The position numbers and the translations under genes are program-made. Positions 1 to 64,000 of a stretch of DNA of 64,000 nt are shown piece after piece (within the stretch, counting starts at the first letter, position 1; each line of letters begins with the position of its first letter). Source of the DNA: Hysterangium stoloniferum (Eukaryota > Basidiomycota > Agaricomycetes > Hysterangiales > Hysterangiaceae); the NCBI GenBank assembly GCA_015178975.1, contig WHVD01000120.1:62001-126000 (forward strand), given 5' to 3'. The notes under the pieces are model-generated. The model worked only from the letters and a program-made list of their open reading frames with translations, was not told the DNA's origin and ran no database searches.

Positions 1-365
1 TTCCAGAAGGGTGTTCCTATCCTCAAATACAGACTAACACTGACTCAGAAAGGAATACAATAAGTGTGATCAAGGTTGAAGTACTTTTGGATAAAGAAAA
101 CACCTAGCTGGCCATCCTTCCAAGCTTATTACTCACAACAAATAGTCAATTGTCCATCAAATTAGCTCTGGAAAACTTGACAATGCTGTTCAAGCTACCC
201 AATTCATTAATTCTACTATCCCCAACTTTGTCACTCCCCAAACAGTCAGAAATGTACTCAAGAACAATGGTTTTTACTCTGCAACAAAGAATAAAGTACC
301 CATGTGAAGAAGACTCATTCTCAGAAGTCACTTGAGTTTGCTCAGTACTATGAAAACTGGACTAT
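1..365 (+). pseudogene. Tc1-like transposase, N-terminal fragment
   Basis: The plus strand from about 148 translates to SSGKLDNAVQATQFINST and then TPQTVRNVLKNNGFYSAT. This is the second helix-turn-helix (paired-like) region typical of fungal Tc1 transposases. The frame stops at a TGA near 308. The catalytic domain is absent. It lies in the left inverted-repeat arm and is the first half of a palindrome whose second half is an inverted copy of the same region. Confidence 0.7.
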
Positions 366-625
366 GACACCTTTCCACCATATGCAATTTTGTTAATATT
401 GGTCTTGGCTATGCACAACACTCTTTTGCAGTCCCCTACAATCCAGGTTTTATGGTACTAAGCAAACTCAAGTCACTTTTGATAATGAGCCTTCTTCAAC
501 ATGGGTGCTTTCTTCTTTGTTGCAGAGTAAAAACCATTGTTCTTGAGTACATTCTTGACTGTTTGGGGAGTTACAGATTTGGGGATAGTAGAATTAATGA
601 ATTGGGTAGCTTGAACAGCATTGTC
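170..625. repeat. Imperfect palindrome of two Tc1 fragments
   Basis: About 170-365 pairs with about 437-625, leaving a loop of roughly 70 bp. Both halves code for the same transposase segment in opposite directions. The corresponding place in the right arm (about 3655) has neither half. Confidence 0.7.
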
Positions 626-748
626 AAGTTTTCGACCTGTGGTACCCATGCACCCATATCTAGTTAGGTGCAGAACACTAGCGCTGCTCACTTTATAGTC
701 AGATAGGATAGCCGTTGTCTCCCTCTCCCAGAAATAATACCGTTTCAT
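437..748 (-). pseudogene. Tc1-like transposase fragment, inverted copy
   Basis: The minus strand gives a 91-codon frame with GRKLDNAVQATQFINS and TPQTVKNVLKNNGFYSATKKKAP. It is the same DNA-binding segment as 148-308 but inverted. Its N-terminal part (MKRYYFWERETTAIL) is shared with the right arm at 3510-3640 rather than with the plus-strand fragment, so this copy is a chimera or was rearranged at about 625. No DDE domain is present. Confidence 0.65.
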
Positions 749-1206
749 AATTCTGTCTTGAATAAAAATTTATTTTTTCCCCCGTGTACTCCTATGTATC
801 CAAATTTATAAGCAAATTAGCCTGAGTGGACATATGTGTAGCCCCGGGCTCCTTGTTGCGTTGAGCCTCTTCCCCTTGCTTACCAGCCACACTACCTGTC
901 ACAGTGCTGCCTTCGGCAACGTCCTCTGGTCATACTAACGTGCTCATCGTCGGCGACGATGAGCTCGCATTCCAGCATTCCTGGCTACCCAGAAGGGTGC
1001 ACTTGATGCACCTGGTGGCACTGATATATTTTAGAGATTGTTATATGCATAATATGTACTTTTGACTCCGTGAAATGAAATAAGTAATATTGTTCACATA
1101 CTTCAGGTAAAATTATCAATTTTGTGATATTGGTGGGGTATTAAATGCATTGACTAAACTGAAGAAGATGAAATTTAAATGTAAAAGTGTTTCTGCTTTA
1201 CAGACA

Positions 1207-2198
1207 AGCTATGGCCTGGTATGTCTTCCTCTCCATTATCTCTCTTCCAGCTGATGTCACGACTTCCAGTCAACTTCAGTAAAGTGACTCAGTCCTCCAG
1301 ACATGCCAGAACAAAGAGCCTCGGGAAAGGTATTTCAGAGGCAGGTTCAGTGTGTTGCCTCATGTAAGACTAGTATTTTCTGTAGGTGCAAACAGACACT
1401 AGAATGAATGGTGAAAAAAAAAACCACTACTTCATTGAAAATCCACATGTACATAATATATACTAGTGGGGAACAATGGGAGGTGAGGGCAATGGGATGT
1501 GGACAACAATGGCATTAAATATTACTAAATTGCAGTGTATGGAGGCTCACTCTCTTACACTGGAATACTTGGATATGTAATGGTCTATAGTTTTGTACAG
1601 GCTGCCTTGTCTTGATGCACTCTTACATGATGTGCAGCCCGTCCCAATTCCCTATCCACAGGATCTCATTCTGGCATATGAAAATGCTGCTCAAAATGCC
1701 AAGCAGACAGGCTTCAATAGGATAGAATGCATGTGCCTCTGTGTAGAACTGTTAGTGACGGCCAGCTGACGATGATGCATGCATGTGGGAGTAGTCCAGG
1801 ATGGCAATGGTTACCTTCTGCATCAATTCTTTGATTTCAATTGTAACCAGCACAGAGAACATTGGGGTGGCTCCATTCACAATAGAGTGTGGCACACCAT
1901 AGACATTATCATGCCCTCATCGAAGTGTGGGGGTATGATCAGGTGGGCATCAAGCTGAGTCTGTCTGGTGGCCTCAACGACATTGAGAGGCCTCTGTGAG
2001 CCACCGTAGACAAATTTTCATACCTCATCCAGAAATTGGACATGTTGAAGGTCTTGTACATCACCCTGGTGCGGTACCTGGAGATGTATGACCCCAATAT
2101 TGGAGGTGAGATTCAAGTATGTTTGGGACTTCTCGCAGCTAATATCCTTGTCTTTACTAAGGCCACCTATGAGCGACGCTACACGATGTCCTCGAGAC
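1207..2198. other. Unassigned spacer inside the inverted repeat
   Basis: This is single-copy spacer between the arms, interrupted at 2199 by a solo LTR and resuming at 3017-3067. Around 2001-2106 the plus strand has an exon-like stretch (KLDMLKVLYITLVRY, then MYDPNIGG) followed by a GTGAGA that could be a splice donor, but I recognise no family. Bases 1358-1515 resemble the window end (63820-64000) in the same orientation. No complete gene is seen. Confidence 0.4.
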
Positions 2199-3016
2199 TG
2201 TTAGGACCAGACAATCCCGCCAGACTCCACACACTAACCTGTATGCCACCACACGCTACATGCACCAATTGTCTGTTTATAGGATTTCCCGCCTGGACTC
2301 TGGACATCAAGACTTGTTACGTTCGACCTCATTACGACACATATCAGTCACCGGACTTCCCCCGGACTCCGTCTCTGTCTATGTCCGTCTTTGTCCCATG
2401 CATCAGTCACCGGACCCCACTCAGAATCCCGTCACTGCTCTAATTGAGCCCCGTTCCCATTTTAGTCAAATGACCTGTCACGATTTGAACTCCACTCCCG
2501 CTCCGTTTCCCATTATGGGTTATGCTTTGTCACGATTCGGACTCCGCTCCATTCCCTCCCATTCCTAACACCAAACTTGGTATTTATTATTCCCGTTTTA
2601 TGTTTTGTTAGTTTTGTTTTCATCATTACTGGATTTGGTATGTCATTCACTCCACGGTCTATATAAACTGGCAGACGTTGTACATACAATCCAGTCAGAA
2701 AATTAGCTTAGATTCCCCCCAGTAATCTAATCCATTTTCCACTCTAAACCCTTGCTTGATTCACATCGCCCTCACTAGTCGGAGCCCACGGGCTCCGGCG
2801 CATCTACCTCTCTCAACTATCTCAACTCATGACCCACGACCTACAACCTACAACCTACAACCCACGAACCCTGCCCAGACTCCCAGGGATTCCCGTCCGC
2901 CTATTCGAAATTGGACAACACAATCTAGCGAGGGTGCAGCCTATAAGCTGAAGCCAAGTCCTACCGGATATCCCATGGGTTTCTCCGGAGACCCGCCCTG
3001 TGTGTGTATCCTAACA
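2199..3016 (+). mobile_element. Solo LTR, Ty3-type, LTR family A
   Basis: The sequence starts TGTTAGGACC and ends TATCCTAACA. It is flanked by a perfect 5-bp target duplication, GAGAC (2194-2198 and 3017-3021). No internal region is attached, so it is a solo LTR left by LTR-LTR recombination. It is closely related to 18182-18998 and 46053-46821. Near its 3' part it carries the ATAAGCTGAAGCCAAGTCC block shared by three LTR families here. It retains many CpGs, so it is likely younger than its surroundings. Confidence 0.9.
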
Positions 3017-3067
3017 GAGACATAGGATGCATATATGTTGACCTTACCTCTTCCTAAGGTCTCCATC

Positions 3068-3830
3068 TGTGAAGCAGAAATGCTTTTACATTTAAATTTC
3101 ATCTTCTCTTCTTCAGTTTAGTCAATGCATTTAATACCCCACCAATATCAAAAAATTGATAATTTTACCTGAAGTATGTGAACAATATTACTTATTTCAT
3201 TTCACTGAGTCAAAAGTACATATTACGCATATAACAATCTCTAAAATATATCAGTGCCACCAGGTGCATCAAGTGCACCCTTCTGGGTGGCCAGGAATGC
3301 TGGAACATGAGCTCATTGTTGCCGCCGACGAGCACGTTAGTATGACCAGAGGACATTGCCGAAGGCAGTGCTGTGACAGGTAGTGTGGCCAGTAAGCAAG
3401 GGGAAGAGGCTCAACGCAACAAGGAGCCCGGGGCTACACATATGTATGTCCACTCAGGCTAATTTGCTTATAAATTTGGACACATAGGAGTACATGAGGG
3501 AAAAAATAAATTTTTATTCAAGACAGAATTATGAAACAGTATTATTTCTGGGAGAGGGAGACAATGGCTATCCTATCTAACTATAAGGTGAGCAGCACTA
3601 GTGTTCTGCACCTAACTACATATGGGTGCGTGGGTACGACAGGTGAAGATTTCCAGAGCTAATTTGATGGACAATTGACTGTTTGTCATGAGTAATAAGC
3701 TTGGAAGGATGGCCAGCTAGGATTTTCTCTTCATCCAAAAGTACTTCAACCTTGATCACACTTATTGTATCCCTTTATGAGTCAGTGTTAGTCTGGATTT
3801 GAGGATAGGAACACCCTTCTGGAAGAAGAG
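3068..3830. repeat. Right arm of the long inverted repeat
   Basis: Partner of 1-1206 in opposite orientation. The arms agree over long stretches with scattered, mostly transition, differences. It lacks the palindrome found in the left arm: the sequence passes directly from the GGTACGAC block to the TTCCAGAGCTAATTTGATGG block at about 3645-3665. Beyond 3830 the Tc1-like sequence continues on this side to about 4030. Confidence 0.85.
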
Positions 3831-4030
3831 AGATAATATTAAAGTGCTGAGTAGCAAAAATAGCTTTCATAGTAATGGTAAAAGCTAAGAAGTGGTTGAA
3901 CCAACTGTCAACATATCAAACAGATGTAAACAAAGTCACATGACATGTTCATTATTATTACAATTGGTTTAGACTGATATTTTTACTGAAATAGTAACTT
4001 TTCTGTTTAAATAATATAGGGTCAAAAAAT
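3640..4030 (-). pseudogene. Tc1-like element, 5' end and N-terminus
   Basis: The minus strand contains MKAIFATQHFNIISLL and, further on, AGHPSKLITHDKQSIVHQI. This resembles the first helix-turn-helix and linker of the Tc1 transposase at 12895-13089 (MKAISPLKREQAISLL). The 3830-4030 part lies outside the inverted-repeat arm visible in this window. GGTCAAAAAATCATTCCAATG near 4020 may be a decayed terminal repeat. Only the N-terminal portion remains. Confidence 0.55.
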
Positions 4031-4449
4031 CATTCCAATGAGGGATTATCTTGTGTCATTTATTATTCCACCATTTTGGCTTCAAATTACATAAGCTACG
4101 CATCCATTTCACGCTAATATGCTATACTATATGGGATAATATTCTAAGAATTTTCTGATGTCTGGTATTTGTATTGTGAATCAATCTTTCCAAAACAACA
4201 AAACATTGGAACAATTTTTTGAGCCACTGTACCTGATGTTCTGGATATCAAATAGTACAATCCTTTAGAAGCTATCAGGCCATCTTTTGAATCATTCTTT
4301 AAGTGCCTCATTTGCCATGGGAGACTGTAACAGTAGTACACTTGTGCCATTTTTTTCAATTTGAGAATCAAGACCCTCATTAAAGAGGTTGTCCATAATC
4401 TGGAAACCCTCCATAAGCCTGCACAGACTCCGACTTTTTGATGGCACAA

Positions 4450-7400
4450 GCAATCTGGTTATTACCCAAGCTTGCGACCTATCTATCTGGTTCCTGTGTG
4501 GAACATCTCAGTTGGTCACTTTCTATGTGACCCAGTTAGACTCAAGTTGCTTGGTTGTCCTAGACATTACTGGCTTACCCAATACAATCTGTTGATTGAC
4601 TGGGTATCAAGCAGTATAACTTTCCAGACACCCACAGCACCCAAGATAACTGTATCCAACATGGCCTCCACAACATCCATGGCCTTTCCAGCACCTGCCA
4701 CCTCAGTGGCCCCTGTGATCCTATGACACCCATGGCACCTCCATCCATTTATCTTATTAATGCTGCAGCATTTATCAGAGCTACCAAAATGGATAGATCC
4801 CAGGCGTTCACTATCAACTCAAAGGTTGATGAAGCAACCAGTCATTTTTCAACCCTGGCATCTGAGCAAATTGCAGACCTAGAAGGCATCCCCAAGAAAT
4901 ACCATAATTTTGTGGATGTTTTTAGTAAGCATAAAGCTGACCAGCTTCCACCTCACAGAGAGTACAACTTAAAAAATCAACCTCAAAGAAGGGACCCAGC
5001 CACCCCTTGGACATATCTACCCACTGTCCTCCATGGAACTTTCCACAATCTGGGATTTCCTGGATGAACATTTGCCCAGAGGTTTTATCCAACCCTTGAA
5101 GTCTCCTTTTGGAGCACCTGTTTTGTTTGTTAAGAAGAAGGATGGATTCCTCCAACTATGTGTTGATTTCAGAGGACTCATTGCTATTACATGGAAGGAT
5201 AAGTGTCTGCTCCCACTTATATCTGACCTGCTTGACACTCCACAGAATGCCTGGATTTTTACCAAGATAGACCTTAAACATGCCTACCACTTGGTCTGGA
5301 TAGCCATGGGATACGAGTGGAAAACCACTTTCAGAACCCATTATGGGGCTTTTGAGTGGTTGGTGATGCCCTTTGGGCTCACCAATGCTCCATCTGTTTT
5401 TCAACATTTTATTAATGATATTTTCTCTGACATGCTTGATGTATGTATGCATCATTTTTTACTTCAATGACATTCTTATCTACTCTGAGGACTCCATGGC
5501 ACATGACAAACAGGTCTGTGAAGTTCTCCAGAGACTCAGACAACAGGGTCTATTTGCAAATGGTAACAAATGTACTTTTGACACAGACTCTGTGGAATAT
5601 TTAGGTTTCATACTGGGACCTGACAGACTCTGTATGGATGAATCCAAAGTAAAAGTCATCAAAGATTGGCCAGAACCCAGAAAAGTCAAAGATATACAAT
5701 CTTTCCTCAGCTTTGCCAATTTTTACTGACAGTTTATCTATGGATATTCTGAGATCACAGTTCCCCTTAGGAGGTTGTCTGTAATCATTATAATATCAGA
5801 TGTTTACTAATAAAAGCAATATTGCTACAAAACTTCATCTTTAAATAGCAGTATCTATTCTGAGACTATTATATTGTTAACCACCAACCATGAGAAACAA
5901 TTCTCCATGTTATATCCAAAACAATTCAGAGTCAATTAATAGAACCTATTGTATATAGTTTTCCAAGTTATGTAAATACTTGCTAATACTTTTGTTAGTA
6001 ATTTGTTTTGTTTTTTAAAAGCTAAACTGTAGTTATTTCCCAGTAAAATATGTGAGATGTCATTGGAAATTTTTTGTCCTGTGGCTTTCTTAGTTGGGTG
6101 AAATCACCTATATATTCTGAGTATGTTGAATCAAGTAGAAATCTGTTCAGATTGACAGATCCATTCTGAAGTAATACATATGTATTTAGAGCTGCCAATG
6201 ATATACATATGTATGGAATGGACTATCTAAAAGTATCTATTTTTTAAAAGTATTAGTGTTCAAACTACTAATTTTTTTTATTGTCTACTCGTGTCTGGAA
6301 AGATTCTTTAGTTTGTAATGTACGAGAGAGTTTAAAACTTTTTGATTTTAAAAACCAAATTATGTTTGAATCACATTCCAGATGTTTAAATGACATTTAG
6401 AGTATATTAGAATTTGGTATACTTAATAGTTTTCAGATATCCTCCTTACTCATCTTACATGCAAGGGTGCCCTGTGGAATTTTGATGATAAGTGTCAAAA
6501 AGCTTTCAATCTTTTAAAAAATTCTTTTTCTTCAGCTCCAATCCTCTCACATTGGAAACTGGACAATGCAGTTAGAGCCATTCTGTCTATACAGGACTCT
6601 GATGGAGAAGTCCACCCTGTGGTGTTTCTATCCTGGACATTTACTGGACCAGAGTTCAAGTATGACATCCATGACAAGGAACTCCTAGTGATTTTTGCAG
6701 CCTTCAAATCATGGTGACACTATTTGGAGGACATGGGAATTCCAATTGACATTGTAACAGATCACAAGAACCTGGAATATTTTTCAACCACAAAACTTTT
6801 GACCCACTGGCAGGCCTGTTGGTCTGAATACCTATCAGCCTTCAATATGATTATCCATTTTTGACCCGGCCACCTCAGTGGCAACCCTGACATTCTGACT
6901 AGATGATGGGACATCTATCCTAAAGAGAGGAGCAACGACTATGCCATGGTAAGCCCACATAACTTGAAACCCATTTTCACAAACCAGCAGCTTACTGCAT
7001 CAGTCTGCACAACTTTCCTCATCCATCCCATCATCCATGGAATTATCATTATGGATATTGAGAAATTACATCGAGATATTTTATTGGCAATTCCACTAGA
7101 TCCAATAACCAAAGCACACCTTGAGAATCCCATGGACCTGGTCAACCCTGGTGGTCTCTTGACCAGCATGATTTCATTAGAATTGACAATTACATATATG
7201 TACCAGACTCCCACGGCCTCCACCTGAGAATAGTCCAGTACAACCATGATCACCCACTCTCAGGACATTTTGGGTTCAACATGACTCTGTCATTGATAAG
7301 AAGAGAATACGTATATGTACTTGGCCTGGACTCCAAGATTTCATTAAGCACTATTGTAAATCCTGCATCACTTGTCCATGCTCCAAATCACAGTGTCACA

Positions 7401-8560
7401 AGCCATACAGCCTTCTGAAACAACTCCCAGTACCAGAACTCCTGTGGAACTCCATCTCTATGGATTTCATTGAACACCTACCAGACTCTGAAGGCTTTTC
7501 TGCCATTCTAGTCATTGTTGACACATTCTCAAAACAAGGTATTTTCATCCCTACACATGACACCACACATCCATGCAGTTAGCAGACCTTTTTATTATTA
7601 ATGTATTTTCGAAGCATGGAGTCCCATCCCACATAATTTCCAATTGAGAATCAGAGTTTGTATCTCACTTCTTTAGATCCCTTGGGAAATCCTTGGACAT
7701 CAAGTTACACTTCATGTGCAGACACCACCTGGAAGGCAATGGACAAACTGAGTATGTCAATCAGACATTGGAACAATATCTCTGTGTATATTCAACTACC
7801 AACAGGACAATTGGAAATCCTGGTTACCACTTGCAGAATTTGCTTACAACACTGCACCCTCAGCCACTACTGGCATTTCCCTGTTCTTTGCAAATAAAGG
7901 GTACAATCCAAATATTATGGTACACCCAGAATGGAATCTTGCCTCTGCCCATGCTCAAGAGTTCATCACAGACCTCCACAAGCTCCACAAGGAACTCCAG
8001 ACCATGATAAAATTTTCCCAAGAACAATATCAGCATTCAGCAGACAAAAACCAGATTCCACCACCCAACTTCAAAATTGGTGACTGTGTTTTTGTCAAAG
8101 CTCAATTATTCCAGACTACCCATCCATCAAAGAAACTTGCTGAAAAATATTTAGGTCCATTTGAGTTAATAGCACAAGCTGGTTCAGTTTCATGGACCCT
8201 GTGGCTTCTGGATAGCATGCATGTGGTACACCTGGTATTTCATGTCTCTATCCTAGAACTGTGTACTGCTAACACTATCCCAGTCTGCATGCTCTCTGCC
8301 CCCTCTGGTCATTATTGATGGAGAACCCAAGTTTGAAATCTCACAAATTTTAGACTCAAAAATAGATAAGTGTTGACACACTTGTAAACTGCTTTACTTG
8401 GTCAAGTGGGCAGGTTATGAGGGCACAGATGAAGAGACATCTTGGATTTTGGCCATGGAACTTGGGAATGCCATGGAGATCGTCACTGACTTTCACACAG
8501 CTTACCCACTCAAACCAGGACCATTATCCTCTCTCTAGCCACATTCCATGGACTCCATGT
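4450..8560 (+). mobile_element. Ty3-type retroelement fossil, pol region
   Basis: Old broken copy read on the plus strand. Parts recognisable in order are: the end of the protease region (about 4470-4620), reverse transcriptase (about 4950-5740, with the YFNDILIYSED region and the LGFILGPD block), RNase H (about 6450-6910), the integrase zinc-binding and core regions (about 7230-7900) and the integrase C-terminal region (about 7900-8340). It is interrupted by a MITE at 5770-6445. No 5' LTR or gag is seen. It is clearly non-functional with well over ten breaks and is CpG-depleted, which suggests considerable age. Confidence 0.9.
5770..6445. mobile_element. Non-autonomous DNA element MITE-1, copy 1
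   Basis: A 676-bp insert in the Ty3 fossil with no coding capacity. It begins GGAGGTTGTCTG and ends CAGATATCCTCC, an imperfect inverted terminal repeat, and is flanked by TTA on both sides (5767-5769 and 6446-6448), a 3-bp target duplication. The body is AT-rich. Two more copies are at 10767-13974 and 16441-19413, each carrying later insertions. The 3-bp TTA duplication would suit PIF/Harbinger, but the other copy has TAT, so the superfamily is left open. Confidence 0.8.
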
Positions 8561-8614
8561 ATATGTTGGATTCACTTCATTTTTCCTTGTCACCCTATGT
8601 CTCTCTTTGCTTTT

Positions 8615-9600
8615 TGTTAGGACTGGCAAACCTGCTGGGCTCCAGACACCATCCTACATGCACCCGACTCTCTATACCAGGTTACAGCTAACCGGAAAAC
8701 CCACTGGCATCCAGGCTCCACCTTATATGCACCCGACTCACTATACCCACCAGGTTACAGCTAACTGGAAAACCCACCAGCATCCATATCACACCTTATA
8801 TGCACTCGACCCTCTATATGGTACCCAAGGTACAGTTACAACTGGAGTACCCACTGGGACCCACACATCACCCTATACATATGCACCAGTCGATGGACTC
8901 TGCTGGACCTGCACATCAACCTGTCTATATCCAACACTGTGTCTCATATACCAGTCATGGGGCTCCACTGGACCCACATGTCAACCTGTTTATAACCAAC
9001 TCTCTGTTCCCATCACTGGACTCTGACCAGACTCCCAGAACACCTCTAACAGAGCATAGAACCCTGCTCCCATTATGGTCAAATGACCCATCATGATTCA
9101 TCCTCCACTTCCATTCTGTCCCTAATACCCAGTTTGGTATTTGCTCATCTCATTTTATGTTTACTTGTTTTGCACCTCATTATTACTGAATGTGGTATTG
9201 CATATAATTCAAAGTCTATATAGTCTCCCATACTCTTGTACTTACAATCCAGTTTGAATATTGAACTAGTAACACCCTGAATATGTCCTGATCCAGCCTC
9301 TACTCCTCTTCTCTGTCTGCACCCTCAATTCCCTGAACCCCCATGGGAACTCTGGAATCTAATCTTCCTTGTAGGTGTTCTGTCAGCTCAAAATATGGAC
9401 ACCTGAATGAGTGTACAAGGGTGCAGCACATAAGCTGAAGCCAAGTCCATCCCAGTACTCTGGTAATTATTCTGATAGTCCTTGTACTATTCCCTGGAAA
9501 CTCCCCAGACTATTACCCAGGGACTCCATGGGACATTCCTGGAAAGTGTTCAGAATATTACCAGAAACCCTGTGGCACTGGAGATCCTCAGAACTTAACA
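8615..9600 (+). mobile_element. Solo LTR, Ty3-type, LTR family C
   Basis: The sequence starts TGTTAGGACTGG and ends GAACTTAACA. It is flanked by CTTTT on both sides (8610-8614 and 9601-9605). It lies where the 3' LTR of the preceding pol fossil would be expected, yet it has its own perfect target duplication, so it is read as an independent solo LTR. The 5' half holds imperfect repeats built on TATGCACCCGACT. It is CpG-depleted. Confidence 0.8.
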
Positions 9601-9704
9601 CTTTTACAGGTTTCAGATTTGTCTGTTAAGTCTTAGCAGACCTTCCTGTGGACTTTTTCACGCTTTTATTTGAAATTAAAACAATTTTTCTTTTTCTTTT
9701 CAAT

Positions 9705-10723
9705 CTACATTAATGGGGCTATGTTTTTGCCCATTTTCATTAAACTCTTTCTAGAGCTCCACCAGCTCCTCAGCCACCCTGGAATCTTCTGTGGGATTCT
9801 CAGAACTCCCACCCTGGACTCCTTGTACACATAACCTGCATATTCTGCCAAGAACCCCCAAAACTCCCCGCAGAGTCCCTGGAGACTCTCCATCATAATC
9901 CCTTGCACCCAGTTGCTCTTTTCAAGCAACTGGTTCTGGGCCTCTATGCCTGCCACTATCTGCCCCAAAGCTTCCTCCAAGGCCCCAGGCCTTTCTGCCA
10001 AGCCACCCACTTCCCATACCATGGACCCCCTCGGCTTGTGAACTGGTGAGCACCTCACTTTGAGGTGCACACATGGCCAACAGCCTGGACCCCACCCCAA
10101 CTTTCAGTAACACTCCATGTTGTGGTCATTGCTCCCAGTGCACTGTGGGACATTTTTTGACTCCAGATGTCCTGGAGCCATTTTCCTTAACATCTGTATT
10201 TTGGGTCAGTCTTGAACATTCCTGTGGACCTGCCACTTACCTTTTGCAGGCTGTCAGCCTCTCCCTTGGACTCTGACTCTACCTCTACTGCTTTGTACTA
10301 GAAAGTATTGGTCAATGGAGTCAGAAAAGAAAGAGAAGAAGTTTATGTACCTTGCCTGTAGCCTTCTGTGGCTGCTCTGGTGCACTCCGTTCCTTGGCCT
10401 GTCTCTTGGCCTCTTCTCATTGATGGTGCTGCTCTGCATGCTGTGTCAATAATTGGGCAGCTATGAGAGGTTCCTGGATAACAGGGCCTGTGGAGAGCCC
10501 AATTGTGTTGGGCTTTCAAGGTGTTGGCTTTGGTGCCATCTGATTGAGTGAGGATGGTGGGGATATGAAAGACAAGAAATTTTATTATTTCAAATTTTTA
10601 GATAGGCTTGTCACATTTGAACCTTACCTTCCAGATCACATGACTCTTTGACACATACATGTAACCAATGAACTTTATCAGGTTCTAGAGCCTCTATGGG
10701 ACTTCAGCATAAAGAGATGGTAC
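9705..10723 (-). pseudogene. Unrecognised gene, 3' part, split by an LTR nest
   Basis: The minus strand ends in a 131-codon frame rich in Leu, Glu and Gln (ALEEALGQIVAGIEAQ, then NQLLEK) that looks coiled-coil-like. Upstream, to 10723, are short open segments with a basic stretch (RRGQETGQGTECTRAA) and VPSLYAEVP at the very edge of the LTR. The partner segment beyond the LTR nest is at 14689-14934. Several stops and missing exons make it a pseudogene. I believe related multicopy proteins exist in boletoid fungi but can assign no function. Confidence 0.45.
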
Positions 10724-11790
10724 TGTTAGAACTGGAAAACCCACTGGGCTCCAGACCCCATCCTATGGAGATTGTCTGTAATTACTATAATATCAGATGT
10801 TTATTGGTAAAATTTATATTTCTACAAAACTCCATCTTTAAATAGTAATATATCTTCTGAGACTATTGTAGGGGACAAAACTGTCCCAATGTTTTTATAA
10901 TTCCCATTAAATGTTGTATAATTGATCACATAAATTTCCTAAAATGGTGAAAATATTCTAGCAAATGCCCTAACATACTATATTTCATATTCCCAAGTAT
11001 TACATAATATTGATGGAAATTGGTGTCATAGTGAATATTTAAAAATAACCAATCATTGGGACAGTTTTGTCCCTGCTCTTTTTGAATCAGATATCTTGTT
11101 ATTCTAGTACTTTGTATGGCCTCTCTTGGCCTTTATTACAGAAGCTAGTCTTCTTGGAATACTTTCTATAAGTTTCTGACACTCCTGAGGCTCAATCTTT
11201 GGCCATTCCACTTCCACCCTCTCCTGTAACTTCCCAAACTCTCTTTGGTGGTGAAGGATATTTCTGGAACTGTTTCTTCAGGTGGAACCAAAGATGTTCT
11301 ATGGCATTCAGGTCAGGAGACTGTGCTGTCTAACACCTGAATATGATTATCAGAAAATCATTTTTGGGCCATCTTGGATGTGTGTTTAGGGTCATTATCC
11401 TGCTGGACAATGGCCCCACCTGCTGGAATCTCCAAATTTTCAATGCTCTGGGACAAATGCTGAGCCAGGATCTCCACATATTGTGCAGAATCCACCCTTC
11501 CTTTAATCTCTGCAAGCATTTCCACTCCATTCTAACCCATACAGCCCCACACCATGATATATCCACCTCCATACTTGACTGTAGGTTGGGTTGTCCTATC
11601 AGAAAGTGGTTCTCCAGCTTTCTTCCACACATATTGATGTCCATCTGACCCAAGCCTATTGATCTTGGTTTCATCAGACTACAAGACCCTTTTCCAATCA
11701 TCCATAGTCCAGTTTTGGTACTCGAGGGCAAAACCTACCCTTTCTATGTTGAGCCTTGAGCAATGGCCTTTTTGCTTTGACTACAGCTTT

Positions 11791-12510
11791 GGAGGATAAC
11801 CCAAAACTTTAAAAGTTATTTGTCCACTAAAGTATATATTTATATTGTTATATTGTTTGTTATAGAATTAATATTTAATCAAATTCAGTCTATCAGGTGA
11901 TACTCTGGAGAATAAGGAAATATTAATATTTATCTTGTATCTGACAAAAGTTAGTCAAACAAACATATATAGATTATCCTTTTGGGGATAAACTCCACCA
12001 GATGGATTGGTTGGCCAGATAGTTCTGGTTAACTTTCTAAACCAAATAAATTTAAATTATATGAACTACATTTGAAAGTTTGCATAATATACAAGAGAAT
12101 ACATCTTATCCCAAAGATTAAGTCATAACCCAAATAATTTTGTTTAACTATAATGTTTGTGGACATTTTACAAGTCACAGAGATACTAGAGAATGCATCT
12201 CATCCCAAATATTAAGTCATAACCCAAATAATCTTGTTTAACCATGATGTTTCTGGATATTTTAAAAGTCACAGAGATACTAGAGAATGCATTTTATCCC
12301 AAAGATTAGGTAACAACCCAAATAATCTTGGTTAACCATGACATTTGTGCATATTTTAAAAGAGTATACAAGTTTTAAAGATGAAATGTTGGGGTAATGA
12401 AATATAAACTCCTAAAACATATAGTCATAGCCAAAGGAAATAGTCTCACTTAAAAATATGAGAACTTTTCCATACATTTTTGTATATTCAATGAAGTGTG
12501 ACTATCCTCC
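11791..12510. mobile_element. Non-autonomous DNA element MITE-2, copy 1
   Basis: A 720-bp insert in the Tc1 transposase. It begins GGAGGATAACCC and ends ACTATCCTCC, with TTT on both sides (11788-11790 and 12511-12513). It contains three direct repeats of 94 bp starting at 12095, 12189 and 12283 (GAGAATRCAT...). It has no coding capacity. The transposase words on either side (HHGLK and then AVVKAK, minus strand) become adjacent when it is removed. Confidence 0.8.
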
Positions 12511-12737
12511 TTTTAAGCCATGGTGTTTCAAGGTCCTCCTGATTGTTTTGGATAAGACATGGGATTCATTGATGGGATTGATGAAGTGTGTGGGCTGGAC
12601 AGTATTATCTAGCTTGCCAGAGGTGATTTGATGTATGATCCTGTTGAATGAGTAATGGTTGACCTGGATATATTAATATCTTACTGATGACTAATCATCT
12701 CAGTAGTAACTGGTTCTTAATAGAACTACTCTTAATA

Positions 12738-12815
12738 GCCTGATAGCTCAGGGGTTAAGAGCACTAGACATGTAGTCCAAACTTAGTGGTCACTGGTTCA
12801 AATCCAGCTCAGGTC
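12738..12815 (+). tRNA. tRNA-like sequence, pseudogene or tRNA-type SINE part
   Basis: An A-box-like TAGCTCAGGGG (12743-12753) and a perfect B-box GGTTCAAATCC (12795-12805) are at tRNA spacing. A T stem CTGG/CCAG and a mostly paired acceptor stem GCCTGA/TCAGGT are visible. The anticodon stem does not form a canonical 5-bp stem with a 7-nt loop, so no anticodon is called. It sits inside the Tc1 N-terminal coding region within a roughly 140-bp insert that may be bounded by ATATT repeats (12670-12674 and 12817-12821). It lies at the right end of that insert. Confidence 0.5.
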
Positions 12816-14688
12816 AATATTTTCACCCTGCTTATGTAATTCTTGCAGATCCTCCTCTGGTCAGTAGGATAAAGCTTGGAAGGACATCCTCCTTTCAGGT
12901 TTCTTTGTCTATGTCCATCTCCTGAGTAATTCTACTGATAGTGGTCTTTCTAACACCTGTGATAGAAGCCACATTCCTATTGGAGAGTCCATTTTGGAGG
13001 AGAGAGATGGCTTGTTCTCTTTTAAGAGGAGAAATAGCTTTCATGATGAGAGTAATAGTTGAAATGTGACTGTGACTGTCACATCTCAATTAGAACAATT
13101 GAAGATATGTCACATGATTTGTTTTGGAATTTTCCATTTCTCTAGTGGATAATATGATAGAGTGAAATCAGTAGAAAGACCAGGGGACAAAACTATCCCA
13201 ATGATTGGTTTAAATATTCACTGTGACACCAATTTCTATCAATATTATGTAATACTTGGGAATATGACATTTAGTATGCTAAGGCATCTGCTACAATATC
13301 TTTACCATTTTAGGAAATTTATGTGATTAGTTATACAACATTTAATGGGAATGATCAAAACATTGGGACAGTTCTGTCCCCTACTGTATATTGTTAACCA
13401 CCAACCATGAGAAACAATTCTCCATATTACATCCTAAACAAGTCAGAGTCAATTAATAGAACCTCTTGTATATAGTTTTCCAAGTTATGTAAATACTTGC
13501 TAATACTTTTGTTAGTAATTAGTTTTTTAAAAGCTAAACTGCAGTTATTTCCCAGCAAAATATGTGAGATATCATCAGAGATTTTTCATCCTATGGATTT
13601 CTTTATTAAGTGAAACCAGCTATATATTCTGGGTATGTTGAATCAAGTAGAAATCTGTTCAGATTGACAGACCCATTCCAATGTAATACATATGTATTCA
13701 GAGATGTCAATGACATACATATGCATATACAGTATGCATGAAATGGACCATTTAAAAGGATATACTTTTTAAAAGTCTTAGTGTTTTAATCTACTAAAGT
13801 CTTTCATGATCTATTCAGCTCTTAAAAGATGATTCATTTCATAATATACCAATAAGTTTTAAACATTCTTAAAGTTTGGAAGACCAAATTAAGTTTGAAT
13901 CACATCCCAGATGTTTAAATGACCTCTAGAGTATATTAGAATTTGGTATACTTAATAGTTTTCAGACATCCCCCTATATGCACCTGACTCTTTATACCTA
14001 CCAAGTCAAAGTTCACAACTGGACAACCTGCTGGGACCCAGATGTCAAACCTGTCTATGCCTGAACCTCTGCATCTCATGCACCAGTCATCAGAATACCT
14101 GCTGGGACCCATGCATGTCACCCTGTCTATATCCAACTCTGTCCCAAGTACCAGCTCACTGGACTCCACCCAGACAACCTGTCAGCTCTCTAACTGATCT
14201 CTGTTCCCATTATGGACAAATGACCTGTCATGTTTCAGACCCTGCTCCCATTCTGTTCCATCCATAACACCTAGTTTTGTGTTTACTTGTCTCATTTCAT
14301 GATTACTTGTTTTGATCTTCATTACTACCAGATTGGGTATTGCATACATTCCACAGTCTATATAACCTAGCTAATGTTGTACATACAATCCAGTCAGAAA
14401 ATCAACTTAGTTCTCCCCCAGTAACTTAGCATATACCCCGCTCAATTACCATCTCTCATCTTTGAATTGCAATGCTATCAACCTCATTGGAGCCTGCAGG
14501 CTTTCTGACTGACCTCCTGACCTATTGACCTATTGTCTACACCCAGACTCCCCCAGTTTTCCATCCACCTGTCTGAAATTGGACACCATGATCTTGCAAG
14601 GGCACAGCCTATAAGCTAAAGCCAAGTCCTACTAGATCATCTGTGGGTTTCTCCAGAAACCCTCCATGAGCCTGCATGACACTTAACA

Positions 14689-14934
14689 ATATGGCACAGA
14701 ATCCTTCTCACCTGAAAAATCAGGATTTGCTTCCAACCATTCCAAACACTCTACCAGGTTTTGATTGAGAAGCTGTGGATCAAGTGGAGCCTCAGATAAA
14801 GTTATCCACTTCCCTGGCCATACTCTGTACACTAGGCAATACTCAATTCTATTAACAAGATCAGCACTTGTCTTGAATGATGATGGTGGGCTTTTGACCT
14901 GAAATAATACCATAAGATGTGTTACATTTGGCAA
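14689..14934 (-). pseudogene. Unrecognised gene, upstream exon, split by an LTR nest
   Basis: The minus-strand frame contains TSADLVNRIEYCLVYRVWPG and ECLEWLEANPDFSGEKDSVP, which look like real coding text. It runs directly into the LTR at 14688. The next coding words on the far side (10723 leftwards) are VPSLYAEVP, so the nested insertion of about 4 kb appears to have split one gene. No clear 5-bp duplication is visible at the two LTR edges. Confidence 0.5.
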
Positions 14935-15411
14935 ATAATGAAAATGATTCTATGCAGGATAGCTTTAAGAATGCATCAATTTGTGTATTAGGAAGGTCTG
15001 TTATACCTAACCACTTTGTTAACTCATTCATTTAATGCCACAAACAGGTGTATGTCACATTTTCAGGATCAACTTCTGCAGCCATTTTCTGTTCATATGG
15101 TGTATTTCCCTACCCAAATGTTTTTCCAGCATTTCAAAATTGATATCTGTAGTAATGAGCATAAGGATCACCTGATTCTGTGGCAGATAGAGGGGAATAT
15201 CTGAATCACAGTGCATCATCCATACTATGATCACTATCAATCTCCATTTTCAAGTCATAATATGCATGACAAAGCATATCATCACCAAAAGGCTCTTCTT
15301 GAATTTGTGGCCACAAATCAAGATTATCATGGTCAGGTTGCTGCAATGGCTGCTGAAGAAAACCATGCAGCACAATCTAAAGATTTTCTTTGATACACTA
15401 CTAGTCCTACT
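14935..15411. other. Exon-like but unassigned stretch
   Basis: CpG-poor sequence between the split gene and an inverted LTR piece. Short open frames exist on both strands; the minus strand, which matches the neighbouring gene, has words such as EEPFGDDMLCHAYYDLKMEI. It is probably the decayed 5' part of the same unrecognised gene. No motif is recognised. Confidence 0.3.
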
Positions 15412-15645
15412 TGTTAAGTGCATAAAATCTACCCAGATTGCCAGTGGATATTCCAAAGGCTTTCCAGAAATGGTTTGGTATTTCCCAGGAGATACAGTAG
15501 TCTGGGGAATAGTCTATAGGGTTTCCAGGAAGATGTCTGGGGGGTATAGGAATATTACCAGGCTGTGAGAAGGACTTGGCTTCAGCTTATGTGCTGTGCC
15601 CTCATACACATATTCAGGTGTAGATACCCAGAGTTCTGAGGAGTT
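15412..15645 (-). mobile_element. LTR fragment, family C, inverted
   Basis: Begins TGTTAAGTGCAT, the inverse of a CACTTAACA end, and includes the inverse of the shared ATAAGCTGAAGCCAAGTCC block at about 15567-15605. It covers only the 3' part of a family C LTR, then sequence of MSDHE copy A begins. Confidence 0.6.
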
Positions 15646-15651
15646 CCATAT

Positions 15652-16260
15652 ATTAATGACAATTAGCTCCTCATTAGCATCAAGGCCCCATGAAACAATA
15701 GAGTGTATGGTTTTGGGTTCTGAATTATATTCTGATAGCTGAATAATTTCAAGATGACAGGTCCCTCATAGTGTAACTGTGAATTCACTGCTACATTTTA
15801 AATCCAATGGAAATAAAGATATTAATTCAATCAATGTTTTCTACCAGCAATGTGACATCCTTGAATAATGCATTTATAAGTGATATAGTGAGAAGGGTCG
15901 GCATATGCAAATGAATCATTCTTGGTTTGTAAAGCATTAAGCATGATATCCAATACAGTTCCATAAATACTGTGGAGCCAAGGATCCTATGTGAAACAAC
16001 AGGAGAAATTTGATATTTGCTGGTGAATCAGTTCCATGTGTCCAGGTTGGTTTTGATCATATCTGCATATGTCTTGTTTCAACCATTCTCCAAAAACAGC
16101 AATGGTAGTTTTAAACTTATGACCATATCCAGAATTTGAAAGAGTTAAAGGCAATGAGGTCCTCACAGGACCGTGCAACATGTACCCTCTTAATAATGCT
16201 GGAGAAATGGCTAGTAATAATATGATATGGTAAAGTGGTGAGGGTGGCACATCAGGAAAT
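15652..16260 (-). pseudogene. MSDHE-family copy A, decayed fragment
   Basis: Matches the exon 4 to exon 3 part of copy C (about 21780-22430) in the same minus orientation. The fourth exon region (MELIHQQISNFSCCF, then the equivalent of LLDISPDVLQTEI) and the end of exon 3 are recognisable. CpG sites present in copy C are TG or CA here, and the frame is broken. It is an old relict lying beside an LTR scrap. Confidence 0.65.
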
Positions 16261-16536
16261 TGGGAAATCCATGCATACCCTAGCTAGGTTGTATAGTAGG
16301 CCAAGCTCAGCTATTTATGTAGTGGTATTTTGTTTACCACAAGTTGGTGTATACTAGCTATTTCAGGTATTTACTAGCTAGCCTAGCCTTGAGCTAGGTG
16401 CTCTAGGATCACTAAGGTGACTCGTCATTATTTATATTATGGAGGATATCTGAAAACCAATAATTATACCAAATTTTAATGTACTCTAAAGGTCAGTTAA
16501 ACATCTGGGATGTGATTCAAACATAATTTGGGTTTT

Positions 16537-17274
16537 TGTTATGACCGTGTCATAACTGTGTTGCTACCCGATGGTCCCCGAGGATAATACCATCTTTCAA
16601 CGTGCAAGATATTGATCGAGTCATTGTTTCAGTAACCATCAGAACACCGACACTGACATATAGCATCACAGCAATCAAACCCCATTTATACCCCCATCAA
16701 TAATACTCTTACCATCTGGTTATGCTTTGATACATCCCCTTTTCATTATGATGATCCATTTCATTTTATGTTTCACCTATGCCTGTATATACTTGTAGCC
16801 CGTGGACTATTTCCTTTTCTCATAATCCCGCTCTCGGTTAATCACAGCCTCCGATTATATTGTAACCTTCCAGTTTCTAGTCAGGTAATGTTTCCACTCT
16901 TCCCTTAGTTAGTAGTTTCTAGGTGCCGATAATTTGTATATAGACTCACTGTAAATGTAGTTACTAGGCAATCAGAATATCGACTCAGAATACCCTCTTA
17001 CATCTCACATAGTATCACTCTAAGTCTCTCGCTCTCCACCTTCGTGTGCGCTCACTCACTCTCAGCCTTGACCCTTGGCCCGACACTCGACTTACCCTTT
17101 GGTTCCGATCGGTAGCCCACCGAGAAGTACTCATTAGGAATAGTCTTCACCCATCCAAAATTTAAGGACACACCAGCGGTTAATTGCAAGGGTGCAGCAT
17201 ATAAGCTGAAGCCAAGTCCTTCCGATCGGTCCCTGTCGGCCTACCGATATCCATCAGTTTTTCTGTTCTTAACA
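16537..17274 (+). mobile_element. Solo LTR, family B
   Basis: Starts TGTTATGACCGTGTC and ends TGTTCTTAACA, with GTTTT on both sides (16532-16536 and 17275-17279). It carries the shared ATAAGCTGAAGCCAAGTCC block at about 17195. CpG-rich compared with the MITE around it. Related to 17336-18078 and to the LTR at 29758-32070. Confidence 0.9.
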
Positions 17275-17335
17275 GTTTTCAAACTTTGGGAATAAAACTT
17301 ATTTGTATATTATGAAACAAAGCATCTTTCAGGAC

Positions 17336-18078
17336 TGTTACGACCATGTCACAACCTGACAGTCCCCAAGGTTATCGCCACCTATCGACAATTCAAGTCA
17401 TCGTTCAAGTCCTCACATCGGAAGCCGTTGGTTTCCCAATGCTGATGTATGCCTTTATGGTGATCAAACTCCATTTACACCCCCATCAAAATATACTCAT
17501 ACCATCTGGTTAAACTCTGATACGTCCCTTTTCATTATGATGATCCATTCTACTCTATGTTTCACACATGTCTAAAAATACTTGTAACTCTCGGACTTTT
17601 TCCTTTTCTTGTAATCCCGGTCTCGGTTAATGTACGGCCTCTGAACTAATTGTAACCTTCCCGTTCCTAGTCAAGCTTATTTGTCAATACCGTTTTCCGC
17701 CTTTCTCCTAGTTAGTGTTTTTTAGACACCTGATACTTGTATATGAACCCACTGTAGTTGTAGTTATTAGGCAATCAGAATATCAACTCAGAATACCCTC
17801 TTACGCCTATAGAAATCTCATACTAAGTATTCCACTACCCACCTTTGCATGCGCTCGCCCCCTCTCGGTCCCCAACCCCTTGGCCCGACACTCAACTTAT
17901 CCCTCGATTCTGATCAGTAGTTTCGCCAAGAGGTATTCATTAGGACTAGTCTTCGCCCACCCGAAATTTAAGGACACCCGATGGATAACTGCGAGGGCGC
18001 AGCACATAAGCTGAAGCCAAGTCCTTCCGATCGGTCCCCGTCGGTCCACCAACATTAGTCAGTTTTCAGTTCTTAACA
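17336..18078 (+). mobile_element. Solo LTR, family B, second insertion
   Basis: Starts TGTTACGACCATGTC and ends AGTTCTTAACA, with AGGAC on both sides (17331-17335 and 18079-18083). It lies 61 bp from the previous LTR in the same orientation but has its own target duplication, so it is a separate event and not the other end of one element. Confidence 0.9.
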
Positions 18079-18181
18079 AGGACCTGAATTGAAAAATATT
18101 TGTAGATTAAAACACCAAAAACTTTTAAAAAGCATATCCTTTTAGATGGTCCATTTAATGCATGTGTATGTCATTGACATC

Positions 18182-18998
18182 TGTTAGGATACACACACAG
18201 GGCAGGTCTCCAGAGAAACCCACGGGATATCTGGTAGGACTTGGCTTCAGCTTATAGGCTGCACCCTCACTAGATCGTGTTGTCCAATTCTGAACAGGCA
18301 GACGGGAATCCCAGTGAGTCCAGGTGGGGTTTGTGGGTTGTAGGTCATAGGTCAGAGGTCGTGGGTCATGAGTCGAGATAGTTGAGAGAGGTAGATGCGC
18401 CGGAGCCCGTGGGCTCCGACTAGTGAGAGCAATGTGAATCAAGCAAGGGTTTAGAGTGGAAAATGGATTAGATTACTGGGGGGAATCTAAGCTAATTTTC
18501 TGACTGGATTGTATGTACAACATCTGACAGTTTATATAGACCGTGGAGTGAATGACATACCAAATCCAGTAATGATGAAACGAAACTAACAAAACATAAA
18601 ACGGGAATAATAAACACCAAGTTTGGTGTTAGGAACAGGACGGAACGGAGTGGAGTCCAAATCGTGACAAAGCATAACCCATAATGGGAAATGGAGCAGG
18701 AGTGGAGTTCAAATCGTGACAGGTGATTTGACTAAAACGGGAACGGGGCTCAATTAGAGTGGTGATGGGATTCTGAGCGGGGTCCAGTGACTGATGCATG
18801 GGACGAAGACGGACATAGACAGAGATGGAGTCTGGGGGAAGTCCGGTGACTGATATGTGTCGTAATGAGGTCGAACGTAACAAGTCTTGACGTATGGAGT
18901 CCGGGTGGAAAATCCTATAAACAGACGATTGGTGCGTGTAGGGTGTGGTGGTGTACAGGTTAGTGCCCAGAGTCCGGTGGGATTGTCCGGTCGTAACA
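18182..18998 (-). mobile_element. Solo LTR, family A, inverted
   Basis: Inverse of the 2199-3016 LTR: left edge TGTTAGGATACAC, right edge GGTCGTAACA. Flanked by ACATC on both sides (18177-18181 and 18999-19003). It retains CpGs and long open stretches shared with the 2199 copy, so it is likely young. It is the third LTR in this MITE. Confidence 0.9.
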
Positions 18999-19432
18999 AC
19001 ATCTCTGAATACATATGTATTACATTGAAATGGGTCTATCAATCTGAACAGATTTCTACTTGATTCAACATACCAAGAATATATAGCTGGTTTCACTTAA
19101 TAAAGGAAGCCATAGGATGAAAAATCTGCAATGATATCTCACATATTTTGCTAGGAAATAACTACAGTTTAGCTTTTAAAAAACAAAGTACCAACAAAAG
19201 TATTAGCAAGTATTTACATAACTTGGAAAACCATATACAATGGATTCTATTAAATATCTTTGGATTGTGTAAGATGTAACATGGAGGACTGTTTCTTATA
19301 GTTGATATTTAACAATATAATAGTCTCAGAAGATATATCACTATTTAAAGATGGAGTTTTGTAGAAATATAAATTTTACCAAACACCTGATATTATAGTA
19401 ATAATAGAGATAGCTCTTCAACATTGTTCAGA

Positions 19433-20335
19433 ATGACTGGGTATTATCCCGCGAGGCTTGCTGGAATCATCAGGAATTTAGTAAGGCGTGTCCGACATGG
19501 AGAGAGATGCTATGACTCTGGGTGGAACCCGTTATTCGTAGACCAACGGAAGTCAACATCGACCCAGGTTACCTTGTGGCCCGGCATTAGAGCGGGTGGG
19601 GATGAAGTTACTGTACGGCACCAAGATATCCATTTTGGTTGGAAAGTGCTTGTTCAACATGCGACGTGTGGAGGAGTACAAAAGAGTTGCCCAAGTGCTC
19701 ATGTACACGCCCGATGAAATGATGACGACTAGACTGCTTAACAAACAGCTAACTGTGCGGCAATTCAGCATAATGGTTCAAGACGGGGTGGATCTCTTGA
19801 GGCATGTTCGCTTCTGGTAAAAGCCATTCATTGCATGGTAATAATCACTTTAAGGAAGACCTGCTTACCCACGTAAAATACGATATCGGGCGAAATGGCT
19901 TCTCACGAAGACTTATAGCGAAGGTGCATGATAGACGGGGCCTGTCACACGAGGACCTCAATGGCATTAAAAACTATTTCAAATTCTGGATTATGTCGTA
20001 CGTTTTACCGTGTCAGTTTTTGGAGAATCGACGAAATGGTACTGATACGATCGAAACCAAACCAAACACATAGAACGGATTCACCCGCAAATATCGATGG
20101 TCTCCTGCTGTTTGACTCAGGATCCTTGGCTCACTTATAGAACTCTATTAAATATAACGCTTGACGTTTTACAAGCCAATATCGATTCATTTGCGTCTGC
20201 CAGCCCTTCTCTCTACTTCCCTTGTGAATGAATGATAGATGAACTCTATGCATGATTTGAGGACGTCACATTGATAGTAGAAAACATTGATCGAATTAAT
20301 GACATTGTTTCCATGTTGCGGAAACTTATGATCCA
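19433..20335 (+). pseudogene. MSDHE-family copy B
   Basis: Plus-strand copy beginning inside exon 2 (EACWNHQEFSKACPTW equals the GLLDSSGIEQGMSD region in another frame; then GTKISILVGKCLFNMRRVEE and VDLLRHVRFW). Exon 2 ends CTTCTG followed by a GTAAAA donor, which copy C lacks. Exon 3 is largely deleted, keeping only its end (RTSMALKTISNSG in a shifted frame), and exon 4 remnants follow to about 20335. It abuts copy C tail to tail. It lacks exon 1 and has frame changes, so it is a pseudogene. Confidence 0.65.
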
Positions 20336-20339
20336 GTTG

Positions 20340-20780
20340 AGTGGAATGGGGGAGCGAGAGAGCTTCTGGTTCTCGACATCCATGGGCAGTTGCGGCAACT
20401 GTGATGCTTCCTCTGGATATTCAAGGTAAATTGTATGTCTGTACCCTCTTGTCTTGTTGCATCTGTTGCATATTCCATCCCTTTCTCATGCTCCTTCTGT
20501 GGACTTTCCGCGGGTTTCGACGAGACACGCTGGTTAAACGAAAGAGCTTCTGGTTTGTTGTCAACTATGCGCAGATGCTGTGGCTGCAGCGGGACTTCGG
20601 ATATTCGAGTAGCACGGTATGCTTCCACCTTCCTGCTTTTTTTTCTCCTTCTCGAAGATGTCTGCCAATGAGCAATAAATATTTCCTGACGCTGTTCCTA
20701 TAGACATGTTAGGAACATTAGGAAAACCAATGAGCTTGTGCGTACGTCTGTGTCGGCACTGTTGGACATGTTGGGCGATC
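20340..20780 (-). CDS. Beta module, copy C
   Basis: The minus strand has a 100-codon frame with LRIVDNKPEALSFNQRVSSK and a Lys/Glu-rich segment ending DATRQEG, then what looks like a GT...AG gap before a final RTRSSL stretch. The same module follows the MSDHE gene in copies E, F and G (VDNVPEARSFAHCVLSKP, then EKETQKEMQQMQQDKR). Upstream (about 20780-20700) is LIGFPNVPNMSIGTASGN, also found in copy F. It could be a downstream gene or far exons of the same gene. No known domain is recognised. Confidence 0.45.
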
Positions 20781-21523
20781 ATCGTAGGATTATTTAGGTT
20801 AACCGGAAGACGTTACGTCAAAGTAAGGAGGATATAGGAAGACGTCTCCAGAAGAATCATGATAGTCTTATTCGGCTGCATGGTGCAGTGTTTGCAAGGC
20901 TTAGCCTTTGGGCATGGCCCCAACTCGTGAACATACCTTATCGAGGGCGACACGCAATAAGACTTGCCCAACTACAGAAATAAAGAAAAGATGCTAGTCA
21001 GTTTCAATACCGTGAATTCAACGCGTCAACCCAAAATCAAATCCTATAGGTCGGTGACAAACCTGTCGGCAGGGAACTGGAGGCTGCCAGTATTTGGGTA
21101 GATCTCAGACAGGCTGCCAGGCATCTGCGCAGCCTCGATCAGGCTGTGTGAGCTTGGCAGGCTGTGTGACCCTTCAGTAGGCTGCTGGATTCTTTGCAGA
21201 GCGCCGCCGGCCTCGTGCCTGAGTGGACCACGGCCCGATCAGTCGGATGGACGCCAGCTCAAGGTTTGACGAGCAACCCGGCTCTCCATGCAGACCTTAT
21301 GGAGAAAGATTTACTCTTAATTATAGCTCATTGTATATGTTGAAGAACAGGTGTAAAAGGCAAAGCTCGAAGCTACACAGTAGCAGTCTCTTTCTCAAAT
21401 CATCGCCTGAGCTCTTCAAGACTGAGGAAACCGTAACTGCGAATATTTTACCCTCCGTTGCTCTTCGCAGAATCTTAGGCTAGGTCGAGCATTATTTAGG
21501 TAATGAGTAAATAAGTTAACAGT
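20781..21523 (-). other. Region between the MSDHE gene and the beta module
   Basis: CpG-rich sequence with short minus-strand open pieces that recur in copies E, F and G (for example the ASPSIRYVHELGPCPKAKPC type text near 20930). It includes a CAGGCTG-rich stretch at 21050-21190. No continuous gene is visible. Confidence 0.35.
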
Positions 21524-23438
21524 CTAGTCACACGCCCGTCCGTTCTTCTTCAAAAGGGATAAGTAGTCTGTGTTGGAACTTGGTGAGACCCCTACAAACG
21601 GAGCCGCAAGCAGACAGACGAGTGATTGTGCTTCGCGCATCAAGCTCGTCACGAATATCTCCTCTTCGGGTAGATATACACTCCGCTCAAAACAGGCCAG
21701 GAAGTTGTGAAGGGCACGGATTGGGCTCTCCACTCGCACTGCCGTGCACGCAATTTCGGGGTCTGGAGATTGTGAAATTAACGACGATGAGCGCCTTATT
21801 AGCCTCGAGGTGAGATGAAACAATGCAGGGTCTGATTTTGGGTTCTGGATAAGTATTCTATAGCCGAATCATTTTGAGTCGACGGGCCCACGATGGTGTA
21901 ACTGTGGACTCACTGCAGGATTTTAACCCCAACGGACACAATGCCATTAATTCGATCAATGTTTTCTGTCATCAATGCGGTACCCTCAAATAATGCATTG
22001 ATTTCATTTACAATGCGTATACAAGCCATGGTGCGAGAATGGTCGGGATACGCAAATGAATAGATCTCGGTCTGTAAAACGTCAGGGGAGATATCCAATA
22101 GAGTTCCATAAATTCTGCAGAGAGAACGATCCTGTGTGAAACAGCGGGATAAAATCAATAATTGCTGGCGGATCAGCACCATGTGTCCAGGTCGGTTTCG
22201 ATCGTATCTGCATATTTTTCATTTCGGCCATTCTCCAACCACAGCAACGGTAAAACTTACGAGTTCATCCAGAACTTTAAATATTTATTAATGACATCGA
22301 GGTCCTCATGTGACAGGGACTGTGCATTATGCACATTCTGAATAATGGTGGAGAAACAGTGAGTAAGCATAGAATATTCTAAAGTAGTGAGGGTAGCAGC
22401 GGACGAGCTACAAAGATATTCGCCAATGTGTGATATGAATTTCGAGGAGACAGCATAGCAGTCGCCAGGAAGTTGCGACCCGATCAGGGTAGTGAAGAGC
22501 ACAGGAACCATTTTAGCTGACGCAGCCTTGATATACGTCATAAACTCGATTACGTGCGCCATCGATACTATGACTCTGCCAATCTTTATTTCTTTAATAG
22601 TACCAAATCGTAATATAAAGGCGGTATACGTCGTCGCGAGAAGCCATTTCGCTCGATATCGTATTATGCGTGGGTAAGCAGGTCTTCATTAAAGTGATTT
22701 CAGCATGCAATTAACGGTCTCCGTCAGAATTGAACATGCCTCAAAAGATCTACTCCCTCTTTGACTATTATGCTCAATTCTTGCACAGATACCTGTTTGT
22801 TAAGTAGTCTAGTCGCCTTCATTTCATTATACGTGTCCCTAACCCTATCCTCGAGCCTTTCCGCAACTTTCTCGTACTGATCCATACGCCAGGTGTAGAA
22901 CAAGCACTTTCCAACCAACATGGATATCTTGGCACCGTACAATAGCTTCGTCCCGATCCGCTCTAATGCCACACCACAAAGGTAACCGGGGCCGACTTCG
23001 ACTTCCGTTGGATTACGAATAACGGGTTCGGCCCAGCTAGTCATGGCATCTCTCTCAATGTCGGACATGCCTTGCTCAATCCCTGATGAATCCAGCAAGC
23101 CTTGCGGCGGTTCTACGCGAGTTGCAAAATCACGGCACTAAACGGAAAAAAAAGTCCAACACATGGGAGTTGATCCTCGAAACAAAAGATTAACATACCC
23201 GCTGTTGAACCCATGAATCAAGTGCGTCCTTGCTGATCGATATATGGTCGTTATGGCCAGGTCTGTGGTAACAGAGGCCGTGACCCTCTACATTACACGC
23301 CCATTGTCTCTGGAGTATGCCCCGAAAATGACTTTCGAGGACTTTGATCTTTTGAGATTCCAAGGAAGCAGGTGAGTTCAATGAGGGTAGCTCTTTGACA
23401 ATGTCTGGGTGACTGGGTACCAACTCGTGGTCAGACAT
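21524..23438 (-). CDS. MSDHE-family protein, copy C (best preserved)
   Basis: Unrecognised multi-exon gene. Exon 1 (23438-23199) starts MSDHELVPSHPD and contains WACNVEGHGLCYH and SISKDALDSWVQQ. It ends at GTATGT, and a 61-bp intron ends TTTAG. Exon 2 (from 23137) has GLLDSSGIEQGMSDIERDAM, RNPTEVEVGPGYLCGVALER and EGVDLLRHV. Exon 3 (about 22680-22261) has GSQLPGDCYAV and LSHEDLDVINKYLKFWM; an intron of 53 bp (GTAAGT...GCAG) follows. Exon 4 (22207 to about 21915) has LLDISPDVLQTEIYSFA and ENIDRINGIVSV. A last exon ends KKNGRACD at 21524. The exon 2/3 junction is doubtful because the donor seen in copies B and E (CTG/GTAA) and the acceptor are both altered here. An upstream in-frame ATG at 23513 is less conserved. 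Expected length is about 530 residues; no signal peptide is evident. Confidence 0.6.
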
Positions 23439-23528
23439 GGGGAACGTGAGATATAGACACGCGGCATGCCCAAAAAATGGGAAAGAGAACCGTTGACAAG
23501 GTTCATCAGACATTGTCTATTTTTGTGA

Positions 23529-23612
23529 GACACCACTTTAAATGTAGTTGGCACCACTTTGAATGGAGTTGACGCCACTTTGAATGGAGTTGACACCACT
23601 TTGAATGTAGTT
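23529..23612. repeat. 21-bp tandem repeat upstream of MSDHE copy C
   Basis: Four near-identical units (GACACCACTTTGAATGGAGTT) lie 90-180 bp upstream of the putative start codon. Copies E (about 37155-37180) and G (about 62524-62550) have a single unit at the equivalent position. The array therefore expanded in copy C or was lost in the others. Confidence 0.85.
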
Positions 23613-23764
23613 CAAATGGCCAATTACCGACGTACGAGAGTCATAAATATTATATGATAGCGTTATGACAACTGTGAATACAGAACACAAGACATTAATT
23701 ATAATTAACGAACTGAAAAAGAAAGAGCTGTGAAGTGTGTACAAACTGGTCTATGCTCTTTATC

Positions 23765-24055
23765 TCAAGAGTTCCGTACATATCGACAAGGGACTTTGAA
23801 ACAAAAATTCGTGGTCATGCAGATATCAGTGAGAGAACCTTTTCTTTCTACCCTTCTGCCGACATCACGCAAAGTTCCCGAGTGGTGCAGACGAGTTGTG
23901 CACCGTCCGCCGGACGGCTCCTGGAGATCCCCCCATTCTAGGAAGCCCTTGGACGTTGTGGAGCGTGTGGAGTATCCCAGAATAGGGTACCTCCTCCCGG
24001 ATGTCGTTATTTCCCCCATACGAGGCTTTGCCGAAACACCGATTCCTGATGCCAA
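23765..24055 (-). CDS. Epsilon module, copy C, unrecognised ORF
   Basis: A 96-codon minus-strand frame containing GGRCTTRLHHSGTLRDVGRR followed by VERKGSLTDICM. Copies E (about 36822-37034, SRYVGRRIERKRSLTDVCM) and G (about 62667-62879, SRYVGRRIERKGSLTDVC) carry the same motif immediately upstream of the MSDHE gene and on its strand. It may be the end of an upstream gene or a 5' exon of the MSDHE transcript. No known domain. Confidence 0.4.
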   Translation of the reverse strand: MASGIGVSAKPRMGEITTSGRRYPILGYSTRSTTSKGFLEWGDLQEPSGGRCTTRLHHSGTLRDVGRRVERKGSLTDICMTTNFCFKVPCRYVRNS

Positions 24056-24059
24056 GCTG

Positions 24060-24586
24060 ATGCGATCAAATGCTAAGTTGCCGGTGGTGTTTGGTTTGTT
24101 TGTTGTTGGTAAGCATTGTTCAAAGCACTTTTGGTCCCGTTTCCCACACCTCTCACAGCTGACACTGATATTCTACTTCTTGACCCTTTATTAAAGCTCA
24201 ATATAGAGCATATTCTGTGTGCCTCGATTCAACACACAACACATGCAGGGGACACTGGTGAGAAAATGTTTCTCAGTACCATCCTGGTCCGTGATCGTGT
24301 CACGACTGTGAGAAAAATGCTAGGTGAAGAAGCATGCAATGGATTCTCTATCGTGTTCTCTTCTCTGTGGCTGGCAAAAACAAGTACGCTTTTTTCATTT
24401 TCTCATATTTATGTCTTTTTAATGATCTAAAAGCTATTCAATAAATACGGCAATGCTGTGTGCCTCGAAATGGTACCTGTTGTGTGCGGAGGAATGATTC
24501 CTGTTGATGTGCCCCCGCGGATGCTGTGGTGTGCCCACGCACGCTGTGGTATGAGCGGCACGCGCTTGCATGGTACGTGTTGTGTG
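24060..24586 (+). other. Unassigned, with one exon-like ORF
   Basis: A plus-strand frame at 24116-24430 contains DTDILLLDPLLKLNIEHIL and GEKMFLSTILVRDRVTTV and looks codon-biased, with a possible GTACGC donor after LWLAK. Nothing is recognised. Confidence 0.3.
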
Positions 24587-24705
24587 CCCTGCGCGAGTGC
24601 GCACTCGGTCGTGCACGCGCTGTGTATCAGTGCGCATTCGGGTCGCACACGCACTGTGTATCAGTGCGCACTCGAGTTGCGCACGGACTGTGTATCAGTG
24701 CGCAC
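24587..24705. repeat. 34-bp minisatellite, very CpG-rich
   Basis: About three and a half units of a 33-34 bp repeat built on CTGTGTATCAGTGCGCAC, rich in GCGCAC. The unit length is not a multiple of three, so open frames across it are not taken as coding. Confidence 0.8.
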
Positions 24706-25039
24706 AACATGGACACATTGTTGAATAAGCCAGATCATGGAAAATAACAAATTGAATATATTTTATTTTAATTTTTCCAATTTATTTCATATATTAGTAC
24801 AAGAAATTTTACACCGTCTCTACTAAATACTTGTGAAAACACAAGAAATATGAACCTCTGAAATTTAATCTTATATTGATCGGATCAGCAGTCCGGTGAA
24901 TTTCATCGTAGTGGCAATCACTGAAAATTGATCGGCTAAGCCTTCGTATGGGGGAAATAAGGTCACCCCCTCCTCCCAGCGTTTAATACCGTTTTACTGA
25001 TGAACCCATACATGCCACTCACTCTTGTTTTTAATACAT
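24706..25039. other. No gene seen
   Basis: AT-rich sequence followed by a moderately CpG-rich stretch. No open frame, repeat end or RNA signal is recognised. Confidence 0.5.
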
Positions 25040-25262
25040 GTATATACTGCATCGCATAACTAAGATACATAGTGGTTAGGGGAAAATGTGCCTTAAAGGT
25101 AGGTAGAGAGGAGACAGGTATATAAGCAGCGGGTTTGGGGGGATGTCCGCAGTGCCACAGTGGCAGGAGGTAGGGAGGAAACAGTGGTAGTAGGTGCTGT
25201 AGAAGCTGTGGCCCATGATTGCCAGGATGATGCAGGTGTGACAAGGTGGGGAGATTAAATGT
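25040..25262 (-). mobile_element. Tad1-like LINE fragment, 3' end
   Basis: The minus strand encodes FYSTYYHCFLP and TSCHCGTADI, matching the C-terminal Cys/His region of the full LINE at 46822-52418 (GAYYQCFLP, SCPCGTEDI). Only this 3' piece is present, the usual 5'-truncated form. It adjoins a copia-like LTR at 25263. Confidence 0.65.
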
Positions 25263-25589
25263 TGTTAGAATATGTGATACGTGCTTAAGTCTAATCTCAT
25301 ATCTCATCTTGTGACTGTATAGATCCAACTGGTTCATAGTCATGTGATACTGTATATTTAGTTTAGTGTTCACTAGATCCGTAGCATGCCATCTTGCACA
25401 GACCAGTGCACAGACCATGTACATAGTATATAGTTAGTCTAGCTGAGGAGTAGGATCCTCATCTAGAAGCCTAGCAATATCACCAGTTTAATACCTACAC
25501 CACTCTACTCTTAGTGGCTACGCTCCCCAGTGTAGAGAGTTCTCACACTGTGATCTCCAGGCTTGTAGATTACCTCGATTACTCAAACA
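25263..25589. mobile_element. Solo LTR, probably copia-type
   Basis: A 327-bp sequence starting TGTTAGAATATG and ending ACTCAAACA, flanked by AATGT on both sides (25258-25262 and 25590-25594). It is unlike LTR families A-C in length and sequence and lacks their shared block. Short LTRs with this start are common in fungal copia elements, so copia is the preferred guess. Confidence 0.75.
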
Positions 25590-25911
25590 AATGTAATATA
25601 CTAAACAATCCTAAAAGGGTCTGAGGTGGCAAGTGAGACATGTAAAGGGAGATGGTGATGGGAGAGCAAATGGGACAGAGATAGAACAGAAGGCTAGAGG
25701 GTCAACTACTATAACAAAACAAGTGTCAGAGGTTGTAGTCCCATGTGACTCACTCCAACATGGGTGGGTATCTTATATATTGTATGTCATCTATGTTTAA
25801 ATTTATTGACAGTGGGTAACACCCATTTGAATGTTCCTTGTCAGATATGACTTCTGGTAACATCTGTAGAAGAACACCATCTGGTTAGTATTAAATGCTG
25901 AACAAAGGCCA

Positions 25912-26292
25912 TGTTATGATCTGCCCCCAAATAATTCCATATTCCAATATAATCTTCTTATCCCGGATATTTCAATATTCTGATATGACCCTGCCTCCAG
26001 AATACCATCAATTCCCAGACATTCTGAACTTCACCCTTGATCTGTATTTGGCAACTTGTCTGTTGACAACTATCCATTCATTTGCTTATTATATTCCCAA
26101 TTTGAAACTCCTATCCTAATCTGTCATATTGCAATTTGTAGTACATACAATTACCAGAAAGTCAATATTAGTTTCTGCACATTGTACTTATCTGATATCA
26201 ACTTAGTTAGCCTATTCTTCTCCTCTTTCTCTACACTCAATAATCAGAACTCTTTGGAACTCCAATTATCTGTAAGGTCCTCAGCACTTACA
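25912..26292 (+). mobile_element. Decayed Ty3-type LTR fragment
   Basis: Starts TGTTATGATCTGCC and includes TACATACAATTACCAGAAAGTC, comparable to the TACATACAATCCAGTCAGAAA of LTR family A. It ends near CAGCACTTACA. No target duplication is clear and CpG is almost absent, so it is old. Confidence 0.4.
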
Positions 26293-26587
26293 AGGCTATG
26301 ACTTGTGGGGGGCAAGCCCAAGCCCCCCACCACCCCCTAACTTTACTCTATATTAACAATTCTAAGCATTTATCAGAGCATGTGATCTAACTCAAAAACT
26401 TATTTAAATTTTATTAATTATTTATAATTCTATGTATGCTTGTATATACATTTTGAAATCATTAAACCTAAAAGACATATATAAGTCTGTGATGTATCCA
26501 GTCTATTTTCACAAATTTTCCCTTAATTTTCCAGAATTTGCTTTCTATTTCATTCAATTTATTTTACTTTATTTATTATTTCAAGAA
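26293..26587. other. No gene seen
   Basis: AT-rich sequence after a GGGGGGCAAGCCCAAGCCCCCC inverted motif (about 26309-26330). Nothing else is recognised. Confidence 0.4.
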
Positions 26588-27440
26588 TTGAAAATGGTTC
26601 TATGCTCTACACTGCCTTTGTTGGGTCACAACTTCCTGGTGACTGCTATGCTGTTGCCTTGAATTTCATATCACACCTTGGCGAATATCTCTATAGCCCA
26701 TCGACAGCCACTCTCACCACTTTAGATTGTTCTGTTATTCCTGACTGTTTCTCTACCACTATTCAGGAGGTGCATGATGCACAGCACCTGTCACTTGGGG
26801 AGTCCATGTCATTAAAAATATTTCAAATTCTGGATGAGGTCGTAGGTTTTACCATTCCTATTTTTGGAGAATGACTGAAATGATAAATATGCACATACAA
26901 TGTAAACCAACTGGACACATGAAACTGATTGACCTGCAAACATGGATTTTCTCCTTCTGTTTTATACAGGATCCTTGGCTCTGCAGCATTTATAGAACAC
27001 TATTGGATATTTCGCTTGACATTTTACAGACCAACATGGATTCAGCAGTGAGTCCAGTTACACCATCATGGACCTGTCATCTCAAAAATTATTTGGGTAT
27101 CAGAATAATAATTCACCACCTGAAATCAGACCCTTGATTATTTCTTGGCACTTTGAGGCTAATAAAGGGCTCATCGTCGTTAATTTCACAATCTCCAGAA
27201 CCAAAAATTGCATGCACAGCAGTGCAAGTGGATAGCCCAATCCCTTCTTTCCACAAGTTCCTGGACTTTTCTGAGAGGCTTCTCTATATGCCTGGGGAGG
27301 AGAGTTTGCCGAGGAGCTTGAGTATGTGGAAGAATTGGCAGTAGGGTTCAGTAGAAGTGTTGGAGAGTGTCTCAGCTGAAAATTACTTGCAGTGGTTAAA
27401 CTCAGAAAAAGATTCCACTTGTAATAAAGGGGATATTTCA
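26588..27440 (+). pseudogene. MSDHE-family copy D, decayed
   Basis: The plus strand retains exon 3 (GSQLPGDCYAVALNFISHLG, STTIQEVHDAQHLS), exon 4 (FCFIQDPWLCSIYRTLLDIS) and the last exon (KIACTAVQVDSPIPSFHKFL). CpGs of copy C are mostly TG or CA, the exon 4 end is deleted and frames are broken. The copy is cut at about 27440 by the mitochondrial-like insert and its downstream part reappears at 28350-28620. Confidence 0.7.
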
Positions 27441-27444
27441 TCCT

Positions 27445-28345
27445 TGATTTAATAAAGTGACAGTTAAAGCTCCTTTATTTGATGCTTTATCAGCATCTTT
27501 GACTGCTCAAAGCTCAAGAGTCAAGGCTTCACAACTCAAGTACAGTAAGAGGAGATAACAGGGGATTCATCTTTTACCATAAAAGATGAACAGATGATCT
27601 GTTTGTATCCTGATCTTTTACACATACCTTTATAATTTATATTTTTTTTACTGCAGTTTGAAAGACATAAGCTTGGGCTCCACCAGCATAAATTAAAATT
27701 TCTTAATTATATACAGTTAGCACCTCGGGATAGAATCAAACTACTCTCACTGCTTCTTTAGAGCGTAAAAGACAAGTTACTAATACATTAAAGTAAAGGG
27801 TTCTTATTTTACTTACTTAAATGGGTACACTTTATATTTATTTAAATAAAAAGGAGCCCCCACGCATTCATAATGATATTCTTTATGGTAATGCCATAGA
27901 GGCTTCTTCAATTATGCCTAAAAAATAAAAGTCATTTAAATATGAAGGTTTCACATTACCTAATACTGTGGCAGATAATGGACATATCTCTAATTCTATT
28001 TTAAAATATGGTCATAATAACTTTAGTGTAGTTATTTTATTCTAAATTAATTGGGCTAGAACTTACAACAGTTAGTATTTGTGACTTAGAGTTTAGGTCT
28101 TTAACAAATAGTTTGGTTAAACAAGTGCTGTAAAATCTTACCATCTACTTGTATTTAGTTTTTATTTTAAGATTTTAAAAGACTTTACTTATAAATGTAA
28201 CTTGTACACCTATTTTACAACAAATAATTAAGACAGAAAAAAAAAAAGTTCTACTACATTTCTATTTTTATTTTTTTGACTTGTCGATAATTATTAATTA
28301 TCTCAATTTTATCTAAAAAAGAAGCTAGAAAATCTAATAATATTT
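27445..28345. other. Probable mitochondrial DNA insert (NUMT)
   Basis: A sharply AT-rich block, unlike its neighbours. At about 27938-28042 the plus strand has FKYEGFTLPNTVADNGH and then ILKYGHNNFSVVIL, which resembles the C-terminal side of GIY-YIG homing endonuclease domains found in fungal mitochondrial introns. A tRNA-like, structured stretch occurs near 27710-27780 but is not canonical. It lies between two parts of MSDHE copy D, so it was inserted after that copy formed. Confidence 0.5.
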
Positions 28346-28349
28346 GAGT

Positions 28350-28620
28350 CATTATTATGTTGCAAAATCCCAAAACCTGGTCAGGTCTGTTGGCCAGAGT
28401 CAGTGTCAGGTTACCCAATCCTGAGCTGGCATCCAGTGCTTGTTCATGGTGTACCCAAGCATCAGGCTTGTGGCTCTCTGCCTATCATCCCGCACAGCTT
28501 GCCACAAGGTTACACAAGTGTCACACAGCCAGTGACCATGTCACACAGCCAGTGACCATGTCACACAGCCAGTGACCATGTCACACACCCAGATCCAGCT
28601 GCCCAGGCAGCCTGACTAAG
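28350..28620 (+). pseudogene. MSDHE copy D, downstream remnant with 20-bp repeat
   Basis: Resembles 53300-53420 of copy F (the PNPELASSACSWCTQASG frame versus the TGAGCTGGCGTCC...ACCCAGGTGTCAGGC region), so it is the continuation of copy D beyond the NUMT. It ends with three perfect tandem units of TCACACAGCCAGTGACCATG (28521-28580) and a partial fourth. Confidence 0.55.
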
Positions 28621-28836
28621 ATCTGCATGGGCTATAGGAAAGTGCCATACAGGTGTCGCACTACCATGCAAGTGCTACAACATGTTTCTTTTTTCAAAAT
28701 ACTTCATCAAATTTGAATTGAAAATTACCAAAATAAAATTATATTTGAATGACATGGGTTCTAGGTTTACATGAAAAATTTGCATGTTGTGGCAGTTACC
28801 TTCCTAATTAGGAAGTGTGGCAACACTGAAAGAACT

Positions 28837-28941
28837 GTACTTGTGGATAAGAGGCTCTAAAAAATGTCAAATACTATGTGTGAAATGCTCTATATTGTGT
28901 TATATGCTCTTAAAAGTGAATATTATATACAAAAAACTTTG
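28837..28941. repeat. Direct repeat, left copy
   Basis: About 105 bp, repeated in the same orientation at 29654-29757 (shared AAATGCTCTATATTGTGTTA). The pair brackets about 710 bp whose left edge is the TTAGGG tract. No coding. Confidence 0.7.
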
Positions 28942-28944
28942 TTA

Positions 28945-28963
28945 TTAGGGGTTAGGGTTAGGG
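28945..28963. repeat. Short interstitial telomere-like tract
   Basis: Three TTAGGG units with one extra G. It lies at the edge of a direct repeat, far from any visible chromosome end. Confidence 0.8.
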
Positions 28964-29653
28964 TTTACCATACCTCCATGTCCTTTCATAATTCACCCTG
29001 GGTCATTTTCTGAGTATTCTTTTAGGCTGCCTCTGGAACATAGCTCCTCACCCATTCACTCTGCTCCGTACTTCTGAGCTAATCAGAATTTTGGTCTATT
29101 TAGAGGCAAATGTGAAACTCTTGAGTGTCTGGTTCACTGCATTCACTAAACCCATATTAGATGAAAGTATGAGCATCAGATTTTGAAATTGATATTGAAA
29201 TACCTGATATTCAGTCTCTTCTGGTTCAGGAATGTCATATTCATTCCAAGAGTAAGGAATAAAAGCATATGGACTCCACTATTTCCAATCTCATATCACT
29301 GTGGACAAACTGGTGATGGCAATGAGGAGGTAGCTCAGGGGTTTACCAATGACTGCATTCACTATGATCAATATCATTATTGGTCTATATTGGTTGTCAA
29401 TGTGAAGAAAGGGTTAGTAACCTTGGAAATAATCCATTCATTTGTGATGAATGTGATATGAGTCAGATTCAACTCTCATTGTGACCTCAATCAGAACTGT
29501 ATGTGAACTTGTTTTGATGTTTGGATAACCTCTTACATATTAAAATAACTTGTCTGTCTATATATAGATGTAGAAATAGTATTTGCAATCCAATCTGAAT
29601 ATGGTATTATAAAACCACCATTCCCTTTCTATTTTGGCACATTTAATAACAAC
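28964..29653. other. Unassigned sequence between direct repeats
   Basis: CpG-poor. One plus-strand frame of 92 codons (29183-29461) has no recognisable motif and is not called as a gene. Nothing else seen. Confidence 0.35.
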
Positions 29654-29757
29654 TTTACTTATGGATGACAGAGACTCTAAAAATTGTCAAATATTATGTG
29701 TGAAATGCTCTATATTGTGTTATATGCTCTTAAAATGCAAATCATATATACAGAAAC
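29654..29757. repeat. Direct repeat, right copy
   Basis: Second copy of 28837-28941, ending exactly where the inverted family B LTR begins at 29758. Confidence 0.7.
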
Positions 29758-30056
29758 TGTTAAGAACAGAAAACTGACTAAGGTCAGTGAACCGACAGGG
29801 ACCGAATGGAAGGACTTTGCTTCAGCTTATGTGCTACACCCTCACAAGTTACCATCGGGTGTCCTTAAATTTCGGGTGGGCAATTACTAGTCCTATCAAA
29901 TAACCTCATGGTAAATCACTGATCGGAAACTGAAGGACCAGTTGGAGAGGGTCAGAGTCGGAGAGTGGGATATTCAGAGTGAGACTAAGAGGGAGGTATA
30001 CAAGTGTTCTGAGTCAATATTCTGATTACTTTGTAGCTACATTTTAGTTGGTCTTA

Positions 30057-31659
30057 CAGTGACTTACAAAATGTATCCAATGTTTTGTAGTTTCAGCTTA
30101 TATATGCTATATCCCAGTAGATAAAATAGTAGAAATCACCACAATATTTGTGAACATGACCTATCATGTATATATGTATATGGTAGAACTATATTATGTA
30201 ATATCCATATATGGAAACACTATGAATATTTTAATGGAGAGGGTTCATTGGATACATTGTGTAACTGACAGGTTCTAGCATGAAAACCATGTGCCTATGT
30301 TGATTGTTTGCAGTTGTTTATGTTTTTCAACATGTCATGTGATCATTCTATACTACAGTATAAGTAGAAGGGCTTTCTCAGCTAAGATTCCCTCAATTCT
30401 AACTATGCATCCCCTTTCCACTGCTGCCCAGTATGAGATCCTTTTTCTACTTAATGCTGGCCATTCTGCCAGACATATTTCAGTTTCTACTGGCTATAGC
30501 TATGCTACTATCTCTAGAATTTGTTCTAAACACTGTTCCCACCTTTCTAAGTCCTCTGGTGGTCACCCTTCCAAACTCTCCACAGCCAACATCCATTTTG
30601 CACAACACCTTATCAGCTCTGGAAAGGCTGATACAGCTGTAGATGCAACAAAGCCAATTTGCACTATCACCAACCAGTCACTCAATCCTCAAACAGTGCA
30701 TCGTGGACTCAAGGCAGCTGGGATGAAGCCTGTGATAAAGAAGAAAAGGCCTCTTCTTTCTAAGAGGCATAGAAAGGAGAGGATGGATTTTGCTTTGGCA
30801 CATCAGGATTGGACTGTGGAGGATTGGAAGAAGGTGGTGTGGTCTGATGAGACCAAAATTAATAGGCTGGGGTCAGATGGCAGGAAGTGGGTGTGGAAAA
30901 AGGCAGGGGAGGGCTTGAGTGACAGGCTGGTTGAGGGAACCCTGAAGTTTGGTGGTGGATCTTTAATGGTTTGGGGGTGCATGCTGTGGGAGGGGGTTGG
31001 GTATGCATGCAAGATTGATGGAAGGGTGGATGGGGATCTCTACATCCAGATTCTGGAGGATGACCTGCAAGCCAGTCTTAAGGACTATGGTAAATCTGCC
31101 AATGGTATCATCTTCCAGCAGGACAATGACCCCAAGCATACCTGTAAGAAGGCCCAGAATTGGTTCCAAGAAAATGGTTTCAGGGTTCTCTCATGGCCAG
31201 CAGTCTCCTGACTTGAATCCCATTGAACACCTATGGAATCACCTGAAGAGGAGGTTGGCAGGGTATGAGAATGCACCCCAGGGGATGGAAGAGTTGTGGG
31301 AGAGGGTGGTGGATGAATGGTACAAAGATTGATGAAAAGGTGTGTCAGGATTTGATTGAAAGTATGCCTAGGAGGGTTTCAGATATATTAAAGGCGAAGG
31401 GTGGCTACACTAAGTACTAAATACTAGTAATTTCCTGCCTAAATGTGTCAGTTACAAAACGTATCCAATGAACCCTCTCCATTGAAATATTCATAGTGTT
31501 TCCATATATGGATATTACATAATATAGTTCTACCATATAGATATATACATGATAGGTCATGTTCACAAATATTTTGGTGATTTCTACTATTTTATCTACT
31601 GGGATATAGCATATATAAGCTGAAACTACAAAACATTGGATATGTTTTGTAAGTCACTG
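30057..31659 (+). mobile_element. Tc1/mariner element, nearly intact and young
   Basis: Terminal repeats of about 214 bp (30057-30270 and 31446-31659) are almost identical and begin CAGTGACTTACAAAA. TA flanks both ends (30055-30056 and 31660-31661). The outer CATTG-containing motif is repeated in inverse form at the inner end of each repeat (TTCATTGGATAC), a two-site arrangement as in long-IR Tc1 elements. One transposase lies inside. Confidence 0.9.
30405..31420 (+). pseudogene. Tc1-type DDE transposase with two frameshifts
   Basis: Start ATG 30405 (MHPLSTAAQYEIL) opens an HTH region (HISVSTGYSYATISRIC), followed by the second HTH (NQSLNPQTVHRGLKAAGMKP). Catalytic blocks: WSDETKINRLGSDG, QQDNDPKHTCKKA and SPDLNPIEHLW, a DD34E layout. 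The frame shifts once near 31190 (before SPDLNPIE, apparent loss of two bases) and once near 31317 (apparent gain of one base), with the expected C-terminus ending AKGGYTKY at 31420. An upstream in-frame extension to 30291 is probably not used because it overlaps leader sequence. Normal length is about 340 residues. As a plain DNA transposon copy it is close to intact but not functional as it stands. Confidence 0.85.
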
Positions 31660-32070
31660 TAAATACTAGTTATCGGCATCTGGAAATACTAATTAAGGTA
31701 AGAGTGGGAATGTCCAATAGTGACAAATAAACTTGACTAGGAACCAGAAGGTTACAATAAGGTCGGAAGCTGTGATTAGCCAAGAGCGGTATTACAAGAA
31801 AAGGAAATAGTCTAAAGCTACAAAGTATATACGGGCATACATATGTGAAACATAGAGTAGAATGGATCATCATAATAAAAGGGGACATATCATAACCAGA
31901 TGGCATGAGTATAACTTGACAGGGGCGTAAATGGTGTTTGATTGCCGTGAAGGTATATGTCAGTGTCGGTATGCCAACAGTTTCTGATATGGTGACTTGA
32001 CTGGCATAGGCAGGCAATAATAACATTGGGGACTGTCAGGTTGTGACAGGGTTATGACATGGTTGTAACA

Positions 32071-32400
32071 GTATCCCCCCATTTGGCTGAAATCCCAAGG
32101 AGGCCGAAATCTAGATCTTGTACCTAAAACTTGTTGGGTACAGGTAATGTGTCAAGACATCATGTGACCTGGTAATATAAAAAATGGAAGGGTGCTGGCA
32201 CTTACAATTTTAACTCTTTCCCTTTAACCACTATGACCATGGGTTTGGGATAGAAGCCTTTCCCATCTAGGCCAACCATCGCCCCTTTATTGGATCTGAG
32301 CAGGCCCCCAAATGCACAAGAGTGTCAACAGCTTCTCAAAGAAAAAAAGAAGGCATGCAAGGAGGAGGAGCATAAGGAGAAGGAGGACACCTCCTGTCAC
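32071..32400 (-). mobile_element. Short Ty3-type internal remnant next to the LTR
   Basis: The minus strand ends in a purine-rich tract (AAATGGGGGGATAC) directly before the LTR at 32070, the normal 3' end of an internal region. No protein domain is recognisable in the remaining 300 bp. It is a fossil piece and most of the element is missing. Confidence 0.5.
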
Positions 32401-32409
32401 AGGGTTAGT

Positions 32410-33125
32410 GTATACCAAGTCAATGCACTACTGATGCCATAGGCCCTATGACTATGCCATTGAAGAAGGAGGGTAGGTAGTCAAACGAATTTACTCGGCC
32501 TCCCTAGATATAAACACCAATACATGTTTCTCGTCATTATACAGTCTCCACACTTGAGCCATGTATTTCGGCTATTTCAGCCCTCCTGGCGATCCTCCCC
32601 AATTTGATGGGTGCTCCAAGCCTCGAGTGGTTGTGACCAGTGTGACCACTGGTTGTGGAGAAAGAAGCCAAGCTAAAAACGGAGACAATGTCTCCATATT
32701 AAAACCACAATTCACAAAGCAGGGGCAAATAAAGAATTTGATCACCAAGACGTCTGAAAATCGGCTGAAATACTATACACGAGTCACATACCACAGCCCA
32801 CAGCCTCCCATGACCGACACTGAATATTAGCGACTTACCTATCATAGGTCCCCAGGGCACCCATGTCAGATTAAGCGCCACTAAGAAGCATCCTTCCAAC
32901 ACTTAAAACAGGCGATACCGATGCTTCGTTTCTCAACTGTCTGGTCTTTCTGTGTCTTTGGCCAAATAGAGGTTGTGTAGGGTATCAGCCGATATGGTTT
33001 CATTACATCTAAAACAATAAAGATAAATACTCTTATTTTTGTCCATGAATAATTCAGAATTATTGTCATTCCGCTGATGTCAAAACGAAAAAAAAAAAAG
33101 TTTACCGTTTTGTACTTTGACCACA
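32410..33125 (-). other. Delta module, copy 1
   Basis: Third, more diverged copy of a segment also at 40330-41000 (same orientation) and 57140-58330 (inverted). The minus strand carries TTSIWPKTQKDQTVEKRSI, LNLTWVPWGPMIGKSLIFSV and a candidate second exon after TTTTTAG. The opposite strand is also open (MYFGYFSPPGDPPQFDGCSK). I favour the minus strand because a GT...AG intron would join its open pieces, but this is an inference. No known family. Confidence 0.4.
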
Positions 33126-33420
33126 CTTAGTGGGCTGATGCCTGATTTAACCCATGTACACCCAACCCATCATGTCAGAAGGTGATTCACTGACTGACAC
33201 ATTGATCGGTACAAGTACTTCATTACAAGCTTATTGAGCCATTGTGGTTTGTGCATTGACATTAAGCCAACCCATACTATTTTTTTAAAGAAAGGAAATG
33301 GAATTTTATAGGTTGAGCTATCTTAAGAAAACGCCTCAGGCTGTGCGGGATACTCGACAATCACTATTCATCGCCTGAATAAATATCTATACAAACTGCC
33401 CTTATTGATCTTCCAAGTTC
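33126..33420. other. No gene seen
   Basis: Short spacer between the delta module and the membrane protein gene. No feature recognised. Confidence 0.5.
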
Positions 33421-33566
33421 GGATCCATGGTTCCTAATGCAATCGATGATATTTTTGGCGCTATAATATCGCCCATTGGTATAACCTCGTTCCTTACCAC
33501 CCCAGGTTTATTCTGCACTGCCACTGAATCCAAGCACTTGAATAAAATCATCACTTCTACAACGAC

Positions 33567-35307
33567 GATGAAGCCCCTCCGTTTCACCAAACCCCTCGTG
33601 GTCCTAAGTGGAATCACTATGACGGCCTTGATACCATCGGTATTCCTGTGTCTGTTGATGACACAGTTGAACTTGATGCTATCCATGGTTCCCGGCATTA
33701 TTTCCATTTCCACTTGGATATTCACAGGCAGCATCTCAAACGGTCAGTCTGTGTCTCTCCCCTTCTTTCTCCCATTTCCACCTCCTCCGCCATACTCACA
33801 TTACTACCACAGCACCAATGTCAACACCGCCTTGCAAAGATTCTTATCAGTCATCCTTCACCACTACGTCTCAGATACCCAGTTCAAGGTGTTGGGTGTA
33901 CTGACCGATATGTCTATATCGCTTGGCTACCAGCTCCTGGGTTTCAACGGGGTTTTAGTCCCTTCTTGGGTGCCGTCACAGGATTCAAGCTATTCGCACA
34001 CCTTGAGTTGAACCTGGAGCAGGTTGCGGGATTATTCGGTTGGCTTCCCGTGAGAGACATGAAGCGCTCCTTGTATTCTGTTTGTTACAGCGATGTGTGA
34101 GTGGTGGTGGCTCTTATTTGTTGCCTGATATGTTGTCACTTACCGGTTGCACTCCCGTTAGACTGCATCCATTCTCAAAAGACAGCCTTGCGACGGTGTT
34201 GATGAGAAGCCATTCGGAGGCAGACCCAGCTGCATCGCGCACTTGCCACACGCGCTGCATGTACACATCGAGGAGACTAGCTGTCGTGAGCTCAAGCAAC
34301 GGTGAGCGTTATATGCAGCGACCAATAGTTATATACTTGAAAATGATTTTCTAGACATGCTGCGGTGATCGGCAGTGCGTGTATTGCTTTGATACATACC
34401 GCTCTGGTATTCATGCTGCTCGGCGCCATCGTGTACTTCGCAGACTCTCGTCTTAAAAACGCGCACATCGAGGACGCCAACGCGGCTGAGCAGGCACCGG
34501 CTGTGGATGACGGGAACGTCGAGGGTGCCGACGCGGCTGATCCCGTCAACAGCGATCCATCCAGCATGAGGGGGCCATACTCCCTAAGGTAGACTACCTT
34601 TCCCTTGTCTGCCCACGAGATACGTGGCAGAGTCAGGATCTGCATCGGTACCCTCGACGCTACCGTCATCCACAGCGGGTGGGCGATCAGCCGCATTGGT
34701 GCCATCCACAGCGGGTGCATGATCAGCGGCGTAGATGCCCTCGATGTTACCGTCATTCACAGCGGGTGCATGATCAGCCACGTCGGCACCCTCAACATTC
34801 CTGTCATCCGCAGTGGGTGCGTGATCAGCCGCATCGGCGCCCTCGATGTTCCCGTCATCCGCAGCCAGTGCCTGATCAGCCGCGTCGGCATCCTCGACGT
34901 GCGCGTTTTGAAGACGAGAGTGTGCGAAGTACACCATGGTGCCGAGCAGCGTGAATACCAGAGCGATGTGTATCAAGGCAATACACGCACCGCCGATCAC
35001 TGCAGCATGTCTAGAAAATCATTGTCACGTATATAACTATTCGCCGCTGCACATACCACTCACCGTTTCTTGAGCTCACGACAGACGGCAATGTCGAGGG
35101 GACCAATGCGGCTGATCGCCCACCCGCTGTGAATGACGGTAGCGTCGAGGGCACCGATGCAGATCCTGACTCTACCCCCCGTGTCTCGTGGGAAGGCAAG
35201 GGAAAGGGAGTCAACCTTAGAGAGTATGTCCCCCTCATGCTGGATGGATCGCTGTTCACGGGATCATTCGCCCAGCGCATTTGGCAAGGTTTCTCCGACG
35301 TCGTTTA
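33567..35307 (+). CDS. Small membrane protein gene with 17-residue repeats, partly inverted
   Basis: CpG-rich, multi-exon. A first exon (about 33567-33742: DDEAPPFHQTPRGPKWNHYD, GLDTIGIPVSVDDTVELDA) ends at GTCAGT, and a 70-bp intron ends CCACAG. The next exon reads TNVNTALQRFLSVILHHYVS. A further intron at 34302-34354 (GTGAGC...TTCTAG) precedes an exon with a clear hydrophobic segment (CIALIHTALVFMLLGAIVYF) and then acidic DDGNVEGADAAD repeats. At about 34545 the sequence turns into its own inverse and runs back to about 35085, where plus-strand coding resumes (DDGSVEGTDADPDS, then DGSLFTGSFAQRIWQGF) and stops near 35307. The membrane segment and repeats suggest a single-pass protein. The internal inversion means this allele may not give a normal product. 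No family recognised. Confidence 0.5.
34545..35085 (-). repeat. Inverted duplicate segment of the membrane protein gene
   Basis: The minus strand repeats the intron (GTGAGTGGTATG...TTTCTAG), the hydrophobic exon (CIALIHIALVFTLLGTMVYF) and the repeat region of 34280-34545, forming a large hairpin. The repeat region is longer here than in the left half. Confidence 0.8.
34640..34890 (-). repeat. 51-bp minisatellite coding for 17-residue repeats
   Basis: About four and a half units encode ADAADHAPAVDDGNIEG with variation, on the minus strand. The unit is a multiple of three, so length changes keep the frame. The left half of the hairpin has only about one and a half units. Confidence 0.75.
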
Positions 35308-35409
35308 ATTAATTCCATCATATATTGAGTTGACTTAATTTGAACAGGGCCCAATGCTGGGAAGTTCCATCCCCACATCATTCCCAAGGCGAATACCACC
35401 TTCCGTCCC

Positions 35410-36390
35410 ACCACAATGTAACTGATGGTGGACAGAGAGGTAAGTGGATTAAGCAGGGGCAGAAGCGAAAGCAGGGGCAAGAGGGGGGCAGCGGCGGACA
35501 AAGAGTAGGGGCAGTGGCGGACGAGTAGTAGTGGCAGAGGCCAGACATACTCCTTTCTTTTCTTTTCTAGTTCTCCTTCTTTCTTTGGATATTTATACTT
35601 CTTTCTTTTCATCAATTTCTTTGGTTCATGGGCTAGGCATGTCAATCAGTTGGTTCTGGCTTGTATCTTTGAGAATGGGGTGCGTTGTTTTATCAACTTT
35701 CCCGATATGTTGACCCATTCATTATCATTCAGCTGTGTCTGTTCTGTGAGTATTGTGTCTTCGGAGTTTCCTAGGCCGAATACTCGCTGTCCAAGCACTT
35801 GATACATCACTGAGGTGCTGCATCGTGCATAATCAAACGTACGTCCATCTCCTAAACGGTGGTAGTCATGGGAAGGAAATGAAGTAATCTAAACCAACGT
35901 GATCTCCTATCCCATTTGGAATCGGATTTAGTTCCATCGCACGGCCAGAAACCAGTGAGGAAAAAGAAGAAACAACCAAACTGCACTATCAAGAGCTTAT
36001 TGGAAGTCCCATGTTCGCAGCTGTCGTATCGTGTTCTGATATTGCTCATCCGGCCAGTAAACTATCTCAGTGTTCATCTACTCCTGCTCTTGCCCATTGC
36101 AATATCGCCAAATGAATCTCTGTTTACAACTAGAGAGCAAGAATCACGCTTAGGAGGAGGAAATTGATACTTACAGAGATATTCAGATGGGGATTTTGCA
36201 GGGGATCCTGAGGACAATCTTTCTTGGACCGGGACCTGTATCTTGGTCATCCAGAAAACAGACTACCTTGGCACTTTCAGAAGCCACCTGCGAAGCCATG
36301 TGACAACACACTTCTTAGAAGAACTCAATATCATACATGAAGAACCAACAGCTATTTTGGGAGACAATCAAAGAATGATAGTACACTTCT
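35410..36390 (+). repeat. Block X, left copy
   Basis: Matches 54690-55660 in inverse orientation almost throughout. The plus strand carries CNVTDGGQRGKW-like text, then a hydrophobic run (SFLVLLLSLDIYTSFFSSIS) and an 83-codon frame (ESDLVPSHGQKPVRKKKKQ, RVLILLIRPVNYLSVHLLL). The other copy keeps the same frames, which suggests recent duplication and not necessarily coding function. No family recognised. Confidence 0.65.
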
Positions 36391-36429
36391 AATCAATGTC
36401 CACGCCACCAAATGAAACACATCAAAGTC

Positions 36430-36720
36430 AAATACCACTTTATTCAACATTCAATTGAAAACGGCACCATACAACTCCATTGCCGCTCGACAAAAGAAAT
36501 GATCCTCGACATACTTACAAAATATGGAAAATAAGGAGAGTGATTAATATGGAAGAACAGGCAAAACATGACATCATTGAAGTCGCTCAGATCATGATGT
36601 CCAGGCAAATGAAATGGGTGAACAAGTTCTGACAAGGTCAAATTTTATAAACGACACACGATGAGCTGCCAGGCAAATGCACATTGGCAGGAAAGAGAAG
36701 CTGGCGGACTCACTTTTTTC
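36430..36720 (-). repeat. Block Z, copy at 36.4 kb
   Basis: The minus strand reads LSELVHPFHLPGHHDLSDFN. Inverted copies are at 41690-41930 and 62940-63180 (LSELVHPFNLHGHHDLSDLN, plus). It lies at the outer edge of the E unit, with an opposite-facing copy at the other edge. Confidence 0.65.
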
Positions 36721-37040
36721 ACCTGGCTTCATCCATAAACGTGTTTACTCCTCCTTTTCAGTCTTCACTCTTAATGGAAGTGTAACCCAATCTATTTCTT
36801 TTTTAATAAAAAGAGTGAAGAGTGAAAGCCGAGGATGGTGGACCCCAACTCAGCCGCACCAGTCGATACGTCGGCAGAAGGATAGAAAGAAAACGTTCTC
36901 TCACTGATGTTTGCATGAACACGAAGTACAAAGTCCCTTGTCAATATGCACATAAATCTTCAGATAAAGTAACCAAGCCAGTTTTGTACATACATCACAG
37001 CCTTTCTCTTTTTCACTTTATTTATGATAACTAATCTATT
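36721..37040 (+). CDS. Epsilon module, copy E
   Basis: Plus-strand frame with SRYVGRRIERKRSLTDVCM (36822-37034), the same as upstream of copies C and G. Another frame (KRVYSSFSVFTLNGSVTQS) is shared with copy G only. It is probably an exon or 3' end of an upstream gene on the MSDHE strand. Confidence 0.35.
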
Positions 37041-37266
37041 ATTTTCCATATTTACAGTCATAATGCTATCGTATAATATTTATGGTCCTCAGCGTTTAAA
37101 GGCCATCTTTGGAGGCGGGGCCTTTTCCAGTGACTTAGTAGACCAGTGTTAATTTGAACTACATTCAAAGCAGTGTCTCACAAACATAGAAAGAGCCTGA
37201 TGAACCTTGTCAACGGTTCTCTTTCCATTCTCGTGACACGCCTCTTGTGTATACCTCACGCTCCCC

Positions 37267-38300
37267 ATGTCTGACCACGAGGTAGTACTGAGTCACCCTG
37301 ACCAGGTCGAAGTGCTAACCCCCATTGATCTCGCCTACTGCCCTGGAATCTCAACGGATCACAGTCCTCGAAAGTCATTTTCAGAATATACTTCAGAGAC
37401 TATGGGCGTGTAATAGAGAGGGTCACGGCCTCTGTTACCACAGACAAGGTCACGAGCATGTATCGATCACCAAGGACGCATTTGATTCATTGGTTCAGCA
37501 ACTGGTATGTTAAGCTTTTGTTTCAAGAATCGACTCCAATGTGTCGGACTGTTTTTTCGTTGAGTGCCGTGGTTTTGCAACTTGCCTGGAGCTGCCACAA
37601 GGTTTGCTGGATTCATCAGGAATTGGGCAAGGCATGTCTGACATTGAGAGAGAAGCCATGACAAGGTGGTGCACACCTGTCATTCGTAATCCAACGGACG
37701 TCGAAGTTGGCCCCGGTCACATTTGTGGTCTGGCAATGGAGCGGATCGGGACAAAGCTACTGTATGGGACCAAGATATCCATGTTGGTTGGGAAGTGCTT
37801 CTTCAATACAAGACGTGTGGAGGAGCACCTAAGGGGGGTTGTAACGCTCATAGACACAGGCGAGGGGGAAAAGACAAGGAATAGGCTGCTTAAAAAATAG
37901 CTAACAGTGGGGCAATTGAGCATAATTGTTAAAGAGGGGGTGGATCTCTTGAGGCATGTTCATTCTGGTAAACGCCATCAATTGCATGCTAAAATCATTT
38001 TAAAGGAGGCCATCTTACCCGCGTAAAATCCGATATCGAGGGAAATGGCTTCTCATAAATACGTACACCACCTTTATATCCGGGCTCGGCACTAGCGAAG
38101 AAGCGGAGATCGGCAGAGTCATAGTAGTGCTGGTGCATGCAATCGATCACATGGTGTTTATTGAGGATTCTCCAGCTAAAATGGTTCCCCGCAACTTCCT
38201 GGTGACTGCTATGCTGTCACCTCGATATTCCTATCACACCTTGGCGGATACCTCTAAGCACCCTTAGACAATCGACCATTCCGTCGGGGAATAAACTCTT
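37267..38300 (+). pseudogene. MSDHE-family copy E
   Basis: Start ATG 37267 (MSDHEVVLSHPDQVEVL). Exon 1 ends at 37504 (TKDAFDSLVQQL) after a frame change in its middle. The intron is 37505-37564 (GTATGT...TTGAG). Exon 2 has GLLDSSGIGQGMSDIEREAM and RNPTDVEVGPGHICGLAMER, an in-frame TAG near 37898 and one base fewer just before the CTG/GTAAAC donor. A short intron ends TTTTAAAG, and exon 3 opens as WRPSYPRKIRYRGKWLLINT but is deleted after PRNFLVTAMLSPRYS. Exon 4 and the last exon are missing. It defines the donor and acceptor that are lost in copy C. Confidence 0.7.
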
Positions 38301-38339
38301 CAAATTAATAAAGGATTATATGGCTCTTCTCACTTGAGG

Positions 38340-38607
38340 GTAAATCCATACCCATAATGTTTGCATGGGGAGCCGTGCTAGTATGGGGAGAAATTGGAGG
38401 CACAGTTTGGTAAAAGTATCGGAAGATACGGATATCATTATCAGCCGTGTCAGCCTGAATAGGGGCCAGCTTTCCCGATCCCCGCATAGAATTCCGCAGC
38501 AAGGGACACACAGCCTGCCACCAGGGTCACACAGCATGGGCAAGTCTTCCTGCACATCACCTTCGATAAGGTATGTTGATGAGTTTGTGGCCATGCCCAA
38601 AGTCTAA
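38340..38607 (+). other. Conserved stretch downstream of copy E
   Basis: The frame VCMGSRASMGRNWRHSLVKV, then SIRYVDEFVAMPKV, is shared in position with copies C, F and G (G inverted at 61035-61390). It may be an exon or untranslated region before the beta module. Confidence 0.35.
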
Positions 38608-38974
38608 GCCTTGCCAAACACTGCACCATGACGGCCGAACAACAAAATTCCCAACAGTCCCGTCGCAGTTACAGCCCCTGCTCATAGTTGACAATGTCCC
38701 AGAAGCTCGTTCGTTTGCCCACTGTGTCTTGTCGAAACCCACGCAAGGTCTAGAGAAGGAGACTCAGAAAGAGATGCAACAGATGCAACAAGACAAGAGG
38801 GTACGGGCATGCCATTTACTTTGAAGATTTAGAGGAAGCATCACAGTTGCCGCAACTGTCCATGGATGTCGACAACCAGAAGCTCTCTCGCTGGTCACGT
38901 CCACTGAAGGGGATCATCAACCTCGTCAAGAGGATCCTGCACCCTGTTCTCAAACGCCAAAGCAATCAGTCCCA
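38608..38974 (+). CDS. Beta module, copy E
   Basis: Plus-strand frame with LLIVDNVPEARSFAHCVLSK and EKETQKEMQQMQQDKR, a possible 46-bp intron (GTACGG...CATCACAG), then LPQLSMDVDNQKLSRWSRPL, KGIINLVKRILHPVLKRQSN. The second part is basic. It is fused directly to gamma at 38975, exactly as in copy G. The copy at 56240-56520 instead continues into RDSRRC and a further linker. Confidence 0.45.
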
Positions 38975-39398
38975 AGTGGAAGGAGGCCGAGCTTGATTTG
39001 GGAGCTCCCAAGTTGGTGCGTCAGGTCGATGGATGTTTTGTCTTCATGGTTTGCCTTTGATTGGGTTGGCTAATGCTTCACTTCTCCTCCTCGTTTTATT
39101 TACAGGACAATGAAAGACAGCACAACTGACAAAATTGGACCTCGCTAGGATAGAAGAGGGGCAGCGGATTCCCAAGACTCAGTCGCTGCGTAGTGGCGCT
39201 GTAGGGAAACGACTGAGGTTGCACTCCATAGCATCGCATACATATATACGCGTGTGGGTGAAAAACGCGCTTGTACGATGAAAGGAAAAATATAAGTGGA
39301 TAGTCTAGCCCGATATACGATCTGGGTGTTCCCGCGTTTGGGGTATGAGCATTACCGGTTTTTGTCACAACAACATTGTTTGCCCCATCACACACAGT
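38975..39398 (+). repeat. Gamma repeat, left copy of the E unit
   Basis: Begins GTGGAAGGAGGCCGAGC. An inverted copy is at 41080-41570, and the same pair occurs in the G unit (56745-57130 and 59860-60250). It contains ATGAAAGACAGCACAACTGA and TATATACGCGTG. An intron-like GTTTGTC...TTTACAG suggests transcription on the plus strand, but no long frame is present. Confidence 0.65.
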
Positions 39399-39760
39399 AT
39401 TTGTACCTTGTCGGCTAAGACCCACATGAGCTGGTTTCGACTGGGCATAAAAGGCGGGGACGCAGTGCGTCTGGTACCGTAAAAAATAGTGGTGCGATAG
39501 CTGTCAAGAAGATGAATTCTATGTGAAAGAGGGTGAAATTGCCTGTAAGCAGGTGCGAAGAATCGATCGATGGGGTTTCTTTCATTGTGGGCTTTCATTG
39601 GGTTCATTAATGCGTCCCTTTGCTTCGTTTCCTTAATAGGACAATCAAAGAGCGCATGAACAGTCTCTTGTTTCGAGTCGAGGTCACGATGAACGCAAAA
39701 CAAAATATATGAAAAGTCTGTACAAGAACGTAAAAATAACCCATTGTCCACCATTTCCAA
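39365..39760 (-). CDS. ORF131, unrecognised, copy E
   Basis: A 131-codon frame starting MEMVDNGLFLRSCTDFSYIL and containing QETVHALFDCPIKETKQRDA and RTTIFYGTRRTASPPFM. The G unit has a copy of the same length up to the last few residues (58855), most differences being conservative. The ETVHALFDCP text resembles the Cys/His tail of LINE proteins, but the match is short. It is transcribed toward gamma, opposite to the MSDHE gene of the unit. Upstream (39770-40060, minus) are exon-like pieces also seen at 58620-58850 and 42330-42560. Confidence 0.5.
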   Translation of the reverse strand: MEMVDNGLFLRSCTDFSYILFCVHRDLDSKQETVHALFDCPIKETKQRDALMNPMKAHNERNPIDRFFAPAYRQFHPLSHRIHLLDSYRTTIFYGTRRTASPPFMPSRNQLMWVLADKVQILCVMGQTMLL

Positions 39761-40329
39761 TTCCCGTACTTACCACTGTGACTCTGCGGCGGCCTAATGC
39801 CACCCCTGTGCCATTGCCCTCCGTCCTATCATCTCTTCTGGGAACCGAAAACATCCACCGTGTATGCCCATATGACGGCTCTTAGTGGGTAGGAAGGCGT
39901 ATGGTCAGGAAACTAGGTGGAACTGCGAGTCATGTTCCCCATTTAGGCTGATGGAAAATGAACCACGCTCTACTTAGATCATAGAAGGCATGATAAATTA
40001 AGTTTTATAGCTCACATGGATTACTCGTCCCCATCACAGTCACACTGCAGCTAGTCGGAGATGGATCACGCTGGTAAAAGCTCCCCAGGCTGTGTCTTTC
40101 ACCACCTTATGATGAATAATCCACCCAATTAATATGCAAAGCGCGTATACCTAACAAATCCGCGGATGGGTTGAAGCTACCCAATAATAATCGAGCGCAT
40201 GTTTGGCTAGGAATATAATTTTTTAATGTATCAGTTAATATATCGAAGGGCTTTCGCCGGGATCGCCCCCCATTATGCTATTTGATCGCATGCAACGTCC
40301 GCCAATATTTAGCCCCACCTGATGTCGTG

Positions 40330-41000
40330 TCACAGGTTTAATCTATTGCACTACCGATGCCATAGACCCTACGACTACGCCAGTCAAGAATGAAGGAAGT
40401 TAGGTAGTCAAGGAAGTTACTCGGCCTCCCAGATATAAACACCAATGCATGTTTCTCGTCATCATACTTGCGCCATGTATTTTGGCTGTTTCAGCCCTCC
40501 TGGCGATCCTCCACCATTTGATGGGCGCTCCAAGCCTCGTGTGATTGTGACCCGTGTGATCACTGGTTGTGGAGAAAGAAGCCAAGCTAAAAATAGAGCC
40601 AATGTCTCCACATTAAAACCACAATTCAAAAAGCAGGGGCAAATAAAGAATTTGATCACCGAGACGTCCGAAAATCGGCTCAAATACTAGACACGAGTCA
40701 CGTACCACAGCCCACGGCCTCCCATGACCGACACTTAGCCCTAGCGACTTCCCTATCATGGGTCCCAAGGGCACCCATGTCAGATTCAGCGCCATTAAGA
40801 AGCATCCCTCCAACGCTAAAAAAAAAGGCGATACCGATCACACGTGACCTAAATTGATGCTTCGTTTCTCAATCGTCTGGTCTTTTTGTGTCTTTGGCCA
40901 AATAGAGGTTGTGTAGGGTATCGGCCGATATGGTTTCATTACATCTAAAACAATAAAGATAAATACTCTTAGTTTTGTCCATGAATAATTCAGACCCCGT
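40330..41000 (-). other. Delta module, copy 2
   Basis: The minus strand has DVMKPYRPIPYTTSIWPKTQ and KDQTIEKRSI, then LNLTWVPLGPMIGKSLGLSV and GHGRPWAVV followed by GTACGTGAC. After a TTTTTAG it continues SFSTTSDHTGHNHTRLGAPI and KWWRIARRAETAKIH. The same order in the inverted copy at 57140-58330 and the plausible intron favour this strand. No known domain. Confidence 0.45.
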
Positions 41001-41079
41001 ATTAGCCTGGAGGGGCCATAAAACAATAAATGGGCTAATTTTGGGGTCTGAACTAGTATTATGTTAACCGAATAATTTT

Positions 41080-41570
41080 GAGACGACAGGAACAATGTTG
41101 TTGTGACAAAAACCGGTAATCCTCATACCCCAAAACGCGGGAACACTGCCAGATCTTATATCGGACTAGACCACCCGCTTATATTTTCTCTTTCATCGTA
41201 CGAGCGCATTTTTCACCCGCACGCGTATATATGTATGCGATGGTATGAAGTGCAACCTTAGTCGTTTCCCTACAGCCCCGCTGGGCAGCGGCTGAGTCTT
41301 GGGCATCCGCTGCCCCTCTTCTATTCTAGCTTGGTCCAATTTTGTCAGTTGTGCTGTCTTTCATGGTCCGGTAAATAAAACGAGGAGAAGTAGTGAGGCA
41401 TTAGCCAACCCAATCAAAGCCAAACTATGACGCATCCATCGACCTGACGCAACAACTTGGGAGCTCCCAAATCAAGCTCGGCCTCTTCCACTTTTATTTC
41501 ATTTCCTTTCCATCCACATTCAATGCCCTCTCTCTTCTCACGCTCGTCGCATTGTAGATAGGCTCCATCT
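41080..41570 (-). repeat. Gamma repeat, right copy of the E unit
   Basis: Inverse of 38975-39398, extended outward by MEPIYNATSVRRE text (minus) that also occurs at 54610-54670 and 56690-56720. Around 41000-41080 it contains a short piece related to the intron before the last MSDHE exon (ATTAGCCT...AATTATTTTGAG), absent from the G unit. Confidence 0.65.
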
Positions 41571-41689
41571 TGGACAACGTCCTCCTACTCTCCCGACCTC
41601 CCAACCTCCCCAAACCCAAAATGTCTATTTCCACGAACCTCGTATGCCAATTTTGGAACCATCCCAGCATGGGGTTGGAGCCTGGTGGC

Positions 41690-41930
41690 TTATGATGGAG
41701 TCAGATGAACAAAGTAATTACGTCAGCTTCTCCTTCCTGTCAATGTGCATTTGGCTGGATGCTCATTTTCCATTGTTTATACAATTGGACCTTGTTAGAA
41801 CTTGTACACTTATTTCATTTACATGGACATCATGATCTGAGCGACCTGATTTATGCCATCTTTTCAGCAAAATTTTTAAAATTGTTTTCTTGCATATTTA
41901 TGACTATCTATATTTTCCATATTATCACTA
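41690..41930 (+). repeat. Block Z, copy at 41.7 kb
   Basis: Plus-strand text LLELVHLFHLHGHHDLSDLI, inverse of 36430-36720 and parallel to 62940-63180. It is the opposite-facing edge of the E unit. More diverged than the other two copies. Confidence 0.6.
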
Positions 41931-42329
41931 TTTCTATCCCCTGTCACAAAAGTGCCCCAGATCGACATAAGCTCAGCCCACCCCACCTCCACCCATCTGC
42001 ACCTCCCCATTCTGTGATCCAGTAGTCCACTGGCAGCTTATTCCCTGGCATACACGCTCATCCCAATCACACAAACCACATTAGTGCAATTACTAGTGGG
42101 TGTTTCTCACTCGGGTTATATGCAACATTGACAATGAGTAAAGAAACAACAAAATGCCCACCAGAGAGGATAATTACTTGGCACCCATTCCTGCACAATT
42201 GCACATCGTTGTATTGTTAGTGATAGATATAATGGGGTATCAACCTCTTCAGAAAGGAATTGTTGTCAGCAAGAGCCCATTCATTGGACTCAGCTACAAT
42301 TCACTTGAGGTATAAAACTTAATTAATAA

Positions 42330-42704
42330 TCGCTTGTACGATCTCAGTGGAGCATGGTTCATTTTCCAGCAGCCTAAATGGGGAAACTGATCATGAGGGA
42401 AAGCACCCCCACCATTACCTCTAGTGTCCCGACCATACGCCTTCCCACCCCACTAAGAGCCATCATATCGGCATATGCCGTCCATTTGTTTTTGTTCCCA
42501 GGAGGGAGGATAGGATGGAAGGCAACGGCACAGTGGTGGCATAAGACTGCCGAAAAGCTATGGGGGTCAGTGCAATCAGAATTGGAGATGGGGATAATGG
42601 GCTGGTTTTGGCACAGGATCTGGACTGCTCATAAGCTCGTCCAGCAAGTGCACCATGCCCAGTACCATTGTGTGAGTGCAGATCCTGAATTTAATGAAAA
42701 TTAA
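42330..42704 (+). CDS. Unrecognised ORF, 108 codons
   Basis: Frame from 42378 with PTPLRAIISAYAVHLFLFPG, GRIGWKATAQWWHKTAEKLW and GWFWHRIWTAHKLVQQVHHA, rich in Trp. The first part matches the exon-like sequence upstream of ORF131 in both units (inverted at 39790-40010, parallel at 58620-58840). It may be a relative of an ORF131 upstream exon. No domain recognised. Confidence 0.4.
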
Positions 42705-43360
42705 GGATGTATGAGAGAAACAAGTGGTGTAACGTACTGAGTACTAGATGATGAACCCCCCCAGATGCCCCTATACGACATCTCTGCATAGACTTCTATA
42801 TTTGCACAGAATATTAATTCCCCCAATACCATATTAGGATAAAGGAGTCACTACCTTCTCTGGATCCATTATTATTGATCCCTTCACTGTCCATTGCGGT
42901 GGTGGTAGCACTGGCGCCTGCATGTCGGGGGTTGAGTTGGCAAGACACAACATGGTGAACGAATGGGACAATCGGGAGCAATGCTGTCACAGGAATATCT
43001 GCAAGTATCGCTGATTTTTATTAGTTTTTATAGATCTGCGCAAAGGAATGCAGTGTATGAACCAAATGCTGGAGACAGGTCTGTCTGCATGCTCATACTG
43101 GCAACACTTTCTGATCAGTGGCTTCATCATCATCATCCATGAAGGAAAATTCTGTAAATAGTAGGATAGTTGAGTAATAGATGATGAAAAGTAAAAATAG
43201 CTGACACAAACCCAGTACTGTATACTCAGATCCATCATCACTAACAGTTTGCAACTTGGGATGGATGGTGGTATTTGTTTTGGGAGACTGATGTGGGGAT
43301 GGAACGCCTCATCACTGGGTCCTGCTCAAATTAAGTCCAGTAACTATCTAATGACATTAA
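42705..43360. other. No clear gene
   Basis: Short open frames only. Nothing is recognised until the membrane protein gene fragments at 43361. Confidence 0.4.
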
Positions 43361-43740
43361 TTAAATGATTTTGGAAAAACCTTGCACAATGCACTGGGTG
43401 AATGATCCCATCAATAGTGATCCACATAGCATGAGGGGGCCATACTCTCTAATATCGACCCCCTTCACCTTGTCTTCCCACGAGATGTGTGGGGTATAGT
43501 CCGGATGTTCATTGGCACTTTTGATGTTCCCATCATCCACATACACAATATGATGACTGGCAGTTTGTGACTTGGGCTGGAAGGTATTCACCTTGGGAAT
43601 GATATGGGGATGGAACATCCTAGCATTGGGTCCCGATCAAATGAGGCCAGAAGACATTAATTAAATGACAGCCTTACCCAATGTGCTGGGTGAATGATCC
43701 TGTGACAAGTGATCCATCTGTCATGAGGGGGCCAGCATTG
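43361..43740 (-). pseudogene. Two tandem 3' fragments of the membrane protein gene
   Basis: The minus strand reads PNARMFHPHIIPKVNTFQPK, VDDGNIKSANEHPDYTPHIS and LREYGPLMLCGSLLMGSF, matching the C-terminal exon at 35080-35310 (DGSLFTGSFAQRIWQGF) and its following exon (35347-35410). A second, shorter copy of the end (GPLMTDGSLVTGSFTQHIG) lies at 43660-43740. CpG is lower than in the 33-35 kb copy, so these are older. Confidence 0.55.
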
Positions 43741-43869
43741 GTGGAGAGATTAGAGCCACATGGGATGGCTCCACAGCAGCATGACAAGGAACAGGGTAGT
43801 AGTCGTGGCCATGGTTGGGCTAATCTGGTTGGAGGGGCTTCTTGCCATCCTTTTTCAGCCTGACAAAAT

Positions 43870-45690
43870 TCCTGAGCAGCTTCAAACCAGGTTGAAGTTT
43901 TGATAAGTCACTTCCACAAGATATTATCTGGATTTAAACCATTATCTAACCATTTTTCTTTGATGTAGTTGTGAGCCCCATCCCAGACAATTTGTTTAAT
44001 CTGTTGCTCTTGCATATCAGGGAACCATGTAGTGCTATTCTCCACGTCTCATGCAAAATCACGGAAACAATTTTCACCCTGCCTGGATGAAGTTAGTTGT
44101 GTCTGCAACCTCAGCTTATAATCAGCTGGAAAACAGTAATCAAAAAGTCTGTCATAGATGGCTTTAAGTGTCCACCGTTTCCGGCTCAGGGCAACATGCT
44201 TCATATAAAATGAGCTTGCCTTGCCATCCAAAAAGTAAATTATTAGCTTCACAGCCCATTTCCAATCTAACCCATTGATTTCTGTCCAAAGATCATAGGC
44301 ATAGACAAATGCTTCTAGGATGTCAAGATTGGCTATGCTAGTATACACCACAGCTTGTTTCATCTTGACTCCCACTAAGAGTTTCTTAGTCCGCTTGGCA
44401 TCAGCTGCTGACCGTTTGTGTCTTTCAGATTTTATCCGTTTAGAATTAGGTGAGTTTTTCTTTCTAGTATTCTTCTTCTGGCCTGCTTCTCATGGACCTC
44501 AAGAGTTGTTCTCTGACTCCAACCCTGAATTAGGTGAGTCTGCACTCCTATTAGCTGACCCTCCAGTTATAGTGCTACTTGACAATTCATCCAACCCATC
44601 ACTTCTGGTGGAACTGCTTGAATCCGAGGGTGGTTTGAATTCTCCTTACCCTCCAACTGTGAAGTACCTGCCCTTGGGCACCTGCAAAAACTCTCTCACA
44701 TATCGGCTGGTCACCCTATTGGACTGTGGACCCCTCGAAGACTTACTATTCTGCCTCTCACTCTTGGCAGCAGAGTGTGGGCATGAATTCACTTTACACT
44801 GGTCCCCCAGGATATTATTGCCCTCCATTCGCACCTTTCCCTCAGTGGATAGAGATGACCCTTCTGGTCTTGTTCCTTTGGCATGTACAGGCTCCAATAC
44901 TTCGGATGGAGGTTCAGTATCTTGTACCTCAATGACAATGGCATTTAGGTTTACTGACAGCTTAGGTCTTGCTGCTGAAATTTCGGACCCTTGAATCTCC
45001 CATGGGCACACAGTGTTAGGTAGGGTCCATGTCCTGGGCAGTGGCCCCAATGGATCCTGATCAGAATTGGAACTGTCTGCCCATCTAAACTCTGGAGCTG
45101 AGTGGTGTTCTAACACCAGTATCTCAGCCTCCTTCTGCCTGCTTTCGTCTTCATTACTGCCATCCCCCACCTCAAACCACTCTGGGAAGTAAAGTGACTA
45201 CATTCATAGAAGAGGTTTCACAGCTTGATACTTCATTCGGAAAGTCTTTTGTGGAGAGGCAATCTCTTCTGGGTGCAGAAGACCATACTGCTGAGTCCAG
45301 TTATGGAGGGAGATCTGAGTACTCGAATACTCATTGTAAATGGGTTTAGAGGTTGTCTTCTCCTTATTACATATTGACTCTTTTCTCAAGGCATCACCCT
45401 TAGGGTTACCAGCCCTTCCACTTAGAGTGGGCATCGAGGAATCAAAGGTATATAGCAATACCCCTTCCATCTTGGCATCACGGTCCATCCTCCCCCCCTT
45501 CCCTGCTAGTACAGATCTAAGAGGTTCGGGGCCCATGGCATGCAAAGGCGAAGAAGTATTACTTACTGAATCAAGAGCCATATTATCAACATTATCACTA
45601 TCCACCTGTCATCGAACAACTCTCTTGCTCCAAACAGGAATCGCACTTTGGACAGTGCCTCATCGAGTGATTGGTTGATTAATTTCAGAC
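43870..45690 (-). mobile_element. Ty3-type retroelement fossil, gag region
   Basis: Minus-strand gag. The conserved retrotransposon gag domain is at about 44375-44049 (LDGKASSFYMKHVALSRKRW, IYDRLFDYCFPADYKLRLQT), preceded by long low-complexity N-terminal segments (45605-44646). No pol or LTR in the right orientation is attached; the nearby LTR at 46053 faces the other way. It is broken in a few places and keeps long open stretches, so it is of intermediate age. Confidence 0.75.
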
Positions 45691-46052
45691 ATCTTGACAA
45701 AAGTAGTTATGTTGAATTATAGGTGCACATGTAGTAAAAGAGCCTAGTGGGTGATCAGTCCACTAGTAGTGTTATTAAATAATGTTAAATAGGAAACAAT
45801 ATACTCAAAAAGTGTAAGGGTTCCGCTATGAAGAAGTAGCATAATCCCTCAGAGAGCTCTTGCAAAAGAGAACAAAATGAGTAGGACTAGGTTCCTATTC
45901 ACAAGAGACTATCATAACCATACAAGAGATCTACCTATTTATGATAATAGTAGTGGAGCCCCTTGCAACAAGTCAAAACCTGTGAAACAAACACAATAGT
46001 AGTCTAATACATAGCAGTTGGGAGAAAAGTACTCTACTGGTAGGTGAGGGTG
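45691..46052. other. Leader-like sequence, no gene
   Basis: Sequence upstream of the gag fossil on its strand. No open frame and no LTR of matching orientation is seen. Confidence 0.4.
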
Positions 46053-46821
46053 TGTTATGACCGGAAATCTCGCCAGACTCTGGGCACTAACTTATATGCA
46101 CCCGTGCCCTATACGCACCCATTATCAGTTTACCGGAATTCCCACCGGACTCCATATGTCAGACTTGTCTACATTTGACTTCGTTACATTATGTTTCAGT
46201 CACCGGAAAACCCACCAGACTTCATCTCTGTCTATATCTGACCTCGTCCCACACATCAGTCACCGGACCCCGCTCAGAAAACCCGTCACCCCTCTAACAG
46301 AGCCCCGTTCCCATTTTAGTCAAATGACCTGTCACGATTTGGACTCCACTCCATTCTGTCCCATTCCTAACACCAAACTTGGTGTTTACTATTCCCATTT
46401 TATGTTTTGCTCATTTCGTTTCATCATTACTGGATTCGGTATGACATTCACTCCACAGTCTATTTAAACTGGCAGATGTTGTACATACAATCCAGTCAGA
46501 AAATTGGCTTAGATTCCCCCCAGTAATCTAATACATTTTCTGCTCTAAACTCCTACTTGAATTATACCGCTCACACTAGTCAAAGCCCACGGGCTCTGGC
46601 ACATCTACAGTATCTCTCTTACCTATCTCGACTCACGACCCATGACCTCCGACCTACGACCTCTTGACCCATGACCCTCACCCGGACTCCCCGGGATCCC
46701 CATCTGCCTGTCTGAAATTGGATAACATGATCTAGCGAGGGCGCAGCCTATAAGCTGAAGCCAAGTCCTACCGGATATTCCATGGGTTTCTCTGGAGACC
46801 CGCTGTGTTCGTACCCTAACA
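46053..46821 (+). mobile_element. LTR family A, without attached internal region
   Basis: Starts TGTTATGACCGG and ends GTACCCTAACA, with the shared ATAAGCTGAAGCCAAGTCC block at about 46750. Related to 2199-3016 and 18182-18998. The flanks (GGGTG and GGGCA) agree only partly, so either the target duplication has decayed or two elements recombined. Confidence 0.8.
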
Positions 46822-49800
46822 GGGCAGCAGGATGTGTATGTAGCTGGTTGGTATGGGCAAGAGGGTTGAATGTAGGGTGAGGAAGAGCAGGGATGGTGGG
46901 CCAGTTATGCTTTCCAGAAAGCATCAGAGGTGGCGATGAACTCAGCTAGGGCTTCAAGGCCTTTGTAGGTGCCGAGGATAATGGGGAGTGATAGGTCTTG
47001 AGAGGCAGTGTGGAGGGTGTGGCGGTGCTCCTCATGAAGGGGGCACTCAGAAAGGATGTAGAGGTGGGACTGGATGTCTTCTGTGCCACAGGGACAGGAG
47101 GTCGGGAGGTCGGGGAGGAAACATTGGTAGTAGGCACCAAAGAAGCCTGGCCCAAGATGGCCTAGATGACACATGTGTGGACATGGTGGGGACCACCATA
47201 TTCCTTGTGGAACTTTGAGAGTTTCACAGCAGGGGGTTTGTGGAGTGCGACAGCAGCTTGGTTGGTGTGGGGAAGGTGGAGCCAGTCTTGTCACCAAAGT
47301 TTAGGGAGCGGGACTTGGCACGTTCCAGGGCCCAGGAGATAGTGGAGTGGATGATGGGGGGCAGGTAACAGCTTCTTTTGCGAGGAAGTCCACCTCTTCA
47401 TTGCCTTGGAATCCCTTGTGGCTGGGGATCCAGGAGAGGGAGACATGGTGGGATGGGTCAACTAGGAAAGCATCAATGTGTTTGGGGAAAATTATGGAGG
47501 CACACTGGCTGGGGTGGTCTGAGAGATCCTCAATAGATCTGAGTGCAGCCTGATTGTCAGAGAAGACGAGAAGGTGCTTAGCTTCAGGAAAATCAGCCAT
47601 GATTTTCAGTAGAATGGCACTGGCACTAGCCAGGGCAAACATTTCAGCGTCGAAAATCCCTGCATGTTTGCCTAGGCTGAAGCACCCATGGTGGATGGAA
47701 GTGCCAAGGTGGTGGATAGAGTAGCCGGCACCTGTGTGTCAGTGGTTTCCATGAGCTTTGCGGCAGGAGCCATCAGTGTAGATGATGATGGCAGAAGGGT
47801 CCTGGTTGGCAGTGTGGATAGTGAGGCAGAGTTGCTCAATGAAGTGAGTGTGCTCTTCAGGGCTAAAGGGAGGACTCAGAATATTCTTTGAAAGGTGGTC
47901 ACCCCACGCAGGGCGGTGTGCATATGGGGGGGGGGGGGGGCGAAATAAGGAAAAATCCATTCGGTCTTGGGGCTGGACATAGAGGCGAGGTAGTGGATGA
48001 TGGTGGTTTGGTTGCATGAGCCGTTTGGGGGGGTAGGGGGGGGGGGAGGTAGCTGCCCGGATGGTGGCCCTCCCAGCTGGGAGGGGCCCTCGCTAGGACT
48101 TGGGATGAGGCAGGGAGGTGACTGAACCAAATGGCGGCATTGGTGGAGAGTTTGCATAGCAGGTGGGAGATGGGGAGGATGGCACCAATGTGGTGCATTT
48201 CTGCAACAGGGGATGTGCGGAAAGTGCCAAAAATCCATCAGAAAGCTTCAGTCTGGGCCTTTTCAAGGGGCTTGATGAGTTTTTTCTGGTGGCGGCCAGT
48301 GTACCATACTGGGGAGGTGAAGGTGACGATGGGGATGATGATAGCACGGTAAAGGAGTCTGGCATTGGCTACACTGAGGCCACGGATGCTGTTGGCAAGG
48401 GGTTTTAGACCTGCAGTGGCAGAGCGGGGACGGTTGGCCATGTTGTGGACATGTGTGCAGAATGTGAGGGAGCAGTCAAAATAGACACCAAGCCAGTGGA
48501 TGGAGTGCTGGGGGTTGACGGCACGGGCTAGGGCAGAAAGGGGGGAGATGTGGATGAGGGGGTGAATGGCAGGATCAGCTTTAGAGTGGGTGAAGTGGAT
48601 GAGTTCAGTTTTGTCAGCATTAATGTCTAGGCCAAGGAGGTGGAGCAGATTGACCACAGTGTTGAAGGCATTTGATAGGCGGGCAGTGTTAGTATCCAGG
48701 GACTCGGACATCACCAGGATGAGGGCATCATCTACATATACTTTAAGGTTGACATCTGGGAGGTCATTTAGATATGTGAGTATAGGGGACAAGTAGATGG
48801 TGGATAATATGGGGGATTGGGGGGAGCTTTGAGGGATACCAATGCCAGCAATGGAGAGGGGGTCACTGAGGAAACCATCAATGCAGATGCGGATGAGGTG
48901 GTTGGACAGAAATGACCTGGTCCATGCAATAACCAGCAGGGAGAAGCCGAGGAGTTCAAGTGTGTGGAGTAGGGGAGTGTGGTTGACATTGTCGAAATAT
49001 CCCTTGAAATCAATAGCAAAGGTGAGGCAATGAGTCCATTGTGCCACAGCCTGGACATCATGGGTGAGGGACAGGCATGCATCAATGACTGAGGATTTGT
49101 CGTGGCCACCAAACTGGTTGGTAGGGACTAAGTTGTGGCAACTGACCTCATACATGATACGGGCTGCCATGAGTTTTTCAAGGAGCTTGCCAAGGCATTC
49201 CAGCAATGCGATGGGACGGTAGGAGCGGGGGTTGGACATGTCAGCCTTGTGTGGTTTGGGGACGATAGCAATGATGGCCATTTTGAAGGCTGTAGGGTGG
49301 ACACCTTGTTGAATGCAGGCATTGAGGAAGTTGGTGAGCTCAACAGGTGAAACAGAGAAGGCCCATTTGATGATACGGTAGGTGGAGCTGGAGGCACCAG
49401 GAGCAGAGGTGTTCGAGGCAGATGAGAGAGTTTCTAGGATCTCAGATTGTGAGAAGGGGGTGAAGCCCAATGGAAGGAGGGGGGCAGGGTCAGATGTCAG
49501 GACTGGGTCTATCACGGGTGCAGTCCTGGGGAAAAAGGTGTCAGCAAAAGTGTGGCATTGTGAGGATGGGTCGATAGCTATGGTATCACTGTGACGAATT
49601 GGGGGGGTGCATTGGTGGTGTTTTCCTAAGGCCCACTGGCATAGGCTCCATACCTCTGTGTGGGAGGAACATTGGACAATGTCCATGGCCCAGTCATGCT
49701 TCGCTTTGCAGATGGTTGCATGGAGGTTGCCTCTGGCCACCTCACATTGTGGTCCGTGTGTGTGCATAAGGGCACACATGGCCTCATTGCAGGCCTCATT

Positions 49801-52418
49801 CCACCATTTGGATCAGGGGGGGGCCTTGCCAGTGTTTCCAGGCATGATATCTGAGGTGGCTAGGGATAGAGAGCTGAGTAGGGCAGTGGCACCCACTTCA
49901 ACATCTTGGGGGGAATGGTATTCTGGGGGTAGGGGGTTAGCACAGATGGAGTGGGAAAAAGCCTCACACCACTCTTTCCGCAAGGACAGGTCAATCCGGA
50001 AGGGATGTGGGCAGTCATTGGGGCCCAGTGGGTGGGGGGCTGGGAGGTGGATGACCCAGTGGATGGGGTTGTGGTCTGAGGCAGCAACCGAGTCAGGGAG
50101 GACCTCCCAGTCATGGACTAAGTTGCATTCAGTGGCCACATAGTTGACCCACGTTAGATCGATGATGGAGTTGGACTGGTTGGTCTGGCCAATGCAGGTT
50201 GGTTTGTCCAGGCAGTTAACAAGGGCAAAAGTGTTAGCAGCTGCCCCATCAGCGAGGTCATTTACTCTAGGGGAGGGGTGGCAGGGGTGGCTGCCAGTAA
50301 TTGCCCAGGATGGATGGTGGAGGTTGAGTCGCCGAGGATAAGGGTAGGGGTTGTGGCTGGGAGGTCAGAGTTGAGCAGTGTTTGGAGCGCCATCGAGTCC
50401 CTGCTGGTGCCAGCATTATAAACATTCACAGATATGAAGGAGAGGTCACCATAAGTGAAAGAGTTTGTGAGTATGTCTGGGGAGTTGAGAAGGTCCGGGC
50501 TGGGGAGGGCTGAGAGGCCAGGTGTGTTTCTATGGACAAAGGTGGCAACCCGGGGGGTCTGGTCAGGGGCGGTGAGGGGGAGGAAAGATTCCCATGCAGG
50601 GCATGAGACGGTGCCTTTGATGGTGGTCCCGGATGGGTCAGAGATAGAGCGACCTGTACCGATTTTGCCCCACCAGGGTTCTTGTAGGAAGATAATGTCA
50701 TAGTTGGAGAAGGTGTTGAGGATGAAGTGCATGCGGGTGTTGGAATGTGCTACATTGAGTTGGAGGCAGTGTAGCTGGAGGGGGGGCATTAGTCAAAGGT
50801 GATGTCAGTGTCGGAGGGGGGGACAGGTTGAGAACTGGGAGGAGGGGAGGCCTGGGACATGGAGGGGGGGGGACCACATATTTGCGGCACTCAGGGCGGT
50901 CAGGGGAGTCAGCTACGTGAGGGCCAGAGCAGTTGACACACCTGAAGTCATGGGGGCAGTCTTGGTCAACTGGGAGATTGGCTAACTTACATGCATTGCA
51001 TTTAGCGCGGTGGACAGCTTCAGCCTGATGGTCCCCACAGAGGCAACACTTTGGGCGGGAGTTGCATTGCGCAGTGGAGTGGCCGAGGGACCAGCAGTTA
51101 GGGCATTGGCAAAGTTTTGGCTTGTCGACCCGGCACTTGATGGTGACAGGGGCACCAAACATGAAGAATTGGGTTTGGAAAGCTTCTTTGAGGAGGGAGC
51201 CATCAGGATCCTCAAATGCCATCGAGATGGAGGACTTGAGGCCAGAGATTGAGTCCAGGGGCTGTATCCAGGAAGAGGGTTGGGTGAGGGTGATTTTGGA
51301 GGCGAAGGGAAGGTCATTGAAGGAGTTGAGGAGGGAGGTGTTGGAGAGAACAGGGCCGCCTGGGAACTCTCAGGCAAGGACACCCACCAGGATGATCTTA
51401 GACCAGTGTGTATCACGTGAGATGGTAGGGTCAGTGCCAAGATCCAGGGCCTCTCCGATGGATGGGAGATGTGCCGAGATGAGGGCAGGGGAGGTGGGGG
51501 GGGAAGGTGATGATAAGGTTGCCAGCTGAGTTCCAGTGCGTGCTGATGGCCTGGAGGCCACAAGCTGTGGGGACAGCTTTGAACTTGGCATTTATCCTCC
51601 TGGTAATGATGAGGGGAGGGCGGCTGTCGGGAGAAGGCGGGTTGCCTTTGAAGCGGACCACGAAACGGATTGGGGAGGTAGGCTTGCGTGGGGGAGGTTT
51701 GGGGGTTTTTGGGGCCGTAGGGGCTGGGTTGGGTGGGCTGGAGGCGACTGCAGTGAAGGACGGGGGACTGCGGGAGGCCAGGGTGGTCGGGGGGAGTTTT
51801 TAGCTTGGCGGGGGTTGGTGCGGGTTGCAGACGCGATTTGGCATTCCAGACATGACATCTGGGCTGAGATGGATGTTTGTAGTTGCTGGAGGTAGTGGGC
51901 GACGTTGCCATCCAGAGCGGGCGGAGGAGAGGGGAGGGGCGGGGAAGGAGGGGCGGCCTGGGAAGGGTCAGAAGGCCAGGCGTGGGTATCCTTCGAGGCT
52001 CGGCCGAGGTGTGCGCGAATTTCGGAGCAAGCGTCGATGACAGAAGGATCATCCATGGCCACGCCGTGGGGGACAGGGCTCGAGATGATGTCAATGAGAC
52101 TAAGGCAGAAGGAGGCCCACCCGGCAATCGGGTCATCAACAGCGGAGGGGTCAGAAAAGATGTGGGTTAGGTTCGTTACAGCGTCGACGGAGTAGGAAAG
52201 GAAGAGTGGGGGGTCGGAGGGGGTAGGTGGCTCAGCTACAGGGTACGTGGAGCTCGGCGTGGGCAAAGGGGGATCCTCGTCCATACCATGGCCAGGGCCA
52301 GGGTCGTGAGCAAGTTTTGCCTTTTTCAGGGTATTCGGGGTATACTCGGGGGAGCGGGGACGACGGCTTGTGGGCAGAGCAGGCGTAGATGGTGGTGGCA
52401 CGAAGTGACCATCCATGT
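46822..52418 (-). mobile_element. Tad1-like LINE, nearly full length
   Basis: Read on the minus strand. ORF1 (52440 to about 50700) is Pro-rich and ends in three zinc-knuckle-like motifs (CPNCWSLGHSTAQC, CCLCGDHQ, CVNCSGPHVADS). An AP-type endonuclease follows (50789 to about 50050, LQLNVAHSN, FLQEPWWG, SDHNPIHW), then reverse transcriptase (49779-48240, YRPIALLECLGKLLEKL, YVDD near 48730), RNase H (about 47790-47300, YTDGS, SDNQAAL) and a C-terminal Cys/His motif (SCPCGTEDIQSH, about 47090), stopping at 46908. Frames are interrupted: the endonuclease frame stops after TPATPPLE (50262), there is a TGA after GKAPP, another after EKAQTEAF at 48238, and shifts occur in ORF1 and near the G-runs at 47926 and 48027. 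Two of these look like CGA to TGA changes. Confidence 0.9.
47926..48051. repeat. G-runs in the LINE (C-runs in its coding strand)
   Basis: A run of 15 G at 47926-47940 and clustered runs of 7 and 10 or more G at about 48027-48049. They fall in the proline-rich linker between reverse transcriptase and RNase H and coincide with frame changes there. Confidence 0.8.
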
Positions 52419-54290
52419 CACGTGAGGACCTCAATGTCATTATAAACTATTTCAAATTCTGGATGATGTCGTAAGTTTTACCGTTGCTGTTTTTGGTGAA
52501 TGGCCAACATGAGAAATATGCAGATACGGTCGCAACCATGGACACATTGAATTGATTTACCCGCAAATATCGATTTTCTCCTCCTGTTTCACGCAGGATC
52601 CTTGGATCCGCAGCATTTATGGAACTCTATTGGATATAGCGCTTGACATTTTACAGACCAAGATCGATTCGTTTGCGTGTGCTGACTCTTCTCGCTACAT
52701 CGCTTATACACGCATTATAAATGAACTCGATGGATTATTTAAGGATGGCACATTGCTGGAAGAAAACATTGATCGAAGTCATATCATTGTTTCCATCGGG
52801 ATTAAAATGCTGCAGTGAGTACAGTTACATCGTCGCAGACCTGTCGTCTCAAAATCATTCGGCTGTCAGAATACTAATTCAGCGCCCGAAATCAGACACT
52901 TCAGTGTTGGATGGCGCCTCGATCCTAATAAGTGGCTCTATACGACTAACATATTTACTCATTGCCTGAATGTCGTTTGACCTATTTAAGATTCTTCGAA
53001 GAGTAACGCCGCAAAGTATGATATGCGAAGGATGCTTTTATCAGTCCTTAAAGTGCTCAAACGATGATTTAATATTGCTACCCCCATGACTGGGAACTTT
53101 GCCTTCTTACACCTGTTCTTTGACAGCAAGCACTCTTAGATAATCGAGCGTTCCGTTGGGGAATGAACTTTTCAAATTCATAAAGATTATATACCGATCT
53201 ATCATTAAAGGGTAAATACATACTCATCTGGTCTGCATAGAGAACCGTGCTAGAATGCGGAGAAAGCGGGTAGAAGCGTCGGATAAATCCAAATATCCTG
53301 ATCAGGCATGTCCGCTAGGTCTCCGGTTACCCGATTCCGGCTGCTCAAGTCCTGAGCTGGCGTCCAGTCGACTTGTGGATCCTGATGTACCCAGGTGTCA
53401 GGCTTACGGCGCTCTGCTCATAATCCCGCACAAACTGATCACTGATCCAGATGCTGGCAGCCTCCAGTTCCCTGCCAATAGGGGCCAGCGCTCCATAGGA
53501 TCTGGGTTTTGGTTGACGAGTTGAATTCATGCTATTGAAACTGACTAGCATTTCTTCTTTATTTCTGTAGTTGGGCAAGTCTTATCGCGCGTCGCCTTCA
53601 ATAGGGTATATTAACGAGCTGAGGCTAGGCCCAAAGCCTAAGCCTCCCTGCCACACACTGCACCATTACGGACGAACAAGACAATATTGTCCCGTCACTG
53701 TCACAGCACCTGCTCATAGTTGGCAACGAACCAAGAGCTTTTGATTTTAGCAGCGTGTCTCGTCGAAACCGGCGTAAAGTCCAGAGAAGGAGATAAGAAA
53801 GAAATTGAACAGATGCAACAAGACAAGAGGGTACAGGCATACCATTTCCTTTTAATATCTAGAGAAAGCGCCACCATTGCCGCAGCCGACCATGGATGTC
53901 GACGACCGGAAGCTCTCTCGCTCGTCACTTCAATATGTCCAAGAGCGCCGACCCAGTCATACTGAAAAACTCATGAGATACGTTGGCTTTCCTAATCTTC
54001 CTACAATGTCCACAGGAACAGCGTCAGGAAAGGTTTCCACCTCACTCCCATGGCGGCAGACATCCGCGAAAAGGCCAGAGAAGGAGAAAAAGGAAGCAGA
54101 AAGGTACCAGGATCACTGTTGCCGCAACTGCCAATGAATATTCACACCCAGAAGCTCTCTCACTCGCCACTTCCACTCAACGGGATCATAAGCCTCTGAA
54201 ACAGATCTTGCACCCTGTCTTCAAACGCCAAAGCAATCAGTCCCATCGATATTCGAGACGTTGTTCACGCCGCCACTGTTGAAGTATAAT
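52419..54290 (+). pseudogene. MSDHE-family copy F with beta modules
   Basis: Begins within exon 3 directly after the LINE (EDLNVIINYFKFWM), then a 53-bp intron (GTAAGT...ATGCAG) and a full exon 4 (ILQTKIDSFACADSSRYI, ENIDRSHIIVSIGIKMLQ, to 52818). The last exon is mostly missing. From about 53640 a series of beta modules follows (MDVDDRKLSRSSLQYVQE, GFPNLPTMSTGTASGK, VAATANEYSHPEALSL, ILHPVFKRQSNQSHRYSR). CpG-rich, so it is young despite being truncated. Exons 1-2 are not seen; the LINE lies where they should be. Confidence 0.65.
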
Positions 54291-54299
54291 AATCTTGCA

Positions 54300-54689
54300 T
54301 TTGTCTTGTTAATAAAACTTGTACTTCAATATGTAAATACTGTACATTTGCTTACTAATACTAACGCTTTTTGTTCGCGTCCACGACGTACTGACGCATA
54401 CCTGCGCTTTAATTCTAACAGCCACCACGTACGCGGCTACACCCGATCCAGCCTGCTGCAATGCCCCTCGACGTACAAGCTCGATCCGTTCCCTCCCAAG
54501 CAACACTGGGTCAGCGATTGCTTGAGGAGATTCGTGGAAGTAGACATCGTCGCGTACTTTGAAGGGACAGGTTTGGGTTTGGCGAGATTGGGAGAGTGGG
54601 AGAGTAGGAAGACGTCATCCGTGATGGAGCCTATCAATAACGCGACGAGCGTGAGAAGAGAGAGGACAAGTGTACTATCATTCTTTGAT
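54300..54689 (+). CDS. Unrecognised ORF fragment (VDIVAYFEGTGLG module)
   Basis: Frame containing LRRFVEVDIVAYFEGTGLGL and SVMEPINNATSVRRE. The same module is at 56600-56720 (RFVEIDIVADFEGTGLG, MEPIYNATSV) and in inverse form at about 41560-41640. It lies between a beta module and either block X or gamma. No family recognised. Confidence 0.4.
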
Positions 54690-55660
54690 TGTCTCCCAAA
54701 ATAGCTGTTGGGTCTTCATGTATGATATTGAGTTCTTCTAAGAAGTGTCTTGTCACATGGCTTCGCAGGCGGGTTCTGAAAGTGCCAAGGTAGTCTGTTT
54801 TCTGGATGACCAAGATACAGGTCCTGGTCCAAGAAATATTGTCCTCAGGATCCCCTGTAAAATCCCCATTTGAATATCTCTGTAAGTATCAATTTCCTCC
54901 TCCTAAGCGTGATTCTTGCTCTCTAGTCGTAAACAGATATTCATTTGGCGAGATTGGAATGGGCAAGAGGAGGACTAGATGAACACTGAGATAGTTTACT
55001 GGCCGGATGAGCAATATCAGAACACGATATGACAGCTGCGAACATGGGACTTCCAATAAGCTCTTGACAGTGCAGTTTGATTGTTTCTTCTTTTTCCTCA
55101 CTGGTTTCTGGCCGTGCGATGGAACTAAATCCGATTCCAAATGGGATAGGAGATCACGTTGGTTTAGAATACTTCATTTCCTTCCCACAACTACCACTGT
55201 TTAAGCGATGGATGTACGTTTGATTATGCACGATGCAGCACCTCAGTGATGTATCAAGTGCTTACACAGCGAGTCTTCGGCTAGGAAACTCCGAAGACAC
55301 AATACTAACAGAACAGACACAGCTGAACGATAATGAATCGGTCAACATATCGGGAAAGTTGATAAAACAACGCACCCCGTTCTCAAAGATACAAGCCAGA
55401 ACCAACTGATTAACACCCCTAGGCCATGAACCAGAGAAATCGATGAAAAGAAAGAAGTAGAAATATCCAAAGAAAGAAGGAGAAGGAGAACTAGAAAAGA
55501 AAAGGAATGAGTATGTCTAGCCTCTGCCACTACTCGTCCGCCGCTGCCCCTACTTTTTGTCTGCCGCTGCCCCTCTTGCCCCTGCTTTCGCTTCTGCCCC
55601 TGCTTAACCCACTTACCTCTCTGTCCGCCATCAGTTACATTGTGGTGGAGGCGCACCTGG
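54690..55660 (-). repeat. Block X, right copy, inverted
   Basis: Inverse of 35410-36390. The minus strand has ESDLVPSHGQKPVRKKKKQS, RVLILLIRPVNYLSVHLVLL and the hydrophobic LVLLLLLSLDISTSFFSSIS. The coding words agree closely with the left copy. Confidence 0.65.
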
Positions 55661-55876
55661 AGGCAATGGTTCCATCCGAGCAGCTAGAGGTCCACCAAGT
55701 GTCTTTGCCAAACGTTGTGGTGGGTAGTTGAACATGCGGGACTGGCTTTCCACCCTATTCCCACCCCAGGTCAGGTGCAAGTGCTGTCGCACTGAGGTAT
55801 CCGTCACTTGCCTAGATGATAACATGTGAGTATAATTGCCAAAATTAATGAAACGAAATTGTACTTGTCTAACCAT
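55631..55876 (-). CDS. C-terminal exon of an unrecognised gene
   Basis: The minus strand, after an ATCTAG acceptor, reads QVTDTSVRQHLHLTWGGNRV, PPQRLAKTLGGPLAARMEPL and PPGAPPPQCN followed by TGA. It joins block X at the same place where the left copy joins the membrane protein gene end, so X follows different upstream exons in the two places. Confidence 0.35.
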   Translation of the reverse strand: MVRQVQFRFINFGNYTHMLSSRQVTDTSVRQHLHLTWGGNRVESQSRMFNYPPQRLAKTLGGPLAARMEPLPPGAPPPQCN

Positions 55877-55911
55877 GTTGGGGGTTCTCCTCTATTATTA
55901 AAAGCCTTGTC

Positions 55912-56175
55912 TTGTCTCGCCTTTCTCTTTCCCTAGTAATGGTGTTGAGGTGTTCAGGACTTATGTTCGAAATTCTTTGTCCTTCTAAGAAGTCAATGTT
56001 AGTTGGTGTAAGAAATGTAGCCAACGGGACTCACCTGCAACCCGAAGATGTTCTCACCCTGGAGGACAGACTGTTTGAGACATGCGAACCATCACCATGT
56101 CCTTTATACCGGCGCTGGTTCTTGGGGTTGTGCATTGATGCCGACGACCCGTCGGATTCGGCTTCATCCCGGTAA
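55912..56175 (+). CDS. Unrecognised ORF
   Basis: Frame with SKKSMLVGVRNVANGTHLQP, EDVLTLEDRLFETCEPSPCP and CIDADDPSDSASSR. It lies just upstream of an extra beta module on the same strand. CpG-rich and exon-like. No domain recognised. Confidence 0.35.
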   Translation: MSRLSLSLVMVLRCSGLMFEILCPSKKSMLVGVRNVANGTHLQPEDVLTLEDRLFETCEPSPCPLYRRWFLGLCIDADDPSDSASSR

Positions 56176-56239
56176 GGACATCTGGGATGGCTATCGGTCG
56201 GAGACCTTGTGCTTCGTGGTACTTTAGGGGCTGGTGCTA

Positions 56240-56530
56240 GGGTGGTCTTCAGTTTGAGACCCACGCAAGTTCGAGAGAAGGTGACTAAGAAAGAGATGCA
56301 ACAGATGCAACAAGACAAGAGGGTACGTGCATGCCATTTACTTTGAATATTTAGAGGAAGCATCACAGTTGCCGCAGCTGTCCATGGATCTCGACAACCC
56401 GAAGCTCTTTCGCTCGTCACTTCCACTGACGGGGATCATAAGCCTCGTCAACAGGATCCTACACCCTGTCCTCAAACGCCAAAGCAATCAGTCCCAGCGA
56501 GATTCGAGGCGTTGTTGAGGCCCGACCAAG
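56240..56530 (+). CDS. Extra beta module
   Basis: Plus strand: KEMQQMQQDKRV, the same GTACGTGCATGCC...CACAG gap, then LPQLSMDLDNPKLFRSSLPL, TGIISLVNRILHPVLKRQSN and QSQRDSRRC. Unlike the E and G units it continues through a linker (56530-56740) to gamma, so this arrangement is probably the older one. Confidence 0.45.
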
Positions 56531-56689
56531 TACGCCGTTACCACCGATGCAGTCCGTTGTAATGCCTCGACGTAGAAGTTAGCTCGCAAGCAAAACCGGG
56601 TCAGTGATTTATCGACGAGGTTCGTGGAAATAGACATCGTCGCGGACTTTGAGGGGACAGGTTTGGGTCGTTGTACAAGATGGAGCCTA

Positions 56690-57130
56690 TCTACAATGCG
56701 ACGAGCGTGATAAGAGAGGTGGCATTGAATGTGGATGGAAAGGAAATGAAATAAAAGTGGAAGAGGCCGAGCTTGATTTGGGAGCTCCTAAGTTGTTGCG
56801 TCAGGTCGATTGGGTTGGCTAATGCTTCACTTCTTCCCCTCATTTTATTTACCGGACCATGAAAGACGGCACAACTGATAAAATTGGACCGAGCTAGAAT
56901 AGAAGAGGGGCAGCGGATGCCCAAGACTCAGCCGCTGCCCAGCGGGGCTGTAGGGAATCGACTAAGGTTGCACTTCATACCATCGGATACATATATACGC
57001 GTGCGGGTGAAAAATGCGCTCGTACGATGAAAGAGAAAATATAAGCGGGTGGTCTAGTCCGATATACGATCTGGCAGTGTTCCCGCCTTTTGGGGTATGA
57101 GCATTGCCGGTTTTTGTCACAACAACATTG
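56690..57130 (+). repeat. Gamma repeat, inner copy of the G unit
   Basis: GTGGAAGAGGCCGAGC begins at about 56758, with the MEPIYNATS text upstream. It pairs in inverse orientation with 59860-60250, bracketing delta and ORF131, as in the E unit. Confidence 0.65.
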
Positions 57131-57283
57131 TTCCTGTCGTCTGAATTATTAATGGACAAAACTAAGAGTATTTATCTTTATTGTTTTAGATGTAATGAAA
57201 CCATATCGGTCCATACCCTACACAACCTCTATTTGGCCAAAGACACAAAAAGACCAGACGATTGAGAAACGAAGCATCAATTT

Positions 57284-57783
57284 CTAGCCTTCCTCTTGGG
57301 CACGAAGTCAGGGCTCAGGGTGGTTTCTAAGTTCATTTGCCAAACTGCTGCCTTTGCGAACCAGCCTAACAGACCTCAGAACACCATTTCGACCCAACCT
57401 GGCACGCCTGAAACCACACAGACTCACGACCCACCCTAGAGGCCCCCTACCTTGCCACGGACCTCCCGCTTGACCTACGCCTCCTATCTCCTGGACACAG
57501 AAAAGTCTCCTTCTAGCTATTTGTATTTCCTTTGTGTACTTATATCCCCTTCGCATGCCTGTATTATCCTCTTGTGTCTCTTTCTTTGTGCCTACAACCC
57601 CCACTTCCCACCTCACACCGAAAACCCAGACTGCTTCCCTCCCACCAAAATCACTCATACCCATGTAGCTCACTCGGCACTTCATAATTCAGTAACATAG
57701 TTTAGTGGGGACACCATGCCCCTGGCCACAGTTAGTCCTTGTTACTTGAAGCGGGATACAAATATATCAAAAAAAAAAAAAAA
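57284..57783 (+). mobile_element. Poly-A-tailed retro-insert
   Basis: A 500-bp insert that ends in 15 A (57769-57783) and splits delta between CATCAATTT and TTAGGTCACG. The E unit has the uninterrupted site (inverted, about 40845-40860). It may be a SINE, a 5'-truncated LINE or a retrocopied transcript. A C-rich frame (PRTSRLTYASYLLDTEKSPS) has no recognised relative. Confidence 0.7.
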
Positions 57784-58330
57784 TTAGGTCACGTGTGATC
57801 GGTATCGCCTGTTTTAAGCGTTGGAAGGATGCTTCTTAATGGCGCTGAATCTGACATGGGTGCCCTTGGGACCCATGATAGGGAAGTCGCTAATGCTAAG
57901 TGTCGGTCATGGGAGGCCGTGGGCTGTGGTACGTGACTCGTGTCTAGTATTTGAGCCGATTTTCGGACGTCATGGTGATCAAATTATTTATTTCCCCCTG
58001 CTTTTTGAATTGTGGTTTTAATGTGGAGACATTGACTCTATTTTTAGCTTGGCTTCTTTCTCCACAACCAGTGATCACATGGGTCACAATCACACGAGGC
58101 TTGGAGCACCCATCAAATGGTGGAGGATCGCCAGGAGGGCTGAAACAGCCAAAATACATGGCTCAAGTATGATGACGAGAAACATGCATTGGTGTTTATT
58201 TCTGGGAGGCCAAGTAACTTTGTTGACTACCTAACTTCCTTCATTCTTGACTGGCATAGTCGTAGGGTCTATGGCATCGGTAGTGCATTGACCTGGTATA
58301 GATTAAATCTGTGACACGACATCAGGTGGG
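57784..58330 (+). other. Delta module, copy 3, inverted
   Basis: Plus-strand text LNLTWVPLGPMIGKSLMLSV, then after TTTTTAG SFSTTSDHMGHNHTRLGAPI. Its first part (PYTTSIWPKTQKDQTIEKRS) lies at 57190-57283 before the retro-insert. Very similar to 40330-41000. Confidence 0.5.
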
Positions 58331-58854
58331 GCTAAATATTGGCGGATGTTGCATGCGATCAAATAGCATGGTGGGGGGCGATCCCGGCGGAAGCCCTTCG
58401 CTATATTAACTGATACATTAAAAGATTATATTCCTAGTCAAACATGCGCTCGATTATTATTGGGTAGCTTCAACCCATCCGCGGATTTGTTGGGTATACG
58501 CGCTTTGTATATTAATTGGGTGGATTATTCATCACAAGGTGGTGAAAGACACAGCCTTGGGAGCTTTTACCAGCGTGATCCATGGGGACGAGTAATCCAT
58601 GTGAGCTATAAAACTTAATTTATCATGCCTAGTATGATCTGAGCAGAGCGTGGTTCATTTTCCAGCAGCCTAACAGGGAACATGACTCGCAGTTCCACCT
58701 AGTCTCCTGATCATATGCATTCCTACCCACTAAGAGCCGTCATTTGGGCATACACGGTGCATGTTTTCGGTTCCCAGAAGAGCTGATAGGACGGAGGGCA
58801 ATGGCCCAGGTCCATTAGGCCGCCGCAAAGTTACAGTGGTAAGTACAGCGGGAA

Positions 58855-59228
58855 TTGGAAATGGTGGATAACGGGTTATTTTTTCGTTCTTCTACAGACT
58901 TTTCGTATTTTTTTTTTTGCATTCATCTTGACCTCAACTCTAAACAAGAGACTGTTCATGCGCTCTTTGATTGTCCTATTAAGGAAACGAAGCAAAGGGA
59001 CGCATTAATGAACCCAATGAAAGCCCACAATGAAAGAAAACCCATTGATCCATTCTTCGCACCTGCTTCCAGGCAATTTCAACCTCTTTCACATAGAATT
59101 CATCTTCTTGACAGCTATCGCACCACTATTTTTTATGGTACCAGACGCACTGCGTCCCTGCCTTTTATGCCCAGTCGAAACCAGCTCATGTGGGTCTTAG
59201 CCGACAAGGTACAAATACTGTGTGTGAT
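58855..59228 (+). pseudogene. ORF131, copy G, cut by MITE-2
   Basis: MEMVDNGLFFRSSTDFSYFF, QETVHALFDCPIKETKQRDA and RTTIFYGTRRTASLPFM. The frame is intact until MITE-2 enters at 59229, replacing the last residues (QTMLL in copy E) with element sequence. A possible upstream exon is at 58620-58850. Confidence 0.55.
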
Positions 59229-59848
59229 GGAGGATAACCGAAAACTTTAAAAGTTGTTTATCCACTAAAGTATATATATTTATATTGTTTGTTGTAAAAT
59301 TAATATTTAATCAAATTCAGCCTATCAGATAATATTCTGGAGAATAAGGAAATATTAATATCTATCTTGTATCTGACAAAAGTTAGTCAAACAAACATAT
59401 ATAGATTATCCTTTTGGGGATAAATTCCACAACATGGATTGGTTGGCCAGATAGTTCTGGTTAACTTTCTAAACCAAATAAATTTAAATTATATGAACTA
59501 CATTTGAAAGTTTGTATAATATACAAGAGAATGCATCTCATCCCAAGGATTAAGTCATAACCCAAATAATTTTGGTTAACTATAATGTTTGTGGACATTT
59601 TAAAAGTCATGGAGATACTAGAGAATGTATTTTATCCCAAAGATTAGGTAACAACCCAGATAATCTTGTATAACCATGACATTTGTGCATATTTTAAGGG
59701 AATGTACAAGTCTTAAAGATGAAATTTTGGGTTAATGAAATATAAATTTCTAAAACATGTAGTCATAGCCAGGAGAAATAGTCTCACTTAAAAATATGAG
59801 GAGTTTTTCATAAAATTTCGTGTATTCAATGAATTGTGACTGTCCTCC
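59229..59848. mobile_element. MITE-2, copy 2
   Basis: A 620-bp element, GGAGGATAACCG to GACTGTCCTCC, flanked by GAT on both sides (59226-59228 and 59849-59851). The E unit has the empty site GTGTGATGGGGC (inverse, about 39383-39395) with a single GAT, which proves the ends and the 3-bp duplication. It has two 94-bp direct repeats (starts 59527 and 59621), against three in copy 1. Confidence 0.9.
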
Positions 59849-59859
59849 GATGGGGCAAA

Positions 59860-60250
59860 CAATGTTGTTGTGACAAAAACCTGTAATGCTCACACCCCAA
59901 ATGCGGGAACACCCAGATCGTATATCAGGCTAGACTATCCGCTTATATTTTTCCTTTCATCATCCAAGCGCGTTTTTCACCCACACGCATATATATGTAT
60001 GCGATGCTATGGAGTGCAACCTCAGTCATTTCCCTACAGCCCACTACGCAGCGACTGAGTCTTGGGAATCCGCTGCCTCTGTTCTATTCTAGCTCAGTCC
60101 AATTTTGTCAGTTGTGCTGTCTTTCATTGTCCTGTAAATAAAACGAGGAGGAGAAGTGAAGCATTAGGCAACCCAATCAAAGCCAAACCATGAAGACAAA
60201 ACATCCATCGACCTGATGCACCAACTTGGGACCTCCCAAATCAAGCTAGG
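59860..60250 (-). repeat. Gamma repeat, outer copy of the G unit
   Basis: Inverse of 56745-57130 and equivalent to 38975-39398. It joins the beta module at about 60250 with the same junction as the E unit. Confidence 0.65.
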
Positions 60251-60401
60251 CCTCCTTCCACTTGGGACTGATTGCTTTGGCGTTTGAGGACAGGGTGCAG
60301 GATCCTGTTGACGAGGCTTATGATCCCCTTCAGTGGACGTGACGAGCGAGAGAGCTTCTGATTGTTGACATCCATGGACAGTTGCGGTAACTGTGATGCT
60401 T

Positions 60402-60794
60402 TGTAAGGCTGTCGGTATCAGCCTCACTCAGTCAACACGGACAGGACTAAGTTTTCGTTATTTTTACATAACAGTAGGATACAAGGTGAATGTGAGGTTC
60501 CCGAGGGAAGAGTGGGGAAAGGATTAATGGTCAAGGAGAAGATTTTCTATCACTATAGGATATGGGGTTATTTATATAGAGTCAAGGTGAATGGGGTGGA
60601 AGAACAAGGAACCGCATGATCAGGCACAGGGGTGCTACTTAACAATAAAGTGGCGGATCAATGAGTGGCTGATGGGAGAGGTTGGTGATGATGACTGCAT
60701 GATAAGGCACAAGGGTGCTACCAAGTGGTGGAACAATGAGTGGTTGATGGGAGAGGTTGGTGATGACGTATGTGGGAAGGTGGCCAGGCTTACA
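60402..60794. mobile_element. Short solo-LTR-like insert
   Basis: A 393-bp insert in the G-unit beta module. It starts TGTAAGGCTGTCGG and ends CCAGGCTTACA, with TGCTT on both sides (60397-60401 and 60795-60799). The E unit lacks it (about 38835-38850). Its interior has two copies of a roughly 75-bp repeat (AATGAGTGGNTGATGGGAGA). TG...CA ends and a 5-bp duplication suit a small LTR. Confidence 0.7.
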
Positions 60795-60799
60795 TGCTT

Positions 60800-61062
60800 C
60801 CTCTAAATATTCAAAGTAAATGGCATGCCCGTCACCTCTTGTCTTGTTGCATCTGTTTCATCTCTTTCTTAGTCTCCTTCTCTAGACCTTGCGTCGGTTT
60901 CGACAAGACACAGTGGGCAAATGAAAGAGCTTCTGGGACATTGTCAACTATGAGCAGGGGCTGTAACTGTGACGGGACTGTTGGGAATTTTGTTGTTCGG
61001 CCGTCATAGTGCAGTGTTTGGCAAGGCTTAGACTTTGGGCATGGCCACAAACTCATCAACAT
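60800..61062 (-). CDS. Beta module, copy G
   Basis: The minus strand has PSQLQPLLIVDNVPEALSFA, HCVLSKPTQGLEKETKKEMK and QMQQDKR. The basic second part lies beyond the LTR-like insert (60395-60250, CPQTPKQSVP in another frame). Very similar to copy E. Confidence 0.45.
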
Positions 61063-61390
61063 ACCTTATTGAAGGTGACGTGCAAGAAGACTTACCCATG
61101 CTGTGTGACCCTGGTGGCAGGCTGTCTGACCCTTGCTGCGGAATTCTATGCAAAGCCGTCAGCCTGATGCCTGGATGCCTCAGACACGATCAGTCAACTG
61201 GCTCAGGACTTAGGCAGCGGGCATCGGGAAAGCTGGCCCCTATTGAGGCCGACACGGCTGATAATGATATCCATATCTTCTGATACTTTTCCAAACTGTG
61301 CCTCCAATTTCTCCCCATACTAGCACGGCTCCCCCATGCAAACATTATGGGTATGGATTTACCCTCAAGTGAGAAGAGCTGTATAATCCT
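61035..61390 (-). other. Conserved stretch between copy G and its beta module
   Basis: Inverse of 38340-38607 with one extra segment (about 61145-61215) that is absent from copy E. The extra text (TCAGACACGATCAGTCAACT, inverse) resembles copy C near 21210-21240, so copy E has a deletion here. Confidence 0.35.
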
Positions 61391-61739
61391 TTATTAATTT
61401 GAAGAGTTTATTCCCCAACAGAATGGTCGATTGTTGAAGGGTACTTAGAGGTATCCGCCAAGGTGTAATAGGCATGTCAAGGTGACAGCATAGCAGTCAC
61501 CAGGAAGTTGCGTGGAACCATTGTAGGTGGTGAAGCCTCGATAAAGACGATGAGATCGATTACATGCGCCATCACTACTATGACTCTGCCGATATTTGCT
61601 TCTTCGCTAGTGCCAAGGCCATATATAAAGGTGGTATATGTATTTATGAGAAGCCATTTCCCCCGATATCAGATTTTACGCGGGTAAGACGGCCTTCTTC
61701 AACATGATTTGAGCATTCAATGGATCGCGTTTACCAGAA

Positions 61740-62435
61740 GCTAACATTCCTCAAGAGATCCACCCCCTCTTTAACAATTATGCTCAATTTCCCACTGTTA
61801 GCTGTGTTTTAAGCAGTCTATTCCTTGTCTTTTCCCCCTCGCCTGTGACTGTGAGCCTTACAACCCTCCTTTGGTGCTCCTCCACATGTCATGTGTTTAA
61901 GAAGCACTTCCCAACCAAAATGGATATCTTGGTGCCATACAGTAGCTTTGTCCCGTTCCGCTCCATTGCCAGACCACAAACGTGACCGGGGCCAACTTCA
62001 ACGTCTGTTGGATTACAAATGACAGGTGTGCACCACCCATTCATGGCTTCTCTCTCAATGTCAGACATTCCTTGCCCAATTCCTGATGAATCCAGCAAGC
62101 CTTGTGGCGGCTCCAGGCAAGTTGCAAAACCACAGCACTCAATGAAAAATCAGTCCAACACATTGCAGTCAATTCTTGAAACAAAAGCTTACAATCCCAG
62201 TTGCTGAACCCATGAATCAAATCCGTCCTTGGTGATCGATACATGCTCGTAACCTGGTCTGTGGAAACAGAGGCCGTGACCCTCTCTATTACATGCCCAT
62301 CGTCTCTGAAGTATATTCTGACAATGACTTTCAAAGGCCTGCGATCCGTTGAGATTGGAGGGCAGCAGGCGAGATCGCTGGGGGTAGCACTTCGACCTGG
62401 TCGGGGTGACTCAGTACTACCTCATGGTCGGACAT
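61740..62435 (-). pseudogene. MSDHE-family copy G
   Basis: Start at 62435 (MSDHEVVLSHPDQVEVLPPA). Exon 1 has one extra base near LESH, giving a TGA. Exon 2 (about 62130-61740) has GLLDSSGIGQGMSDIEREAM and RNGTKLLYGTKISILVGKCF and is interrupted near 61890. A GTAAACGC donor follows exon 2. Downstream (61740-61400) exon 3 is partly deleted in the same way as copy E, and exon 4 is absent. Shared deletions show that E and G descend from one truncated ancestor. Confidence 0.65.
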
Positions 62436-62659
62436 GGGGAGCGTGAGGTATAGACAAGAGGCGTGTCACGAGAATGGAAAGAAAACCATCGATAAGGTTC
62501 ATCAGGCTCTTTCTATGTTTGTGAGACACCGCTTTGAATGTTGTTCGAATTGCCCATTAACACTGGTCTACTAAGTCACTGGAAGCCTCCAAAGATGACC
62601 TTTAAACACTGAGTGCCATAAATATTATCTGATAGCATTATGACTGTAAATATGGCAAA

Positions 62660-63033
62660 GAATATATTAGTTATCATAAATAAACTGAAAAAGAGAAAAG
62701 CTGTGACATATGTACAAAACTGGCTTGGTCAATTTATCTGAAGATTTTTGTGCATATTGACAAAGGACTTTGTACTTCGTTTTCAGGCAAACATCAGTGA
62801 GAGAACCTTTTCTTTCTATCCTTCTGCCAACGTATCGACTGGTGCAGCTGAGTTGGGCTCCACCATCCTCGGCTTTCACTCTTCATTCTTTTGATTAAAA
62901 AAGAAAGAGATTGGGCTACACTTCCATTAAGAGTGGAAAAGGAGGAGTAAACACGTTTATGATGAAGCCAGATGAAAAAAGTAATTCCACCAGCTTCTCT
63001 TTCCTGCCAATGTGCATTTGCCTGGCAGCTCAT
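62660..63033 (-). CDS. Epsilon module, copy G
   Basis: The minus strand has SCTSRYVGRRIERKGSLTDV and, in another frame, KRVYSSFSTLNGSVAQSLSF. Same position and strand relative to the MSDHE start as in copies C and E. Confidence 0.35.
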
Positions 63034-63180
63034 CGTGTGTTGTTTATAAAATTTGACCTTGTCAGAACTTGTTCACCCATTTAATTTGCATGGACACCAT
63101 GATCTGAGCGACTTAAATGATGTCATGTTTTCCCTGTTCTTCCATATTCATCACTATCCTTATTTTCCATATTTCCACAC
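62940..63180 (+). repeat. Block Z, copy at 63 kb
   Basis: LSELVHPFNLHGHHDLSDLN on the plus strand, inverse of 36430-36720. It marks the outer edge of the G unit. Confidence 0.65.
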
Positions 63181-63337
63181 CCCACACATATTTTCACTAC
63201 CTATATCTCTCACATTATCACTATTCCTATCCCCTATGACAATCGGCCCACATATGGGCAGAAGGAAATTTGAAGAATACTGTCATAATCCGAACACGTT
63301 CAATTGAGTTCCTTGACATAACAACATATAGAGTTTT

Positions 63338-63625
63338 TCAACATTTATTTCCAATTCCTCGTACAGCATCGCGTGCAAATTGTGGGGACTTGAATGCATA
63401 CCTACCTCTCCTTGCAGCAAATGCTGAACCTTCTGAGAATGTGGAGCTACCCTCTTTTCTTATTTCAATTTGTCCCAATTCATTTATGATTTCCTCGATT
63501 GTGTCCAATTCATAGTCAATCGTAATGTCAAACTCCTCCAGCAGCACACTCATAAACAGGCTGAGATAGTCCATGTCTTCTATAACATGATTCACTTCTA
63601 ATAGTTTCAATCTGATTGAATACAT
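63338..63625 (-). CDS. Unrecognised acidic ORF, 95 codons
   Basis: Start ATG 63625. Text includes NHVIEDMDYLSLFMSVLLEE, FDITIDYELDTIEEIINELG and AFAARRGRYAFKSPQFARDA. Codon use looks genuine, with an acidic middle and a basic end, and the frame ends TAA near 63338. It may be an exon of a larger gene. No domain recognised. Confidence 0.4.
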   Translation of the reverse strand: MYSIRLKLLEVNHVIEDMDYLSLFMSVLLEEFDITIDYELDTIEEIINELGQIEIRKEGSSTFSEGSAFAARRGRYAFKSPQFARDAVRGIGNKC

Positions 63626-63819
63626 TTGGACTTTCTATTCAATAATACCTGTTTAGTCATAGTGCATTCAAACAAGTGCTGACAATAACATTGTTCGACC
63701 ATTGGTTAAATGCATTCTGTACATTGTTTTTTAGTTGTCCCATGTGTCCCTTGGATCGTCATTCACCATATTTACTACCCTTGGTTCATCTTCAATGTGC
63801 AACATAATTCAGCTATAGT

Positions 63820-64000
63820 GTAAGACTAGTATCTGCTGCAGGTGCAGACAGACACTAGAATGAGTGATGAGGAATAAACCACTATTGTATTAAAATCCAC
63901 ATGTACATAATATATACCAGTGGAGAACAATGGGATGTGAGCAACAATGGGATGTGGACTACAATGGGATGTGGACTACAATGGGATGTGGACTACAATG
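63820..64000 (+). repeat. Repeat with 17-bp tandem units at the window end
   Basis: 63820-63930 matches 1360-1480 in the same orientation (AGACTAGTAT, ACATGTACATAATATATAC). From about 63930 units of ACAATGGGATGTGGACT repeat about four times and run off the end of the window; 1471-1510 holds a degenerate form. Confidence 0.75.

Follow-up and report, generated by a model that had tools for sequence, protein, structure and literature searches.

Mirror-image blocks in the Hysterangium stoloniferum genome as probable decayed copies of a locally duplicating five-exon gene unit

The window, a stretch of 64,000 nucleotides from contig WHVD01000120.1 of the basidiomycete Hysterangium stoloniferum, contains two blocks of related sequence, A and G, each with a broken copy of a five-exon gene that is also present in the window in an open version (Table 1). 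Self-alignment of the window bears out the inverted collinear duplication that a sequence-only reading had proposed: A and G match in opposite directions with 88-98% identity by segment, and the longest pieces (E = 0) are anything but short, non-collinear matches. The proposed size of about 5 kb and the opposite strands also stand, but the common start at 36430 had to be corrected to 36520 in A and 63174 in G. Beyond 63174, G still resembles another copy (L014) to about 63818.

Table 1. Features of the window and matching segments of blocks A and G
Feature	Position	Strand	Remarks
Open gene	21524..23438	-	exons 23438-23199, 23137-22740, 22683-22261, 22207-21914, 21857-21524; 562 aa
Broken exon-2 copy	19449..19814	+	3 stops
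Left flank module of A	35408..36388	+	second copy 55648-54668 (-), 94%
Block A	36520..41643	+	upstream region, 3'-truncated broken gene, spacer, gamma, centre, inverted gamma, spacer end
Broken gene copy in A	37267..38253	+	exons 1-2 and part of 3
Gamma module, left arm	38974..39380	+
Centre between gamma arms	39381..41090	+
Gamma module inverted, right arm	41091..41493	-	89.8% to left arm
Inverted remnant of upstream region 36563-36738	41690..41864	-	80.7%
Block G	56615..63174	-	collinear inverted counterpart of A, three inserts
Broken gene copy in G	61514..62435	-
G insert, 392 bp	60402..60793		AAGCAT at either side
G insert, 618 bp	59231..59848		94-bp tandem repeats; related copy 11790-12510 (11.8-12.5 kb)
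G insert, 497 bp	57284..57780		homopolymer T run at start in G direction (poly-A on + strand)
A/G segment	A 36520-38485, G 63174-61217	+/-	91.0%
A/G segment	A 38484-38841, G 61151-60794	+/-	95.5%
A/G segment	A 38836-39389, G 60401-59849	+/-	94.8%
A/G segment	A 39385-40855, G 59230-57781	+/-	92.0-92.3%
A/G segment	A 40851-40995, G 57283-57139	+/-	97.9%
A/G segment	A 41071-41643, G 57150-56615	+/-	88.1%

The two blocks differ at several places. A stretch of 143 bp at 36520 is missing from A and from the copies L009 and L024, and 66 bp at 38484/38485 are extra in G, L009, L013, L014, and L024 (examples of copies with an alignment break there). Both differences look like a loss or an alternative module in A, loss being suggested for the 66 bp because G and other copies with the break keep the extra bases. 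Three inserts of G relative to A had been noted from the letters alone; in a comparison with L009, this copy has neither of the first two but carries about 122 bp at the third site. At all three inserts the flanking A/G matches overlap by 5-6 bases, which resembles target duplications. That one block is an assembly artefact, i.e., a duplicated haplotype, is most improbable: both blocks are on a single contig, are 2-12% apart by segment, and differ by three inserts, although two contig pairs elsewhere (L012/L015 and L017/L018) are 98.7-98.8% alike over 6-8 kb and could each be haplotypes of one locus.

The gene was recognized by tracing the reading frame called MSDHE in the sequence-only reading, and its homologue at 22.4-23.9 kb; the open five-exon version had been missed there. 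In a model built from the sequence only, the open copy has 562 codons and four in-frame introns of 53-61 nt. Intron 2 has a GC-AG site, present in five of five aligned copies; an earlier model of this intron was discarded for want of a fitting splice site. As had been claimed, A and G share the truncation of the gene, and the similarity of A to the open copy ends at 22414. Part of the centre of A (41000-41090) is similar to 52930-52840, which lies within a stretch (52412-52932) similar to 21795-22319, i.e., to exon 4 and part of exon 5 of the open gene. A near-complete second copy at the locus L040 has the same exon breaks, aligns from residue 7 of 562, and is 58-68% identical in amino acids per exon to the window gene; a third copy (L039) shares the breaks through most of exon 3. 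There are thus several open paralogues with common exon breaks.

Searches with the predicted proteins returned no relatives. Pfam matches from six-frame reading of the blocks and from ten single open frames (five inside A, one inside G) were never better than E 0.015. The 562-residue protein had no match in Pfam (E up to 10) or in the prokaryotic library NCBIfam (E up to 1), and no relative was found in PDB or IMG/VR. AlphaFold models of exon 3 alone and exon 2 alone have mean pLDDT values of 47 and 41, respectively, and were set aside. No account of the gene family was found among the titles and abstract openings searched. In the same genome, HSP70 exon matches are separated by gaps of about 40-60 nt, and DUF6534 has 21 matches, with none in 14 prokaryote controls; both observations point to a mushroom-forming fungus, DUF6534 being a family characteristic of that group.

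The duplication goes well beyond the pair A and G. With the first 2 kb of the block as probe (1966 bases; 40 of 347 candidates scored), at least 60 matching pieces were found, spread over about 44 places and 24 contigs, 13 of them spanning essentially the whole probe, so that a recent segmental duplication with only two copies does not describe the data. As judged from these alignments, a gene-bearing repeat unit exists in dozens of decayed and rearranged copies, A and G among them. It should be noted that such copy counts are among the matches listed, that most of the letters come from few contigs, and that some contig pairs may be haplotypes, which is counted against the reading favoured below.

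Do the copies still encode a protein? Exons 2, 3, and 5 were found in order at 35 or more loci (from rows selected by eye, 99 of 150, 74 of 150, and 71 of 151, respectively), and 19 of these 35 are stop-free in the three exons. When unconstrained change of the window gene was simulated at 0.10-0.22 per site, a mean of 6-12 stops arose and not more than one run in 1000 retained the open frame; at 0.05 per site, 40 of 1000 did so. The open frames of the 35-locus set thus exceed the neutral expectation. The dN/dS ratios are 0.49-0.77 (10 pairs, 255-546 codons), which for a host gene would be weak constraint.

The gene copies are clustered. The 150 scored exon-2 rows (of 1079 first-look candidates) fall on 39 contigs, and 80 of 111 neighbouring copies among them have the same orientation. 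On contigs with at least three of these copies, spacings of 4.7-5.8 kb were observed 20 times, the mean for random placement being 6.9 and the maximum 16 (2000 placements). For example, two gene copies in L040 follow each other head to tail at a distance of 5.6 kb, and the tandem unit there has the upstream region, the gene, and part of the spacer in block order at about 77-78% identity. By comparison, a control LINE from the same window has 63 merged loci on 54 contigs with at most 3 per contig, so that, among the matches listed, the gene copies are clustered beyond this dispersed element. Satellite-like arrays of kilobase units are likewise built of head-to-tail units with recurring spacing, but the units here have diverged (about 80%) and contain a gene with introns. 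The order within the tandem unit and the many matches that the gene exons have of their own make it improbable that the blocks are a plain segmental duplication of nested, unrelated transposons with the gene as passenger, a reading to which the nested inserts (in G and in L021) and the mosaic modules would lend themselves.

A constant end point across copies, which had been proposed as a check for a mobile unit, is found only in part. Compared at left ends, 19 of the roughly 44 places begin to resemble the probe at its position 1-2, ten at 44, one at 150, and 14 at 341-901, and A-type starts are joined to three kinds of left flank; yet L021 and L022 have identical starting bases and different outer flanks. 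A stop of similarity to a probe is, in any case, not proof of an element end. No target duplication around the whole block was recognized at the few junctions viewed by eye. The 0.4-kb gamma module occurs in both orientations in A, in G, and at 9 of 20 fetched loci, all of which are for this reason read as inverted dimers. Inverted pairs like 36563-36738 and its remnant are present in A and several block copies. This pair was not accepted as proven transposon ends, since flanks and similarity starts vary.

The main rival, tentative but to be taken seriously, is an undescribed mobile element, with the 562-residue protein as its own mobility or helper protein and A and G as non-autonomous, internally deleted, inverted derivatives. 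The high copy number, the left end that L021 and L022 share exactly, the presence of block-type pieces also in large contigs (e.g., C1), the inverted pair in A and several copies, which resembles terminal repeats, and the moderate dN/dS would all fit; apart from copy number, each of these is counted against a multigene family. Non-autonomous derivatives of DNA transposons may have rearranged or inverted ends, and resemble the blocks in their truncated gene, inverted arms, and many copies. However, constant ends are seen here in one pair only, and no target duplication of a whole unit was recognized at the junctions viewed. Speaking against a mobile element are also the varied similarity starts with alternative left flanks, the L040 tandem unit, in whose spacer the upstream stretch was not found in inverted form, clustering and orientation bias unlike those of the LINE control, and a protein without Pfam match. 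A more far-reaching version, which we consider doubtful, would make the five-exon protein the factor by which a new class of fungal element spreads itself; the element would assemble head-to-tail arrays of its own copies and release palindromic dimers with a truncated gene, which would spread in turn.

We favour, with a probability of roughly 55%, an uncharacterised multigene family that duplicates locally and in which decayed units have been fused and re-copied. What is observed are open gene copies, clusters with a head-to-tail example, and in A the same order with a 3'-truncated gene. The reading is preferred because the open window gene and the L040 copy share exon breaks, because open frames are more frequent than under unconstrained change, because exon-2 copies cluster in the same orientation with enriched spacing of about 5 kb, unlike the LINE control, and because gamma lies in both orientations (9 of 20), similarity starts vary, and left flanks alternate. 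The ancestral unit of such a multigene family would have been about 5.6 kb long and consisted of upstream region, five-exon gene (for a protein of about 560 residues), and spacer, A and G being decayed derivatives. Growth would have proceeded by local tandem and inverted duplication via unequal exchange, breakage, and repair, so that the clusters would be a product of recombination and not of a discrete element that excises and inserts. A truncated unit may, in one lineage, have fused head-to-head with an inverted one around a centre of 1.3-2 kb; these inverted dimers would then have been copied onward as pseudo-units, swapped flanking modules, and gained ordinary insertions. Of the two earlier proposals, mobile unit or segmental duplication, duplication is supported, though the family concerned is old and has many copies; a discrete mobile unit whose ends are constant is not borne out by the varied similarity starts and left flanks.

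Among clustered, fast-evolving multigene families with fragments and pseudogenes, many copies, recombined fragments, and fast change are reported for the Crinkler genes of an oomycete (PMC3726527), and the family resembles them in all three respects. No relation in sequence or function is claimed, the protein here having matched no known domain. An uncharacterised fungal gene family lacking matches in the searched libraries can become a visible share of the repeat content, with open copies in clusters and broken palindromic by-products that resemble unknown transposons. Were the protein to drive its own copying, the mobile element would be of a new kind. For a host gene, the weak constraint and the local duplication would suggest a fast-changing role in recognition or conflict.

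The two blocks under study, A and its inverted counterpart G (see the table), show in a self-comparison of the window a long collinear inverted match of six ordered pieces that are 88–98% identical, with E = 0 for the longest. Block G contains three inserts (392, 618, and 497 bp), and the flanking matches overlap by 5–6 bases at each site. The inverted duplication of the sequence-only reading therefore stands, except that there are more than two copies. A 1966-base probe from the block start yielded at least 60 matching pieces (40 of 347 candidates scored), which make at least 44 places on 24 contigs of the assembly once same-strand pieces no more than 1 kb apart are merged. Of these places, 13 span essentially the whole probe. 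Probes from the block centre, the 0.4-kb module gamma, and the left flank gave at least 70, 40, and 40 matches, respectively (40 candidates scored each). Block-type copies on contigs C225, C86, C265, and C436, and a second set on C193, C293, C151, C504, C208, and C239, have within each set near-equal probe scores and identical internal order, which suggests two recently amplified sub-families.

Gamma is present in both orientations in A, in G, and in 9 of 20 fetched loci, which we read from their layout as inverted dimers. In these ~10-kb loci, at the end of which every fetched sequence stops and two of which (L019 and L028) overlap on their contig, gamma is absent from L016 and L025 and occurs in one orientation in the other nine. 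The distance from gamma to gamma is 1.3–2.0 kb (2.7 kb in G, inserts included), and the longest one-piece inverted arm measures ~2 kb (L010, 92.9%). Of its right arm, A retains only gamma and a piece of the upstream region.

A 36870-38253 is 75% identical to window positions 23863-22414, where we infer on the minus strand an open reading frame of five exons encoding 562 amino acids. Of its introns (61, 56, 53, and 56 nt) three are GT-AG; the second fits only as GC-AG, a site found in all five aligned copies. In the copy in L040 (C25:174400-180900), whose alignment begins at residue 7, where the locus begins, the exon breaks are those of the window gene, with 58–68% identity per exon. The L039 copy keeps its frame open over most of exon 3, the L038 copy loses its frame close to the end of that exon, and those in A and G contain stops and lack the 3′ part. 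The protein had no match in Pfam (E up to 10), in prokaryotic NCBIfam (E up to 1), or in a pattern scan of IMG/VR viral contigs, and the PDB yielded just two hits at chance level (E 0.16 and 2.7).

For 10 pairs among five copies (255–546 codons; one copy, L038, is broken) dN/dS was 0.49–0.77, and for 66 pairs of 12 other exon-2 copies, possibly biased by the exclusion of copies with stops, the median was 0.60. In neutral simulations of the window gene at 0.10–0.22 per site, 6–12 stops arose on average and none or one of 1000 runs kept the frame open, compared with 40 of 1000 at 0.05 per site. From these values the open copies appear to be kept open while their protein sequence changes fast.

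First-look candidates numbered 1079, 582, and 1042 for exons 2, 3, and 5, of which 150 each were scored. In at least 35 loci these exons follow one another in order, and in 19 of these loci the three exons are free of stops; it should be noted that the count covers these three exons only, from rows chosen by eye (99/150, 74/150, and 71/151), and that some contig pairs are perhaps haplotypes. The 150 scored exon-2 rows lie on 39 of 554 contigs, 84 of them on the top eight, and 80 of 111 neighbouring pairs have the same orientation. On contigs with three or more of these copies, spacings of 4.7–5.8 kb are enriched (20 observed, whereas 2000 uniform placements averaged 6.9 and never exceeded 16); overall, 16 of 21 pairs so spaced share orientation. 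For example, L040 carries a head-to-tail pair of gene copies at a distance of 5.6 kb, of which the second runs off the end of the locus; the stretch between them contains, in A's order, pieces resembling the spacer of A (38585-38974, 77%) and its upstream region (36715 onwards, 78%). As a control, the reverse transcriptase of a LINE-like element gave 91 rows, merged into 63 loci with at most three per contig and 17 on the top eight contigs. A purely clustered arrangement is nevertheless spoken against by block-type pieces that are present on the 4.4-Mb contig C1, too.

Several other elements are listed in the table. HSP70 exon matches separated by short gaps and DUF6534 matches were also present, presumably in keeping with a basidiomycete mushroom.

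Features of the window and of related loci
Feature	Position or loci	Strand	Remarks
Block A	36520-41643	+	
Block G	63174-56615	-	
Gene exons	23438-23199, 23137-22740, 22683-22261, 22207-21914, 21857-21524	minus	sequence model
Intron 2	22739-22684	-	
Gamma in both orientations	L009, L010, L011, L013, L020, L024, L026, L027, L028		besides A and G
Left flank, kind 1	A, L009, L010, L011, L012, L013, L015, L020, L024, L025, L028		
Left flank, kind 2	L016-L019		meets block at base of 36520
Left flank, kind 3	G, L014, L027		
LINE-like element	48238-49779	-	513-aa open frame, reverse transcriptase (Pfam RVT_1, E 9.9e-28); more open frames to 52166; strong GC skew; relatives dispersed, 54 contigs
Tc1/mariner-like transposase frame	30291-31211	+	306 aa (HTH_Tnp_Tc3_2, E 3.1e-11)
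Inverted pair flanking this frame	30054-30285 / 31662-31431		
Foldback-like inverted repeat	34281-35266		~1 kb; 51-bp tandem repeat in loop
tRNA-like Rfam match	12737-12816	+	36.7 bits; no ARAGORN call; perhaps a tRNA-derived repeat
Direct repeats in L021	7616-7780 and 8604-8767		reverse-complement coordinates; 165 bp, 97.6% alike

An undescribed mobile element, with the protein of this gene as its own, is a possible, though less likely, source of the blocks. Copies of such a discrete unit would show the same first bases within different outer flanks, as do L021 (from position 517) and L022 (from position 562, both in block orientation), which lie on different contigs; their shared start is a candidate for a true left end. 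Beyond this pair, constant end points across copies, raised in the sequence-only reading, were not seen on the left side, the side compared: of the 44 places, 19 show probe similarity from position 1–2, 10 from position 44, one from position 150, and 14 from a position between 341 and 901, and such a start can be due to internal loss and is no proof of a true end. An alignment of 18 copies at the common start (both window blocks and 16 fetched loci out of 20) shows three kinds of left flank, which makes the blocks mosaics. Kinds 1 and 3 have ~95 bases in common before 36520, except A, L009, and L024, which lack ~143 bases at the block start. No target duplication around the whole block was recognised in the few junctions viewed. 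The direct repeats in L021 bound ~1.15 kb, where L022 has only ~107 bp; this stretch is probably a small LTR-bounded insert.

The most likely mechanism, to which we give a probability of about 55%, is that recombination would duplicate gene units in tandem and inverted, after which units would be truncated and fused head to head and the resulting broken dimers copied further. The proposal of a large undescribed mobile unit or a segmental duplication is thus upheld in part: on balance, the data point to a new gene family with its debris more than to a defined mobile unit, which is the less likely alternative.
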